Of a stretch of 64,000 bases of DNA, positions 1 to 64,000 are shown piece by piece. A program made the translations under genes and the position numbers. The stretch lies in contig JAJEKV010000002.1 in the NCBI GenBank assembly GCA_021234155.1, positions 20,521,761-20,585,760 of the forward strand. Direction: 5' to 3'. Below the pieces are notes generated by a model that had not been told where the DNA came from, did no database searches, and worked only from the letters and a program-made list of their open reading frames with translations. The stretch comes from Isoetes taiwanensis. Taxonomy: Eukaryota > Streptophyta > Lycopodiopsida > Isoetales > Isoetaceae. Each line of letters starts with the position of its first letter. Position 1 is the stretch's first letter.

Positions 1-1760
1 TAGTTTAAAAATATGCCTTCGATTCTTGACATAAGGAGTTCATCTTATGTAGCAAGAGATGCAGGCAGGTTTTTGGCTAGGGACCTGAGAATTCCAAACT
101 AGGCTGGACCAAAAGCATGGCAGGCAGTGGGTTTTAAAGCAGGATCCAGCAGTTCCAGCAGGTCCCAATATATCTAGGCAGACATTGGAAGGAATGGTAC
201 CACAAAATGAACATCTTATTTGATGGCTTTCTTCAGGCATAACTTGCAGGCATCATACATATTGCCTAACAATTTGGTAAGGTATGTTTCTGACCATCAT
301 TCTGTACATGCCATTCAAGAAGGTGATAAAAGTAATGTCTCTTTTTAAGAAAGTCACAATTGATATTACCTCAAACGTAAGTTTATGTGATTCATCGGTT
401 GTGCATCCCGTGGAGTTCGTCAGCTTCATCGAAAAGGCATATCTACGTGAATGGATCAAATGAATTAGAATGTTATATTCTAAAGTTCCAGCTTTCAATT
501 AATAAAAAACCTCACAAATGAATACAAAACACTTTGTATCCGGGCGGAAATAATAGGTAACTTTATGGTTCAGCAGATAAACTATCCTAAAGAATTGCAA
601 GCAGAAATTTTAGTCTGTGCAAGTATTTGATAAGAATAAATATGCCAGAATATTCTTATCTGCCCAGAATTTTGATGCTAAAAAATTAGTTTGATACAAC
701 CCATTACATAGCAACACAGTCTTGCAATCTCTGAAAGCATGAAGTTTGCCATAGGCCATGAATTGACAGTAAATAAATACCTCTGTATTTGTAAGTCCAA
801 CCCGCAAATCGTTTGACGCATTCAATGGAACAGTCCTGAAAAGACACAAATTAAACAAATGGAGCCGAAAGCATCAAGGTATTTTGATCAGGGGCAGACC
901 CAGACCAAAGTTATGATCGGTCAACTCAACTGCCTTTGGATCTGCAGAAAAAGAAGGAAGATAAAAAAAAGAAAGCAACAACACAGCTTTCCTTGAAGTG
1001 ATGTTGGCCTAAATGTTTTCAAATGCCAAAGTGACAAAAATCGCCATGGCTGCTCTTAATCCACACCGATCTTGCTAAACTAGGCTCTGTGAAGAAATGT
1101 TGCCGTTGCCGTCATCATCTTTGTTGCCGCTGCCATTTACGAATATAGTCCCTCAGAAATTTTATTGTGGAACTGCGATGGAAACGTAGCCATGGCTTCA
1201 AAGCTGTGCCCATGCATCGAAAAACGTAGATATGATGGCAAGAATGGCTTCATAGCTTAGCCACCGGAAACTAGCTCTAGCTTCTTTATGTCTGGGTTCG
1301 CCAAAGTAAGGCAGGCGCTATATAACTATATGTGTTTTGTAGAAGAACTGTGGAACTGTGAGACACGACACCACAAAGAAGCCACAAAATTCAGAGGGGA
1401 AGAAGCGGCGATAGAAGCATAGCCAAGGCTTTAGGAATTTTCTTGTTGAACTACCGTGAGAGCATAGCCATGCCTTCGAACCTCGCTTGCATGTCTTGCC
1501 TAAAAAAGAACCGTACAAAAACGTAGATAATTCCAAAAACCAATTTTACTCTGCATTTTTGACCGGAAAAAAACCGTACAAAAACGTAGATAATTCCAAA
1601 AACCAATTTTACTCTGCATTTTTTGACTGGAAAATAGATATATATAATTCGAAATGACCCTTTTTGGAGCCGGTTTTTTTTTCTAGTAATCATATATATA
1701 GAAGGATAAAATATCTTTGTTTGATCCAATCTAAATGTAGTCGATATTGTGTAAGCAACC
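1..1760. other. Arm flank outside the element; no supported gene
   Basis: This segment is conserved in reverse at 43819-45580. It contains short stretches that look like exons on the minus strand (plus strand in the right arm). One is bounded by TTTTCAG and GAG/GTATTT (right arm about 44748-44807). Another ends with GAG/GTAATA (right arm about 45140-45214). Neither matches a family I recognise, and the reading frames do not join without assumptions. They may be decayed exons of one gene. Confidence 0.4.
1503..1628. repeat. 63-bp tandem duplication
   Basis: Two head-to-tail copies with a 63-bp period, each containing CCGTACAAAAACGTAGATAA and ending near ACTCTGCATTTTT. The same pair is present in the right arm around 43960-44085, so the duplication is older than the arms. 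Confidence 0.85.
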
Positions 1761-1819
1761 CACTATGCTGTAATCGATCAAATTATATATGCCCGAATTT
1801 GGTTAGGGTCCCAAGAAAT

Positions 1820-1912
1820 GGAAACCTCCCAAATTTTTGTTCTTGGAAACCTCCCCAGCTTTCCATGAAGCTTGGAGAGGTTTCCAATTTTGCTAACTTG
1901 GGGAGGTTTCCA
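1820..1912. repeat. Subterminal GGAAACCTCCC cluster, left end of left element
   Basis: Four copies of the 12-bp word: two as GGAAACCTCCCM, then two as GGNGAGGTTTCC. They face each other and could fold. The right-arm counterpart is at 43669-43759. They resemble the transposase-binding repeats next to the ends of Spm-type elements; that role is inferred. Confidence 0.8.
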
Positions 1913-1976
1913 TAGAATCCCCAAAAATCTATTTTAGTTTATGATATTTTTTGATCTATGTTAACAGCCATTCATA

Positions 1977-2285
1977 ATGATCCTAAAGTTAATGTCTACG
2001 GTTCGAATTAATCCTTTTCTATTTTCGTATGCAATTCTATTTATGTTGCATGCTTTCTTTTTTCAGGGCATTCTTGAAGCCATAGCAGGAGCGCCGGATT
2101 TTGACGAGCAGTATAATAGTTTCGATTCCCATTCCGATTTTGAATACCAGTGCCAGGTTTTGAAGACTAGTTGCGATTCTGATTATGAAGACCAGTTGTT
2201 TGTTGAAGGAGAGCTTCGGATTTTGAAGATTGGCCAGCAAAAAGTTCAAAACGGAGTACTCATGGTGTATAGTACGGCTGAATGA
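1977..2285 (+). CDS. Unrecognised 102-aa ORF inside the element, conserved between arms
   Basis: The right arm has the same ORF at 43602-43294 with about ten amino-acid differences and no frameshift. It starts with a hydrophobic stretch (residues 13-30), followed by an acidic region with D/E-F/Y-E-D-Q words. These come from degenerate repeats of TTTTGAAGACCAG that continue past the stop to about 2575. The hydrophobic segment and a TTTTTTCAG just before GGCATTC (2066) suggest the first third may be an intron and the coding exon may begin near 2067. I know no family for it. The open frame may simply reflect low divergence. Confidence 0.3.
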   Translation: MILKLMSTVRINPFLFSYAILFMLHAFFFQGILEAIAGAPDFDEQYNSFDSHSDFEYQCQVLKTSCDSDYEDQLFVEGELRILKIGQQKVQNGVLMVYSTAE

Positions 2286-2575
2286 TCCTTCCTTCTTATT
2301 CTTAGCAGAGAGGCGAAGCTTATTTATTCTTTTTAGTTTGAGCAAAACATTTGCCGCAGAGCAACTTTCTGTTTCTGAGGATTGAATTTTTGTTTGTGAG
2401 AAGCTGGGCTTGGCCGAGCCCCATTTCCTATTTGAAGACCTGCCTCTTATTTCTGATTTCCATGCTAAATCACAGGCCGATTTGAAGATCAGTGCCGATT
2501 TTGAAGACCAGTATGTTGTTTATTGAAGGGAGCTTTGGATTTTGAAGACCAGCTACCTATTTTGAAGATAGATTT
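2085..2575 (+). repeat. Degenerate repeats of a GATTTTGAAGACCAG word
   Basis: The word TTTTGAAGACCAG and variants (TATTTGAAGACCTG, GATTTGAAGATCAG, TTTTGAAGATTGG) recur about nine times at irregular 20-60 bp spacing. Also present in the right arm (about 43020-43500). They lie in the interior side of the element's left third. They could be a second class of protein-binding repeats or a decayed minisatellite. Confidence 0.6.
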
Positions 2576-3114
2576 TGCAACAGTAGTTCTTGTACCTGCT
2601 CTGCAAGGCCTCTCGCTATCTTAAGTTTTCGCTTTCTACTGCTCCTCGCTTGTAATGTTTCTCTCAGGGGCCCATCTCCTCAAGATTGCGATTAGTGGAG
2701 TCTGGAGGCCCTTTTCTTTTACCGGTCCACCATAGCCTCCTCCTCTTTACCATTCTAGGTAGCCAGAACATTCAACTGACATGCTATTCTCATTTAAGCA
2801 CAATTTCATTAAAATGAGAAATTTCGTGATTCCAATTAGGGATGAAAATCCTTTTTAATCCATTTTATGACCATTTTTTGAGCAATTATGGCGCAATTTA
2901 GCAAAAAAAATGCATCTAAAGTGCCATTTATTGGTGCCATTAATATCAGAGAGGCGGGAAAAAAACAACAAAAAAAAAATACTGCAACTTAAGTTAGCAA
3001 GTTTTACCTATTTTACAGGAAGAAGGGCATCATTAACTTCTGAAATTGACAAATTTACACATCAAGAAAATTTGTTTATGAAGCTAAAATAATGAAATTT
3101 GTTGCCGAATTGAA

Positions 3115-3303
3115 TCAATCGCCATTAGTAGGATCATGCTTTTCTTTGCCAACATTCATAAGAATGTCAAATCCTGCCCCACTAAATGCCTCTTCACAAA
3201 GTTGTAAATGATTTTGAATCTCATCGCGACTAAAATCTTCATGGGTACCAAGTTGGACGAAGGTGACTCCACAAAGAAATCTCCCCGGCATACCCGAACG
3301 CAT
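3115..3303 (-). pseudogene. Possible captured gene fragment inside TIR element
   Basis: A 62-codon open stretch with ordinary protein-like composition, including GRFLCGVTFVQLGTHEDF and LCEEAFSGAGFD. It sits within otherwise low-complexity sequence. I do not recognise the family. Non-autonomous DNA transposons often carry host exon fragments, which is one explanation. There is no sign of a complete gene. Confidence 0.3.
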
Positions 3304-3349
3304 TTGCTATAGCAGACCAAATGCATGCCGGTGAATGCATCCTCAACAT

Positions 3350-5330
3350 ATTTTTTTTGCTGTTAGTGAATGCAAATGGCGCCATGGCCCATTTGCATCC
3401 TCAAGATGTTTGAAATGGCACCTTGAGGATGCAACATGGTGCCATTTACACCCCAAAGACACCAAAAAATTTCCACCCAAAAAAAGGGTGTTGGGGTGCA
3501 AATGGCGCCAGGGTTGGGTGCAAATGAAGCCATGGCGCCATTTGCACATTGCAAAAAAAAAAAAAATGAAATTTTTTTGAATTTTTTTTTGTTCTTGGGT
3601 AAAATAAATGGCGCCATGGCCCATTTGCATCCTCAAGGTGCCATTTCCAAACATGATGAGGCATCCACAAAGATGCATTTGATATAACATTCGATCAAAT
3701 GCATGGTGGTGAATGCAAATGGCGCCATGGCTTTTGCATTCCTCAACATGCATTTAATAAAGCAAATCATGCTAAGGATGCATGCCATTTGCCTCCTCAA
3801 TATGCATCAAGCAAACATATATTCAAGAAACTGGTGCTATTTGACTAGGAAAACTAAAAAATCAAGTAAAAGAACACCTACCTTTGCCTTGGAGACTTGC
3901 CTTCATGATTCTTGATATCTTTAGTGTCTAGAGTGATGAAAACAAAGGCGCTTAAGCGCTGGCGCCGCATCGCACTAGGCGCTTAGGGGCCATCTAGCCA
4001 GCAGGCGCCGGGCGCTGGCGCCAGGGTCCAATGGGCCATCTAGCGGCCAGCAGGCATCGAAATGAAGCTGGCGGCGCCGGGCGGCAGCGGCGGGAAAGGG
4101 GGGATGTGGCGGCGCTAAAGCGGGGATGTAGGCGGCGCTAGGCCATCTAGCAGCAGGCGCTGGCGCTAGGTCCAATAGGCCATCTAGTAGCGGCGCCGGC
4201 GGCAGCGGTCGGGCGCCGTAGTCGCAGCGGCGGAAGCAGGCGGAATGTAGGTGGCGCTGGCGGGTGGGTATGGCGAAGCTCGTGGAAGGCGAGCGTAAAT
4301 TTAAAAATGCCCGCCCAAATTTGAAACCCCTCCGCCCGCCCAAATTTGAAAGCCCTCCGCCCGCCCAAATTTGAAATTCAAAATTTGAAATCCCAAATTT
4401 GTTGTTGCTGCTCGACATATCATTTCTTTAGGCGCTTGTATAGATCCTTCTATAGGCGGATGCAGGGTCTTCGATGGTTCCATACCGATCGGCACTTCTA
4501 GGCGGCTTCTTGCAGTCATTTATTTTCAGGTAACATTAGCTGTTTGCACAGGGTTTTTTGGGCGCTTCTTTTTGAGGCGCTGCAATATTCTTACAAGATC
4601 CATATATACTCCGGGCCGATAGTTTTTTCACCAAAATGGTGACCACCATATCCGTAAGTCTTTCTATATGCATCGCCTTTTTGTTAGAGCCATTCATCAC
4701 ATGTATACATCCAAATGGAGCCATTTGGGGCACCATTTGAGCCTTCAAATGGCTTCATGGCGCCATTTGGGGGTGCCAGGGCAGTATACCACCCAAATGG
4801 CCCATTTGGAGGGTGCCGCCAGGGGGTAGGTATACCCCCCAAATGGCGCTATGGAGCCATTTGGGGTGCCATTTGGAGCCCTCAAATGGCTCCATGGCTC
4901 ATTTGGGGTGCCGTGAGGGGCGTGTATACCCCTCAAATGGTGGCATTTGGGGTGCCATGGGGGCAGGTATACCCCCCACATGGCACCTTGAGGATGCAAA
5001 TGGCGCCATAAATGGCCATGGCGCCATTTGCATCCCATTTTTTTTTTTTTTTTTTTTTTTTATTTTTTTTTTTTTTTTTTTTTTTTTTTGGGTAGGCATA
5101 CCCCAAATGGCGCCATTTGGGGAGGTATACCCCATTTCGGTTAGTTGCTAGGGGAGTATATATACCCCCAAATGGGGGGTTGGGGAAGGGAGGGGGAGGG
5201 GGAGGGGGCCAGGTATACCCCCGGGGGCACCCCCCATGGAGCCATTTGGGGAGCGCCAACGAGGGCAATTATACATGCCATTTGGGGTAAAGAGAGCCAC
5301 CCTTCATGGCAAGGATGTTGATCCATTGAA
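3350..5330. repeat. Palindrome-rich ATGGCGCCAT / CCAAATGG arrays
   Basis: The words AAATGGCGCCATGG, CCATTTGCATCCTCAAG and GGTATACCCCCCAAATGG recur many times on both strands at 3360-3730 and 4710-5280. ATGGCGCCAT is itself a perfect palindrome, so the arrays can form many hairpins. Every frame is open by chance in places, giving spurious ORFs rich in W, H and P. Between the two arrays lies a GC-rich block (3940-4300) rich in GCGCTGGCGCC-like words. Confidence 0.85.
5037..5089 (+). repeat. Poly-T tract
   Basis: About 50 nearly uninterrupted thymines with a single A. It may mark an old reverse-strand poly(A) insertion or simple slippage within the TIR element. Confidence 0.9.
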
Positions 5331-5466
5331 TTTAGCAAATGCAGATCACGCAAATCTGTGGTGCCTATTGAACTTCCAATCATATCTTTGGGGTGCGGAT
5401 AACATTGGTGAAGCAAAGAGGTGCATTTATTCAGTTGCCAAAGAAGGATGTGAAACTGGTTGAGGC

Positions 5467-5725
5467 TTGTATGCTATAAACATATGTATGATACATGTGT
5501 ACTACTCACGTGTATCATACACCTGCAGAAGGTCTATAAATCTATTCATGTATCTTAAAAATATATGTATGATACATGGGTGTCATACCTGTGTACCTAA
5601 CACATGCAGAAGGTGTATGATACCGAGTAAATATGTTTTCTACATATTTCATGGTGGTGTATACAACCCCTGCATAAGGTCTATGATACAGGGTACTCAA
5701 CCCCTGCATAAGGTCTATACAAAAA
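5467..5725 (+). repeat. Imperfect tandem repeats of a TGCATAAGGTCTATGATAC-like unit
   Basis: The unit (ACCCCTGCATAAGGTCTAT and variants such as ACACCTGCAGAAGGTCTAT) recurs at least four times at 40-80 bp spacing near the right end of the TIR element. It makes a long but meaningless open frame. Confidence 0.65.
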
Positions 5726-6673
5726 CCCCCAAAATAAAAAAATTCCAGTTTACTAAAAATTTTTCCATTATAATGAAATTGTGCTTATTTCTGCATTTTG
5801 TTTCTTTTTTAACGCCCAAATCAGAAAGTTTTTTCAAGAACCAGTTTCGGATTTACAAGCCCGGTTTTCCAGTGCCCAAGGAGAATTTGAAACAGAATTT
5901 TTACAAATTGTTCCAGAATTTAGACAGCTGTGGTTACTGATTTTGTTGCAAGTTTGAGTTCTTAACAGGTAAAATATTGTTATCTTCTATTATTTCTTTC
6001 TTAAAAAATGAGATAGCAGATTTGTTTGAAGATTTATTTGTAAGTGATCATCCGGTCATCACAGTCAAGAGCTCAAGGAACTTTCCCACTAGAGTGGCTG
6101 GTGTTCTTCTTCTGCAAACAGGGTTTTCTTTTTTTGAGAAACCTTCCAAAATTTGTTATAGAGAGAAACCTTCTAAAATTTGTTATAGAGGAATTGGCTA
6201 TTCTTGTTTTCTGAGAAACCTTTGTAATACAAGAGAATTATCCATTCTTGTAATTTTTATGAATAGTTATGCTACAGCATTTTTCTCGACATTGTTTATC
6301 TCAATCCCAAATGAATAGTGCTTTCCACAAGTTCCAACAACTCTAAATGAATATTTTGTCTTGTCTGATTTTGTTGCAATGGGTAATTCCTTCTTTCTCT
6401 CATTTTGTATTTGTGTCAAAATAAAGATCTAAAGTACTAGTTTATCCTGAACTCGTGATTGCAAATTGATGCTTGAGGACTTCCTATTCTCATTATATGT
6501 TTTGTTGAGTTCAATCTATCTTTATCATGATAGTTATAAAATCATAGTTGCAATTTGGTAAACGAGGAATTCCGTTCTCTTAATCTATTTTGTGTTTAAG
6601 TATGCCTCTTCATTTAGTATTCGTCAACATTTTACAATAGTCATGCTTCTTCTTCTTATGTCTTACCTTAGGT

Positions 6674-7857
6674 ATGGATAGGGAGGGCCAGCCTCGAGAG
6701 GCCGAGGGCGAGGTACCACCACCACCACATGCACCGCAGATTAGGGCGTTCTTTGTGGGTAAGTGTCGTGTACCTAGGATCTTAGAGTTCGTCATGCATA
6801 TATTTTTTAGAATATAATGTTAGATACATAGACTTAGGTCTCAGGTTTATTAATTTAGGGATGTGCTCCACGGATGTTGGAGGATCAGACGGTTGTTGAC
6901 AACCATCCCTGGGTTGCCAACAAGATAAGAGGATAGGTGGTTTTGTGTGCACGAGGGGTGTTCACACACCCCCCGTGGAGAGGGGCTATATGGGCTTGTT
7001 GTTGAATGGTGCTGCAACACGTAAGACCAAGCATCCTGAGCTTCCTTGGGTTGCTCGTCGTCCGGGTGCACGGAGGACACGGCCACTTGATCTTGAGGAT
7101 GAGGCCGCACAGGAGAGGGAGAGGGAGAGGCGCCGAGCTCGCGGACAGGAGAGGTGCACTAGGCCAGAGTATCTTGACTGCCAGCAGGATAGTCATTACA
7201 GAGCGAGGCTACAGAGACAGGTCGTGGCCGAGTGGGGGAGGAACACGAGGGTGTACTCTCCTCAGGAGTTAGCTCAGAGATATCCACAGGGGGCTCACAA
7301 AGGGGATAGCGTAATCGTGATCGTGCTCTAGTGCGCATAATGGAGACGAGGATGCAGAGGCTCGTTTTTGTGAGACCCAGAGTAGACTCTTGGCCCGTGA
7401 TGGCCATATCGATGTAGAGGAGGGAGAGGCTCCACACGAGAGACATGCATGGCAGGTTGAGGATTTACACGGGAGAGATGGAGTAGTAGTTGGAGCAGCA
7501 ATCAGTACCGCATGTGAGCCTGGTGGGATTGATTTGGGAGCCACGGTGGATCTTGCGTCACACGTAGGGATAGGGCTTGAGACACGTCCATTTGATTCTT
7601 GCACCTCCACTGTCCCACCCGCTGATGTAGACCTCCACATCGGGACGCCGCCCGAGGAGGTTAAGGGCCCTTCATTACCCACTTCCTGTATTCCCATTCT
7701 ACCGTTTACCCTTCGTACCACCTCCCTCCCTGACTTTCCTCCTAGACCACCTTCCCATGCCACGTCTTCACATGTCCCTCCACTCTTCGATGGAGGGCTG
7801 GACAGAGTCTTGACGCATTGCACCATCAAAGAGTATGATGCTTCCGTGAAAATGTAA
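6674..7857 (+). pseudogene. Unrecognised element-encoded gene, left copy (broken)
   Basis: A probable first exon starts at ATG 6674 (MDREGQPREAEGEVPPPPHA) and ends at a GTAAGT donor at 6759. Open sequence resumes at 6945-7331 with a basic, Arg/Glu-rich segment (ELPWVARRPGARR, then EAAQERERERRRAR) and a QVVAEW...PQELAQRYPQG motif. A frameshift after that motif is repaired in the right arm. A downstream frame (7390-7857) continues to a TAA after EYDASVKM. The first exon here is 85 bp against 89 bp in the right arm. The right-arm copy shows that these pieces once formed a longer frame. I cannot name the family; a DNA-binding or accessory protein of the host element is possible. Confidence 0.4.
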
Positions 7858-8153
7858 CCTTCCCTTGAGTTGATTGAAGGTATAGGTGGATATGATCCAA
7901 CAGAGTCTCCCTCATTCAAATGATTGTCATGATCACCACTGGGTGTTACATGGTCTTCATCATCTACATCCTCAAAACCTGCAGCATTGTCAACATTATC
8001 AAAAGTGAAATCACTTACAGTTGCTTCTGAATCATATAGGGACGAATCAGTGGAGATATCATCTTCAACTCCCTCATACACGTTACGCTCCAAATCCATG
8101 AGATAAATAACAACATCAAAGGAACGAAAGATGAAATAGTCGATGGGAATCAC
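7269..8153 (-). CDS. Unrecognised acidic ORF, antisense to the element gene, left copy
   Basis: A 294-codon open frame starting just inside the GGAAACCTCCCC cluster. The first 90 residues are acidic (DLERNVYEGVEDDIS, then FEDVDDEDHVTPSGDHDN). The rest overlaps the plus-strand ORFs in antisense. A second Met (MDLERNVY, at about 8100) may be the real start. The N-terminal third is conserved in the right arm at 40326-40649; beyond it that copy is frameshifted. Only one of the two antisense frames is likely to be genuine over the overlap. The N-terminal part is the most plausible coding portion here. No family recognised. Confidence 0.3.
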   Translation of the reverse strand: MIPIDYFIFRSFDVVIYLMDLERNVYEGVEDDISTDSSLYDSEATVSDFTFDNVDNAAGFEDVDDEDHVTPSGDHDNHLNEGDSVGSYPPIPSINSREGYIFTEASYSLMVQCVKTLSSPPSKSGGTCEDVAWEGGLGGKSGREVVRRVNGRMGIQEVGNEGPLTSSGGVPMWRSTSAGGTVEVQESNGRVSSPIPTCDARSTVAPKSIPPGSHAVLIAAPTTTPSLPCKSSTCHACLSCGASPSSTSIWPSRAKSLLWVSQKRASASSSPLCALEHDHDYAIPFVSPLWISLS

Positions 8154-8304
8154 GGCAAATGGATGAATCCGTGGATGAAGGAAGAATTCATAGGGACGAT
8201 TTACTTGAAGAAAAAGCTTGGATGAATTCGTTGATAAAAGAAGAACTCAAAGAGACGATTTGCTTCAAGAAATAGCTCACTTTGAAATTTTATAGACATT
8301 TTGT

Positions 8305-8664
8305 GGAAACCTCCCCTAGTTTCTTTGGAAAGTTGGGGAGGTTTCCATAAAATAAATGTTGGCAACCACCAATGGACTGCAACGCACGAGGACCGAGATG
8401 CACGGGGGCTAGTCTTGGTCTTCGTGCAAATTTAGAGAGCCTTTTCTTTTTTTCTTTTGTGGAAACCTCCCCACCTTTCCATGGAAACCTCCCCTGTTTT
8501 CTTAATTGGAAACCTCCCCAGATCATCCAAGAAAGCTGGGGAGGTTTCCACGGAAAGGTGGGGAGGTTTCCATGGAAACCTCCCCTGTTTTCTAATATGG
8601 AGAAAGTTGGGGAGGTTTCCAGGGAAAGTTGGGGAGGTTTCTAGGGAAAGTTGGGGAGGTTTCC
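8305..8664. repeat. Subterminal GGAAACCTCCCC cluster, right end of left element
   Basis: About eleven copies of GGAAACCTCCCC or its reverse GGGGAGGTTTCC within 360 bp, many arranged as inverted pairs, for example a copy directly followed by its complement near 8560-8584. One copy is degenerate, with TTTCT in place of TTTCC. The array sits just inside the inferred element end and just upstream of the acidic minus-strand ORF, so it could also act as a promoter. Confidence 0.85.
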
Positions 8665-8847
8665 ATTGGAGCCCAACCCAAATCGGACGTAGAAAAACCC
8701 ATCGTGCTGTAATGGCATAGTTTTAATTGCGTATTTAAATATTAATATTATTCAGTTGGACTGCATGGATGTTTGCATGAAGAAAAACCAAGCATTTGTT
8801 AGATATGGAACAGTTACTATAGATTGGCAATCTCGATAAATGTCAAC

Positions 8848-9013
8848 CTTGGAAAATGAGATTTGACAGTCAATTTATATCACAATACACTGCTGTTATA
8901 AAAGAATAGGAGAGATAAAAGCAAGCACAACTTGGAAAATGAGATTTGACAGTCAGTTTATATCACAATACACTGTTGTTATAAAAGAATAGGAGAGATA
9001 AAAGCAAGCACAA
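8848..9013. repeat. 83-bp tandem duplication
   Basis: Two direct copies starting CTTGGAAAATGAGATTTGAC, at 8848 and 8931, differing at two or three bases. The pair is also in the right arm (39477-39642), so it predates the inverted duplication. Confidence 0.95.
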
Positions 9014-10027
9014 CTTCTTTAGTCCTTAACCAAGACAAACTCATCCATAATGACATTATGAACATTGGACTTACAAGTTTATTAGCCTAGCATCAGATGT
9101 TATTTTATGGAAGGCATAAAATGAGAAATGCTGGAGGAGGCATACAAGCTTCTGTGTAAGTCAATCATTAAAATAAATTTGCAATCACCGCACGATACGT
9201 GCAGCATGATTGCTGGATATTAACAAGTTCCAATCATCAAACGCTGAGAATGTATTTTGAATAAGAACTGGAGTCTTTTCCATCTTTTATTTAGCTTTCA
9301 TGCCAAATTAGATTCCATTCACTTATGCAATTGAAAGGTCTTCATGCAATGTAGGATATTATGGACCCATTTATTTGATCTTCCATACAGGCTTGGATAA
9401 CCCAAATTATCATCACTCCAAAACAGTTAATCTTTGGCTATTGCAAAAACTATAAGCCTTTTGTCTTTTCAGCCTCAGCTCACTTTCTTACCATCCTCAG
9501 TGGTTGAGCTTATTCCAAACCATCTGTTCCTTGTCAATACATATGTCTAAATTTGGACAGGATCTGCCGGAGTTGGACAACACAGATTCTTCACCAGAAA
9601 AGAGCAAGAAAAGCAAAACAGCTACAGATTTTTGAGATTAAAGAGGGAAGCATTACAAACTCTGATGCAAACAGAGGCCTGTATGCATAGCCAAATTCAA
9701 CCAGCAGACTATATAGAGCCTGTAAATTCCAAATCCACTGCACCCTTTTGGAGATTATACCATCTATACCAAAGGAATCTTAACACCTTTCTTGATCTCT
9801 CCTAACCCGCTCAAGACCGAATAGTAACTATGATTCCCGGATCATAATAATTGTGAATCTAAAGAGGCACTGAATTATGGAAAGACTGGTGCAGCCACTA
9901 CTACCCTTACCTAGTTTTACAATTTAAGCATTCTTCATTTTCAGCACTAAAACAGTAATTAAAGGCACCACTTATACTAATGTTCATCCAATTACACCTG
10001 TCTTGCTTAGTGTAAAGATGTAGGTCA
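9014..10027. other. Arm flank; nothing recognised
   Basis: AT-rich sequence conserved in reverse at 38468-39476. No open frame of note and no recognisable domain, repeat or RNA gene. Confidence 0.6.
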
Positions 10028-10304
10028 AGCATAAAAGTGAGCTAGAAAGATGCGAAAAACGCTTTTCCGTGCTGGAGAATGTCAGGTCATAATGATAGCT
10101 TCATCTTTTGTTTCTCTTTCAATTACATCCCTTTTTTGTCAAGGTAGAACCATATCCACGCATCTATTTAAATGCAATTATGTGGATGGGATTGGTTCGA
10201 GTTCTATACATGGGCAAACGTGGTCTTAAATCTGAAATAAAACTCATTTCAAGTTGCAATCTTGCATACATATCAGTAGCTGATTTCAATTTAATATTGC
10301 ACAG

Positions 10305-10498
10305 GCCTGCATATGTTGACGAGTATGAGTCACTGAAGAAGGATTTGCAAGGCCTTTTCACAATCTATCTTGAGAAATTCCATAATTTACAGTGGCTTGA
10401 GAGTCAGCTGAAAAAGAACATAACTTGCAGGAACAAGAAAAAGTTGAAGAGCCTTATGCTTCAATGAGACGATTATAACAACAATTATATATAATGAG
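10305..10498 (+). pseudogene. CLUAP1/IFT38-like exon remnant
   Basis: CLUAP1 (IFT38, qilin, DYF-3) is a subunit of the IFT-B complex needed to build cilia and flagella. The exon follows a TTGCACAG acceptor. It reads RPAYVDEYESLKKDLQ, then IYLEKFHNLQWLESQL, matching the family's coiled-coil segment (RPxFMDEYEK...YLEKFxNLxYLEQQL pattern). A one-base frameshift near 10410 moves the continuation into another frame (EHNLQEQEKVEEPYASMRRL). A TAA stop at 10476-10478 then interrupts a run of Q codons before a GAG/GTTAG donor. Retained splice sites mean the copy arose from genomic DNA. I see no other exon of this gene nearby. Confidence in the family is good; a functional gene is unlikely. Confidence 0.75.
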
Positions 10499-10673
10499 GT
10501 TAGTATATATACTGAGAAATATGAGGAAGAAATAATACTAAAAATAATGCTGATAAGCTAAGAGAAGCCTAGCTCACCTTATAGAACATGAGTCCCAATG
10601 CAACCTCTCAGGCTAACAATGAATATTTTGTTGCATTACGTAATGCTCCGGTAATAAAGCTTTGGTCATAAGG

Positions 10674-11816
10674 GTTTTTTTTTTGAAGGACTTGAGCCTT
10701 TATTATCCAGAGAAAGTTACAAAGTATAATAGGGACTAAAAATTCAGTGGAGAGAATGTCCATTAGAGCAAATCCACCCCACTCAAATACAACATCTAAT
10801 TGTGCACCAGAATATTAACGCGCAGCTGACGATGAATGACTTGCCATCATAAAACAAATACTTTGGGATGGAGTAGTTTATCCCATACCCATTTCGATAC
10901 TACTTTCTACCGGTCCCTAGGAATGACCAAAGGCCACTTGGATGAAGGAGGCAAGACGTCCGCAGCAAGCAAGACCTTGTACATGGAATTCACCAACTTA
11001 TCTGCTTTGACACGCGCATGAACTACCCAACGCTGGAGGTCATCCACTTGTGCTATTGGAGGAAGAATTGAAGACACCTTCTGCCAAATAGCCCGATCCC
11101 ACCGTAAAAGGAGGAACTTAGCTCTAAACTCTTCCCATGTCAGCAACTGCCTTTGATTGTTATACCAATCAGATATCATATACACACTTGCTGATCTCCA
11201 TCAACGTTGTGTCAATGGGTGGATTGAAGATACCAGAGGACCACCATATAATGGAATCCACCAAGAACTTGTAGTAGTGCTAGTGTGCGCAAGATGGTGA
11301 AAATGAAACAGAGATTGTACAGTCTCCCACGCAACTAGTATCCTCTAAGAAATGGAGATGCATTAGGGTATGGATCGAGTGGATAAAAAGCAGATCCTGG
11401 GGAAAAGTGGTCTAACAGATGGAGATCCAAAAGAAATGCACATTTGCAAAGACTCGATAAACAAGACGGAATTTGGCCAAATAAACTTAGAAATCATCAT
11501 CATGCTCGCAAAAAAAAAATTAATCATCCCAAGGCCGCCAAAATGCTTTGGCAACATGCACTTTTTTCCAACTAACTTTGGACAAGAGCACCCTTCTCTC
11601 CACCCTCCCCAAATGAAGTTCCCCGACAACCCTGACGATAAGTTGTACTTTTGGCTGTGGAGCCAATATGAATGAAGCCATATACACATGAGTACTACTT
11701 AAAACTGATTTAGCCACAATGATTTGTTCCGCCATGGAAAGCTTAGCTGTGGACCACCAGAAAAGGTGCTTTTCCAAGCCCTTAATCACTGCCTCTCAAG
11801 CATCTCCTGATGAGAT
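10674..11816 (-). mobile_element. 5'-truncated LINE, family distinct from copies A-D
   Basis: On the minus strand the element ends in a poly(A) run (10674-10684 as T on plus) preceded by GGATAATAAAGGC. Broken frames carry the reverse-transcriptase thumb and downstream region: FWWSTAKLSMAEQIIVAKSV followed by VSWKKVHVAK (11789-11520). A second frame has PKHFGGLGMINFFFASMMM (11689-11363), matching the W..VC.PK..GGLG pattern of plant L1-like LINEs. A third open stretch (11185-10907) has LLTWEEFRAKFLLLRWDRAIW. Catalytic RT motifs are absent, as expected for 5' truncation. Several frameshifts make it inactive. Confidence 0.75.
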
Positions 11817-12689
11817 ATGAACACCTACAGGGATACCAAAAAGTTTGCTTGCTTTACCATGGGGAAGGATCATCCATGGATTAGGCAGTTACGCATGGTG
11901 AAACTGGAGAGTCCAATGCCCATAGTGCTGTGCACTTCTGCCAACCCACAAAAATACCAGATGCTAGGAAAAAAGGAATCCAGCGAGGAAATGGCATTCT
12001 GCATAAGGTGTTTGAAACATTCAAGTTGTATTAATTTTGCCCTTACACGAATATTATATTGTTTAGTATTTGCTTTACCGTGAGCTGTATTTTCATGCTC
12101 AAAGTAAAACACATGATGTTTGCATTATTAACATGACAGATTAAGCTATACTGTATTTTTAATTTGTTATGGGTAACTAATAACATTTCCCTTTTACATG
12201 GCCATATGTGTAGAATCTTGGTAGCTCAATTTGTGATGCTGAAAGTGCACGCAGCAGCAATGCATATTCTGCAAGTTTATGTGTTCTCCTTATACTTTGG
12301 TCCATTTCAGACACGAAATTAGACAATTTTGAGGTATTTCATTGATTAGTAGTTCATGATCAGTAAATACTTGTCCACTGAATTTGTTCACAACTTGAAT
12401 TCCCAAGTAAGAGCAAGAGTGTAGGAAGGTTTTATTGGTTTATTTATTTTAGTTGGCATTCTTCTTGAAGATGTCATCTTTAGAAGTATCTTTGTGTTGT
12501 AACTGTACTTTAACTATTGTGCCTTTTAAATCTTAAAATTTATTAACTAACTCCATTTGAAATTTGTCTACTATAGGTGGTTGTCGGATTGCTGTGAATA
12601 TTGAACATGATATATATGAGTAACAAACTGAATTCCTGAACCATGGTCTTGTGGCAATGATAGAACATTGATAAACCCAAAGAGAATGA
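11817..12689. other. Nothing recognised
   Basis: AT-rich sequence between two LINE insertions. No coding, RNA or repeat signal that I can support. Confidence 0.5.
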
Positions 12690-14172
12690 GAATGATTTTT
12701 TATCGTCCACTGAGGCCGATCGGCCTATGGGATCCATAAGGAGCGCAGCAAACTTATTAATGTCCGGGTTAAAAAAAACCCGCCCCGAAGGGTTTTCGAG
12801 GGAAAAACCGTGGCAGTAATAAGAATGCTGTCAAACTGTACAAGTATACATCAATGTATATATACATGTCAAGTGTGTGCCCGAGGACATAGCTGATCTC
12901 GCATGTCCATAACCTCCTGAAGGTATGATCCCAGCACCCGTACGGATGCTGTGCTCAATGTCACATGTAACGGTTGGCCAGGCCTGACCAACTCAGCATA
13001 GCGCGTCCGAATTTGATCATATGCTGGGCAACTTTGAAGGGTACGAGATTCATCCTCAATGACTCCCATTTGGCAACATTGACAGAGCCTGTTTTGGCGT
13101 GGCTCACCAATCCATATGCCTGTCTCAATTCGAAGATGGTGTGCCCATGTGCGAATGGAGGCAATGAGTCTGCGCCTTTTCATGGGCAAGTGGGTATGCA
13201 GGTAGCATTGCGGGACTCGTTCCAATGTGGGATTTATGTGGCGCTGGTAGTGTGCTGTCTTGATATGTTCAAGGGCATTGGCATCCCAAAGCTTGCTGAG
13301 GAAGCAAGCGTCAAGATATTGCCTCAAGCTATGGCGATCTGCCTCTGTTTGCACATGTATGCACCTATGCTCCTGCACATTCCATCTAGCCACCATTGAG
13401 CTCTCTTTTCCCTCCAGCAGGCCTTGAGGCGCTGCGGCCCCATTGCCATGATATAAGCTAGTTTAGGGAGACGAGCATCGTCCATATTGGCCACCTTCTG
13501 AAAATAGACAATGTGGCGATCAAGGGCCGCCTTCTGAAGAGGCAAGAATCTAGTCTCCTGCAGTAGAATTTGATATGGGACTGTGGACTTCACCCCTAGT
13601 GCTCGTACTAAGAAGGCTTTCTGGACCTGCTCCAAGTCATTCCAAATAGCAAGTGATACTACTGGGCCCCATACTTCCACCCCGTATAAAAGGACAGGCT
13701 CCACTAAGACCTTGAACAGATGTGACTGATGGGCCCAATCATACAACTCCGCTCTATGACTATTGTTTTGCATTGCATATAGCGCCTTCCAGCCTGCCGT
13801 CACTCGTAGCCGTATGGATGTGTCCCAGTGCATAGTAGAAGGAAACTCCACTCCCAAATATTTGTATGTGGATGCAACTTCCACATTCTGGCCTCGGTAA
13901 CTGAAGGAGGGGACCCTCGGCTGACGTGAAGATGATATGAGAACCACCTTAATCTTGGCCAGGTTGACGCGCATATCAGTGGCCTGGCAGAATGTGTCCA
14001 GGGCATCGAGATGTCGTTGCATGTCTGCTGGTGTGTAAGCTAGGAGGTCCACATCATCAGCATATATTAACTGTCTGATGATCTGATAGAGAAGGTGAGC
14101 TCCATTGCCCCCATTATCAGCAAGCCAGCTCTCTTGGGGAGAGAGGGCATCCTGACGAACCCTGATATGAAG
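12690..14172 (-). mobile_element. LINE copy A, 5'-truncated
   Basis: Minus-strand non-LTR retrotransposon fragment. From its 5' side: LIYADDVDLLAYTP with the catalytic YADD at 14063-14052; then the RT C-terminal half (13324-14052, 242 codons: TFCQATDMRVNLAK, YKYLGVEFPS, VEPVLLYGVEVWGP). A shifted frame follows (12869-13396) with a Cys-rich motif (LCQCCQMGVIEDES...LQSCP). The 3' untranslated part (12700-12868) has a hairpin and ends GTGGACGATAAAA. It is the least corrupted of the four copies and the best reference for B, C and D. One frameshift between the two frames and 5' truncation make it inactive. Confidence 0.88.
12766..12810 (-). promoter_or_regulatory. Conserved 3'-UTR hairpin of LINE family A-D
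   Basis: A GC-rich fold-back around CCCCGAAGGGTTTTCGAGGG with flanking AAACCC/GGGTTT. It is nearly identical at 27456-27510 in copy B, although neighbouring sequence differs. LINE reverse transcriptases often recognise a 3' stem-loop; that role is inferred here. Confidence 0.5.
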
Positions 14173-14439
14173 GTTGAAAGGGGGATTAGATTATCTATCT
14201 AAGATATAGATTCTACAAAGTTTGATCAACATGATTTTCTAGACTTGTCCAAATGTGCCAAGCATTAGCAGTACCTCCAACACATATTACAATATCTCCA
14301 ACACATATTTCATCGTTAGATTTGTGATATGCTTTATAGGATGCAGGTGTAGATGCATGTGGATTTTAATGTGACTTCTGATTCGAAAGTTGATGGTTAG
14401 AACATACTAATATGCTAGTTTATGTGGTCATCTTAAGAT

Positions 14440-15535
14440 GGCTGCCTCATTTGTAAATTGAAACCAGTTATTAATATTTTTAGTCTACAATTCCAATTTC
14501 ACATTATCTTGGAAAGCACACTGGTGGATATGTATGCCAAATATGGTATCATCAAGGAACTTTCTAAGAAAGGATATAATCATGTGAAGCCAATGTTTAA
14601 GCAACACAATCTAAAATCCATCGTCTTACAAATTTGGCCTTCGTGATCCAACCCGTTGCCAGGCAAAAAATGTTGAAAGGTGACACACAACCTCAAGAGT
14701 ACCATAACAATGAGTAGAGTACCATAACAATGACTACTCAGTTGCAATGATGCATACAAAATAGAATAGAACCTCGATGAGTCGCATGTTATCTACGAAG
14801 CAGAATTACAGAGTGGAGGTGTCTTCTATGATTGGTTGAGCAATGAATTTTAATAAATTTTAGATGTATTAATAGTACATGACCCAATTGTAGAAACTGC
14901 CCTGGTTTACATCTGTTGAAAGTGAGGCAACTTTGGTTGAAACGGAATATGACATCTAGCATAAACATGTTTTGCTCCAGGTTTTAGATATGATGCTGCT
15001 TGCCTTAGCTTAGTGTTGCTTGTAACAGAGATAACTTACTAAGTTGGCCTTCAAGGGAGCTTGCTAAAGAATTTGAATCATCATTCAGCATCATGAAGAT
15101 GCTAGCTACTGCAAGCATTCATGAATGTAGCTGCTCTAGAGGCAGGCAGGGGCATTCATGAAGAGATTGTTGATAATGGGTTCAATTTGACATTATGTAT
15201 GCCAAATATGGCAGCATCAAGGAGGCATACAATGTCTTCGAAAACTTGCCAAGAATGGATATAATCATGTGGGGCCAATGTTTAAGCAACACATGAAAAG
15301 CCATGTCAGAATCTGCAGGAAGAGCCCAACGAATTTGGATACATACTCAGTGAACATGACCTTATTGTCGAAACTGCCCTGATTTACATGTGTTGCAAGT
15401 GTGGCAACTCCAGTTGAAACGGAATATGACATCTAGCAGAAACGTGTTTACTGTCAAATGAATACGAAGTGCTCCAGCTTTTAGATATGATGCTGCTTGC
15501 CATTAGCTTAGTGTTACTCTTGCCTCATTAGTGAA
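14440..15535 (+). pseudogene. PPR-protein remnant with internal duplication
   Basis: Pentatricopeptide-repeat proteins bind organellar RNA. Broken PPR motifs are visible: LVDMYAKYGIIKE (14522-14560), IMYAKYGSIKEAYNVFENLP then MDIIMWG (about 15192-15280), and LIVETALIYMCCKCGNS (about 15361-15410). These match the (V/L)DMYAKCG.....A..VF pattern of plant PLS-type PPRs. Stops and frameshifts separate them. A block of about 130 bp at 14870-15010 recurs at 15350-15510, showing a local direct duplication about 485 bp apart. No start, no DYW domain and no continuous frame: a pseudogene. Confidence 0.7.
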
Positions 15536-15618
15536 GATCCAACTTCTACCTGCATGGATGCGATCAGCCAGAAGCCAATCTGAGTAGCCAATTTCTTCAT
15601 TGTGTACCAGCTTGCTGA

Positions 15619-15711
15619 ACACAATCCCAATAAGGTCTGCCCAACTTGAACTGAACTTCAAGCCTGCACAATAACATGAAACGAATAATGACAAACCCAT
15701 TACCAATGCAT
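15619..15711 (+). repeat. 93-bp direct repeat, first copy
   Basis: Begins ACACAATCCCAATAAGGTCT and matches 17430-17522 with about six differences. Copies are 1.8 kb apart in the same orientation. Either a dispersed repeat fragment or a remnant of a local duplication. Confidence 0.85.
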
Positions 15712-17429
15712 AAAGAAGCAAAATCACAGACACCTAAAACAAAAAACATTCTTGGCTTGAAGTCTTAATATTCGCAGTTTGAACAATGGCCAAAGTCTTT
15801 CCCTTTATTCAGGTGAATAGAATAAACAAAACTTCAAACCTGCAAAGTGCCATTGCCTAAGCTTGCGTGACTACTTACTCTTTAAACAACAGCAAATGAT
15901 GACTATATCTCTTTCACTGATTGAAAAATGGTAGCCAAAAGAAAGGCATCATCATACATTCAAAATATGCACAGATGCTCAGTGCCAGAATGGGGTCTGC
16001 GAAATGGTTCTATCTTCTACGAATCTTAGCACCACAATCTGCAAATGACACCATATCAGCTGCAACATGCAGATTCCATGCTGCAATATGCGTCCCTGCT
16101 TAGAATAGAAAGCGTGCCATGTTGCATTAAAATAGCTTTGTGAGAGTTCTCTTCTATATAGCACAAAAGAACTGGCTTGGCAGATTTTAGTCATGCATTA
16201 TGGAAAGCTCTATTTTATGCTGCCGTAACAATACATTTTATGCAATAAAGAGATAAAATACAACAAAACTCATAAGATGATTGCATCTTCAATGCCGCAA
16301 GATGCCTTTCTGTGGACTTCAGCTCAATGTAGCTACATTACAGGCAAGTGGAGCTCTTCAAATTAGAAAATCGATATGAAAATTGCAGGCACATTCCTGC
16401 GTAGACATGGCATTCCTGCACCATTTGTTGAGCACGATATTGTTATAAGAACTCTATGAATCTATGATGTTCCCGTTGGAACTCAAACAAAAGAACCAGT
16501 TTATAACCACCTTGCTCCAGAAATTCGAAGCCCAAATAATCCAGTGCCAGCAAAAGGCTTAAATCCATGGCATGCTCCTGAAATTATAGAACTTTGTATC
16601 ACAGGCCTGATATTTGAAGAATCCAGTGCATGCAATGGCTCAAAATTAGTGGCCATGCGCTTGCCATCTTTGTGGAGCTCCAGTGCATTCATCCTACTTC
16701 TTCCTCTCCATCGAAGAATAAAATAAGGAAAACTTTGACACATATTTCAATTTGACAAAACTAAACTGTAGACTTGTATGGCATAGATGCAGCGATTAGA
16801 TACGGCTGATGCAAGTTAAAACAAACAGAAAAATAACATCGAAGATCAAAGAAATAGACCAGCTCTTTATCACGAGAATAAAGCACAGAGTCTTTGACAG
16901 CTTACTTAAAGGTGAAAATCCATACAAACGTACAATGCTCTGATCTGTTTTCCAGAGATCACTGAAGAGAGTTGTTTAGCGTTATTTGCACCCGAACTGA
17001 AGAAAAAGATATAACATGCTACATAGCAAGGATCCACAGATTTGAAAAAAGCAAATTATCATAAATTCCACAAGTCGAAGTTCTTTTCAAACTATCCTAG
17101 ACAAATCATTTGTGCTTGATTCCTTTGTGGTTTCTCTCCTATGTGATTGATTCTTATCAACACCCATCTAAGATTTTGTAGTGCTATATAGAACAGGAAA
17201 AATGCAATAAAGGGAAATAAAAAAAAAAATACAGGTTTAGAATCGGTGCCATGTTTCTTCCAGAATCCAGTCGCACCACTGTATAGAGCCAGGACCTCTG
17301 CTTCGCTGCCTTCTCAAAGCTTTGCCAAATAATCCTAATAAACCGCCTCCATTATCTTGCACTTTGGCACAGATCGCATGCCATGCAAGCCGAAATACCT
17401 AATCTAACCCTAACATTTTTGTTTGTCGG

Positions 17430-17522
17430 ACACAATCCCAAGAAGGTCTGCCCAACTTGGACTGGACTTCAAGCCTGCACAATAACATGAAACGAACAAT
17501 GACAAAGCCATTACCAATGCAT
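17430..17522 (+). repeat. 93-bp direct repeat, second copy
   Basis: Second copy of the sequence at 15619-15711. Homology stops after CCATTACCAATGCAT. Confidence 0.85.
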
Positions 17523-18528
17523 GTTGCTACCGGAGTTCTCATGATCTTCATTGGCATGTTCATTATTGCATGTTTCTTTGTATTCAAAGGCCAGGCTGAG
17601 ATGTGCTTTTGTTACGCCAAGCATCGGATTGGATGCAGGTTCGAGGTGGTTCTGAAAATGCGGCTTCCTCTGGAATCTATATATTCTAAAAAACATGCCC
17701 TTTTATTTTAACGTTCTAAATTTATGCCTGGAAAAATATGGACCATGGATCGGGCCAAAGAGACATGGGGACAATCTGGACCGTCCATTGGGGCGGAGGG
17801 ACATTGGGACGATCTCGACCGTCGATCGGGTGGACAGACAGACGTCGTGCTTTTATAATATAGGATTTTTCTATAAATATTTCTTGGACTCTAATCTAAT
17901 AGGTCTTGGACGCGCCTTTGGTTTTGGCTTGCTCCTCTATGGTTTTATGCAGGGGTCTAGATGCCATACAGGTGGCATGATCTCTCATCAACATAGCAAT
18001 CCCATGGAGAGAATGGTGGTGCGGTGCGTTGAAGTAAGAAAGCCATGGCATCGAAGCAAGAAAGCTTCAGATTCGAAGCAAGCATGATGGAGCCAAGCTT
18101 GGCGCCGAATTAAACTTTCAACGGATTTATTCTGGCTGCCCTGCTTTAGAATACAAGCTTTGAATCCTGCTTCGAGTCCTGAAAGAAACGTTTAACTGCA
18201 AAAGAGTGCATAATCTCCAAACCCAGTTCTATTTGATCCGCTATGTTGTCTCACCTTTGTAACCAAGTTTGACGACCGAATGCTCCAAATTTACTCTCTG
18301 ACATCGCTACCCATCATCACGTGTGCAAATTGAGCACTCCATCCTGTTTGTGCAAAATTCAGGACAATTCAAGACCTAGGCAAACAAACCTATCTGTCCT
18401 ATCTCTGTCAAGCGCTCCATCTTCAAATCTTTTCCAATCAGCCATCCTTGCAGCTGGAGCAATCCATTCTTTGCAAAACAATCGTACCTCTCCTGTCTCC
18501 CTCAAGCGCCCATTTCTTTCTGTTCCAT

Positions 18529-18588
18529 AACTAAGATCGAAGAAGAGACACTTGCTTTAACTAAGATCGAAGAAGAGACACTTGCTTT
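18529..18588 (+). repeat. 30-bp perfect tandem duplication
   Basis: Two identical head-to-tail copies starting AACTAAGATCGAAGAAGAGA. Confidence 0.95.
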
Positions 18589-18719
18589 TCATGCTGCACA
18601 ACCCAAAATAGAAACAGTATGATCTTCAGCCGCACAAAAAGCACCATTGAAGCAACAAGCCAATCCAACGACTATCGTGTTTTCCAACAAAAAAAAAATT
18701 AAAACCTGAGAGTAAAAAT

Positions 18720-18990
18720 GATTGCAAAACTCTAATCACAAATAAATCTTTTTTCTAAAAAAAGACGCAAAGATGGCCACACCTCAAACAACTATTTTCT
18801 AAAAAAAGCTTAAAAAGATGCGGAAGATGACCATACCTCAAATAACTATTTTCTAGATAAATATTTTTTTTCTTAAAAATATGCAGATGATGACCACACT
18901 TCAAACAACTATTTTCTAAATAAATATTTCTCTAAACAAAAAACGTAGATGATGGCTACACCTTAAACAACTATTCTTTAAAAAAGGTTG
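18720..18990 (+). repeat. Imperfect minisatellite, period about 60-70 bp
   Basis: Four degenerate units, each with a CACACCTCAAACAACTATTTT core and an AT-rich spacer containing AGATGATGGC-like sequence. Confidence 0.75.
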
Positions 18991-21315
18991 GGGGAGGGTT
19001 TTTAACCTCCCCCCATTGCTTTTGTGCCAGACCGTATGACTTTCTTAGTTATAACTTGGGGGCTTGCAGCTAGCCTTTATTTTCTACATTATTGTAGTCA
19101 GGTACTTCTAAGCATGGCCTTCAGCATAGTTAGTTTTATAAAACAAGTGTCTTTGAAAAACAACAGATTTTCCTTGCACATGAGTTGAGTTTTGTAGTGT
19201 TGCTTGCCTCTCTCAATTTTCATTCTCTTGCTCTAGTTCAGTTTGTAGAGGTCATCTCTCCGCAGGTTTTGGCGATGTGTGTTTAGGTCCATCATGTTTG
19301 TTCCTTTAGTTTACTTTGACTTAGAGCTGAACATTGGTTATTAAAAGCCTTTGGCACCTTAATTTGTGCGAATTATTTTTTTGAGTACAGACCCTGCATT
19401 AGAGGGGGTATTGATGGATTTGAAGTTGAATGTGTTAAGATGTACTTACAATAACTATTTTGGACCCTTAATGTTTACTAGTCTTAATGAGTTACGCGAG
19501 TTGTTTTCTAGTCCTCATCCCTCTTCTATTCCCTTTATTTATTTTGTTGAGTATAGCTTACACTTGTCAAATTGCTTATGATGCTTTTATATTTTATATT
19601 GTAATATCCTAGTTGTCATTTACTTTTGCAGATCTTCATTAAAGTAGATGTTCAAATGCGTATCAGAGGTTTGTCTTTAGCGTCCTCATTATTCCTTTAG
19701 TTTTCCTTACATATTTTTGGTTCTATCAATCTTGCATTGAGTTGAAGTGCTATATTAAGTTTTGAGCTTCATGCGGCATTTTGAGCTTAAAATTGTTATG
19801 CATTTTAGCTATTGCACAAGGGTATGTTTGGGAAGTGGTATGAGGATTTGGTCATTTTAGTAGTTGTGGGGGTTAATTCAATTGTCCTTGTTGCTACCTT
19901 GTGCAATTTGTGTCATGATCTTGTACAGTCGCTCTTCCTTTTATTGAGATTTTAGTTGGCTTTAGTTTTGGCACATTCCTTTTTTCATCTTCCATGAGGT
20001 CTTGTCTTTATAGCTTGAGGGGTTGTACATATTTACAATTGTTGTCTCTTGAGTGGAATTTGCTTATTCAGTCAGTCTAGTTATTTGTTTGGAATATGAC
20101 TCCTTCTTTGTGTACCTTATTCTTGTGAGATTGTACAGTTATTGAGGTTTTGCTATATGCAGTATTTTCAAGTTGCACTCTCATTGTTGATTGTTGATAG
20201 TTTTATTCCTTTGAGATATGCCTTGTTCATGATTTTGTTAGTTGTATTATCTAAATTAATCTTGGACCCGCCGGCACAAAATTTCTATTTCATTTTTATT
20301 CATGGTCTTTTTCTAGTTGGCTCTTTCCTTTGCACTGTCCGTGTTTTATCGCGATCAACTTTGAAAACCATTCCACTTCAGCTGACCCTTGTGTTTCATA
20401 CAAGATCGCTCAGACTAGTGTCTTTCAAGCCTTGCTTTTGCCTTTCTAGTAATTGCATACCTTCATCTTTTTGTAATGTTGTGTACGTATCATGCTTATA
20501 TTATGGAGGTTTATAGCTTCAGTATCTCATTTCATGGTCTCTTCTCTTCATTCTTTACCAGCCTTTCATTCCATGGCATCTTCTCTTGATTTTTACCAAC
20601 CTTTGTGTGCTCTAGATTGCGCATAAATTGATGTTGGGCTCCATTCTCTTGCCTTTGAGGTCAATTAGTTAGAAATCTCTCATGGTTGTTTTGTGGGTCT
20701 AATAGTCTATTTTGCTGTGCTTTTATTAGATTGCCCCTCTTAAGGGGCAATTTGTTAAGGGGAGGATGGGTTTGGGTATCTTTTGACATATTATAGGCGT
20801 ATCTCATGATCTGATGGCCATTATTACTGATCATTTTTCTGGCGGTCAATTTTTATTTTTATTTTTTGTATTTTCTCGTATGAAGATGCCCTAAAGTTTT
20901 TCATGTTTTGGATGCGAGGATTTTTTACAGTGATTGAAAACTCATTTTGCCCTATTCTTTTCCCTAAAACAATTGGTTTATTCACCTTTAGACCGAGTGT
21001 TGTTTTCTTTTCTTTTTTTTTAGCACACAAGCCCTACCGGGCTTCCAACCCTTTCTGCAATTCTAGCCTATCCACGAGTCCATTCCACATCATCAGAATA
21101 TGATGTGGCAACAGTCCAAGCTATCGGATCTTTAATTTTATGAATCTACGGATATGAAAATTAGAAAAGCCAGGGAAAATGACTTGTGGAGATGGAATGG
21201 GTCACCAGCCTAAGTTCCTTCTAAGAGGCATTCGTACCTTTCTTCCACTTCTATATATTTCCTTCATCTACTTTTGATTTCTATAAGGAAAAAAACAAGG
21301 TGCTGCACACGGAGG
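18991..21315. other. T-rich stretch, nothing recognised
   Basis: Plus strand is T-rich, as in plant introns. Open frames are short and hydrophobic because of composition. It may be intronic to the LRR remnant downstream, but no exon is visible. Confidence 0.4.
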
Positions 21316-21439
21316 GTTGCCCACTGGTGGCCTGAGGGTGTGTTTGCTTCTTCTTTTTTTCCTTTTTTATCTTCCCCTGGGAAATAGCTTTCATTCAATT
21401 GAAGCCCACTGGAAGCTCTGGCCTTTTCAAGTTTTCATT

Positions 21440-22075
21440 CTCCTGATGGGCTTGTGGGGCTACTTGCACCTTAGGGACGAGGCCTTTTTCAACTTACATG
21501 GCAAATTTTGTAACGCTATACTTAATGACATTGACTCACTTTGGTACCTTTCGCATCTTCATCTGAGTGATACAATATTTCGGTGAAACTATTCAAACAA
21601 AACTTGGTAACGTCTCCAGTCTCCAAGTGCTCCTGCTTGGTCACATCAATCTTTATTGGGGTATTTCCAAAAGCACCTTTTCTTGTTGAAGGCTGTACAT
21701 TTGGGGCTGAACCAATTGACTGGTATCATTCCATCCTATTTGGGTTTGTTATCCAATTTAAAGTTGCTTAATCTTAGTTCCAATTAACTCAGTGGATGCA
21801 TTTTTCAAACTCTCAAAGGGTTATAGAATGTAGTTCATTTAAATCTGCAAGATAATTTACTCTCAAACAGACTTCCTGAATTGTCAAGGCTTGAGAAGTT
21901 GTTGAGTGCAAGAAATTTCTAAACCTTCTTTACCAAATCAAATAGACCTTCTAAGAAGTTTCTAAGTGCTAGATTTGAGCTTTGCAAGGCTATATCTAAA
22001 AGGAAATAATCTATCTGGTCCTCTGCCTTGTACCTAAGCAAGATTTATTCTTCCATCAATTTGAGTGGGACATTA
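21440..22075 (+). pseudogene. Leucine-rich-repeat (RLK/RLP-type) remnant
   Basis: Broken LRRs of the plant extracellular type are readable across all three frames: LGNVSSLQVLLLG (about 21605), LKAVHLGLNQLTGIIPSYLG then LLSNLKLLNLS (about 21690-21775), NLQDNLLSNRLPELSRLEKL (about 21845-21900) and LDLSFARLYLKGNNLSGPLP (about 21970-22030). The repeated N.L.G.IP pattern is typical of receptor-like kinases and proteins. Frameshifts and an in-frame TAA near 21786 inactivate it. No signal peptide, transmembrane segment or kinase domain is visible, so only part of an ectodomain remains. Confidence 0.72.
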
Positions 22076-23159
22076 TAGTGTCAATAGCCATATTAACATG
22101 ATTTGCAAATGTGATAGCCATAACGATTGTTTAAAGAGTGCAACGTGATTATTGAGCTCGACTAATTCAGCATATATCCATATGAAGAAATAATTTTCTG
22201 TTGCTAATCCAAATTAAACCCTATGCAATCATTTATGTATATGTTTCTACATGGATGTTGTACTTTTACAAGATATGTGCTTATATATTATCAATCCATG
22301 TACGTGGAATACACGCGACCTGATGTTAAAATAAATACTGATACTCGGAAGCATATGTTACAAAAATCGTTATCTATGGGGAGGAGAAGACCTTTCTGTT
22401 TTTGGCAAGAGGCAGTCAGGATTCTGGCATCCCGGAGACGGATATTTGTGCAGGAAGACGCAAAGCTGCCATTTTTCTGTGGAACTAGCACACACCATTC
22501 TTGTTGCCAATGCATCTATTGCGACCTTGGGCAAATAAGCGTGAAGCACACTCTTGAATTGCTAAAACCTTTCTAGAACATTGGAACTGTTCAGAACTTA
22601 ATTTTAAAACACCACAACTGTTATTTGCAGCTGCGATTTTATGTGGGAGTCAACTTGTTAGCAGCAGCATCATCATCATTGTCGCCCATCCTGTTAACCA
22701 AATCGTGTTATTTTTCGCCACCATCTTTTTCTCCTCCTAGGCGAGGGTGTCCATTGGCTGCGCACTTAAGCGTGAAATTAGAATTGCAATCACATTAGCA
22801 TTTCAATGGCTATGCATATGAAATGGCATCATGCCCAACAAGATTGCCTATATAGAAAAGTAAATCGCTTCCCAATCTAGCAATGCCACCTCAAGTTATA
22901 AGGTGTCAAAGTGGTGGGGGTACGGTACCACCAGGGCTGAGGTGGCAGCCCCCTAGGATACCAGGGTGCCCATTGAAGGCTGCCATGATAGGCCACGAAG
23001 AAAGTTGAAGAATAAGCAATATTTTTTTTAAATAAACTTGATAAATATCTCTTAGCAACGATCTTGAATTTGACAACAATGTTTAACAGTTATCAAAACA
23101 TTCTGTAACTATATTAGCATAGTAAAATTGGAACTTACAAATCTGAAACATACTCCAAG
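22076..23159. other. Nothing recognised
   Basis: A 117-codon open frame at 22223-22576 has no recognisable motif and is probably chance. The rest is AT-rich with no clear feature. Confidence 0.45.
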
Positions 23160-24560
23160 GTAACATCGCAGAAATGTTTTATCATACTCAAAAGTAAGTT
23201 CCGCATGCTGTGAGCAGAGATAGCCATCGTATGACATCAGGTTCACAAGCCCGAAGAAAATATCCTGCATCATTTAGATATCCTGCATGTGCAAGAAGGT
23301 CAACCATGCGGTTAATTTGATTAATGCTAGGAGTAAATTCATGCTCTTCTATCATTGACCTGAAGTAACAACAGCCTTCATCAACAAAGCTAGCATGGCT
23401 ACATGTAGAATGAATGCTAGTAAGACTTTATCATTTGGCTTAATGCGCATTTTCTGCATACCATTGAAGCATTCTTCAACTAGGCTAACATTGTCTGACC
23501 TCGCATAACTGCAAGCATTGCAGCCCACGAAACCACATTCTTATTTAGAGACTTCTCGAATAACCATCTTGCATGTCTGGTTTCCACACTTGGCATGTAT
23601 ATCAACAAGAACAGTCATGACTACAATATCAAACTGAAGTCCATTTCTTATGATCTCATTATCAAAGAATCTTTCATGCCCTAATGCTCCCATGTCACCA
23701 CATGCCTTTTAAACACTCGAAAATGTCCGTCTCTGGTCTGACTTTTATACTGCATTTCTTGAAAGTTCTGATGCACGGAGCCCATCTTCATGCCGAGTAT
23801 AACCTACAATCAGTGCAGTCCAACACAAATATCTTAATTTTGCAGTCTATTAAGTATATTTTGTGCCTCCTCAAGGTACCATGTTCAGAGTATATATCAA
23901 CAAGGGAGTTACCAGCAAGGGGATCTAACTCAAGGCCACTATAATGATCTGGCTCTGAACTAACATTCCATATTCAATTGCTCCCATGATGGCACATGCT
24001 CTAAATATGCTTAAAAATGCTCCTAGGATGCTTAAAAATGTATTTCTGGCTTTAAACCTTCAAGCTGCATATTTTCATAGAGAATCAAAGCAATTTGGCA
24101 ATGCACATATTGCACCTAACCTATAATGATTGCAGCCCATGACACTAGATCGCGCTTCTTTAAAATGCCAAATATTGTTCGTGTCAGGCTACCACATCTA
24201 GCATAGATGCCAATAAGTGTATTTCCAAGGAAAATGTTCAACTTAAGTCCTTTGCTAATTATATGGCTGTGCATCACCCTACCATGCCCTATCTGTGCTG
24301 CCACAAGCATTCAGTATAGTTAAAAACATAACCCTTTCTGGTTGCATCCCATCTAGTTGCAGTTTCTTATGAAGTTATAGGGCAAGCTGGCAATACTCGT
24401 GTTGAATGTATGCTGCAATCATTGCACTCCATGAGACGTTGAATGTATGCTGCAATCATTGCACTCCATGAGACTGCATCCTGGTTTTGCATTTTTGCAA
24501 ATACAAGATATATCTCCCATAAGCTCACACATTTTGCATACATATTGATAATCTCATTCG
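23160..24560 (-). pseudogene. PPR-protein remnant, minus strand
   Basis: At least three decayed repeats: GHGRVMHSHIISKGLKLN then LGNTLIGIYARCGSLTRTI then DLVSWAAIIIG in one 64-codon frame (24310-24116); GLELDPLAGNSLVDIYSEHG (about 23950-23880); and VDIHAKCG near NVVSWAAML (about 23600-23530). The VSW.A..I and YA.CG signatures identify PLS-type PPRs. Stops and frameshifts are frequent. Orientation is opposite to the other PPR remnant at 14440-15535, so these come from separate genes or an inversion. Confidence 0.7.
24401..24474. repeat. 37-bp perfect tandem duplication within PPR remnant
   Basis: Two identical copies starting GTTGAATGTATGCTGCAATC. The length is not a multiple of three, so it adds a frameshift to the PPR remnant. 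Confidence 0.95.
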
Positions 24561-25860
24561 CAACTACCGAGTAAGCTCAACTTCTGTATTATCATACTCA
24601 GGTGTGAAGGACCAGCTCATCTTTTTGGTAAACACAGTTTCAACAGTAGTGATTTGCCATTTCAAACAGACATATTGGTTTATATAGGAACAGATGTGAG
24701 TGAAAACAGTTTTATGGCCTACAAGAAGAAGAAAATGCAAAAACATTTAACTTACCTATGCATGCATTGTTCGAGTCTGGTCTGCATCATCCGGCGAGGC
24801 TCCGTTAGCAAGATCGTTCAGTAGCAGTTGATGGTCTAAAGCAGAGCCTTCTGAAACCCTAGGAAAAGTATTCTCATGCCGTTACAAATTCTTCTCGGCA
24901 TTTTGTCGCATCTGCAAATGGAAGTCCGCCACGTCTAAATGGCACCTGCGCAGCCAATGGCCACCCTCCCTTACATGCATCTACGTTTAGAGCATTCAAA
25001 TCTTGACTGCCTTCAACCTTGACTGCCACCTCTTAGAGCATTCAAATCTTGACTGCCATTCAAACCTTGACTGCCACCTATGGAATCATCGTTCCCAAAG
25101 TGGTGAGAATTCGAATTCTCTATCACCATGCCATACCTGTTTTGAGGTCACATAATAAGCAAAATTTATGGCTTCTTATCAACATGTGGAGGTAAATGTT
25201 GCAGATTCAAGTCACTGGTTCGTATTCCTTAATTAAAACCAATTCTTGAGAATATTGAGACATTGGTCGAGCATCTTCATTTGGGCCTCAAAGTTGAGCC
25301 ACTCCATGTTTGTTTTATATGACGAATACAAATCAAAAGCATTTAGATTAGCACAATATATACACGCAACCCAGCCCAAAAATAAACAAGGAGAGAGAAA
25401 CATGTAACAGACATTTCAGAGACCAAATTTTTGGATGGGGAGGTAACCTCTTTGGTCCAAAATTATGGTATTGGCTTTATCTTCCAAAAATGGATGTGTC
25501 CCACCCATGAATTTAGATGCAGGCTTATACCTGAATAACGTAATAAAAATTGGAGAAACATGAACTCCTGAATCTAACATATCAAGATATAAAATAGCAC
25601 AATAAAGTCATTCTGTCACATACTCAATAATGCTCTCCGAAGCTAGCATTTCAATTGTTAAAGGCTGGAAATAACTTCTTATTTTTGCTGCCACCCATTC
25701 CTGTGCATGGGCCCCTTCAAAGAGGACATTGATAAACGCAATTCTACGCAATTGTCCAATGTTTTAAGTTCTGCTTTTTTCCTTCTCCACAAGGTAGTCT
25801 GTTACAGAAAAAGAAGGTTTGGAAAGATCTGTTTATAGCAAAAGTCGGAACAATTTGCAA
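24561..25860. other. Nothing recognised
   Basis: Contains short near-palindromes such as GAGAATTCGAATTCTC (about 25106) and AT-rich sequence. No coding or RNA gene that I can support. The part next to 25861 would be intron of the Pol IV/V-like gene. Confidence 0.4.
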
Positions 25861-25866
25861 AGTTAC

Positions 25867-26205
25867 CTTTATAACCTCCAAAGGTTGGGGGCTATTTGAC
25901 CCTGAGGAGGATGTGCCATTTGTCACAAGGTTGTACAGAGGCTCTGCTAGTGCAGTGGCAGCTAATGCTCCCACTGGTTCTCCAGCATGTTCTTTCCATA
26001 CCTCATCATCGAGGTCTTCTGTGCCATAATTAAACTGTAATATGTGATTACCCAGGCCATTCCGTACTGTCCCATCATATGTCACGCAAATAAACCATCA
26101 GATATCTAAAGAGCGAGCCAGGCTCACTAATCTTTGCAGAACTTTTAGAAGACGACATTGCAGAGATGAATAAGTCCTTTGGACGCAATCCATCAACAAA
26201 TGAGC
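25867..26205 (-). pseudogene. Pol IV/V largest-subunit (NRPD1/NRPE1-like) exon
   Basis: The largest subunits of plant RNA polymerases IV and V act in RNA-directed DNA methylation. The exon follows a CTCGGTGCAG acceptor and starts SFVDGLRPKDLFISAMSSSK; then GSLFRYLMVYLRDI, YDGTVRNGLGNHILQFNYG and AGEPVGALAATALAEPLY, ending LEVIK at a GTAACT donor. The YDGTVRN..GN..QF.YG and AGEPVGALAATA signatures are those of the family. LMVYLRDI fits Pol IV/V better than Pol II, whose usual reading there is VKAMEDI. A small deletion at about 26078-26084 shifts the frame between the RDI and YDG motifs, so this exon is broken or miscalled. No neighbouring exon was recognised. Confidence 0.78.
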
Positions 26206-26289
26206 CTGCACCGAGATGAAATCCATAGACAATGGCGTATAAATTTGCATAAAAAAAAGGAGGAATCGCTTCAAAAACTCCCATCTTTC

Positions 26290-27340
26290 CAAGCTTTCAG
26301 AGTAGGAACAGTTCGCTATCCATCTTGAAACTGTGTTGTGCGGGATGGATCAGATGAAGCTGCGACTTGGAAAAGAAATTGCAGTAGCTTCTTGCGAAGG
26401 GATAATAGAGGGCAGGGACTCCTCTATATTGGCACAGAGCATTTTGGGGTCCCCCCTTCCCTCTCATGCACCATTTCTTCGATCCTTTCATCGCCGATCT
26501 CCTCACTGCCCTCTTCCCGGCCCTTTCTGCTCCATCTGCGCTCCCTTTTCCATCATTTTTCCTTCAATCTTTCTCAAATCCAACCCCAAACCTGATTAAT
26601 AATCTTCACAATCCACTTAATTCATCGCACCCCGGACACGAAAGTGGAACAATGGTTATCCGGTTAGCCGGTTTGCACAGTATCCATCCAACAACGTTGG
26701 CGACCGTCAGTTTACAGCCAAGAGCAAGTTTTGAGCAGTTTCTCGTATATTCTAGGCATATTTCCGCATATGCTTGGAATATATCAAAAACCCACATAAA
26801 CAAGGGTTTGCCCCCCCCAGGGGCAACCCAAAAAATCCTTATAGCTCCATAGATGGGCTTCCCTTCATTTCGTACCAGCACCTCCGAGATTGCTTATCTG
26901 TTCCTTGCAGGGTGAGCTTGCTCTGGGTAAGTCTATCGATTTTTTTTTGTCAAAAGCGTCGACTTATGGATAGGACCAATAAATTCCCGTTTCTCAACTC
27001 GGAGTCATGGCATCGGATGCTTAGTTCTTGTGCTCTATCCTATCATTTAACATCTATAGGGCATTCTATTACAATCTCAACCTAATCGGTGATTGAATTG
27101 ATTTATAATATGGACTAGTCTTCTAGCAGAGCTTCTTAAAAAAATCGTATTGTTGCTTTATAAGGCCTGGACCATTATGAACATACTCGTAGCAAATCAT
27201 AGTATGGTCGTTTTTGAATCTTAGCGCTGAATCCATATGCTTCATGGTATAACAGCTGGTCAGGATTGCAGCACAGATATGTCAAGCAATATTGATGATG
27301 TGGGCATGTCTCTTGACACTTACCAAGTTGCAGAGAGGAT
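26290..27340. other. Nothing recognised
   Basis: Short pyrimidine-rich stretch at 26440-26600 and several overlapping chance ORFs. No family or RNA gene visible. Confidence 0.4.
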
Positions 27341-27348
27341 ATGCTATG

Positions 27349-27385
27349 GAAGGAAGGAAGGAAGGAAGGAAGGAAGGAAGGAAGG
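27349..27385 (+). repeat. (GGAA)n microsatellite at LINE B 3' end
   Basis: About nine GGAA units directly follow the GTGGACGATAAAA-type terminus of LINE copy B (minus strand). On the element strand this is a (TTCC)n tail, so it may be a tail formed at insertion rather than an independent satellite. Confidence 0.9.
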
Positions 27386-27594
27386 TACTTTTATCGTCCA
27401 CGGAGACCAATCGGTCTATGGGACCCAATACAAAAACGCATCCAGCGGATTACTGCCCGGATTAAAAAACCCCTGCCCCGAAGGGTTTTCGAGGGAAAAA
27501 CCGTGGCAGCAATCAGCCTGCTGACAAACTGTCATAACATATAAAATGCAAAAACACCCAAATATATACAGTCATGCACCGCACCCGTAGTGCC
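27386..27594 (-). mobile_element. LINE copy B, 3' untranslated part
   Basis: Matches the 3' end of LINE A (12700-12850): terminal GGACGATAAAA, a GGTCTCCGTGG block and the hairpin at 27456-27510. It is separated from the rest of copy B (32842-37735) by the Copia element. The final GTGCC (27590-27594) is one copy of the Copia target duplication. Confidence 0.85.
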
Positions 27595-27946
27595 TGTTGG
27601 AATATAAATATGCTGACTAAGCATAATGTGCTGAAACAGCAGTGGTTCAGCACTTAGCACACAGGTGCTGAGAAGGTGCTGAAATGTACAGAAGGCAGCA
27701 CTTTGTCAGCACTGAGCACCGACCCTAAATCAGTGCCGTAATTAGTGGGCGGTGGTTAAATGGTAGACTGCTATTCTTAGTCTCACTGGTTGTATATATT
27801 GATTGTACGTACGTTATGTACTATGAAATGCTCAGACGTAGAGATTGTATTTCCTATTGCTTTTCTCAATAGATTTGTTCTTGTCTTCTATTCTATCTCT
27901 TGAGTCGATCTTGCGGGTTTGTGCTGGTTTTGCACTAGTTCTATCA
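27595..27946 (+). repeat. Copia 5' LTR
   Basis: Starts TGTTGG, ends CTATCA, with the CTGACTAAGCATAATGTGC region near its start. It retains many CAG/CTG triplets (27630-27715) that are altered in the 3' LTR. Confidence 0.97.
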
Positions 27947-27958
27947 TGGTATCAGACG
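27947..27958 (+). promoter_or_regulatory. Copia primer-binding site (initiator tRNA-Met)
   Basis: TGGTATCAGACG directly after the 5' LTR. The usual plant Copia sequence is TGGTATCAGAGC, so one position differs. Confidence 0.9.
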
Positions 27959-28268
27959 CTTTCTTGAGGGAAGAATAGAGCAAGCTATTGGAGAAGCATC
28001 CAAATTGGATTGGCCATCGTTCTTTGGCTGAGATTTGGTGGTGGAAACTCTCATTTGCAGCATTGGAGAAGATTCTTATTTTTTGGCCTGGAGGAAGTGT
28101 TTTGGGAGAGTGATTCAGATTTTCCAGCAAGTTCTGGTGTGAGATTCGAATTTTCCAAGACCTTTTTGGCGACAAAATTCAAGATTCAACTTTTCTAGTG
28201 GGTGCTTTGTTTGGTGACGAATTTGTTTTCTCAACCATCTTTTTGGCTGCTGAAAGCAGGAGAAATTC

Positions 28269-29219
28269 ATGGATCCATTCAAGTTCTCACAGAATGCAAA
28301 GCTCACTAATAATAATTACCATGCTTGGAAGAAGTTTATGGTGAATTATTTGATATTTAGTGACATGGGAGCGGTGTTTGATGAAGACTTTATCAGCACC
28401 AAGTCAGCAGATGCTGGCAGGATAAACCAGAATGTCAAAATGTTGGCTGAAGAGACAATTGGTCATGAAATCAACCATTTTACTGAGTTTAAGGAGATGT
28501 GGTCTCATTTGGAGAAGTCTCTTGATAGCAAGGGTATGGCTACCCAAATGCTGATCCAGAACAAAATGAGACATGCCCAACTAGGTGACTTCAAATCTGT
28601 CACAGCATACCTTACTCAGATGAAGCAATGGCGCTTGGATTACATGGCTGCTGGTGGAGTGCTGTCTGAAAAACAGCTGATTCAAGATATCTTGGTTGGT
28701 CTTCCTCCTTCCTATGATATTATCTCTTCGAAAATCAGGTACAAGGAAAAGATTGATATAGCCAAAGTAACCATTCTACTGCAACAAGAGGAGTTGGTGC
28801 AGAAGCAAAGGGATGGGAGAGTGGACCATGCTAATTTTGTGTCTACTTCTCGGGCTGACATCAAGAAGAAATTTGCTGATAGCAAAGACTCTAGGAAGTC
28901 AGAAAATGTGAAGTCTGAAGGTAAGAAATCCAAGGAGTTCAAGTGCTGGAATTGTGGTGAAAAGGGTCACTACAGTTCGAATTGTAAGAAGGAGAAGAAA
29001 AGCTCAAAGAATAGTGACACGAGAAGCACAACAGTCAACTCTAAGGGAGAGACAAGTGTTGTTGCATGTGCCACTTTTGATGCTGAATATCTGAATCTTG
29101 CAGCAAAATGCCAAAGACCTTACGTAAGGACCGGATTTTGGACTCGGAGCCACTCTGCTCATCTTACCGGAGATTCGATGTGTTTTCTCGAACTTGAACC
29201 TCGATCCGAGGTGATGTGA
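28269..29219 (+). CDS. Copia Gag polyprotein (capsid and zinc knuckle)
   Basis: The 316-codon frame starts MDPFKFSQNAKLTNNNYHAW, the typical start of plant Copia Gag. The capsid-like helical region (UBN2/retrotran_gag type) spans residues about 20-190, with the family signature LPPSYDIISSKI near residue 145. A CX2CX4HX4C zinc knuckle (CWNCGEKGHYSSNC) lies at residues 226-239. Gag packages the RNA into virus-like particles in the cytoplasm. After about residue 280 the reading departs from the expected protease start: DSGA-like sequence appears only in shifted frames near 29135. The stop at 29217 is thus a result of damage rather than a natural Gag end. Confidence 0.9.
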   Translation: MDPFKFSQNAKLTNNNYHAWKKFMVNYLIFSDMGAVFDEDFISTKSADAGRINQNVKMLAEETIGHEINHFTEFKEMWSHLEKSLDSKGMATQMLIQNKMRHAQLGDFKSVTAYLTQMKQWRLDYMAAGGVLSEKQLIQDILVGLPPSYDIISSKIRYKEKIDIAKVTILLQQEELVQKQRDGRVDHANFVSTSRADIKKKFADSKDSRKSENVKSEGKKSKEFKCWNCGEKGHYSSNCKKEKKSSKNSDTRSTTVNSKGETSVVACATFDAEYLNLAAKCQRPYVRTGFWTRSHSAHLTGDSMCFLELEPRSEVM

Positions 29220-32200
29220 AGATGGGTGATGGATATTCTCTTCCTATCACAGAAAGGGGATTGTAGCTTTTCAATTGCATGGACGGATGTAGTTAGTAAG
29301 GTGAGGAATGTCATGTTTGCACCGGATTACGCCTAATATCATGTCTGGCCACCGCTGAATTTGATAAAGCAAAGCATTACATTGTTCTCGAAATGGCAAA
29401 GCCTATCTCACGGGCAGAATCCACTTGAAGGAATTGACTTGAAAAGTCTGCAGCTCATGGCACGCTGGACGCCGCAGAATGGCTTGTATGTCTTTGATGG
29501 TTCGGGCCATAAGACCGAACATGGTCTTGTATGTGCCGATTTGATCACCGAAAGCATCCGTGGGTATGCTCGCTTTTGGTCATGTTGGAGGCACTGTATT
29601 ATGCTTTGTACAAGAACAAGATGGTTACGTATATTCCCTCTCCGAAATGTGTCAAGCTTGAGTGTGTCACATGCCATCTCTAAAGCAACCTCAACAAAAT
29701 TTTTTCCACAAAGAAGTTATTCATCGAAAGCAACTCAACCTCTTGAGCTGCCGCATTCTCGATTTGTGCTATATGCCCGATGTTTCACTAGGTGGAAAGA
29801 GGTATTTCTTGACCCCGATTGATGATTTCAAAGAGGGTACACTTGGGTGTATACTTTGCAATCGCAAACTGAGGTGCTTGGCAAGTTCAAGGCCTTCAAA
29901 GCAAAGAAATGAAAAGCTGCATGGTTAGTAATAAAAAAGTTGAGAAGTGACAATGGAGGCGAATATGTTTCTAATGCCTTTGATGAGTTTCTCATGGAAG
30001 AAGGTATTGAAAGACGCTTAATCATTCCTTATGCTCATCCACAAAATGGTGTAGCCGAAAGGAGGAATAGATCTTTGCTTGATTTGGCAAGATCTATGAT
30101 GAGTCACAAGCAACCGCCTCAATCTTTTGGGGAGAGGCAAGAGAGTGACAAAGCAAAGATATTTGGCAAATAGATCGCCTACTAAGGCAAATCCGAATGT
30201 GACTCCTTATGAAGCATTTTGGAGAATGAAACCGGATGTGTCTCATTTGAGGGTGTTTGATGCTTGTCTTTTGCTTCCATACCGCCGAAAAAGCCGAAAA
30301 GTATGGGAAGTTGCATGACAGGGTGTCAAAGCCATCTTCATTGGGTATCCGTAAAATCGAAAGGTTACAAGTTGTATGATCCTTCCAACAAGCGTGTTAT
30401 TGTAAGCGTGTCGATTCAGCCTCGCTTGAAGATGCCGTGGTATGATGGTATATCTTCCAAAGATTCTCCCCCCGTAGCTCACAATGACAAAGCTTTGGAT
30501 GTTGGAGATCCGATAGCAGCCGCCGGGTAAACCTTTCTCTCCCTCTCTAGTGGTTTCTCCAAGAAACTCGCATTTGCCCGGCGTAGTGGCACGGGATGAT
30601 CCCAATCCCACTCGGCCCTATGGTCCATGAGCAGGTTGGTTCCTTTCGTGGGGAGTCCAAAGACACATGAAGGTATCAGAAGCACCCGATCCAAAGACCT
30701 GTTACAACACCTATTGTAGCACCCGCTATACCTCCCCGTTGTTGAACCTAGGAGATCAAAGACGCCTCAAGGAGAAACAAATTGTTGCGTAACCTGGCCG
30801 CAACACCCGGTTGTACCCGCGGTTGAACCTAGGAGATCAAAGACGCCCGATGGAGAAACAGAGAAGTCTAATGGATCATGTAACCTTGTTTTAATGGCAA
30901 AGGTCCGTGATCATGTTGATCCACGTAACCTTTCATGAAGCAGCCTAGTGATCCGCAGCGGGCAAAGATGCAATGGAAGAAGAATACTCTCAATTGTCGG
31001 GCAAGGCACGGGGAATTGGTTGAACTCCCAACCGATAAGCACGCTATTGGTCGTAAGTGGGTGTTTAGAACCAAATTTCATGCTGATGGGACAAAGTCAA
31101 AGCACAAAGCTAGACTTGTAGCCAAGGGTTTTGCAATGTAAAAAAAGGCTTAGATTATGATGAAGTCTTTGCTCCCGTAGCCATAATGTCCACTATAAGA
31201 TCAGTTATAGCTCTTGCTGCAATGAAAGGTTGGTTAATGTTTCAAATGGACATTAAGTCTGCTTTTTTGAATGGTGATTTGGAGGAAGAGGTCTATATGA
31301 CTCAACCTCCAGGATTTGTTGTTCAAGGGAAGGAGCAGCTTGGTTTGTCATTTGAAGAAAAGCATTTATGGCTTGAAGCGTGCTCCAAGATGTTGGCATG
31401 CTTAAAATTAATGCTTTCTTTCTTGAGCGTGGGTTCAGCCAGGCGCAAAGCCAGACCCCAATCTTTATTACAAATCACATGAAGGCCGAATGTGCGTTGT
31501 GGTTTTGTATGTTGATGATTTGATCATCACAGGAGATGCTGATGTGCTGATTTCAACATTGAAGTTGAAGTTATCTTCGTCCTTCGAGATGGCTGTGGCA
31601 GCACTCAGATGGCATCTATCTTTCTCAGCAGAAATATATCAAAGAAATGTTACAAAGCAGATCGTGATGCAAGATTGCAAGGCTATGGCAAGTCCTTTTG
31701 ATCCGTGCACAAGGCTTGAGCTTGATTTCGATGGTGAAGAGTGTGATCCCACACTCTATCGAAGCTTGGTAGGGGCGTTGATATATCTCACAGTCACTAG
31801 ACCTGATATCTCTTTTGCTGTGGGAGTGCTGAGCAGATTCATGAGCAATCCCGTGCGTCGCGACCGAAGGCCGCTAAAAGATCACCGGCATATCCGGCGG
31901 GGACTTCACAGGAAGGTCTCTTTTATCGAGGTCCTCGATTTCCAAATGAAAAGTCTTTGTTGATGCAGATCATGCTAACCGGCCATGATAGCGGGAGGTC
32001 CACAACAGTGGATGGTCACGCTCATAGGGCCTAACGTCTTCGACTTGGTTGTCCAAAAGACAGCCTACAAGTGTCAATCAAGACCACCTGAGGCGTAATT
32101 CAAAGCACTCAAGTGTTGGGATGCGAGGAATTATTGTGGCTTAAACATTTGTGGACAGATCCTGCAGTACCTCCATCCTCTACCGTTATATTGTGTGACA

Positions 32201-32451
32201 ACACAAGTACCATCCATCTTGCCAAGGATGCTAAGTACCACCCAAAGACAAAACACCTTGACACCCACTTGTGTTTTGTCCGAGCGTATCCAAATGGGAT
32301 CTTCTCAACTTGTTCATTGCTCCTCACAGATCGGTTTGCTGATGGCTTTACCAAACCATTAGTTGGATCTAAGTTCGTCAATGTGAAGGAGAGCTTGGGC
32401 ATGAAGAAATTGCAGCTGAAGGGAGAGAAGGATTGCCTTAGTTTCAGCTGA
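29120..32451 (+). pseudogene. Copia Pol (protease, integrase, RT, RNase H), frameshifted
   Basis: The domains are in order but split over frames. Protease traces are at 29135-29290. Integrase: GGKRYFLTPIDDF (about 29790), RSDNGGEYVSNAFDEFL (29943-29993), PYAHPQNGVAERRNRSLLDL (about 30027-30087) and SHLRVF. Reverse transcriptase: HAIGRKWVFRTKFHADGTKS (31042-31101), KARLVAKGF, QMDIKSAFLNGDLEEEVYMT (31240-31300) and YVDD at 31508-31519, then TLYRSLVGALIYLTVTRPDI (about 31756). RNase H: LCDNTSTIHLAKD and HPKTKHLDTH (32188-32265). About ten frameshifts or small rearrangements interrupt it. It cannot encode a working Pol as written. Confidence 0.9.
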
Positions 32452-32478
32452 TTTTCTTCTGCTTAGTCAGCAACATTT

Positions 32479-32487
32479 AAGGGAGAG
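32479..32487 (+). promoter_or_regulatory. Copia polypurine tract
   Basis: AAGGGAGAG immediately before the TGTTGG of the 3' LTR. Primes plus-strand synthesis in the family. Confidence 0.88.
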
Positions 32488-32836
32488 TGTTGGAATATAA
32501 ATATGCTGACTAAGCATAATGTGCTGAAAACAAAGAAGGTTCAAAGACTTAGCACACAGTCTTTGAGAAGGTGCCGAAATGTACGTAAGGCGCACTTTGT
32601 CGAGATCGAGCACCGACCCTAAATCAGTGCCGTAATTAGTGGGCGGTGGTTAAATGGTAGACTGCTATTCTTAGTCTCACCGGTTGTATATATTGATTGT
32701 ACGTTATGTACTATGAAATGCTCAGACGTAGAGATTGTATTTCCTATTGCTTTTCTCAATAGATTTGTTCGTGTCTTCTATTCTATCTCTTGACTCGATC
32801 TTGCGGGTTTGTGCTGGTTTTGCACTAGTTCTATCA
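32488..32836 (+). repeat. Copia 3' LTR
   Basis: Same termini as the 5' LTR. Of about ten differences, seven fall on CAG/CTG words between 32527 and 32681, for example TCAGCACTGAG to TCGAGATCGAG and CACTGG to CACCGG. The remaining 250 bp are nearly identical. Confidence 0.97.
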
Positions 32837-32869
32837 GTGCCTAATCAGCGGGCAGCCAGACGGGGGCAA

Positions 32870-35800
32870 AGGTGACCTCGCAGGTCCAAGATTCTCTCAA
32901 TATACGACCCGGGGCACGCATCGACGGGTGTGTTCATCAGCAAATGCAAGGGCAAGTCCGCCGCACTAAGGGGAGCGATCCGCCCCGGATCCGACCGAAC
33001 GCCGGGCAACTCCGGAAAGTGTGAGACTCATCCTCAATGGCACCCGCTTGACAAAGACCGACAGAGCTCGGTCTGGCGGGGCTCCCCAATCCACCGCCTG
33101 CCTCGATGCGAAGATGGTGGGCACTGCGGGCGAATGGAGGCAATGAGTCCGCACTTTTCGGGCGCAAATTGGAACGCAGGTAGAGGCTGTGGGCCCGCTA
33201 ACACTCTGGGGTTGATGTGCTCCTTGTAATGGGCCATTTTGACCTGCTCTAGAGCCGGGGTCCCGAGCTTGCCAAGGAAACAAGCGTCTATGTACTCCCG
33301 CTTGGCCGTCCACGACGGGCCACAGGCCCACCTGCGCGATCTGTGCTCCTCGCGTTCCATCCGGCCGAACCAATCTCTCTTACCCCTCCAACAGGCCCTA
33401 AGCTCCGCCAAGGGACCCATGGCCACAAGTAAGCCCAGTGCGAGGAGCCGAGCATCACCCATAGTAACCACTTTACGAAAATAGACGATGTGTCTATCAA
33501 GGGCTGCCGGGAAGCGGCAAGAATCCATTTCATGCAGCGAGACCGATAGGGGATCAAGGTTTCACCCCAAGTGCCCGTGCCAAAAAATGCCTTCACACTG
33601 CTCCAAGTCATTCCAGGTCGCCAAGAGACGCATCGCCCCAAACCTCGACCCGCATGTAAGGACAGCTCGACTGGCCCTAATGTATGTGACCGATGGCCCC
33701 AATCATAGAGCTCGGCCGGTGATCGCGGTTTTGCATGGCATAAAGCGCTTCAGCTCTGCTTGTCACCGCAGCGCGATAGACGCCCCAGCAGAGCGAGGAG
33801 GGGAATTCCACCCCTAGGTACTTGTAGGTGGGCGTGACGCCCACAAACCGGCCCCCATATGTGAGTGCAGGAGGCATGGGGTGACGGAGGAGGATATGAG
33901 AACCACCTCGTCTTGGCCGATTGACGCTGCATGTCTCAGAGCCCCGACAAAAATGTGTCTAGGGCATCCAGTGAGACCGCATAGCTTCGGGTGTGGGCCA
34001 GCAGCCAACATCGTCCGATAGATGAGCCGGCGGATGACCTGGTGCAAAAAGTCGTATGCCATCCCCCCATGCTCGCAAGAAGCCGGGCTCTAATCCGATC
34101 AATGTAGAGGCCAAAAGTGTTGGCGAGGGGGGCAACCACGCCGACCCCGATACTACTGGTGAATGCTTGGCCCGCGCACATCCCGCCAAAACAACTCTCA
34201 TACAACCTCAGATATGGCATTCGCGCAAAAGCGGTAAGGAGCCCCAGCTTGACGCAGTTTAGCCTATGCACTTTTCCCGGGAACCGTGACAAAAGCCTTC
34301 GTGGAAGTCCACAAAGCGAAGAATACAAGTCCCGGGCGATGATTTCTTTCATCTTCAATCAGCGTCTTCCGCAGTGGTGAAGATATGGTCAATCGCTGAG
34401 TGGCGGGGTCCAAAGCCCGCCAGCGTGAGGGCTCGCGACATCCGCTGCCTACCCCGGGTCAATCAACCGCTGCTCGAGAATGCCACCAACAGCTTTGGCA
34501 AATAATTTAATCGGACCATGATCATCCGTGAATTGGTCGGACAAAGGTGGGTCGCCAGCCTTGTGAATGGGAACAACCCTGCTTGTGGTCCATTGTCGGG
34601 AGACCTTCCCCGCAATGCTATGTTGAATGTAGTGAGGACCGCAGACAGGCCAACTGTCCTGCCCATTTGAGTAACTCGCCCCGCATACCATCGAGGTCAC
34701 CGCATTCCCATTAGCCTGGCCGCTGTGCCCTCCTCAACATTCTCGCCCACGAAACCAATGGGGCCATCCTGTGGGGGTATGGGCGTCACGCTGCCCCCTC
34801 GGGCGGGTCATAGAGCCGCCGCAGCAAGCTCTTAATCGGGCCGGGTGTGATGTCCCTCAGAGGGTGGGCTGGCCTTCAAGCACTCAAGGCCAAAAGGTTC
34901 GAGGATGAGTGTCCAGCGTGCCTAACATCTCCCCGATGCCCGGCGGCAAGGTACCGCCGCCTTTGTGTCCTTCGGATGGGCGCCAGATCGTGGTGGCCCG
35001 CAAGCGGGTACTGGATCCGTAATGTGACGGAGCTGCCGCTATGCGTTTTTACTCCGCATCAAACCATCGGGTACGCTGAATGTTGTCGGACCCGAGCGGC
35101 GGCAGCGGGAAGGTCTGCCAAAGCACCCGGTCCCCAGATCCCGTAATAGCGAAGTCACTACCGCCATAATCTAGTCTCAATTGAGGACGGCGAGGGGTGG
35201 CATAGTGGGGGTTCCGCGGCTTGCCAAACCAGGTCCAAATAAAGTGGGAGGTGATCTCGAGTCGACCTCCCTCATCCCGACCGCCTCTGTGCCCACCCCG
35301 AAATGACCGATGAGATGCATATCTTGGCGCAACTTCTACGAGCACATAGTCCACCACACTAGACCCTCCCCTCGATTGTCCCGCCCCATGTGCACTTGCG
35401 AATCGGGCCACCGTGAAAGGCCATTGCAAATTATCAAGTCAAAAATGCCACATAGCAGAGCAATCGCCTCGCCAAAGCGAAAGACACTGGCGTCATCCGA
35501 CCCTCGTGGCCAGGTTGTTTCGCGGGCGAAGGCCGCAGGACATCGCCGGCCGAGGGGGTCAAGTCGCATGGGCCGCTCTACTCCGTCCCGTGCATTGAAA
35601 TCTCCAAGAAGGACGACCCTACCCAACTAGCTGGTGCCGGCCAGATGTCATCATATAGATCGACATAAGGGTCCATCCTATCCGCGACGGGATGGCTGCG
35701 ATAGAAGGTGCTTTCTCGCATGAGGGAAATAACAGCGCCGTAAAAAGAGGGTTGCCATCGGTATTATGCACACAAACCCACAAGTACGGTTGTGTCCGTC

Positions 35801-36060
35801 TCCTGCCTCTCGGAGGGTAACCGAATGTGCCAAGGTTGTCCTGTAGTAGCAAGCCACTCCACCATGACCCCTCGGCCCCATGCAGTATTGAAGACCGAGA
35901 AATTTTGGTAACCCTAAGCAGATCAGTCGCATGTGCCCAAAGATGCTCCCATGTCTCCACGAAAAGATGAGATCCATATCTACCGCCACGGAGTTCGGGA
36001 CTATCCCCTTCCGCCAAGGGAAGCCTCGACAATTCCATGAGACCACCCGAGACACAATTC
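32870..36060 (-). pseudogene. LINE B ORF2: endonuclease and reverse transcriptase, broken
   Basis: Endonuclease start: VVSWNCRGFPWRKG (about 36055-36010), then RGHGGVACYYRTTLAHSV and VVLLGDFNARDGVERP (35620-35575), the GDFN motif of APE-type nucleases. RT: VVPIHKAGDPPLSDQ then FAKAVGGILEQRL (34600-34455), LYIDRIRARLLA (about 34110-34075), and the YADD region near 34010, where one base is missing. Then YKYLGVEFPS (about 33825) and the C-terminal GEPRQTELC...EDESHTF...SCPAFGRIR motif (33090-32990). This enzyme nicks target DNA and copies its own RNA there. Frameshifts throughout make it inactive as written. Confidence 0.85.
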
Positions 36061-36099
36061 CTATTTGTCGGCCAGGGATGGTATGCGCACTGAGTCACT

Positions 36100-37695
36100 T
36101 GGGGAGGACTCCGGGAAGCAGAGGCCGAAAGTGAGAAGTAGATGGAGCTGAGGCAAAGATGTGGCCAGAGGGCGGGCCGTGAGGGAGCAGGGAGTAGGAG
36201 CAGGAGAAGGGGGGGTGGGTAGGAGAAGCGAGAAGCGGGGGGCGTCGCGGCGGCCGGTTGGGGCCGGGGTCCGCAGCACGAGCGTGTCGGGTTTAAAAAT
36301 GTGCATCCCCGGCCGAACCAATCTGCGGCACCCCCGGTGGCGGTAATGCCTCTGACCTTGACAAGCTCCCTCGCCTCAAGCCTCCCCGCTGCACGGGTGT
36401 GAGGTCCCGGCCCACGCATGTGGATGTCCCCTTCAAAGATCCGCCCCCGGGCGCAATATGGCATCACGCACTGCATCCGCAACCGTGAATATGACAATGC
36501 GGTCACGCGACGGGTTTGCCCCATGGACGGGCCTTCGAGAAATGTGAACTGCCCCGGAATGTCATCCGATCGAGAATGTGTGTTCTGGATGTTGTGGGCG
36601 CGACTCTCCCCTCGCCGCTTCGCATGCCTCAACTACCGGACAGGGCTCCTCTCCAAAGGCCTCGAGTTCTCAAGGGCTCGCGTCAAAGGTGGGCGTAGGT
36701 CCGAAGTCCCCGTGCCGGGGGGGTGGTGGTGGCCGGGATGGCGGGGAGGCCGGAGTGTGGCCGGGATGGCGTGGAGTGGCTGGAGGGCTGGCAAAGATTA
36801 AGTGGGGCCTCGGCCGGCGCGGGAGGCTGTGGGGGTAGTGGTCTCGAGCCGCTTTCCCCAGAAGCCGGGAGCACAAATTTTGCGTGGCCTCGGGCCGCCA
36901 TCTCCCCGCCGCACCGGGCCGCAAATTTCACTATGAACCTTGTGGGAGACCGCTCGCTCGGGATGGCTGCCCGCACCCCCGAACCCCGTGCCTGAAAGTA
37001 GCGAGCGCGCTCGAGCCCCAGACACGCGCCCGAGGGCCGGGCTTGCTGTTCCAATCTTACTCTCAAGATCCCGGCCGTATGGTCGCCCGCAAGAGCAACA
37101 AGCTCCTCGTGCCATGATGGTGGTCGCCTCCACCTCTCGACCGAAGCCGGTGACACCGTGACCATCGTCTCTCGCATTCCCGGCGCTCCCTCTCCCCGTG
37201 TCATGGTGTCCGTGAGTGATGAACCACGAGTCTAGGCGGGCCGCATGTCGGCCGACCTCCTGGCCTCCCTTTGTTGCCGCCGGTGTGCCGGGCCAAGGCC
37301 ATCTTCCACATGCGGCGTCGCGGGTCTCCGACTGTGATGCGGTTCTTCTCGACCACGATTTGCCTTTTGAGCACATGGGATGCCGAGGACTCCATCTCCA
37401 CTGCCATGCCAGCCAGGCGGGCACTGTTAGCCTCAATATGAGCACTGTTAGCCTCCACTCCCGCTTTGACGTGGCTCCAATTCTCTGCCGAGGCAGGAGT
37501 TCCTATGTGGTCTGAGCAATCAATCCCTTCCAGCCGGGCTGGCCTCGCTGAGGGGGCCTTAGCCTTAGCCCGAGCCTCCTTCTTCATGGAGGATGACTCT
37601 CCCCTGTCCATGATGGCTGATCGGGACCGTTTGTGCGGCGGCCCCTCGCCTTGGGTTTCCCAGACCGGCCCATCTTCTGTGGCCATGACTTCCAA
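36100..37695 (-). pseudogene. LINE B ORF1 (RNA-binding protein), broken
   Basis: Starts MEVMATEDGPVWETQ at 37695. The N-terminal 160 codons are basic and Ser-rich (KRSRSAIMDRGESSSMKKEA), followed by a helical segment with short repeats (EANSAHIEANSARLAGMAVE) typical of a coiled coil. Downstream frames contain ALSYSRLRMQCVMPYC and RIFEGDIHMRGPGPHT. These resemble an RRM-like segment, with a DAV.DAIL...IF pattern readable by shifting frame. ORF1 proteins of this kind coat LINE RNA. Family assignment rests mainly on position upstream of the endonuclease. Confidence 0.6.
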
Positions 37696-37735
37696 GGAGA
37701 AGGTACTCTCTTCACAGTTGCTCGACCATTTTCTG

Positions 37736-38467
37736 ATGTGGGTATTTTGTGTTGTTTATTCACTTTGTATGTTTCTCATAAGCTCCTCTTTCTGAAGGGA
37801 TTTGCCGAATTTCAATCGTCTTTTTGGGTTTTGTTAGATGCATGCATATATGTCGGTTGCCTCAGATCAGATCTTGTGTACTCGTTCACAACATCAAGAC
37901 ATTGGTATAGGTATGACAAAATTATTTATTCTCTAGCCGACCATGTTAAGCAATTATTCTTGTTTTTAATATTTCCTTCTTCATGTTGCCTGCATATACA
38001 AAGCAGATGCAGATATCTTAGAAGCACATCATAAGTGAAACATTCTGCTCTAAATTATGATGCTCATTTTAATATAAGAGAGGCTAAGTTTATGAGACGT
38101 AATCTTTTGTGTAGTTGAAACTAGCCTCCAATATGGTGCATCAGGCTTTAATTCTCCTATAGATCTCAGTCTAACTTATGTGTTTCGCACAATAGTTTTG
38201 TGCAAGACATCAACAAAGCAAATCAAGACGTTCTGAGCTTCACTTCTATTGCCCTTCATTCCGTACAAACCATGTCAGCTGCTCAAAATATCACTCCCCT
38301 CTTTGGTCAGCAACAAGGATCATTCTTACGATTATGATTTATGAGGAAAATACATCTTGACATTGTTCGGCATATGTTATTCTGCATATGGTACATTGAT
38401 TCTCACTCCTGAAATTTGAAAGCTATTGAGTCCATTTGTAGTTACAATGGACAAGTTGTGCATTTTA
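37736..38467. other. Spacer between LINE B and the right arm; nothing recognised
   Basis: AT-rich sequence with no supported feature. It has no counterpart next to the inner end of the left arm, confirming that the duplication ends at 38468. Confidence 0.5.
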
Positions 38468-39822
38468 CTGCAGACCTACATCTTTACACTAAGCAAGAAA
38501 GGTGTAATTGGATGAACATTAGTATAAGTGGTGCCTTTAATTACTGTTTTAGTGCTGAAAATAAAGAATGCTTAAATTGTAAAACTAGGTAAGGGTAATA
38601 GTGGCTGCACCAGTCTTTCCATAATTCAGTGCCTCTTTAGATTCACAATTATTATGATCCGGGAATCATAGTTACTATTCGGTCTTGAGCGGGTTAGGAG
38701 AGATCAAGAAAGGCGTTAAGATTACTTTGGTATAGATGGTATAATCTCCAAAAGGGTGCAGTGGATTTGGAATTTATAGGCTCTATATAGTCTGCGGGTT
38801 GAATTTGGCTATGCATACAGGCCTCTGTTTGCATCAGAGTTTGTAATGCTCCCCTCTTTAATCTCAAAAATCTGTAGCTGTTTTGCTTTTCTTGCTCTTT
38901 TCTGGTGAAGAATCTGTGTTGTCCAACTCCGGCAGATCCTTTCCAAATTTAGACATATGTATTGACAAGGAATAGATGGTTTGGAATAAGCTCAACCACT
39001 GAGGATGGTAAGAAAGTGAGCTGAGGCTGAAAAGACAAAAGGCTTATAGTTTTTGCAATAGCCAAAGATTAACTGTTTTGGAGTAATGATAATTTGGGTT
39101 ATCCAAGCCTGTATGGAAGATCAAATAAACGAGTCCATAATATCCTACATTGCATGAAGACCTTTCAATTGCATAAGTGAATGGAATCTAATTTGGCATG
39201 AAAGCTAAATAAAAGACGGAAAAGACTCCAGTTCTTATTCAAGCGTTTGATGATTGGAACTTGTTAATATCCAGCAATCATGCTGCACGTATCGTGCGGT
39301 GATTGCAAATTTATTTTAATGATTGACTTACATAGAAGGTTGTATGCCTCCTCCAGCATTTCTCATTTTATGCCTTCCATAAAATAACATCTGATGCTAG
39401 GCCAATAAACTTGTAAGTCCAATGTTCATAATGTCATTATGGATGAGTTTGTCTTGGTTAAGGACTAAAGAAGTTGTGCTTGCTTTTATCTCTCCTATTC
39501 TTTTATAACAACAGTGTATTGTGATATAAACTGACTGTCAAATCTCATTTTCCAAGTTGTGCTTGCTTTTATCTCTCATATTCTTTTATAACAGCAGTGT
39601 ATTGTGATATAAATTGACTCTCAAATCTCATTTTCCAAGGTTGACATTTATCGAGATTGCCAATCTATAGTAACTGTTCCATATCTAACAAATGCTTGGT
39701 TTTTCTTCATGCAAACATCCATGCAGTCCAATTGAATAATATTAATATTTAAATACGCAATTAAATCTATGCCATTACAGCACGATGGTTTTTTCTACGC
39801 CCGATTTGGGTTGGGCTCCAAT

Positions 39823-40174
39823 GGAAACCTCCCCAACTTTCCCTGGAAACCTCCCCAACTTTCTCCATATTAGAAAACAGGGGAGGTTTCCATGGAAACC
39901 TCCCCACCTTTCTGTGGAAACCTCCCCAGCTTTCTTGCCCCAGCTTTCTTGGATGACCTGGGGAGGTTTCCAATTAAGAAAACAGGGGAGGTTTCCATGG
40001 AAAGGTGGGGAGGTTTCCACAAAAGAAAAAAAGAAAAGGCTCTCTAAATTTGCACGAAGACCAAGACTAGCCCCCGTGCATCTTGGTCCTCGTGCGTTGC
40101 AGTCCATTGGTGGTTGCCAACATTTATTTTATGGAAACCTCCCCAACTTTCCAAAGAAACTAGGGGAGGTTTCC
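39823..40174. repeat. Subterminal GGAAACCTCCCC cluster in right-arm element
   Basis: Inverted counterpart of 8305-8664. Spacing differs slightly: a short duplication of the AGCTTTCTTG spacer near 39928-39950 separates two copies here. Confidence 0.85.
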
Positions 40175-40325
40175 ACAAAATGTCTATAAAATTTCAAAGT
40201 GAGCTATTTCTTGAAGCAAATCGTCTCTTTGAGTTCTTCTTTTATCAACGAATTCATCCAAGCTTTTTCTTCAAGTAAATCGTCCCTACGAGTTCTTCCT
40301 TCATCCACGGATTCATCCATTCGCC

Positions 40326-40649
40326 GTGATTCCCATCGACTATTTCATCTTTCGTTCCTTTGATGTTGTTATTTATCTCATGGATTTGGAGCGTAACGTG
40401 TATGAGGGAGTTGAAGATGATATCTCCACTGATTCGCCCCTATATGATTCAGAAGCAACTGTAAGTGATTTCGCTTTTGATAATGTTGACAATGCTGCAG
40501 GTTTTGAGGATGTAAATGATGAAGACCATGTAACACCCAGTGGTGATCATGACAATCATTTGAATGAGGGAGACTCTGTTGGATCACACCTATACCTTCA
40601 ATCAACTCAAGGGAAGGTTACATTTTCACGGAAGCATCATACTCTTTGA
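40326..40649 (+). CDS. Unrecognised acidic ORF, right-arm copy
   Basis: Same N-terminal acidic sequence as 8153-7269 (left arm), with four or five substitutions, then a frameshift after residue 90 relative to the left copy. It reads inward from the 39823-40174 repeat cluster, as expected for a gene whose promoter lies at the transposon end. Confidence 0.3.
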   Translation: MIPIDYFIFRSFDVVIYLMDLERNVYEGVEDDISTDSPLYDSEATVSDFAFDNVDNAAGFEDVNDEDHVTPSGDHDNHLNEGDSVGSHLYLQSTQGKVTFSRKHHTL

Positions 40650-41799
40650 TGGTGCAATGCGTCAAGACTCTGTCCAGCCCTCCATCGAAGAGTGGAGGGA
40701 CATGTGAAGACATGTGAAGACGTGGCATGGGAAGGTGGTCTAGGAGGAAAGTCAGGGAGGGAGGTGGTACGAAGGGTAAACGGTAGAATGGGAATACAGG
40801 AAGTGGGTAATGAAGGGCCCTCAACCTCACTGGGCAGCGTCCCGATGTGGAGGTCTACATCAACGGGTGGGACAGTGGAGGTGCAAGAATCAAATGGACG
40901 TGTCTCAAGCCCTATCCCTACGTGTGACGCAAGATCCACCGTGGCTCCCAAATCAATCCCACCAGGCTCACATGCGGCACTGATTGCTGCTCCAACTGTG
41001 TAAATCCTCAACCTGCCACGCATGTCTCTCGTGTGGAGCCTCTCCCTCCTCTGCATCGATATAGCCATCACGGGCCAAGAGTCTACTCTGGGTCTCACGA
41101 AAACAAGCCTCTGCATCCTCGTCTCGTATCTGCACTAGAGCCTGAATGCGGTCTGTGGTCCACTGTGAGCCCCCCTGTGGGTATCTCTGAGCTAACTCCT
41201 GAGGAGAGTACACCCTCGTGTTCCTCTCCCACTCGGCCACGACCTGTCTCCGTAGCCTCGCCCTGTAATGACTATCCTGCTGGCAATCAAGATACTCTGG
41301 CCTAGCGCACCTCGCCTGTCCGCGAGCTCGGCGCCTCTCCCTCTCCCTCTCCTGTGCGGCCTCATCCTCAAGATCAAGTGGCCGTGTCCTCCGTGCACCC
41401 GGCCGACGAGCAACCCAAGGAAGCTCAGGATGCTTGGTCTTCTGGTGCTTCTGCGCACCATTCAACAACAAGCCCATATAACCCTCTCCACGGCTGAGGG
41501 TGTGTGAACAACCCTCGTGCACACAAAACCACCTATCCTCTTATCTTGTTGGCAACCCAGGGATGGTTGTCAACAACCGTCTGATCCTCCAACATCTGTG
41601 GAGCACATCCCTAAATTAATAAACCTGAGACCTAAGTCTATGTACCTAACATTATATTCTAAAAAATATATGCATGACGAACTCTAAGATCCTAGGTACA
41701 CGACACTTACCCGTCAGGCGCAAACGTCCTAATCTGCGGTGCATGTGGTGGTGGTGGCACCTCGCCCTCGGCCTCTCGAGGCTGGCCCTCCCTATCCAT
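40637..41799 (-). pseudogene. Unrecognised element-encoded gene, right copy
   Basis: Counterpart of 6674-7857. The first exon is 41799-41711, followed by GTAAGT. The main open stretch is 41522-40968 (184 codons): a PELPWVARRPGARR motif, a strongly charged helix-like region, YLDCQQDSHYRARLRRQVV, then QWTTDRIQALVQIRDEDAEA, which the left copy has lost. A frameshift near 40990 leads to the C-terminal frame (41116-40637), rich in Pro/Ser/Thr. The predicted exon 1-exon 2 junction does not keep the frame with the nearest AG acceptor, so the splice model is uncertain. No family recognised. Confidence 0.4.
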
Positions 41800-43668
41800 A
41801 CCTAAGGTAAGACATAAGAAGAAGAAGCATGACTATTGTAAAATGTTGACGAATACTAAATGAAGAGGCATACTTAAACACAAAATAGATTAAGAGAACG
41901 GAATTCCTCGTTTACCAAATTGCAACTATGATTTTATAACTATCATGATAAAGATAGATTGAACTCAACAAAACATATAATGAGAATAGGAAATCCTCAA
42001 GCATCAATTTGCAATCACGAGTTCAGCATAAACTAGTACTTTAGATCTTTATTTTGACACAAATACAAAATGAGAGAAAGAAGGAATTACCCATTGCAAC
42101 AAAATCAGACAAGACAAAATATTCATTTAGAGTTGTTGGAACTTGTGGAAAGCACTATTCATTTGGGATTGAGATAAACAATGTCGAGAAAAATGCTGTA
42201 GCATAACTATTCATAAAAATTACAAGAATGGATAATTCTCTTGTATTACAAAGGTTTCTCAGAAAACAAGAATAGGTAATTCCTCTATAACAAATTTTGG
42301 AAGGTTTCTCTCTATAACAAATTTTGGAAGGTTTCTCAAAAAAAGAAAACCCTGTTTGCAAAAGAAGAACACCAGCCACTCTAGTGGGAAAGTTCCTTGA
42401 GCTCTTGACTGTGATGACCGGATGATCACTTACAAATAAATCTTCAAACAAATCTGCTATCTCATTTTTTAAGAAAGAAATAATAGAAGATAACAATATT
42501 TTATCTGTTAAAAACTCAAACTTGCAACAAAATCAGTAACCACAGCTGTCTCCTTGGGCACTGGAAAACCGGTCTTGTAAATCTGAAACTGGTTCTTGAA
42601 AAAACTTTCTGATTTGGGCAACTATGAATTGGCCAGACTAAATCCGAAGCTGAGAACATGGTCTGTGAGTCAGCTTGGTCTGTGAATCAGCGTGAAAATC
42701 AGCATTTACATAGTCTCTTACACCCTTCTTGCCCACAATCCTAACAAAAAAATCAGCATTTACATGGCGTTAAAAAAGAAACAAAATGCAGGAATGAGAA
42801 TAGCATGTCGGTTGAATGTTCTGGCTACCTAGAATGGTAAAGAGGAGGAGGCTATGGTGGACTGGTAAAAGAAAAGGACCTCCAGACTCCACTAATCGCA
42901 ATGCAGAGATGGGCCCTGCCGAGAACAGTACAAGCAGAGCAGAGTAGAGCAAAACTTCGCACAGCAGAGGCTTTGCAGAGCAGGTACAAGAACTACTGTT
43001 GCAAAATCTGTCTTTAAAATAGACCGCTAGTCTTCAAAATCCAAAGCTCCCTTCAACAAACAACATACTGGTCTTCAAAATTGACACTGATCTTCAAATC
43101 GGCCTGTGATTTAGCATGGAAATCAGAAATAAGAGGCAGGTCTTCAAATAGGAAATGGGGCTCTGCCAAGCCCAGCTTCTCACAAACAAAAATTCAATCC
43201 TCAGAAACAGAAAGTTGGTCTGCGGCAAATGTTTTGCTCAAACTAAAAAGAATAAATAAGCTTCGCCTCTCTGCTAAGAATAAGAAGGAAGGATCATTCG
43301 GCCGGACTATACACCTTGAGTACTCCGTTTTGAACTTTTTGCTGGCCAATCTTCAAAATCCGAAGCTCTCCTTCAACAAACAACTGGTCTTCATAATCAG
43401 AATTGCAACTAGTCTTCAAAACCTGGCACTGGTATTCAAAATCGAAATGGGAATCGAAACTTTTGTACCGCTCGTCAAAATCCGGCGCTCCTGCTATGGC
43501 TTCAAGAATGCCCTGAAAAAAGAAAGCATGCAACAGAAATAGAATTGCATACGAAAATAGAAAAGGATTAATTCTAGCCGTAGACATTAACTTTAGGATC
43601 ATTATGAATGGCTGTTAACATAGATCAAAAAATATCATAAACTAAAATAGATTTTTGGGGATTCTATG

Positions 43669-43759
43669 AAAACCTCCCCAAGTTAGCAAAATTGGAAACC
43701 TCCCCAGGCTTCATGGAAAGCTGGGGAGGTTTCCAAGAACAAAAATTTGGGAGGTTTCC
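43669..43759. repeat. Subterminal repeat cluster, outer end of right-arm element
   Basis: Inverted counterpart of 1820-1912, with four copies of the 12-bp word. One is altered to GAAAACCTCCCC. Confidence 0.8.
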
Positions 43760-44587
43760 ATTTCTTGGGACCCTAACCAAATTCGGGCATATATAATTTG
43801 ATCGATTATAGCATAGTGGGTTGCTTACACAATATCGACTACATTTAGATTGGATCAAACAAAGATATTTTATCCTTCTATATATACGATTACTAGAAAA
43901 AAAAAACCGGCTCCAAAAAGGGTCATTTTGAATTATATATATCTATTTTCCAGTAAAAAATGCAGAGTAAAATTGGTTTTTAGAATTATCTACGTTTTTG
44001 TACGGTTTTCTCCGGTCAAAAAATGCAGAGTAAAATTGGTTTTTGGAATTATCTACGTTTTCGTACGGTTCTTTTCCGGCAAGACATGGGCGCAGGTTCG
44101 AAGGCATGGCTATGCTCTCACGGTAGTTCAACAAGAAATGGCTATGCTTCTATCGCCGCTTCTTCCCCTCTGAATTTTGTGGCTTCTTTGTGGTGTCATG
44201 TCTCACAGTTCCACAGTTCTTCTACAAAACACATATAGTTATATGGCGCCTGCCTTACTTTGGCAAACCCAGACATAAAGAAGCTAGAGCTGCATACTGC
44301 TAGTTTCCGGTGGCTAAGCTATGAAGCCATTCTGGCCATCATATCTACGTTTTTCGATGCATGGGCACAGCTTTGAAGCCATGGCTACGTTTCCATCGCA
44401 GTTCCACAATAAAATTTCTGAGGACTATATTCGTAAACGACAGCGGCAACAAAGATGATGACGGCAAGGCAACATTTCCCCACAGAGCCTAGTTTAGCAA
44501 GGTCGGTGTGGATTAAGAGCAGCCATGGCGATTTTTGTCACTTTGGCATTTGAAAACATTTAGGCCAACATCACTTCAAGAAAAGCT

Positions 44588-44625
44588 GTGTTGTTGTTGT
44601 TGTTGTTTTTTTTTTTTTTTTTTTT
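44588..44625 (+). repeat. (GTT)n and poly-T tract
   Basis: Five GTT units followed by about 22 thymines. The equivalent site in the left arm (about 955-990) has only an A-rich stretch, so the run expanded in the right arm. Confidence 0.85.
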
Positions 44626-45580
44626 CCTTCTTTTTCTGCAGATCCAAAGGCAGTTGAGTTGACCGATCATAACTTTGGTCTGGGTCTGCCCCTGATCAAA
44701 ATACCTTAACGCTTTCGGCTCCGTTTGTTTAATTTGTGTCTTTTCAGGACTGTTCCATTGAATGCATCAAACGATTTGCGGGTTGGACTTACAAATACAG
44801 AGGTATTTATTTACTGTCAATTCATGGCCTATGGCAAACTTCATGCTTTCAGAGATTTCAAGACTGTGTTGCTATGCAATGGGTTGTATCAAACTAATGT
44901 TTTAGCATTAAAATTCTGGGCAGATAAGAATATTCTGGCATATTTATTCTTATCAAATACTTGCACAGACTAAAATTTCTGCTTGCAATTCTTTAGGATA
45001 GTTTATCTGCTGAACCATAAAGTTACCCATTATTTCCGCCCGGATACAAAGTGTTTTGTATTCATTTGTGAGGTTTTTTATTAATAGAAAGCTGGAACTT
45101 TAGAATATAACATTCTAATTCATTTGATCCATTCACGTAGATATGCCTTTTCGATGAAGCTGACGAACTCCACGGGATGCACAACCGATGAATCACATAA
45201 ACTTACGTTTGAGGTAATATCAATTGTGACTTTCTTAAAAAGAGACATTACTTTTATCACCTTCTTGAATGGCATGTACAGAATGATGGTCAGAAACATA
45301 CCTTACCAAATTGTTAGGCAATATGTATGATGCCCGCAAGTTATGCACAAGAAAGCCATCAAATAAGATGTTCATTTTGTGGTACCATTCCTTCCAATGT
45401 TCGCCTAGATATATTGGGACCTCTTTGGAACTGATCCCGCTTTAAAACCCACTTCTGCCATGCTTTTGGTCCAAAATTTAGTTTGGAATTCTCGGTCCCT
45501 AGCCAAAACTCCTGCTGATCTCTTGCTACATAAGATGAACTCCTTATGTCAAGAATCGAAGGCATATTTTTAAACTAAAA

Positions 45581-46984
45581 TGATTGAAGAATAGAAATTA
45601 AGTTATATGTATCTATAGGGCTGATATGAAGGTTGCATTTGTTGTATTTCCATGTTGGATCCATGCAGCTATTATTGCGCCCACCATATTTTGATTGTTG
45701 AATAACACAATGCATGGATCCTACAGCCTTCACAGTAATGATAATATGTACACATGACATATAGAGCCAAACTTGCACAAGAGTTGGTACGCGCAGAGCT
45801 TTGAAGTTCCATGCACGTAGCTTCTATTGCAATTTTATGATGGAGATGAGTACAGATTTGATGGTTTCTGCTTGAAAAGTGGGATAAGACAGTGGTTGCA
45901 GTGACAATTTGGTTGACACTGAAAGGAAGAAAGAAGTTTGATGACATAAGATTAAGTGTGTACTTTAATCGCATATAGAGGACATGTATGTTGCAGACAA
46001 ATGGATCTCCTTGCAGGAGGTATATCCACTAAAATGCACAAGGATCAATTTCTAACATATTCATAGATGGTTCCCTTACTCTTCTCAGTGCACATTAATA
46101 TAGTCTTGCTTTCATAAACATTTAAGGCAAGGCATTTCTGATCGTGAGTTCAGGAGCTTCTACAGGTCGATTGGGTCCAAAATAGATAGCTTCTTCCACC
46201 ATTCCTAAGTTCCAGAGTTGACATATTCTTTGCTCTCATGCCATATCTTTGTCCTTCCCAACTTCATTATTTTGAGGAGGCTTGGGACTGTCCTAAAATC
46301 GTTCTAATGGTATGAGATGGATAAATTGTCAAGTTTATGTCGTTTACTTTCTTAAGCAAGTGAAGTCTAAGCTATTTGTTTCTTCCTAAAACCTTGCATA
46401 ATCTCAAATGTGCATTATACTGGGAAAAACTCAATCATCGCCTCCTATGTTGATTAATCATATGCATCATCCTCGACAGGAACGTTGAAAAATTACCAAA
46501 CACGTACCATATCAAATGAAATGGAGGTGCGATCCGAGGTCGACGCCAGTGCAGTGCTTGAGCTCTTCGTCTGCTGAAGTTTATACGTTACGGCAAACAG
46601 CGAAAATTAAATTCCCAAAATTAAATAGGCCTAAATGGTCCCGCCATGGCCAGATCCAAGAAAATCCTCCCGCGCACTTAAAATCTGCCCGCCAAATTAT
46701 CTCTAGGTCATTTGCCACACTGAATTTGAAATTACGGATGTCCATGTCATCGATTCGGCACCAATTTGCTAAGAGCAAAAATGGCTTTCCCGCTCAGAAA
46801 GCACCCCCCAGAAAGCAGATCCAGCACGAAAAGCAGAGCGTCCGGACGGGTGCTTTTGTACCCCAATATCTAACTTAGACCCTTTAGCACGTTCACATGA
46901 AATGAACGAAAGTTCAAGTCCATGATTTTGGTAATAACTCCAATATAATCAACATTGCCATCAATAGGAGTTATGTCCCCCGCA
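45581..46984. other. Nothing coding recognised
   Basis: Sequence right of the duplication (or its continuation, since the left arm runs out at base 1). An ORF at 46516-46878 has no recognised motif. Confidence 0.4.
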
Positions 46985-49900
46985 CTACATTGACTCCTTT
47001 GAAGAAAGGAAGCCAGTATTCCAGAGTCAAAAGTGACACGACCTTTATCAACTTCCTCAATACGAAAGTGTTATCCATATGCCCACATTGAGTAAATCCT
47101 CTTGATGAAGGTAAATCCTCTAGGTCAAAGAAGCTGGTGGGGAAAATCATCTCAAGCATACACAAAGTCTCTACAATTTCAACTTCCATTGCAGGAATGT
47201 CTTCAACGTTAATTTCCTCTGATGCAACCCATCTAGAGAACTTGCCAAGGCTATAAATGATCGTACGTACAGATGGTGTAAGACAGTTTTCGATAGCACA
47301 AGGAAGAAGATGCTGCACCCACACAAATGGGACATTAGTTTGCATGCATAAAAACCAAATGCATAGTATAATAAGATCTAACAATAACCTATAAAAATTT
47401 GTGCCAATCATGTGTCTTCAATCCAGTAATTTTATCCTCCTTTGTAAAAGCCCTTTTTAGAGACGCGCCATAACCCGTAGGCGTGCGCATTGTTTTTATA
47501 ACATTTTTCACTTGCATAAGTTCTTGTTTTTTCAAAACCCATGGGCCTTGTCGAATAAGAGGTGCTTTGCCATCTTTTTCGATGGGCCATAACTCAGACA
47601 TTATTTGTTGTTCCTTGAGATCATACCTTGCATTTAGTGTCTCGCATTCTCCTGTCAAGTGCCTCCACAAAGAATGTGCAACATTCTTGAAAATGTGCAT
47701 TGGATCCAACAAATGTACAATCTTTAGGTCACACCAATATTCTAGTCGATAGAATATTGACAATCTCTTCATTCCCAATGGAGGAGAGTTGGAGGTGTTA
47801 TTGTTCCATTTTTCCAACCAATCTTGAGGAGTTAGTACTCTTGGTTGATTTGTTATGTCATTACCACGAAGAGAATGACCATGTGGCAAATACTTTTGAT
47901 GCCCCTTGTAAACCATTTTTGATAGATGTTTTGAGCTATACGAGGGAACTTGATCACCACATGATGGACAACCACTAGCACCTTTAGTTTGCAAACCTAT
48001 ATGACCCATAAATAAGTATTAATACATCATTAAACCAAAGAGAAATACTAAAATTGATCAAAGTACCCGAGGCTACACTAAACCCAGGATAATCATGGAT
48101 CGTGAAACATAAGATCCCATGAAATGTAAAAACATGGGGTCCCTTCACAATGTCGTACAATTTTTATGCCTTTCCACAATGTCTCTAGCTCCTCAACAAG
48201 AGGTTCCATGTAAACATCCATATTCTTTACTTGATACTTTCCTATTGATAACGAGTGAAAAATATATGAGAAAAATGCATAAAAACATAATGCACTCTAG
48301 AAATATAGTAATGGTGCCCAGCGTTGCTGGGCATAAGTTGGGAACCTATGTGGATGGAAACCTATTTAGCCCAGTCTTCTTTTCATAAATCAATATAATA
48401 GAAACCAAGCCCAGTGCTGCTGAGCTGTAAAAGGTTTTTGTGCATTTAATACCCTTCCCTTTGCTTTTTGCTATATTCTATGTTTCCCCTTTTCCTCATT
48501 ATCCTACACACTTTCCTTTTTCCTTTTCCCTTTGTTATTATTTTTCCTGCACCTTATCTTCCCCCTCCCCTTTTTAGCCCCTTTTACCATCCCCTTCCCT
48601 TCCCCTTTCCCTTTTTCCCTTTCCCTTTCTCTTTCTCTGATAGGCTTTTTCTCTTCCCTCTTCATCGTTTTTCCGCCCTTCCCATTTTTTCCTTTTTTTT
48701 TCCCCTTTCTTTTTTCTTTCCTTTTTTCCATGCCTTTTTTTCTCTCTTTTCCCCACCTTTTCATGTGGCCCTTTTCTTCATTTCCCACCCTCTTCCTCTT
48801 TATCCTGTGCTCTTTTTCCCTTCTCTTTTTCCCATTTCCCTCTCCCCTTTTCCTGGTGCCTTTTTTCCCCTTTTCCGCTTCCCTTTTCTTTTTTCCTTTC
48901 CCTTCCCTTTCCCACCCTTTCGCTTTTCTCCGTGCCCTTTTTCCCTTTCCCTTTCCCTTTCCCTTTCCCTTTCCCTTTCCCTTTCCCTTTCCCTTTCCTC
49001 CTTCTTTTTCATTTTCGCTTTCCCGTTCCCTTTTCTTATGCCTCTTTCCATTTGCATTTTCCACCTTTTTTATGTGCCCCTTTTCCTTTTTTTCCCCATC
49101 CTCCTCCGCCTTTTCCCTCTTCCTCTTTCCCCTTTTCTCCCTTTTTTTTTTCCTTTCCCATGCCCTTTTTCCCTTCCTTTTTTCCCTTTCCTCATCATTT
49201 CCCTCTTCCATTTTGTCTCGTCCCCTTTTTCCCTTCCTCTCTTCCTCTTTTTCCATTCCTTGCTCTCCACCCTTTTCCTCCCTTTCCCACCCTTTTCCTC
49301 TTTCTTTTTTCTCGGTGTCTTTTTATCTTCCTTTTCTCCCTCTCTTTTTTTTCCCCTTTCTCTGTCCCTTTTTCTATGTCATTATTCCCTTTCCTTTTCT
49401 CTTTCCTCACCTTTTTTTCCCTTTCTTTTTTCGATGCCCTATTTTGCTTCCCTTTTTCCTTTCTTCACCCTTTCCATTTTCTCTTTTTTTGCATTCCCTT
49501 TTCGCCTTCCCTTTTGCTCTTTTTCTCGTGCCCTTTTTCTAGGTTCCCTTTTCCCCTTTCCATCTCTCTTTTTCTTTTTCCCTTTCCCTTTCCCTTTTCC
49601 CATGCACTTTGTTCGTCCCCTTCTTCCACCCCATTCCTGTTCAGCTTTTTCCCCACCCTTTTCTCACCCTTTCCCTACTTCCCTTTTCTCGACGCCTTTT
49701 TATCTTCCCCTTTCCCCTCTTTTTTTCTTTTCCCCTTCCCTTTCCCCTTTTCCATGCCATTTTCCCCTTCCCCTCTCCTCTTCTTCACTCTCTCTAACCT
49801 TTTCCCTTTCTTTTTTCGATACTATCTTTTCGCTTCCCTTTTCCTCTTTTCTTCACCATTTTCCTCTTTCCTTTTTTCCCATGCCCTTTCCCCTTCCCTT

Positions 49901-50740
49901 TTGCCCTTTTCCTCGTGCGTTTTTCCAGGTTCCCATTTCCTTCAATCTCTCTTTTTCTTTTTTCCTTTCCCTTCCCCTTTTCGCAAATGCTTTGTTCGTC
50001 CCCCTTTTCCCACCCTTTTCCCTTACCTTTTTCTCCTTTTCCCACCCTTCCCTTTTTCCTTTTCTTTCTCCCTCTATATTTCTATTCTTGTTTTCATTTT
50101 TTCCATGCCATTTTTTCCTTTCTTTGCCTTTTTCCTTTTCCTCTTTTTCCCATGCCCTTTTTCCCTTCCCTTTTCCCTTTTACCCGTGCCTTACCTCCCC
50201 TTTCCTTTTCCTTTCTCCTTAAGAAATCAAATCATGACTAATCACGGTAGTGGAAAGTCGTGCGATAAATCTCAGCCTTCATTTTCAATCAGATAATCTC
50301 AGCCATTTAAATTAGGGCTTGATCCATTCAATACGATATAACATTATAATATAAGATAAGATATTATATTATATCTCAAACATTTAAATACCTGGTACAA
50401 TTAGTGTCAACATCATGTGTCCAGGCTTAGTTGCCATCCAAGGTGGAATGTTGTAGTTAACAACAATAATGGGCCAAACACTATGTGAGGATGACATTGT
50501 ACCAAATGGACAAATACTATCCATCCCAACTGCAAGGCGTATGTTTCTTGGTTCGTCCTTGAAAATTGGCCATTTGTCTTCAATGTGCCTCAAAGCTTCG
50601 CCGTCTGCAGGAATTCTCATGATGCCATCTTTGCTCCTATGCGTGGCATGGAAATCCATAAATGCTGCTAGTGATGGTGACTTAAATATGTGTTGTAGTC
50701 GAGGTATGATTGGCATATGTCTCAACACCTTCTTAGGCAT
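46985..50740 (-). pseudogene. CACTA TNP2-type transposase, broken
   Basis: TNP2 is the DDE transposase of plant CACTA/Spm elements. Minus-strand order: exon 50740-50391 (MPKKVLRHMPIIPRLQ, SKDGIMRIPADGEALRHI, DEPRNIRLAVGMDSICPFG, VWPIIVVNYNIPPWM, ending at CCAG/GTATTT). Next comes SKNMDVYMEPLVEELETLW (48235-48150), followed by a degenerate stretch. Then 48009-47389: GHIGLQTKGASGCPSCG, YKGHQKYLPHGHSLRG, LDPMHIFKNVAHSLWRHLTG and KTHDWHKFL. Finally a DUF4218-like start at 47411-46985: SLGKFSRWVASEEI, VEIVETLCMLEMIFPTSFFD. Frameshifts occur near 48100 and 47400. The 1.8-kb polypyrimidine tract lies in the intron. No TIRs were located. It could be a source of transposase for the CACTA-like units in the arms, but no terminal match shows that. 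Confidence 0.88.
48436..50222 (+). repeat. 1.8-kb polypyrimidine (CCCTTT-rich) tract
   Basis: Almost purely C and T on the plus strand, with isolated ATGCC words. A regular (TTTCCC)n core lies at 48935-49000; the rest is an irregular mixture. On the transposase strand it is polypurine and lies within the probable intron between the VPG and SKNMDVYM exons. It creates open frames of up to 584 codons on the plus strand and Lys/Glu/Arg/Gly frames on the minus strand; none is coding. Such tracts can form triplex or H-DNA. Confidence 0.97.
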
Positions 50741-51110
50741 TAATTGATTTTAGATATATATGTTGCACGCCTACAGTACTCATCTTCTCAATCCAGTAAT
50801 TTCCTTCTGGGCTTTGAGGAGCGACGCCACCAAGATCTTTTGTCCAATATGCATTTGAGGTAAAGAAACTCAATTGGGATTGATAGAACTATTTCGGCAA
50901 CCTTTTTTGTAGAAATTCCATTGTATGGTATAATCTAAACTTTTAGAGGCAAAGCATTTCATAGTTGCGCTTGAACACGCTTGCAAAGTAGGGATCTTGA
51001 GTGAAATACCAATCTCCTTTGAGGGGCAGACAAGTTGCACCAACAAATGAGATGCAAAATGCACCAAGTCTTCAGCTCGTTTAATGTATCTCTTAAGGAC
51101 CATTCACATT
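50741..51110 (-). pseudogene. Possible upstream exons of the TNP2 gene
   Basis: Minus-strand frames hold YWTKDLGGVAPQSPEGNYWI (about 50850-50790) and a 77-codon open stretch (51103-50870). They lie just upstream of the MPKKVLRH exon, so they may be part of the same gene. I cannot match them confidently to TNP2. Confidence 0.3.
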
Positions 51111-53430
51111 CATCTTTTGCTAGTTTATTTGGCATGCTTGGTCACAATAATAAATTATATACATGCACACAACATTTGAATGAGGGGCAAAGGATGCATT
51201 GCTGAAAATTACCATTAGCATTAGCATTATCCCCCTTTTTTTTTTGGTACTTTTGGGCTTCCTGCCCCTATTGTTGTTTGGGTCCCATGGCCAATTTGAT
51301 CTTTGTGGACGTTAAAAAACCTATCTATCTATCTTGTCGCCCATTTTATTATTCTATTATATTAAATTAAACTTTAGCAATCGTCCCTAGGGCGGCTTAC
51401 AACGGTAAGATAAATATGCTTCCAGCGGGTTCTGTTTCATTATCTTGTAAGTTGAGCTATCTAGACTAGGTTTGATACTTCTACATAGCTTTGCATCAAC
51501 ATTTTAGAAGATGTTATGTTAAGACTCTTATTACAATGTTTTTGCCCTAGAGGCAGATTCAGAGACTATATCAGCTTTAATGGAAATAGTGTGGCATGCA
51601 ATGAGATCAGGTTGTGCAGGCTATACGAGCTTCAAGCACGGGGTTTCAGCTGCACTTTTGAAGCAAACTTTGCCTCCTTCATCAGAGATGCATCTAGGGT
51701 GCCTAAGAGATTTAAGCTTTTGTGCATAAAATGTTTGGATCATTTTCTAATAGTAATTGGTGTACTGTTCTATTGTATTGTATCCGTGGATGATACAATT
51801 CAATTCAAGACTCAAGCTAATACTAGGGGAAGAGTTTCTAGAGCATTTATAGTATTGACCATTTGCATATAAAGGCGAATTGTACATAATTTCCAAAAGG
51901 ATGCTTGATCAACCAAGGCGCTTGCAACAAACATGCAAATGTCAATAGTTATATGTTGCAATTTGCCAGAATGGAACTTGGCAGATGTGAGGAGAATAGC
52001 ATTATTGCTGCAACAACAATGAAGGATTGAATAATGTGCCAAAAATAAAGGCATTAGGTTCCTAGAATGCATTATACTGTGGGCTTCTCCTTCGATTACA
52101 GCTAAGAAGGCTTCCACACTAGAAGCATATGAAACCTCTACATTATAGAACAGCACTACTGCTTGAATAATGTTAGTTTAAGAGCACTGCCATTCGGTCT
52201 GATATAGACATCATTGTGGACATGGAATGCAATTTATGTATGATTACAACCCTTAACTCAAAAACCTCAATTATAAAGGCTAGGTTAGGTGATAACAATA
52301 CGAACTAATCTAAGCAAAACATACTCTTCCTTTGGAGGGACTCCACAAGGAATTACAAAAGCATATTACCTCTCATGCAACGAATAATCAACATCGTACC
52401 CATATGGGGGATCTCAAGCTCTCTTGAATGGATATATACAACAGAAGCATATTACCTCCCATGCAAGGAACACTCAGCATCATACCCATATAGGAGGATT
52501 AGAAGCTTTGCCATCTTGTAGCTCAAGGTATACAACCCTTGCTCATTTAGCCCCAGCACATGCATTGAGGCTTAAGTTATTAATTAACTAAATTCAAATT
52601 TTGGTTCCTCAAACAATTTGTAGCCTAGTTCTCATCGCATATGGTAAGGTAGCCAAATATTTACATTGCTCAATGGCATAACGTTTCCGAAATTGCAAAC
52701 CGTATATTTATACCATAAGATTTCCCAATGGTTGAGGCTTGTATTCGTATGGGAAACCGTATTTTGCTGACGGTGGCAACTGAGATTCCGAACCCTAGAA
52801 TATAGGGCGGGCATATCGGAGTTCGAGAGCGCTGGTTGGGCGCAGGTGTTGGCTTCTGCAGGGATGGCGGAGCTCCTGGCGATGTGGCCGCTGATACTTC
52901 TTCATACTTCTTCGCTTCCTATTTGTTTTCTTTCTTCTGCAGATCCAACAGCATAGACGGCAGAGCTTTTCTCAAAATTTAGTTTTACAGATGGATATGG
53001 CGGCAGACGCCTAGTCGCCTCCACGAGACCCATCGCCGCCTTGGCACGGAAAAATTAGGGGAGGGAAGTTCTTGCCACAGCTGCCTGATCCATCCATTGT
53101 CTCCCAGATCTGCAAGAATTGCTTTATCCAGATATGAAGAAGCTTAGTTTTCCATATTTTAGTTTCTGCATGGGTCCAGAAGTCGCTGATGCATGGAGCG
53201 GCTGATGCAGGCTGATGCATGGAGCTTTGGGGTACATTTTTGAACAAATCTTGAGGTTTTTGACGTTTTCCTTCAGAAGCTTCGCAGCTTGTTTCAGAAG
53301 CTTTGCTTCTTGGGTCTGTTCCAAGGTTCTCTGCTTGTTTCTGCCTTTGCATCACTATTTGTCTGCATGGAGCTCTTAGGGAAACGCCCAACTGATTCAA
53401 AGTTTTTTTTGTGCAGGATTTGGGTGGCTT
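51111..53430. other. Nothing recognised
   Basis: AT-rich, short open frames, a T run at 51236-51246. A 142-codon minus-strand frame at 53439-53011 shows internal short repeats but no family. Confidence 0.45.
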
Positions 53431-53433
53431 CTT

Positions 53434-53530
53434 GAGCAAGTGTTCTGCTCATTTTCTCGGCTGGGGCTCATTTTCTGCCAGGTAAGGCATGGGCATTGGA
53501 TATCTGGGGTTCGACTCCCCAGGCTCATCA
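53434..53530 (+). repeat. tRNA-derived (SINE-like) head
   Basis: A perfect tRNA T-arm at 53505-53521: stem TGGGG/CCCCA, loop TTCGACT. It contains the pol III B box GGTTCGACTCC. An A-box-like TGAGCAAGTG lies about 70 bp upstream, and TGAGC (53434) could pair with GCTCA (53523-53527). No D-arm or anticodon arm folds properly, so this is not a tRNA gene. A tRNA-derived SINE or decayed tRNA is likely. Confidence 0.45.
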
Positions 53531-55504
53531 TTCTCTATTTTCAGTGTTTAATGTTTTTGTTTGGCTGCTAATTGTGAAGCATCATATTCTTTCAATGGTT
53601 TAATGAAATGTTAGGGGTAAGTCAAACAGGGTGGGCCCCATCGTTGACCCCATCTTGACTTGCTTTGGAGGGCTCCAAATTCGCCCCATGGCATATGCTG
53701 TGGCATATGCCAGCATCCAATGGCCCAAAATAATTTTAATACACCCCAAACGATAATACACCCCAAAAATTGATAACCCTATTGGATAAAACTAAAAGTG
53801 ACTATATGGTCAAAACGTACAAAAGTTCATGAGTTATTTTTGGAAGATAAAAAAGTTGAATGAAAGTGGATTTTTTGAAAACATTAGCTTTCCATTTTCG
53901 CGCTCAAGGGAGGTTTTCGGCAAACCCTAATCCAATCTTATCTGATTTTTTTTCGTCTCGGGTTTTCCTAAGTTCGGACAGGTGAGGAGCAGCTAGGAAT
54001 CGTCAAAACCTCGAAGGTTTTGTGGCAATAGAATTTCGGATTTTGGCCAGGTAGGTTCTGTCTCTCCTTTTCTTTCTTCCCTCTGTTTTTTTGTCATGCA
54101 TGCATTTCAGCTTTCTTGACGGACGACTTTATTGTGGTAAGAGATTTTTGTCATTTCAGGGCGTTCTTCTTTCAAGAATTCGTTGAAGGTGCTGCTTGAT
54201 TTTTATTTTCTCTATAATCTGTGCATGAATCTCTTCGTAATCATTACCTTCACATTTTGCACTCTGCAGGTACTATGAATCATCAAATGAAACAAACCTA
54301 TTATTCTTAAGTACGAGTTACAGGTGGCAGACTAAGAGGAGAGGTAGATCTGAAACTTTTTTTCTACACGGATTGGATTTTGCCAGAATCATTTATGTCC
54401 TTTCCTATCTTTTCTATCTTGAAGTATGAAAATGCCAGAACTGTGAAAGTGTTTGCTATGTTAAGTTATTGAATCTGCTATGCCACATGCGTATCTATTA
54501 CTCTGACAAATAGAAGAGAAGATACAAGATAAATGGTAGATACATTTTCAAAGAAGTATTTTACCATATTGAAGTTTCTAGAAGATTGAGCTGCAAAATA
54601 TGGTTAAGTTTCGCAATTGTTAATTAATAAAGGCGTTTAATTTTACAATTTCAGGGTTCATAACTGAAGCCGGGTGACAATAGGGATTGAGTCAAGGAAG
54701 CAACTACACCACACTGTTTTTGAAGATGTCACGAACATGGTATTAGATCTGGTTATTTATGAACATGGTATTAGATTATTAAAGCTCGATTCAAAGTCTG
54801 GGGGCCAAATAATGATGCTGTATCATTAGGACTAGAACAGCCTATTCAGCAATTATGCTATTGCATCCATGCCATATCTACATCCAACTCTTCAGTAACC
54901 TACATCAGGCTTAACGCTTATGTAGCTCTCCAACATAAAAGAAAATGTTCCAAGTCATCAAAGTTTCTGATAAACTGCATTATCCAAACTCAATCCTGCC
55001 AATGGAAATAGAATGTAGAGCATTATATTTGAGAGCTTTCTCATAGGACACACGCTGCAGCTGCACAAGCGGCAGCCATTGAGGAGGTGGGTTGGCTGAA
55101 CCTTTATGATGTTTGATGTTCAATATTCTTTTCTCTGTTACGGGTGCTTCCTTTTCTCTTAGGAGACTTAGGTGAATTATATAATGAGAACATGGACAGA
55201 CAGGTTGTCTTGAGTGTAGCAAATCAATATCGTACATTCATAACAGCTAAAAACAGGGAAATCTGATGCCTGTTGGCAATAGATAAGCTTGACCCTACTC
55301 TCGTTGACAGGTCATGTGCATGCATTTCATTGACATTTCACTTTAGTTTTTTAGAAGTTTATTGAGTATTTATATGCAGCCTAATAAATTCATTGAAGAA
55401 TCAAGTAACATAGATGCATTTTGATAATGCTGCTTATGGCATGTGTTGGTGAATGAACTCTATCACTACAAGTTAACCTAACTAGAAAAATTCTTTACCT
55501 GCAG
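53531..55504. other. Nothing coding recognised
   Basis: T-rich plus strand with several GT/AG-like sites, perhaps introns of the ABC-transporter pseudogene. No upstream exon could be identified. Confidence 0.4.
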
Positions 55505-56013
55505 CTTGTTATACCTTATTTGATGGATGTGTCTTTGCTGCCACTACCTTGTCAATTGTTGTTGTATATGGTGCAAATTTGATTTTAAACGGCAAAATGG
55601 CTACTGGTTCATTGACGGCTTTCATCCTTTATAGCCTTATTATAGCCTTACAGGTTTGGTGTGCAATCAAGGTTTTACTTGTCATTAAGTCATGCATTTC
55701 AAAAGTATATGTGCTGAACGTTTTTCTTTTCTAGTTGTCATATCTCAATCATCAATCTCAAGTCTTTATACAACTTCAATGAAGGCAGCAGGCGCCAGGC
55801 CAGCAGGAGGATTTTTCAGCTTCTAGACAGGTATAATCATTGCCGATGACCGGAGATAAATGTCTGCTGAGGTATGCAAATCTTACCTACTCTAGCTAGT
55901 CTCCACATGTTGACTGATTGTAGAATATCTATAGTGATACTTCTCTTGCAGAAATGCAGTTGAAGGAGGTCTGGTTTCCTTATTCTTCACGTCCAAGAGA
56001 TTGGTTTCTTCAG
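55505..56013 (+). pseudogene. ALS1/ABCB27-like half-size ABC transporter exons
   Basis: Half-size ABCB transporters of this group sit in vacuolar membranes; ALS1 is linked to aluminium tolerance. Exon 1 (55505-55653): TTLSIVVVYGANLILNGKM then TGSLTAFILYSLI, the last membrane helices. Exon 2 (55735-55871): SSISSLYTTSMKAAGA, then RRIFQLLDR in a shifted frame. It ends with PMTGDKC before GAG/GTATGC. Exon 3 (55952-56013): QLKEVWFPYSSRPRDWFLQ before GTGAGT, the start of the nucleotide-binding domain. A 5-bp direct duplication (GCCAG, about 55790-55798) causes the frameshift in exon 2. The Walker A exon and everything after it are missing; a minisatellite follows. Confidence 0.82.
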
Positions 56014-56384
56014 GTGAGTTAACATTTCATTTAACTGGAAATGATACACCTTTGTTTTCCATCGTCGAACAATGGCATGGTCTCCATTTCCAAATGCGAA
56101 ACTCAAGCTGCATAATTTATTCTTGTCCTTTTTCGGATCTCCTTCTAAGTTTTCCCTCAAACAAATTTTGAGCTCTTTCCAAACAAGTCTGATCTTATTG
56201 CAGAGAATCAAATTATCCATTTTAAATGTACAATCTATATAGCTTACATAAATTAGATGATTTAGCTTTATTTCTAACACAATTTATTTTATCTCTTTTG
56301 ATCAGCATAATTTGTTTTACCTCTGTTGATCTCTTATATTTGAAAAGTTTAAATTTAATTTGCTTATAGTGATATTTACTTCTT

Positions 56385-56436
56385 TGTGGTGGGTTGAATG
56401 GCAGTATCAGGGTTCAAATCCCTGGTCCCATTTGGG
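56385..56436 (+). repeat. tRNA-like T-arm, second SINE-like fragment
   Basis: Stem CAGGG/CCCTG with loop TTCAAAT at 56408-56424, including B box GGTTCAAATCC. No A box at proper distance. Probably a decayed tRNA-derived sequence. Confidence 0.4.
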
Positions 56437-56457
56437 CTATCTAATATATATTGACAT

Positions 56458-56850
56458 AAGGGCTGACTCTAATTTTGATGATAGGACTGCTCTAAATTCT
56501 GATGCTAGATCTGACTTTATGTTTGACGCAAAATCGACTCAATGTTGACTTTAATTTTGACACAATCTTGATGCTAATGCTGACTCCAACTCTGACGCCA
56601 ATTCTGACTCCAATGCTAATGCCAATTCTGACTCTAATTTTGTGTCTAATTTTGATGCAAATCTGACTCAATATTGACTTTAATTTTGATGCAATATTGA
56701 TGCTAATTCTGACTCTGGCTCTGATGCTAATTCTGACTCCAATGCTGATGCTAATTCTGACTCCAATGCTGATGCCAATTTTGACTCTAGTTCTGTGCCT
56801 AATTTTGATGCAAATTCTGACTCTAATCTTGATGCTAAATTCTGACGTTA
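56458..56850 (+). repeat. 12-bp-periodic minisatellite
   Basis: Repeats of the type TCTGACTCTAATTTTGATGC with a basic 12-bp period and higher-order 24/36-bp arrangement, some 30 units. It reads Asn-Ser-Asp-Ser/Ala-like repeats in one frame, but stops occur, so I do not call it coding. It separates the ABC-transporter pseudogene from LINE copy C. Confidence 0.92.
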
Positions 56851-56851
56851 A

Positions 56852-56873
56852 TTCTGTCGTTTAAACGACAGAA
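56852..56873. repeat. 22-bp perfect palindrome
   Basis: Core CTGTCGTTTAAACGACAG, flanked symmetrically by TT and AA. It lies at the end of the minisatellite. It contains the PmeI-type GTTTAAAC word. Function unknown. Confidence 0.95.
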
Positions 56874-56962
56874 CATAGAGTCAGTTGTAACGTCAGCTGT
56901 AATATCAGTTAAAAGGTTTTCTCCCATTTTTTTCAGTTTAAGTTTATAACTAAGATCTAGAC

Positions 56963-59900
56963 GCCCCGCCAGAGATGTTCCACCCCTAGGTACTTGTAGG
57001 TGGGGCCGCCCACAAAAATGTGTCTAGAGGCATCCAGAGGAGGGATATGAGAACCACCTTGGTCTTGGCCGATTGACGCCGCGATGTTCGGGTGGACAAA
57101 ATGTGTCAACATCCGGTGACACCCATAGATAGATGAGTCGGGCGGATGACCCGTGCAAAAAGCTGTTATCCCCCCATGCTCGCAGAAGCCGTGGCTCTAA
57201 CCGATCAATGTAGAGGCCAAAAAAGTGTTGGCGAGGGGGGGCAAACTGCCGGACCCCGATACTACCGGGAATGTTGGGTCTGGCTGCATCCCGCCAAAAC
57301 AACTCTCGGCGTACAACCTGTATATGGCATTCTGCAAAGGCAGGGAGCCCCAGTTGACGCAGTCTAGCCTACGCCTTTTCCCCTGGGAACCGTGACAAAA
57401 GCTCTCGCGGAAGTCCACAAAGCAAAGAATACAAGTCCCCGCCGATGACTCCCGCCTTTCAATCGCCCGCAGAAAGATATGGTCAATCGCTGAGTGGCGG
57501 GTCTAAAGCCTGCCTGCGGTGAGGGGCGCGACATCCGCCGCCTCCCGGGTCAATCATTGCCGAGAATGCCGTACCAACAGCTTTGGCAAAATACCGAATC
57601 GACCATGATCATCCTGTAATTGGCCTGACAAAGGTGGGTCGCCCGCCTTTGTGAATGGGGAACAACCCCGCTTGGGTCCATTGTCTGGGAGACCTTCCCG
57701 CAATGCTCGCTGAAATGGGTAGTGAGGACCCGCACAAGCGCCAGTCCCGCCCATTTGAGTAACTCGCCCGCGATACCATCGAGGTCACCGCCTTCCCATT
57801 AGCCGCTCACCGCTGTGTGCCCTCCTCAACATCCTCGCCCACGAAACCAATGGGGCCATCCCGCGGGGGTATGGGCGATTGCCCCCTCGGCGGGTCATAG
57901 AGCCGCCGCAGTACCGCTCCCACCGCCGGGTGTGTGATGTCCCCCTAGGGTCGGGTTGGCTCTTCGGCACTCAAGGCCAAAAGGTTCGAGGATGAGGTCC
58001 AAAGAGGCCTAACATCTCCCCGACAGCTCGGTAAGGTACCGCCCTTTGTGTCCTTCGATGGGCGCTACCGGACGGTGGTGGCCCCGCAAGCTGGTACTGA
58101 TCCGCATCGTGACGGAGCTGCCGCTATGCTTTTTACACCGCATCAAACCATCATCGGTTACGCTGGAATGTTGCCGACTCGAGCGGCGACGCTGGTTCGC
58201 CAGCACTGGGTCCACGTGATCCCGCAATAGCTGTAAGTCACCGGTCCGTCCGCGCCGCTAGTGTGGAGGTCCCGGGAGGGCGCCCATGAGCATCTCGGCA
58301 GTCCTCCGCCTCGCCATAATCTAGTCTCAACCGAGGACGGGCGAGGGTCGGCATAGTGGGGGGGTCCGCGCTTGCCAAACCAGTCCAAATAAAGTGGAGG
58401 TGATCCGAGTCGACCTCCTCATCCCGGACCGCCCAGTCGGCTCACCCGGAAATGACCGATGAGATGCATATCTTGCGCAACCACGGTGCACATAGTCCAC
58501 CACACTAGACCCTCCCCCATTGTCCCGTCCTCGTGTGCACTTATGAATCGGGCCACCGCGGAAAGGCCATTGCAAATTATCAAGTCAAAATGCCACATAG
58601 CAGAGCAACCGCTCCTCGCCAAAAGCGAAGTGACTGGCCGCCATCCCACCCGCGGGCCGTTGCTTCGGGGGCGAAGCCGCAGACATCATCGCCGAGGGGA
58701 TCAAGTCGCATGGGCCGCTCTACCCCGTCCGCATTGAAATTTCCAAGAAGGACGAATTCTACCCAACCGGCCGGTGTCGCCAGATGTCATCATATAGATC
58801 GACATAAGGGTCCATCCTATCCGCATCGGGTGGTCGCTGGATAGAAGGTGCCGTCATAAGTGAGGGAAATAACAGCGCCGTAAAAAGAGGGTTGCCACCG
58901 GTATTATGCACACGAACCCACAAGTACCGGTTGTGTCTGGCTCTTCTTCCGAGGGTAAAACCGAATGTGCCAAGGTTGTCCCAGAGTAGCAAGCCACTCC
59001 ACCATGACCCTCTCGGCTCAGATAGGTATTGAAGACCGAAAATGTTGGTAACCCTACAGATCGTAGCCTCAGGCTCAAAGATGCTCCCATGTCTCCATGA
59101 GAAAGATGAGATCCATATCTACGCCACTCTGAAGTTCAAACTGCCCCCTTCGCCAAGGGAAGCCTCGACATTCCATGAGACCACCCGAGACACAATTCCT
59201 ATTTGTCAAGAGGGATGGTATGCGCAAACGAGTCGCGGGGAGGACTCGAAGCAGGGGCCGAAAGGAGAAGTAGATGGAGCGAGGCAAAGATGTGGTCAGA
59301 GGGCGTAATGGGCCGGAGGGAGCAGGAGCGTGAGAAGGGGGGCCGTGGTAGGAGAAGCGTAAGCGTGGCCTCGCGGTACCATGCTAGGGGTCGCTGGTCC
59401 GCAGCCAGAGTGTGCCGCCTGAAAATGTGCATCCCGCCGAACCAACTTCGCACCCCTTTGGTGGCTTAATGCCTCTCCACCCCACTCAGCCCTCGCTCTG
59501 CTCCCGCTGCACGGTGTGGTGTCCCGGCCCACGCATGTGATGTCCCCTCAAAGATCCGCCCCGGGCGCAATATGGCATCACGCACTGCATCCGCAACCGC
59601 GAATATGACAATGCGTCACGACCGGGCGCCGAGCCCCATGACGCTGCTCGAGAAATGTGAACCGCCCCGAATGTCATCCCATCGAGAATGTGTTCGATGT
59701 TGTGGGCGAGACTCTCCTCCCTCGCCGCTCGCATGCCTCGAACTACCGTGATTGGTGGTCCTCCGCCAGGTCCCCGGAGTTCCCCGCCGCGGGTCAAAGG
59801 TGGGCGAGGGCCGGGTCCCGTACCGGGGTGGTGGTGGTGGCCGGGATGGTGGGGAGTGGCTGGAGTGTGGCCGGGATGGCGCGGAGTGGTCGGAGGGCGG

Positions 59901-60766
59901 GGCGCCAGCGGCGGGCGTGGTCAGCCGGCTGGGAGGCCGCGGGCGGGTAGCGGCCTCGAGCCGTTTCTACGCCCAGGAAGTCGGGAGCACAGCTTCTGCA
60001 TGCGGCCGCCGCTGGCTATCTCGCCCGCGACCGCCGCAGCGACTATGAACCTCGGTAGGGAGACCCGCTCGTTCGCGGGATGGTTGCACGCAACCCCCGG
60101 CTCCGTGCCTCGAAAGTAGCGAGAGCTGCTCGGTGCCCCAAAGACACGCCGCCGAGGGCTTGCTTGCTCTTCCGGATCTTTACCGGCGATCCCCGGTTGG
60201 TTCCGTTGTCTCCGAAGAGCAGCAAGGCCCCCCCGTACATGGTGGTGGTCGCCTCCACCTCTCGACTAAAAGCCGACACCGCGGACCATCGCCTCCCCGT
60301 GATTGCGCTGGCCCTCTCCCCGTCATGGTGTCCGTGAGTGATGAACACGTAGGCCCAGGGCGGCCCGCATGTCGCCAAACCTCCCGCCGCCTGCCGCCGC
60401 CGGTGCAAGGCCAAGGCCATCTTCCACATGCCAGGCGGGTCTCCAGCCCGCGGATGCGGTTCTTCTCGACCCGATTTGCCTTTTTGAGCACATGGGGATG
60501 CCGAGGACTCCATCCCTAGCCTCCACTCCCGCTTTGACATGGTTCCACCTTTCGGGCCGAGGCGTGAGTTCCTATGTGGTCTCGAAAGCAATCAATCCCT
60601 TCCCGGCCGGGCCGGCTCGGGCCGAGGGGGCTTTAGCCTTTTAGCCCGAGCCTCCTTCTTCATGGAGGATGACTCTCACCGGCCCATGATGGCCGATCGG
60701 GACCGCTTGGCGCTGCCCTCGCCTTTGGTTTCCCAGCCGACCCATCTTCGCGGGCCATGACTTCCA
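56963..60766 (-). mobile_element. LINE copy C, lacking its 3' third
   Basis: Same family as B. From the minus-strand 5' side: ORF1 (about 60766-59600, with MEARDGVLGIPMCSKRQ and similar pieces), endonuclease (about 59190-58600: GVACYSGTTLAHSV, VCIIPVATLFLRRCYFP) and RT (57980-57000: HSRQ, HIYLWVSPDVD, MMVDSVFCQSC). It stops abruptly at 56963 within the region equivalent to 33800 in copy B. The 3' end of the element and its hairpin are therefore missing. LINEs normally lose their 5' end, so this is a later deletion or a rearrangement. All frames are broken. Confidence 0.82.
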
Positions 60767-61045
60767 AAGTTTGAGGGGTCTCTAAGCCCGCCTCCTCGAG
60801 CAAGATCCCGATATGGAACCGTGGGATTTCACTCCCAGCGTCTCTGCCAAGAAGGCCTTCAGTACCTACTCTAGATCGCTCCAAGCGGTGAGGGATATCA
60901 CCGCCCCCACACTTCTCGCCTCATAGAGGAGGACCGGTTCAACCAAGGCCCCAACAAGTGTGCTGGTGACCCCATGCATACAACTCGCCTTTGTGATCAT
61001 GTTTTGCATTGCATACAGTGGCTTTCCCGCAGCGGGACTCGTAGA
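60767..61045 (-). mobile_element. LINE fragment D abutting copy C
   Basis: Matches the RT C-terminal region of copy A (equivalent to 13560-13810), including the stretch for the VEPVLLYG region and the TTTTGCATTGCATA block. Homology of copy C to B ends just before it (after GGCCATGACTTCCAA). It is either a separate 5'- and 3'-truncated insertion or the continuation of a LINE into which C inserted. Confidence 0.75.
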
Positions 61046-62479
61046 GTCAAGAATGTATAGATCTTTTTCAAAGACGAGAGTTGCCTTTTTTGCTTAAAGG
61101 TAACATTCCAAAGGTTGAGCTCATACGGTTCCACGAATATTAAAAGCCAATCTTTAACTCCATCTTTAAGCATTTTGGTTGCTTTTTTATAAGCATCAAA
61201 CTTTTGTTAATATAAGATACATCGCACCATTTGATGTTATAGCTATCTATATTAAGGTCTTAATTTCGCTGAAAAGATAATGAGAATTAAAAATGCAAAT
61301 TTGATAGTTCAATGTTTTTTAATATAATAATTCATAGCAAAGACCACGTGATCTTGGATTCATGTCTCCAATAGATATGATTCGCAGACATCTTGAGATC
61401 CTTAGATTCATCACCCATAAATAATTCCTAATCTTTTCACTAGAGTATGCTTGTGATATATTTTATTTCTATTTCGTATCAAAATAGTGCTTAAACATAT
61501 TCATACAACTAAGTATGATGGCATGTTTGATTGTTTAATGTAGATAAGAACATTGCAATAAGATAAAGTCTTATCTAAGAAGAATCTAATAACTGGTCAC
61601 AATTATAAACACGTTATGAAGGCAACACATAACAAGTTGCAAGGGTCTAAAGTGTTAGATTGAGCAGGATCTTATGTGTACTTGGACAAACCAAATTATT
61701 AGATGCATGGCAATATGATTGCACTATGATAAAGCTTCAACATTGGGAAGAAAAAATGAGAGCTTTATGCTAATAGATTAGATTCTTAATGATTCACAAG
61801 TTCTTCAACATGTAAGTTTGTCACTTATTGTGCAGTCATCTCTCTCTATTGATAATCCAAGTTGATGCATGACTTGAGAACCATACATTTCACAATATTC
61901 TATGATGTTTTAAATTTCCTTTTGACTTGTAACTTTTTCAAATCTCAAGACACAATGTATCCTTTCATCTTCACTTTACACCTCTAGTAGTATCCTTTAT
62001 ATCCTTCATATTTTTATCTCAGGGGTTGCACCTATACGAAAAAGGGTATGCCATGTGCGTGTAGAGGGTGGCCAAAACTTCCCCGTATATGATTTTTTGA
62101 AAGACAAATTTGACCCCTTCCATATATAATTTAATCCAAATAGTGGTCAAAACCCTCTAACTCATGCGTACACATGTGGAAATAGATTGAGACCCCCCCC
62201 CCAAAAAAAAAAAAAATGAGTCAATGAGGCACATTGTATGGCACCCAAAGGTGAATCCCCTTGTTTTTATTGCCTTAGCTTTTATTATTTTTAAGAAGAG
62301 GTGAAAGAGTGGACCTGATCCAAAAAATGGCTTCAATGCCATCACCTAATGCTTTGATGTCAAGTTTGCAGAATAATTTGTAGTTACTTTGACGTGGCAG
62401 TCCTTCTGCATTGCGAAGCATGAAGTGACTTAAATCATCTACGAAGCTTTTATTTTCGAGCTAGAGGGAGTCCTATGCA
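61046..62479. other. AT-rich, nothing recognised
   Basis: No open frame above 62 codons and no repeat or RNA signal that I can support. A short homopolymer pair (C9 then A13) lies at 62193-62216. Confidence 0.5.
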
Positions 62480-63077
62480 AAGTGTTTGAGAAAGGGGTTG
62501 AACTATTACCAACCAACATCCAAGATGAGGTAGTGGCAAAACATCTTAACCACACGAATATACTTGAGTTATGCGCTCAAGAGCAATAGAATTTTGGAAT
62601 GGTGTGTGGAGCACTTCAAGGTTGCGATTTGAGTACCTTCAATAGCATTACTCTAAATTTGATCATGAACCATACATTTTTAAGAGGTCCGACTGAAAAT
62701 TTATTTTCATTTGGTGTTCAGACATGTGTACAAACATATCATACAAAATGCATAAGAAGCCTATTTTGCTGAAGGGGTTACGCAAGATCTACTAAGATTC
62801 TAGATACAAGGGTACTTGGGCTGAATACAACACGCTCTTGATTGATGATCTACTCTGTCATGGCTACAAGAACGCTGTAGGAACAATTGTAACACCAAAC
62901 ACTACCATCCATCTCGCCGAGAAGGTGATTTTCTTTATCGAGCGCTAAGACCTTGGTTAGAAGGTCTACTAAGAGTTGAGAATATGAATGATTATGTAAG
63001 AAGAAACTAACAAATTTCTTGGATAAGGATTCCAAGCACGCAGTTGAGGTCCTGAAAAAATATAAGTATTGCTGATG
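62480..63077 (+). pseudogene. FCP1/NIF-like HAD phosphatase remnant
   Basis: FCP1-homology phosphatases act on proteins such as the RNA polymerase II tail. Broken frames on the plus strand read KPILLKGLRKIY, then YKGTWAEYNTLLIDDLLCHG followed by YKNAVGTIVTPNTTI (about 62758-62910). A later frame has NDYVRRN (about 62985). This follows the family's KPIxxKxLxKxW...NTLLIDDxPxKAxxNPxxTxIxP...YV pattern, including the HAD DD motif. Stops and frameshifts are frequent and the N-terminal DLDxT motif is not visible. Assignment rests mainly on the TLLIDD region. Confidence 0.45.
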
Positions 63078-63296
63078 TAAATTATGTGAAATTTACAGAT
63101 ACAATTAATATATCAAATTTTGAGTTTTTGCTTACTTGGGTTTGTTCAGAATTTCATACTGCTACATAAGACAAGGAAAGATTAAATTCTGAGTTTTTGC
63201 TTACTTTGGTTTGTCCAGAATTTCATACTATTACTATTGCATAAGACAAGGAAAGATTAAGATTACAATAATACATAAGTTAATTTTATAAAAGGC

Positions 63297-63465
63297 GTGG
63301 AGCCCTTCATTTCATTCAAAGGCACAAGGCCTGGTTACAAAGATAAGGCACAGTGGCCTGGATTTACGCAAGGAACGATGGCCTGAATTCATATGGGCAC
63401 TAGGTCGGATGTTTCACATGGCACTAACGCCTGATTCAGAAAGGCCTAATGCCTGAATTTACACA
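63297..63465 (+). repeat. Imperfect AAGGC...GCCTG tandem repeats
   Basis: About five units of roughly 35 bp, each with an AAGGCAC-like and a GGCCTGAATT-like half that are partly complementary, so each can form a small hairpin. Confidence 0.7.
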
Positions 63466-63695
63466 ATTAAACAAGAAAAAAAAAGGGTGAAACAGTTTTC
63501 AAAAAAACAAAAAAAGGGCCGAAACATGCAAACTGTTTCGGGCTTTTTGTTGAAGTTTTGTCCACCTAACAAGGAAAACACTCCCGCATCACGCCTCAGT
63601 AGCTGCACTCGTTGAATTCATAAAGTTAGAAAAGGATCAACAGAAGATAAGACTAAAATTTAAGTAAGTACCTTAGCCGCATTACAAAAAATCAT

Positions 63696-63989
63696 TCAAT
63701 TCCTCAGCTTCGGCTGAATCATCTTCTTCTTCTTCCTCACTATCATCGACCAAAGAGGATTGGGCTTCAAAATAGTCATTATTTTAATCTTCTTCATGAC
63801 TTCTTCTCTGCTAAGTTCCCGCTCAAGGGCTTCTTGGAAATCTAGAAGTTCTACCGGAGTTTCTAACTCATATGTATCAGTATCAGAGTAGTCATAGCTA
63901 TCATCCGAAGAAGAGTCAATGTACTCAAATTCACTGTAATTAGTTTCTTTTTCTACAACTTGTTTCAACACCAATTCCTTTGAGGACAA
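63696..63989 (-). CDS. Unrecognised acidic ORF at window edge
   Basis: A 97-codon frame, MSSKELVLKQVVEKETNYSE followed by a Ser/Asp/Tyr-rich acidic run and ELLDFQEALERELSREEVMK. Composition is protein-like in the second half. It lies only a few bases from the window end, so an upstream exon or start could be outside. No family recognised; a retroelement gag fragment is possible. Confidence 0.3.
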   Translation of the reverse strand: MSSKELVLKQVVEKETNYSEFEYIDSSSDDSYDYSDTDTYELETPVELLDFQEALERELSREEVMKKIKIMTILKPNPLWSMIVRKKKKMIQPKLRN

Positions 63990-64000
63990 AGAAAAAAAAA

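Follow-up and report, generated by a model that had tools for sequence, protein, structure and literature searches.

Inverted arms in an Isoetes taiwanensis contig as probable members of a segmental-duplication cluster that includes a larger palindrome

Introduction

What kind of structure gives rise to two long, similar arms in opposite orientations, separated by 28.4 kb of TE-rich DNA, in the genome of the lycophyte Isoetes taiwanensis? A sequence-only reading had described such a pair as young, near-identical arms that might form a hairpin or the ends of a giant element. We analysed the 64,000-nucleotide window that contains them (C1018:20521761-20585760, where C1018 is contig JAJEKV010000002.1), its surroundings on the same contig and the whole genome (1,658,258,908 bases in 1110 contigs).

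Results

Extent and identity of the inverted arms

BLAST comparison of the window with itself matched positions 1-2794 with the reverse of 45577-42793, and 5814-10026 with the reverse of 42619-38473, both at 94.5-94.6% identity including gaps. The outer limits were set after adding 30 kb on the left, and the inverted arms were present in that comparison as well. The left arm (block X, + strand, 1-10026 in the window) spans C1018:20521015-20531786, or window positions -745 to 10026; its start lies 745 bp off the window, and the sequence-only reading had likewise placed the outer limit outside the window. The right arm (X', the inverted copy of block X, - strand) spans C1018:20560233-20568083 (window 38473-46323). 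The claimed inner junctions hold (10026/10027 and 38472/38473), and the right arm ends at 46323 rather than at 45580. The inverted repeat is genuine and lies well outside what chance would produce.

The two arms differ at 207 of 7618 aligned sites, i.e. 97.3% identity by substitutions (K2P 0.028, left-only insertion excluded). The proposed ~99% identity applies to positions 8761-9110 (347/350) and not to the whole arm. ‘Near-identical’ and ‘young’ are too strong as descriptions. If substitutions accumulate at about 7e-9 per site per year, a value assumed from Arabidopsis that may not hold for Isoetes, a K of 0.028 would correspond to about 2 million years, an age that is young only in relative terms.

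The arm ends have a low copy number in the genome. The middle of both arms is occupied by an older dispersed element (2416-8708, + strand), with copies on C1052, C1040, C90 and other contigs. In the left arm it is interrupted by a 3.0-kb block, a TE-like dispersed repeat (about 2796-5786, + strand) with >20 genome copies at 81-94% identity, which is missing from the right arm. A six-frame scan of the left arm detected no Pfam domains. Short self-complementary repeats (GGGAGGTTTCC units) are found within the arms at 8460-8665.

Other copies of the arm and its borders

A whole-genome search for block X yielded three local copies and a partial one on another contig, hence at least four; partial copies are carried by C1056 and C952. 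The third local copy (hereafter copy A, C1018:20394408-20398319) lies 130 kb to the left. It is devoid of most of the older dispersed element, and the joint shows an overlap of 1-2 bp. We considered whether A might represent the empty site of a transposable element and rejected this because of that overlap, the lack of a target duplication and the ~200 bp of the element that A has kept. The missing arm middle is a deletion in A.

Over 2954 sites shared by the left arm (L), the right arm (R) and A, L and R agree against A at 41 sites, L and A against R at 57, and R and A against L at 31. K2P distances are 0.026 for L-A, 0.031 for L-R and 0.034 for R-A, and 0.036-0.039 to the C1056 copy. As judged from these patterns, the relations are star-like, with the left arm slightly nearer to A, and the left and right arms form no special pair. 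This argues against a joint origin of the two arms, or their homogenisation, as a hairpin.

The outer border (20521015/20568083) is crossed unbroken by A (C1018:20398026-20398319) and by C1056:15980425-15986290, and it is therefore the point at which the right arm was cut off. No terminal inverted repeats (TIRs) or target duplication (TSD) were seen in the border sequences. At the inner border, the right arm, A and the C952 copy pass together into a further block, P, and the left arm joins block Y within an exon of CLUAP1, which is split by the junction at 10026/10027. No rightward continuation of the right arm was found within 24 kb. A possible continuation of block M in the expected orientation is present at C1018:20698021-20701320, part of which is dispersed repeat.

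These borders bear on the proposal that the arms are the ends of a giant transposon or TIR element. The two inverted copies do have sharp common borders, and the breakpoints adjoin transposable elements. Nevertheless, two other copies traverse the outer border, neither border displays a TIR or TSD, loop and arms occur apart nearby and in other orders, and the left arm has no transposase domain. We regard a giant element as extremely improbable.

Sequence between and beyond the arms

From the left arm inwards, the window contains blocks Y3 and S (together 10027-16408), P' (17000-38472) and then X', the right arm. Y3 (10027-12286, + strand) is a copy of a palindrome block, Y, described below, and carries a truncated IFT38/CLUAP1 fragment (Pfam PF10234) at 10303-10419. 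S (12287-16408, + strand) is an inverted copy of C1018:20458297-20463558, the spacer of that palindrome, and harbours a decayed LINE reverse transcriptase at about 12.9-14.2 kb. P' (+ strand) copies C1018:20388254-20394407 in direct orientation. It has large segments that are either extra or retained, among them a Ty1-copia element with LTRs at 27595-27946 and 32488-32836 and a GC-rich element at 33806-37695. No host gene was found in P' in a scan of 16800-21799. The GC-rich element (~60% GC in surroundings of 40%) has a second copy in direct orientation at 56978-60767, 78-79% identical to the first.

Copy A lacks a 10-kb stretch that holds a copia element. It probably lost this stretch by deletion, since the two LTRs differ by a K of 0.066, more than the divergence of P and P' (0.005-0.017).

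The cut end of the right arm adjoins transposons (46317-50739, - strand), namely a 570-bp repeat (46317-46886) and a CACTA/tnp2 element (46881-50739). Within the latter, an insertion of ~2.05 kb (48306-50360), absent from the other copies checked (L012, L013 and L014), is mostly a TTTCCC-type pyrimidine tract, with 90% C+T over 48441-50240.

A larger palindrome next to the window

The left arm of the pair turned out to be the distal end of a larger palindrome that spans 20394408-20531786, mostly outside the window, with its centre near C1018:20.461 Mb, just to the left. Its left arm (C1018:20394408-20458297, about 64 kb) and right arm (C1018:20463362-20531786, about 68 kb) are separated by a spacer of about 5.1 kb. 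They are colinear in blocks X, M, Z and Y (Y1/Y2), and only M (20492141-20520832) is in direct orientation in both, which corresponds to one internal inversion of 28.7 kb. Its two joints, at 20398319 and 20433379, are the pair that a two-break inversion produces, with a loss of about 12 bp from X and about 8 bp from Z and ~1 bp of overlap. The inversion is in the left arm, because C1056 shows the uninverted joint.

The palindrome arms are interrupted by different insertions, of about 10.2 kb (20434886-20445094) and 14.6 kb (20475527-20490134). Their divergence averages about 2.3% over about 36 kb aligned, and is about 2-3% overall. The comparison of M leaves out 20419000-20425674 (6.7 kb) of the left arm; 20410000-20416169 aligns with 8% differences, above the rest of the palindrome.

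Such arms could in principle be a conserved palindrome maintained by gene conversion between its arms, as happens on sex chromosomes. Block divergence is patchy, and the longest run without differences between the left and right arms of the pair is 715 bp, compared with a mean of 215 bp after shuffling (0 of 2000 shuffles reach 715 bp); this run is compatible with some gene conversion. However, these two arms are not each other's closest relatives when A is considered, TE content differs between arms, and a divergence of 2-3% is unlike the >99% identity among the four main palindrome arms of willow (PMC7023750). Maintenance by conversion is thus very improbable.

The duplication cluster

Beyond the palindrome, the order Y3-S-P'-X' directly repeats the order Y-S-P-X found far to the left, at C1018:20380102-20398319. 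Local duplicates make up 106 of the 186 kb of sequence compared (about 57%), and block Y has at least five copies locally. The copies are >1 kb long and >90% identical, are not accounted for by one TE family, and form a mosaic in which single copies have junctions of their own. Copy pairs diverge to a similar extent, mostly by 0.01-0.05 in low-copy blocks. Between blocks, divergence ranges from 0.5% to 8%, a spread that a single event without conversion would not explain. One pair of segments, 20380102-20382018 and 20456327-20458297, differs by 0.7%, far below the other block pairs, in line with recent duplication or conversion.

A rival reading is an assembly artefact, in which alleles or chimeric nanopore foldback reads would have been joined as false inverted copies. 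The published assembly of I. taiwanensis (1658.30 Mb, 204 scaffolds and 909 contigs; PMC8566536) consists of nanopore contigs and Bionano scaffolds, a type prone to uncollapsed haplotypes and foldback chimeras. Purge Haplotigs is, however, cited in the assembly paper (PMC8566536), and foldback reads would yield arms that are identical once polished, in contrast with the 2.8% divergence and arm-specific TE insertions seen here. The number of copies (three or more of X locally, five or more of Y) and the lack of N runs also speak against an artefact, which we consider unlikely.

Genes in the palindrome

Each palindrome arm contains a pyruvate decarboxylase gene and pieces of IFT38/CLUAP1. The pyruvate decarboxylase-like genes, at C1018:20497620-20501750 and 20404053-20408189, are in block M; they code for an enzyme of the thiamine-diphosphate type, and its best relatives among solved structures are pyruvate decarboxylases. 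Five exon-bearing frames were compared between the arms, and all are open in both. Over 662 codons they show 7 synonymous and 8 nonsynonymous differences, too few for a firm word on constraint. A further copy is found at C477:45867-49612 (88%). The CLUAP1/IFT38 exons are in block Y, and fuller copies are present at C1018:20737049-20738698 and C1037:10332826-10334505. IFT38 is a flagellar transport protein, which fits a plant with swimming sperm.

This gene content would allow for a functional scenario. The gene-bearing palindrome would lie on a non-sex chromosome and would have been retained in this aquatic lycophyte because it raises the dose of pyruvate decarboxylase, with which ethanol fermentation begins, for life under water. 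We consider such selection quite unlikely.

Discussion

The reader's pair of arms is neither a stand-alone hairpin nor a giant element. The arms are very probably two of at least four copies of block X in a segmental-duplication cluster of some 360 kb at C1018:20.380-20.743 Mb, generated by tandem duplication of a unit and inversion of a run of units. The cluster itself is an already known kind of structure. The earlier idea that a segmental event is required holds, with arms that reach beyond the internal elements. By contrast, roles of the arms in hairpin formation, extrusion or double-stranded RNA and silencing are unlikely in our analysis, because the loop between them is 28.4 kb long.

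We infer a succession of events and a route of break repair from how the copies are ordered and oriented, how far they diverge and where their breakpoints lie. A unit Y-S-P-X-M-Z of some tens of kb would have been duplicated in tandem, and one run of units would then have been inverted, leaving a large palindrome beside a further unit, Y3-S-P'-X'. The left arm would be the X that ends the right arm of the palindrome, and the right arm the X of the next unit, in the opposite orientation. End joining or template switching probably repaired the breaks, given the short overlaps, without long homology, at the joints that were read. Later TE insertions and microhomology deletions would have worn down the copies, with gene conversion patchy at most.

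An ordered map of a duplication hub thus replaces the lone ‘hairpin’, and the window-limited view had caught just the end of a far larger palindrome. If the assembly holds, the locus provides a lycophyte example of complex palindromes akin to those of willow sex chromosomes, and both of its arms carry pyruvate decarboxylase genes that appear to be open.

Among known systems, the Arabidopsis Cvi VIM4-VIM2 inverted repeat yields siRNA, and a 2.8-kb deletion, needed there to shorten the distance between the arms, joins the genes, making read-through transcripts possible (PMC13213937). Both loci have two inverted copies in a plant genome; unlike VIM4-VIM2 (PMC13213937), the Isoetes arms are set apart by a TE-rich loop of 28.4 kb, and the arm that was scanned contains no recognised gene. 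The complex W palindromes of Salix purpurea are alike in architecture, with several arms of about 14-73 kb at 96-99% or higher identity and four main arms at >99% (PMC7023750). They share with the Isoetes cluster adjacent palindromes, arms of tens of kb, several copies of one block in either orientation, indels in the arms, LTR elements and duplicated genes inside (PMC7023750). However, the Salix arms show evidence of conversion and sit in a sex-determining region (PMC7023750), whereas the Isoetes arms, at 97-98% identity, are on the whole without arm-specific homogenisation. The cluster resembles the tandem and inverted segmental-duplication clusters of plants in its local copies, mixed orientations, mosaic borders, gene fragments and short junction overlaps, and relative to these only its gene content, pyruvate decarboxylase and IFT38/CLUAP1, is particular to the Isoetes locus.
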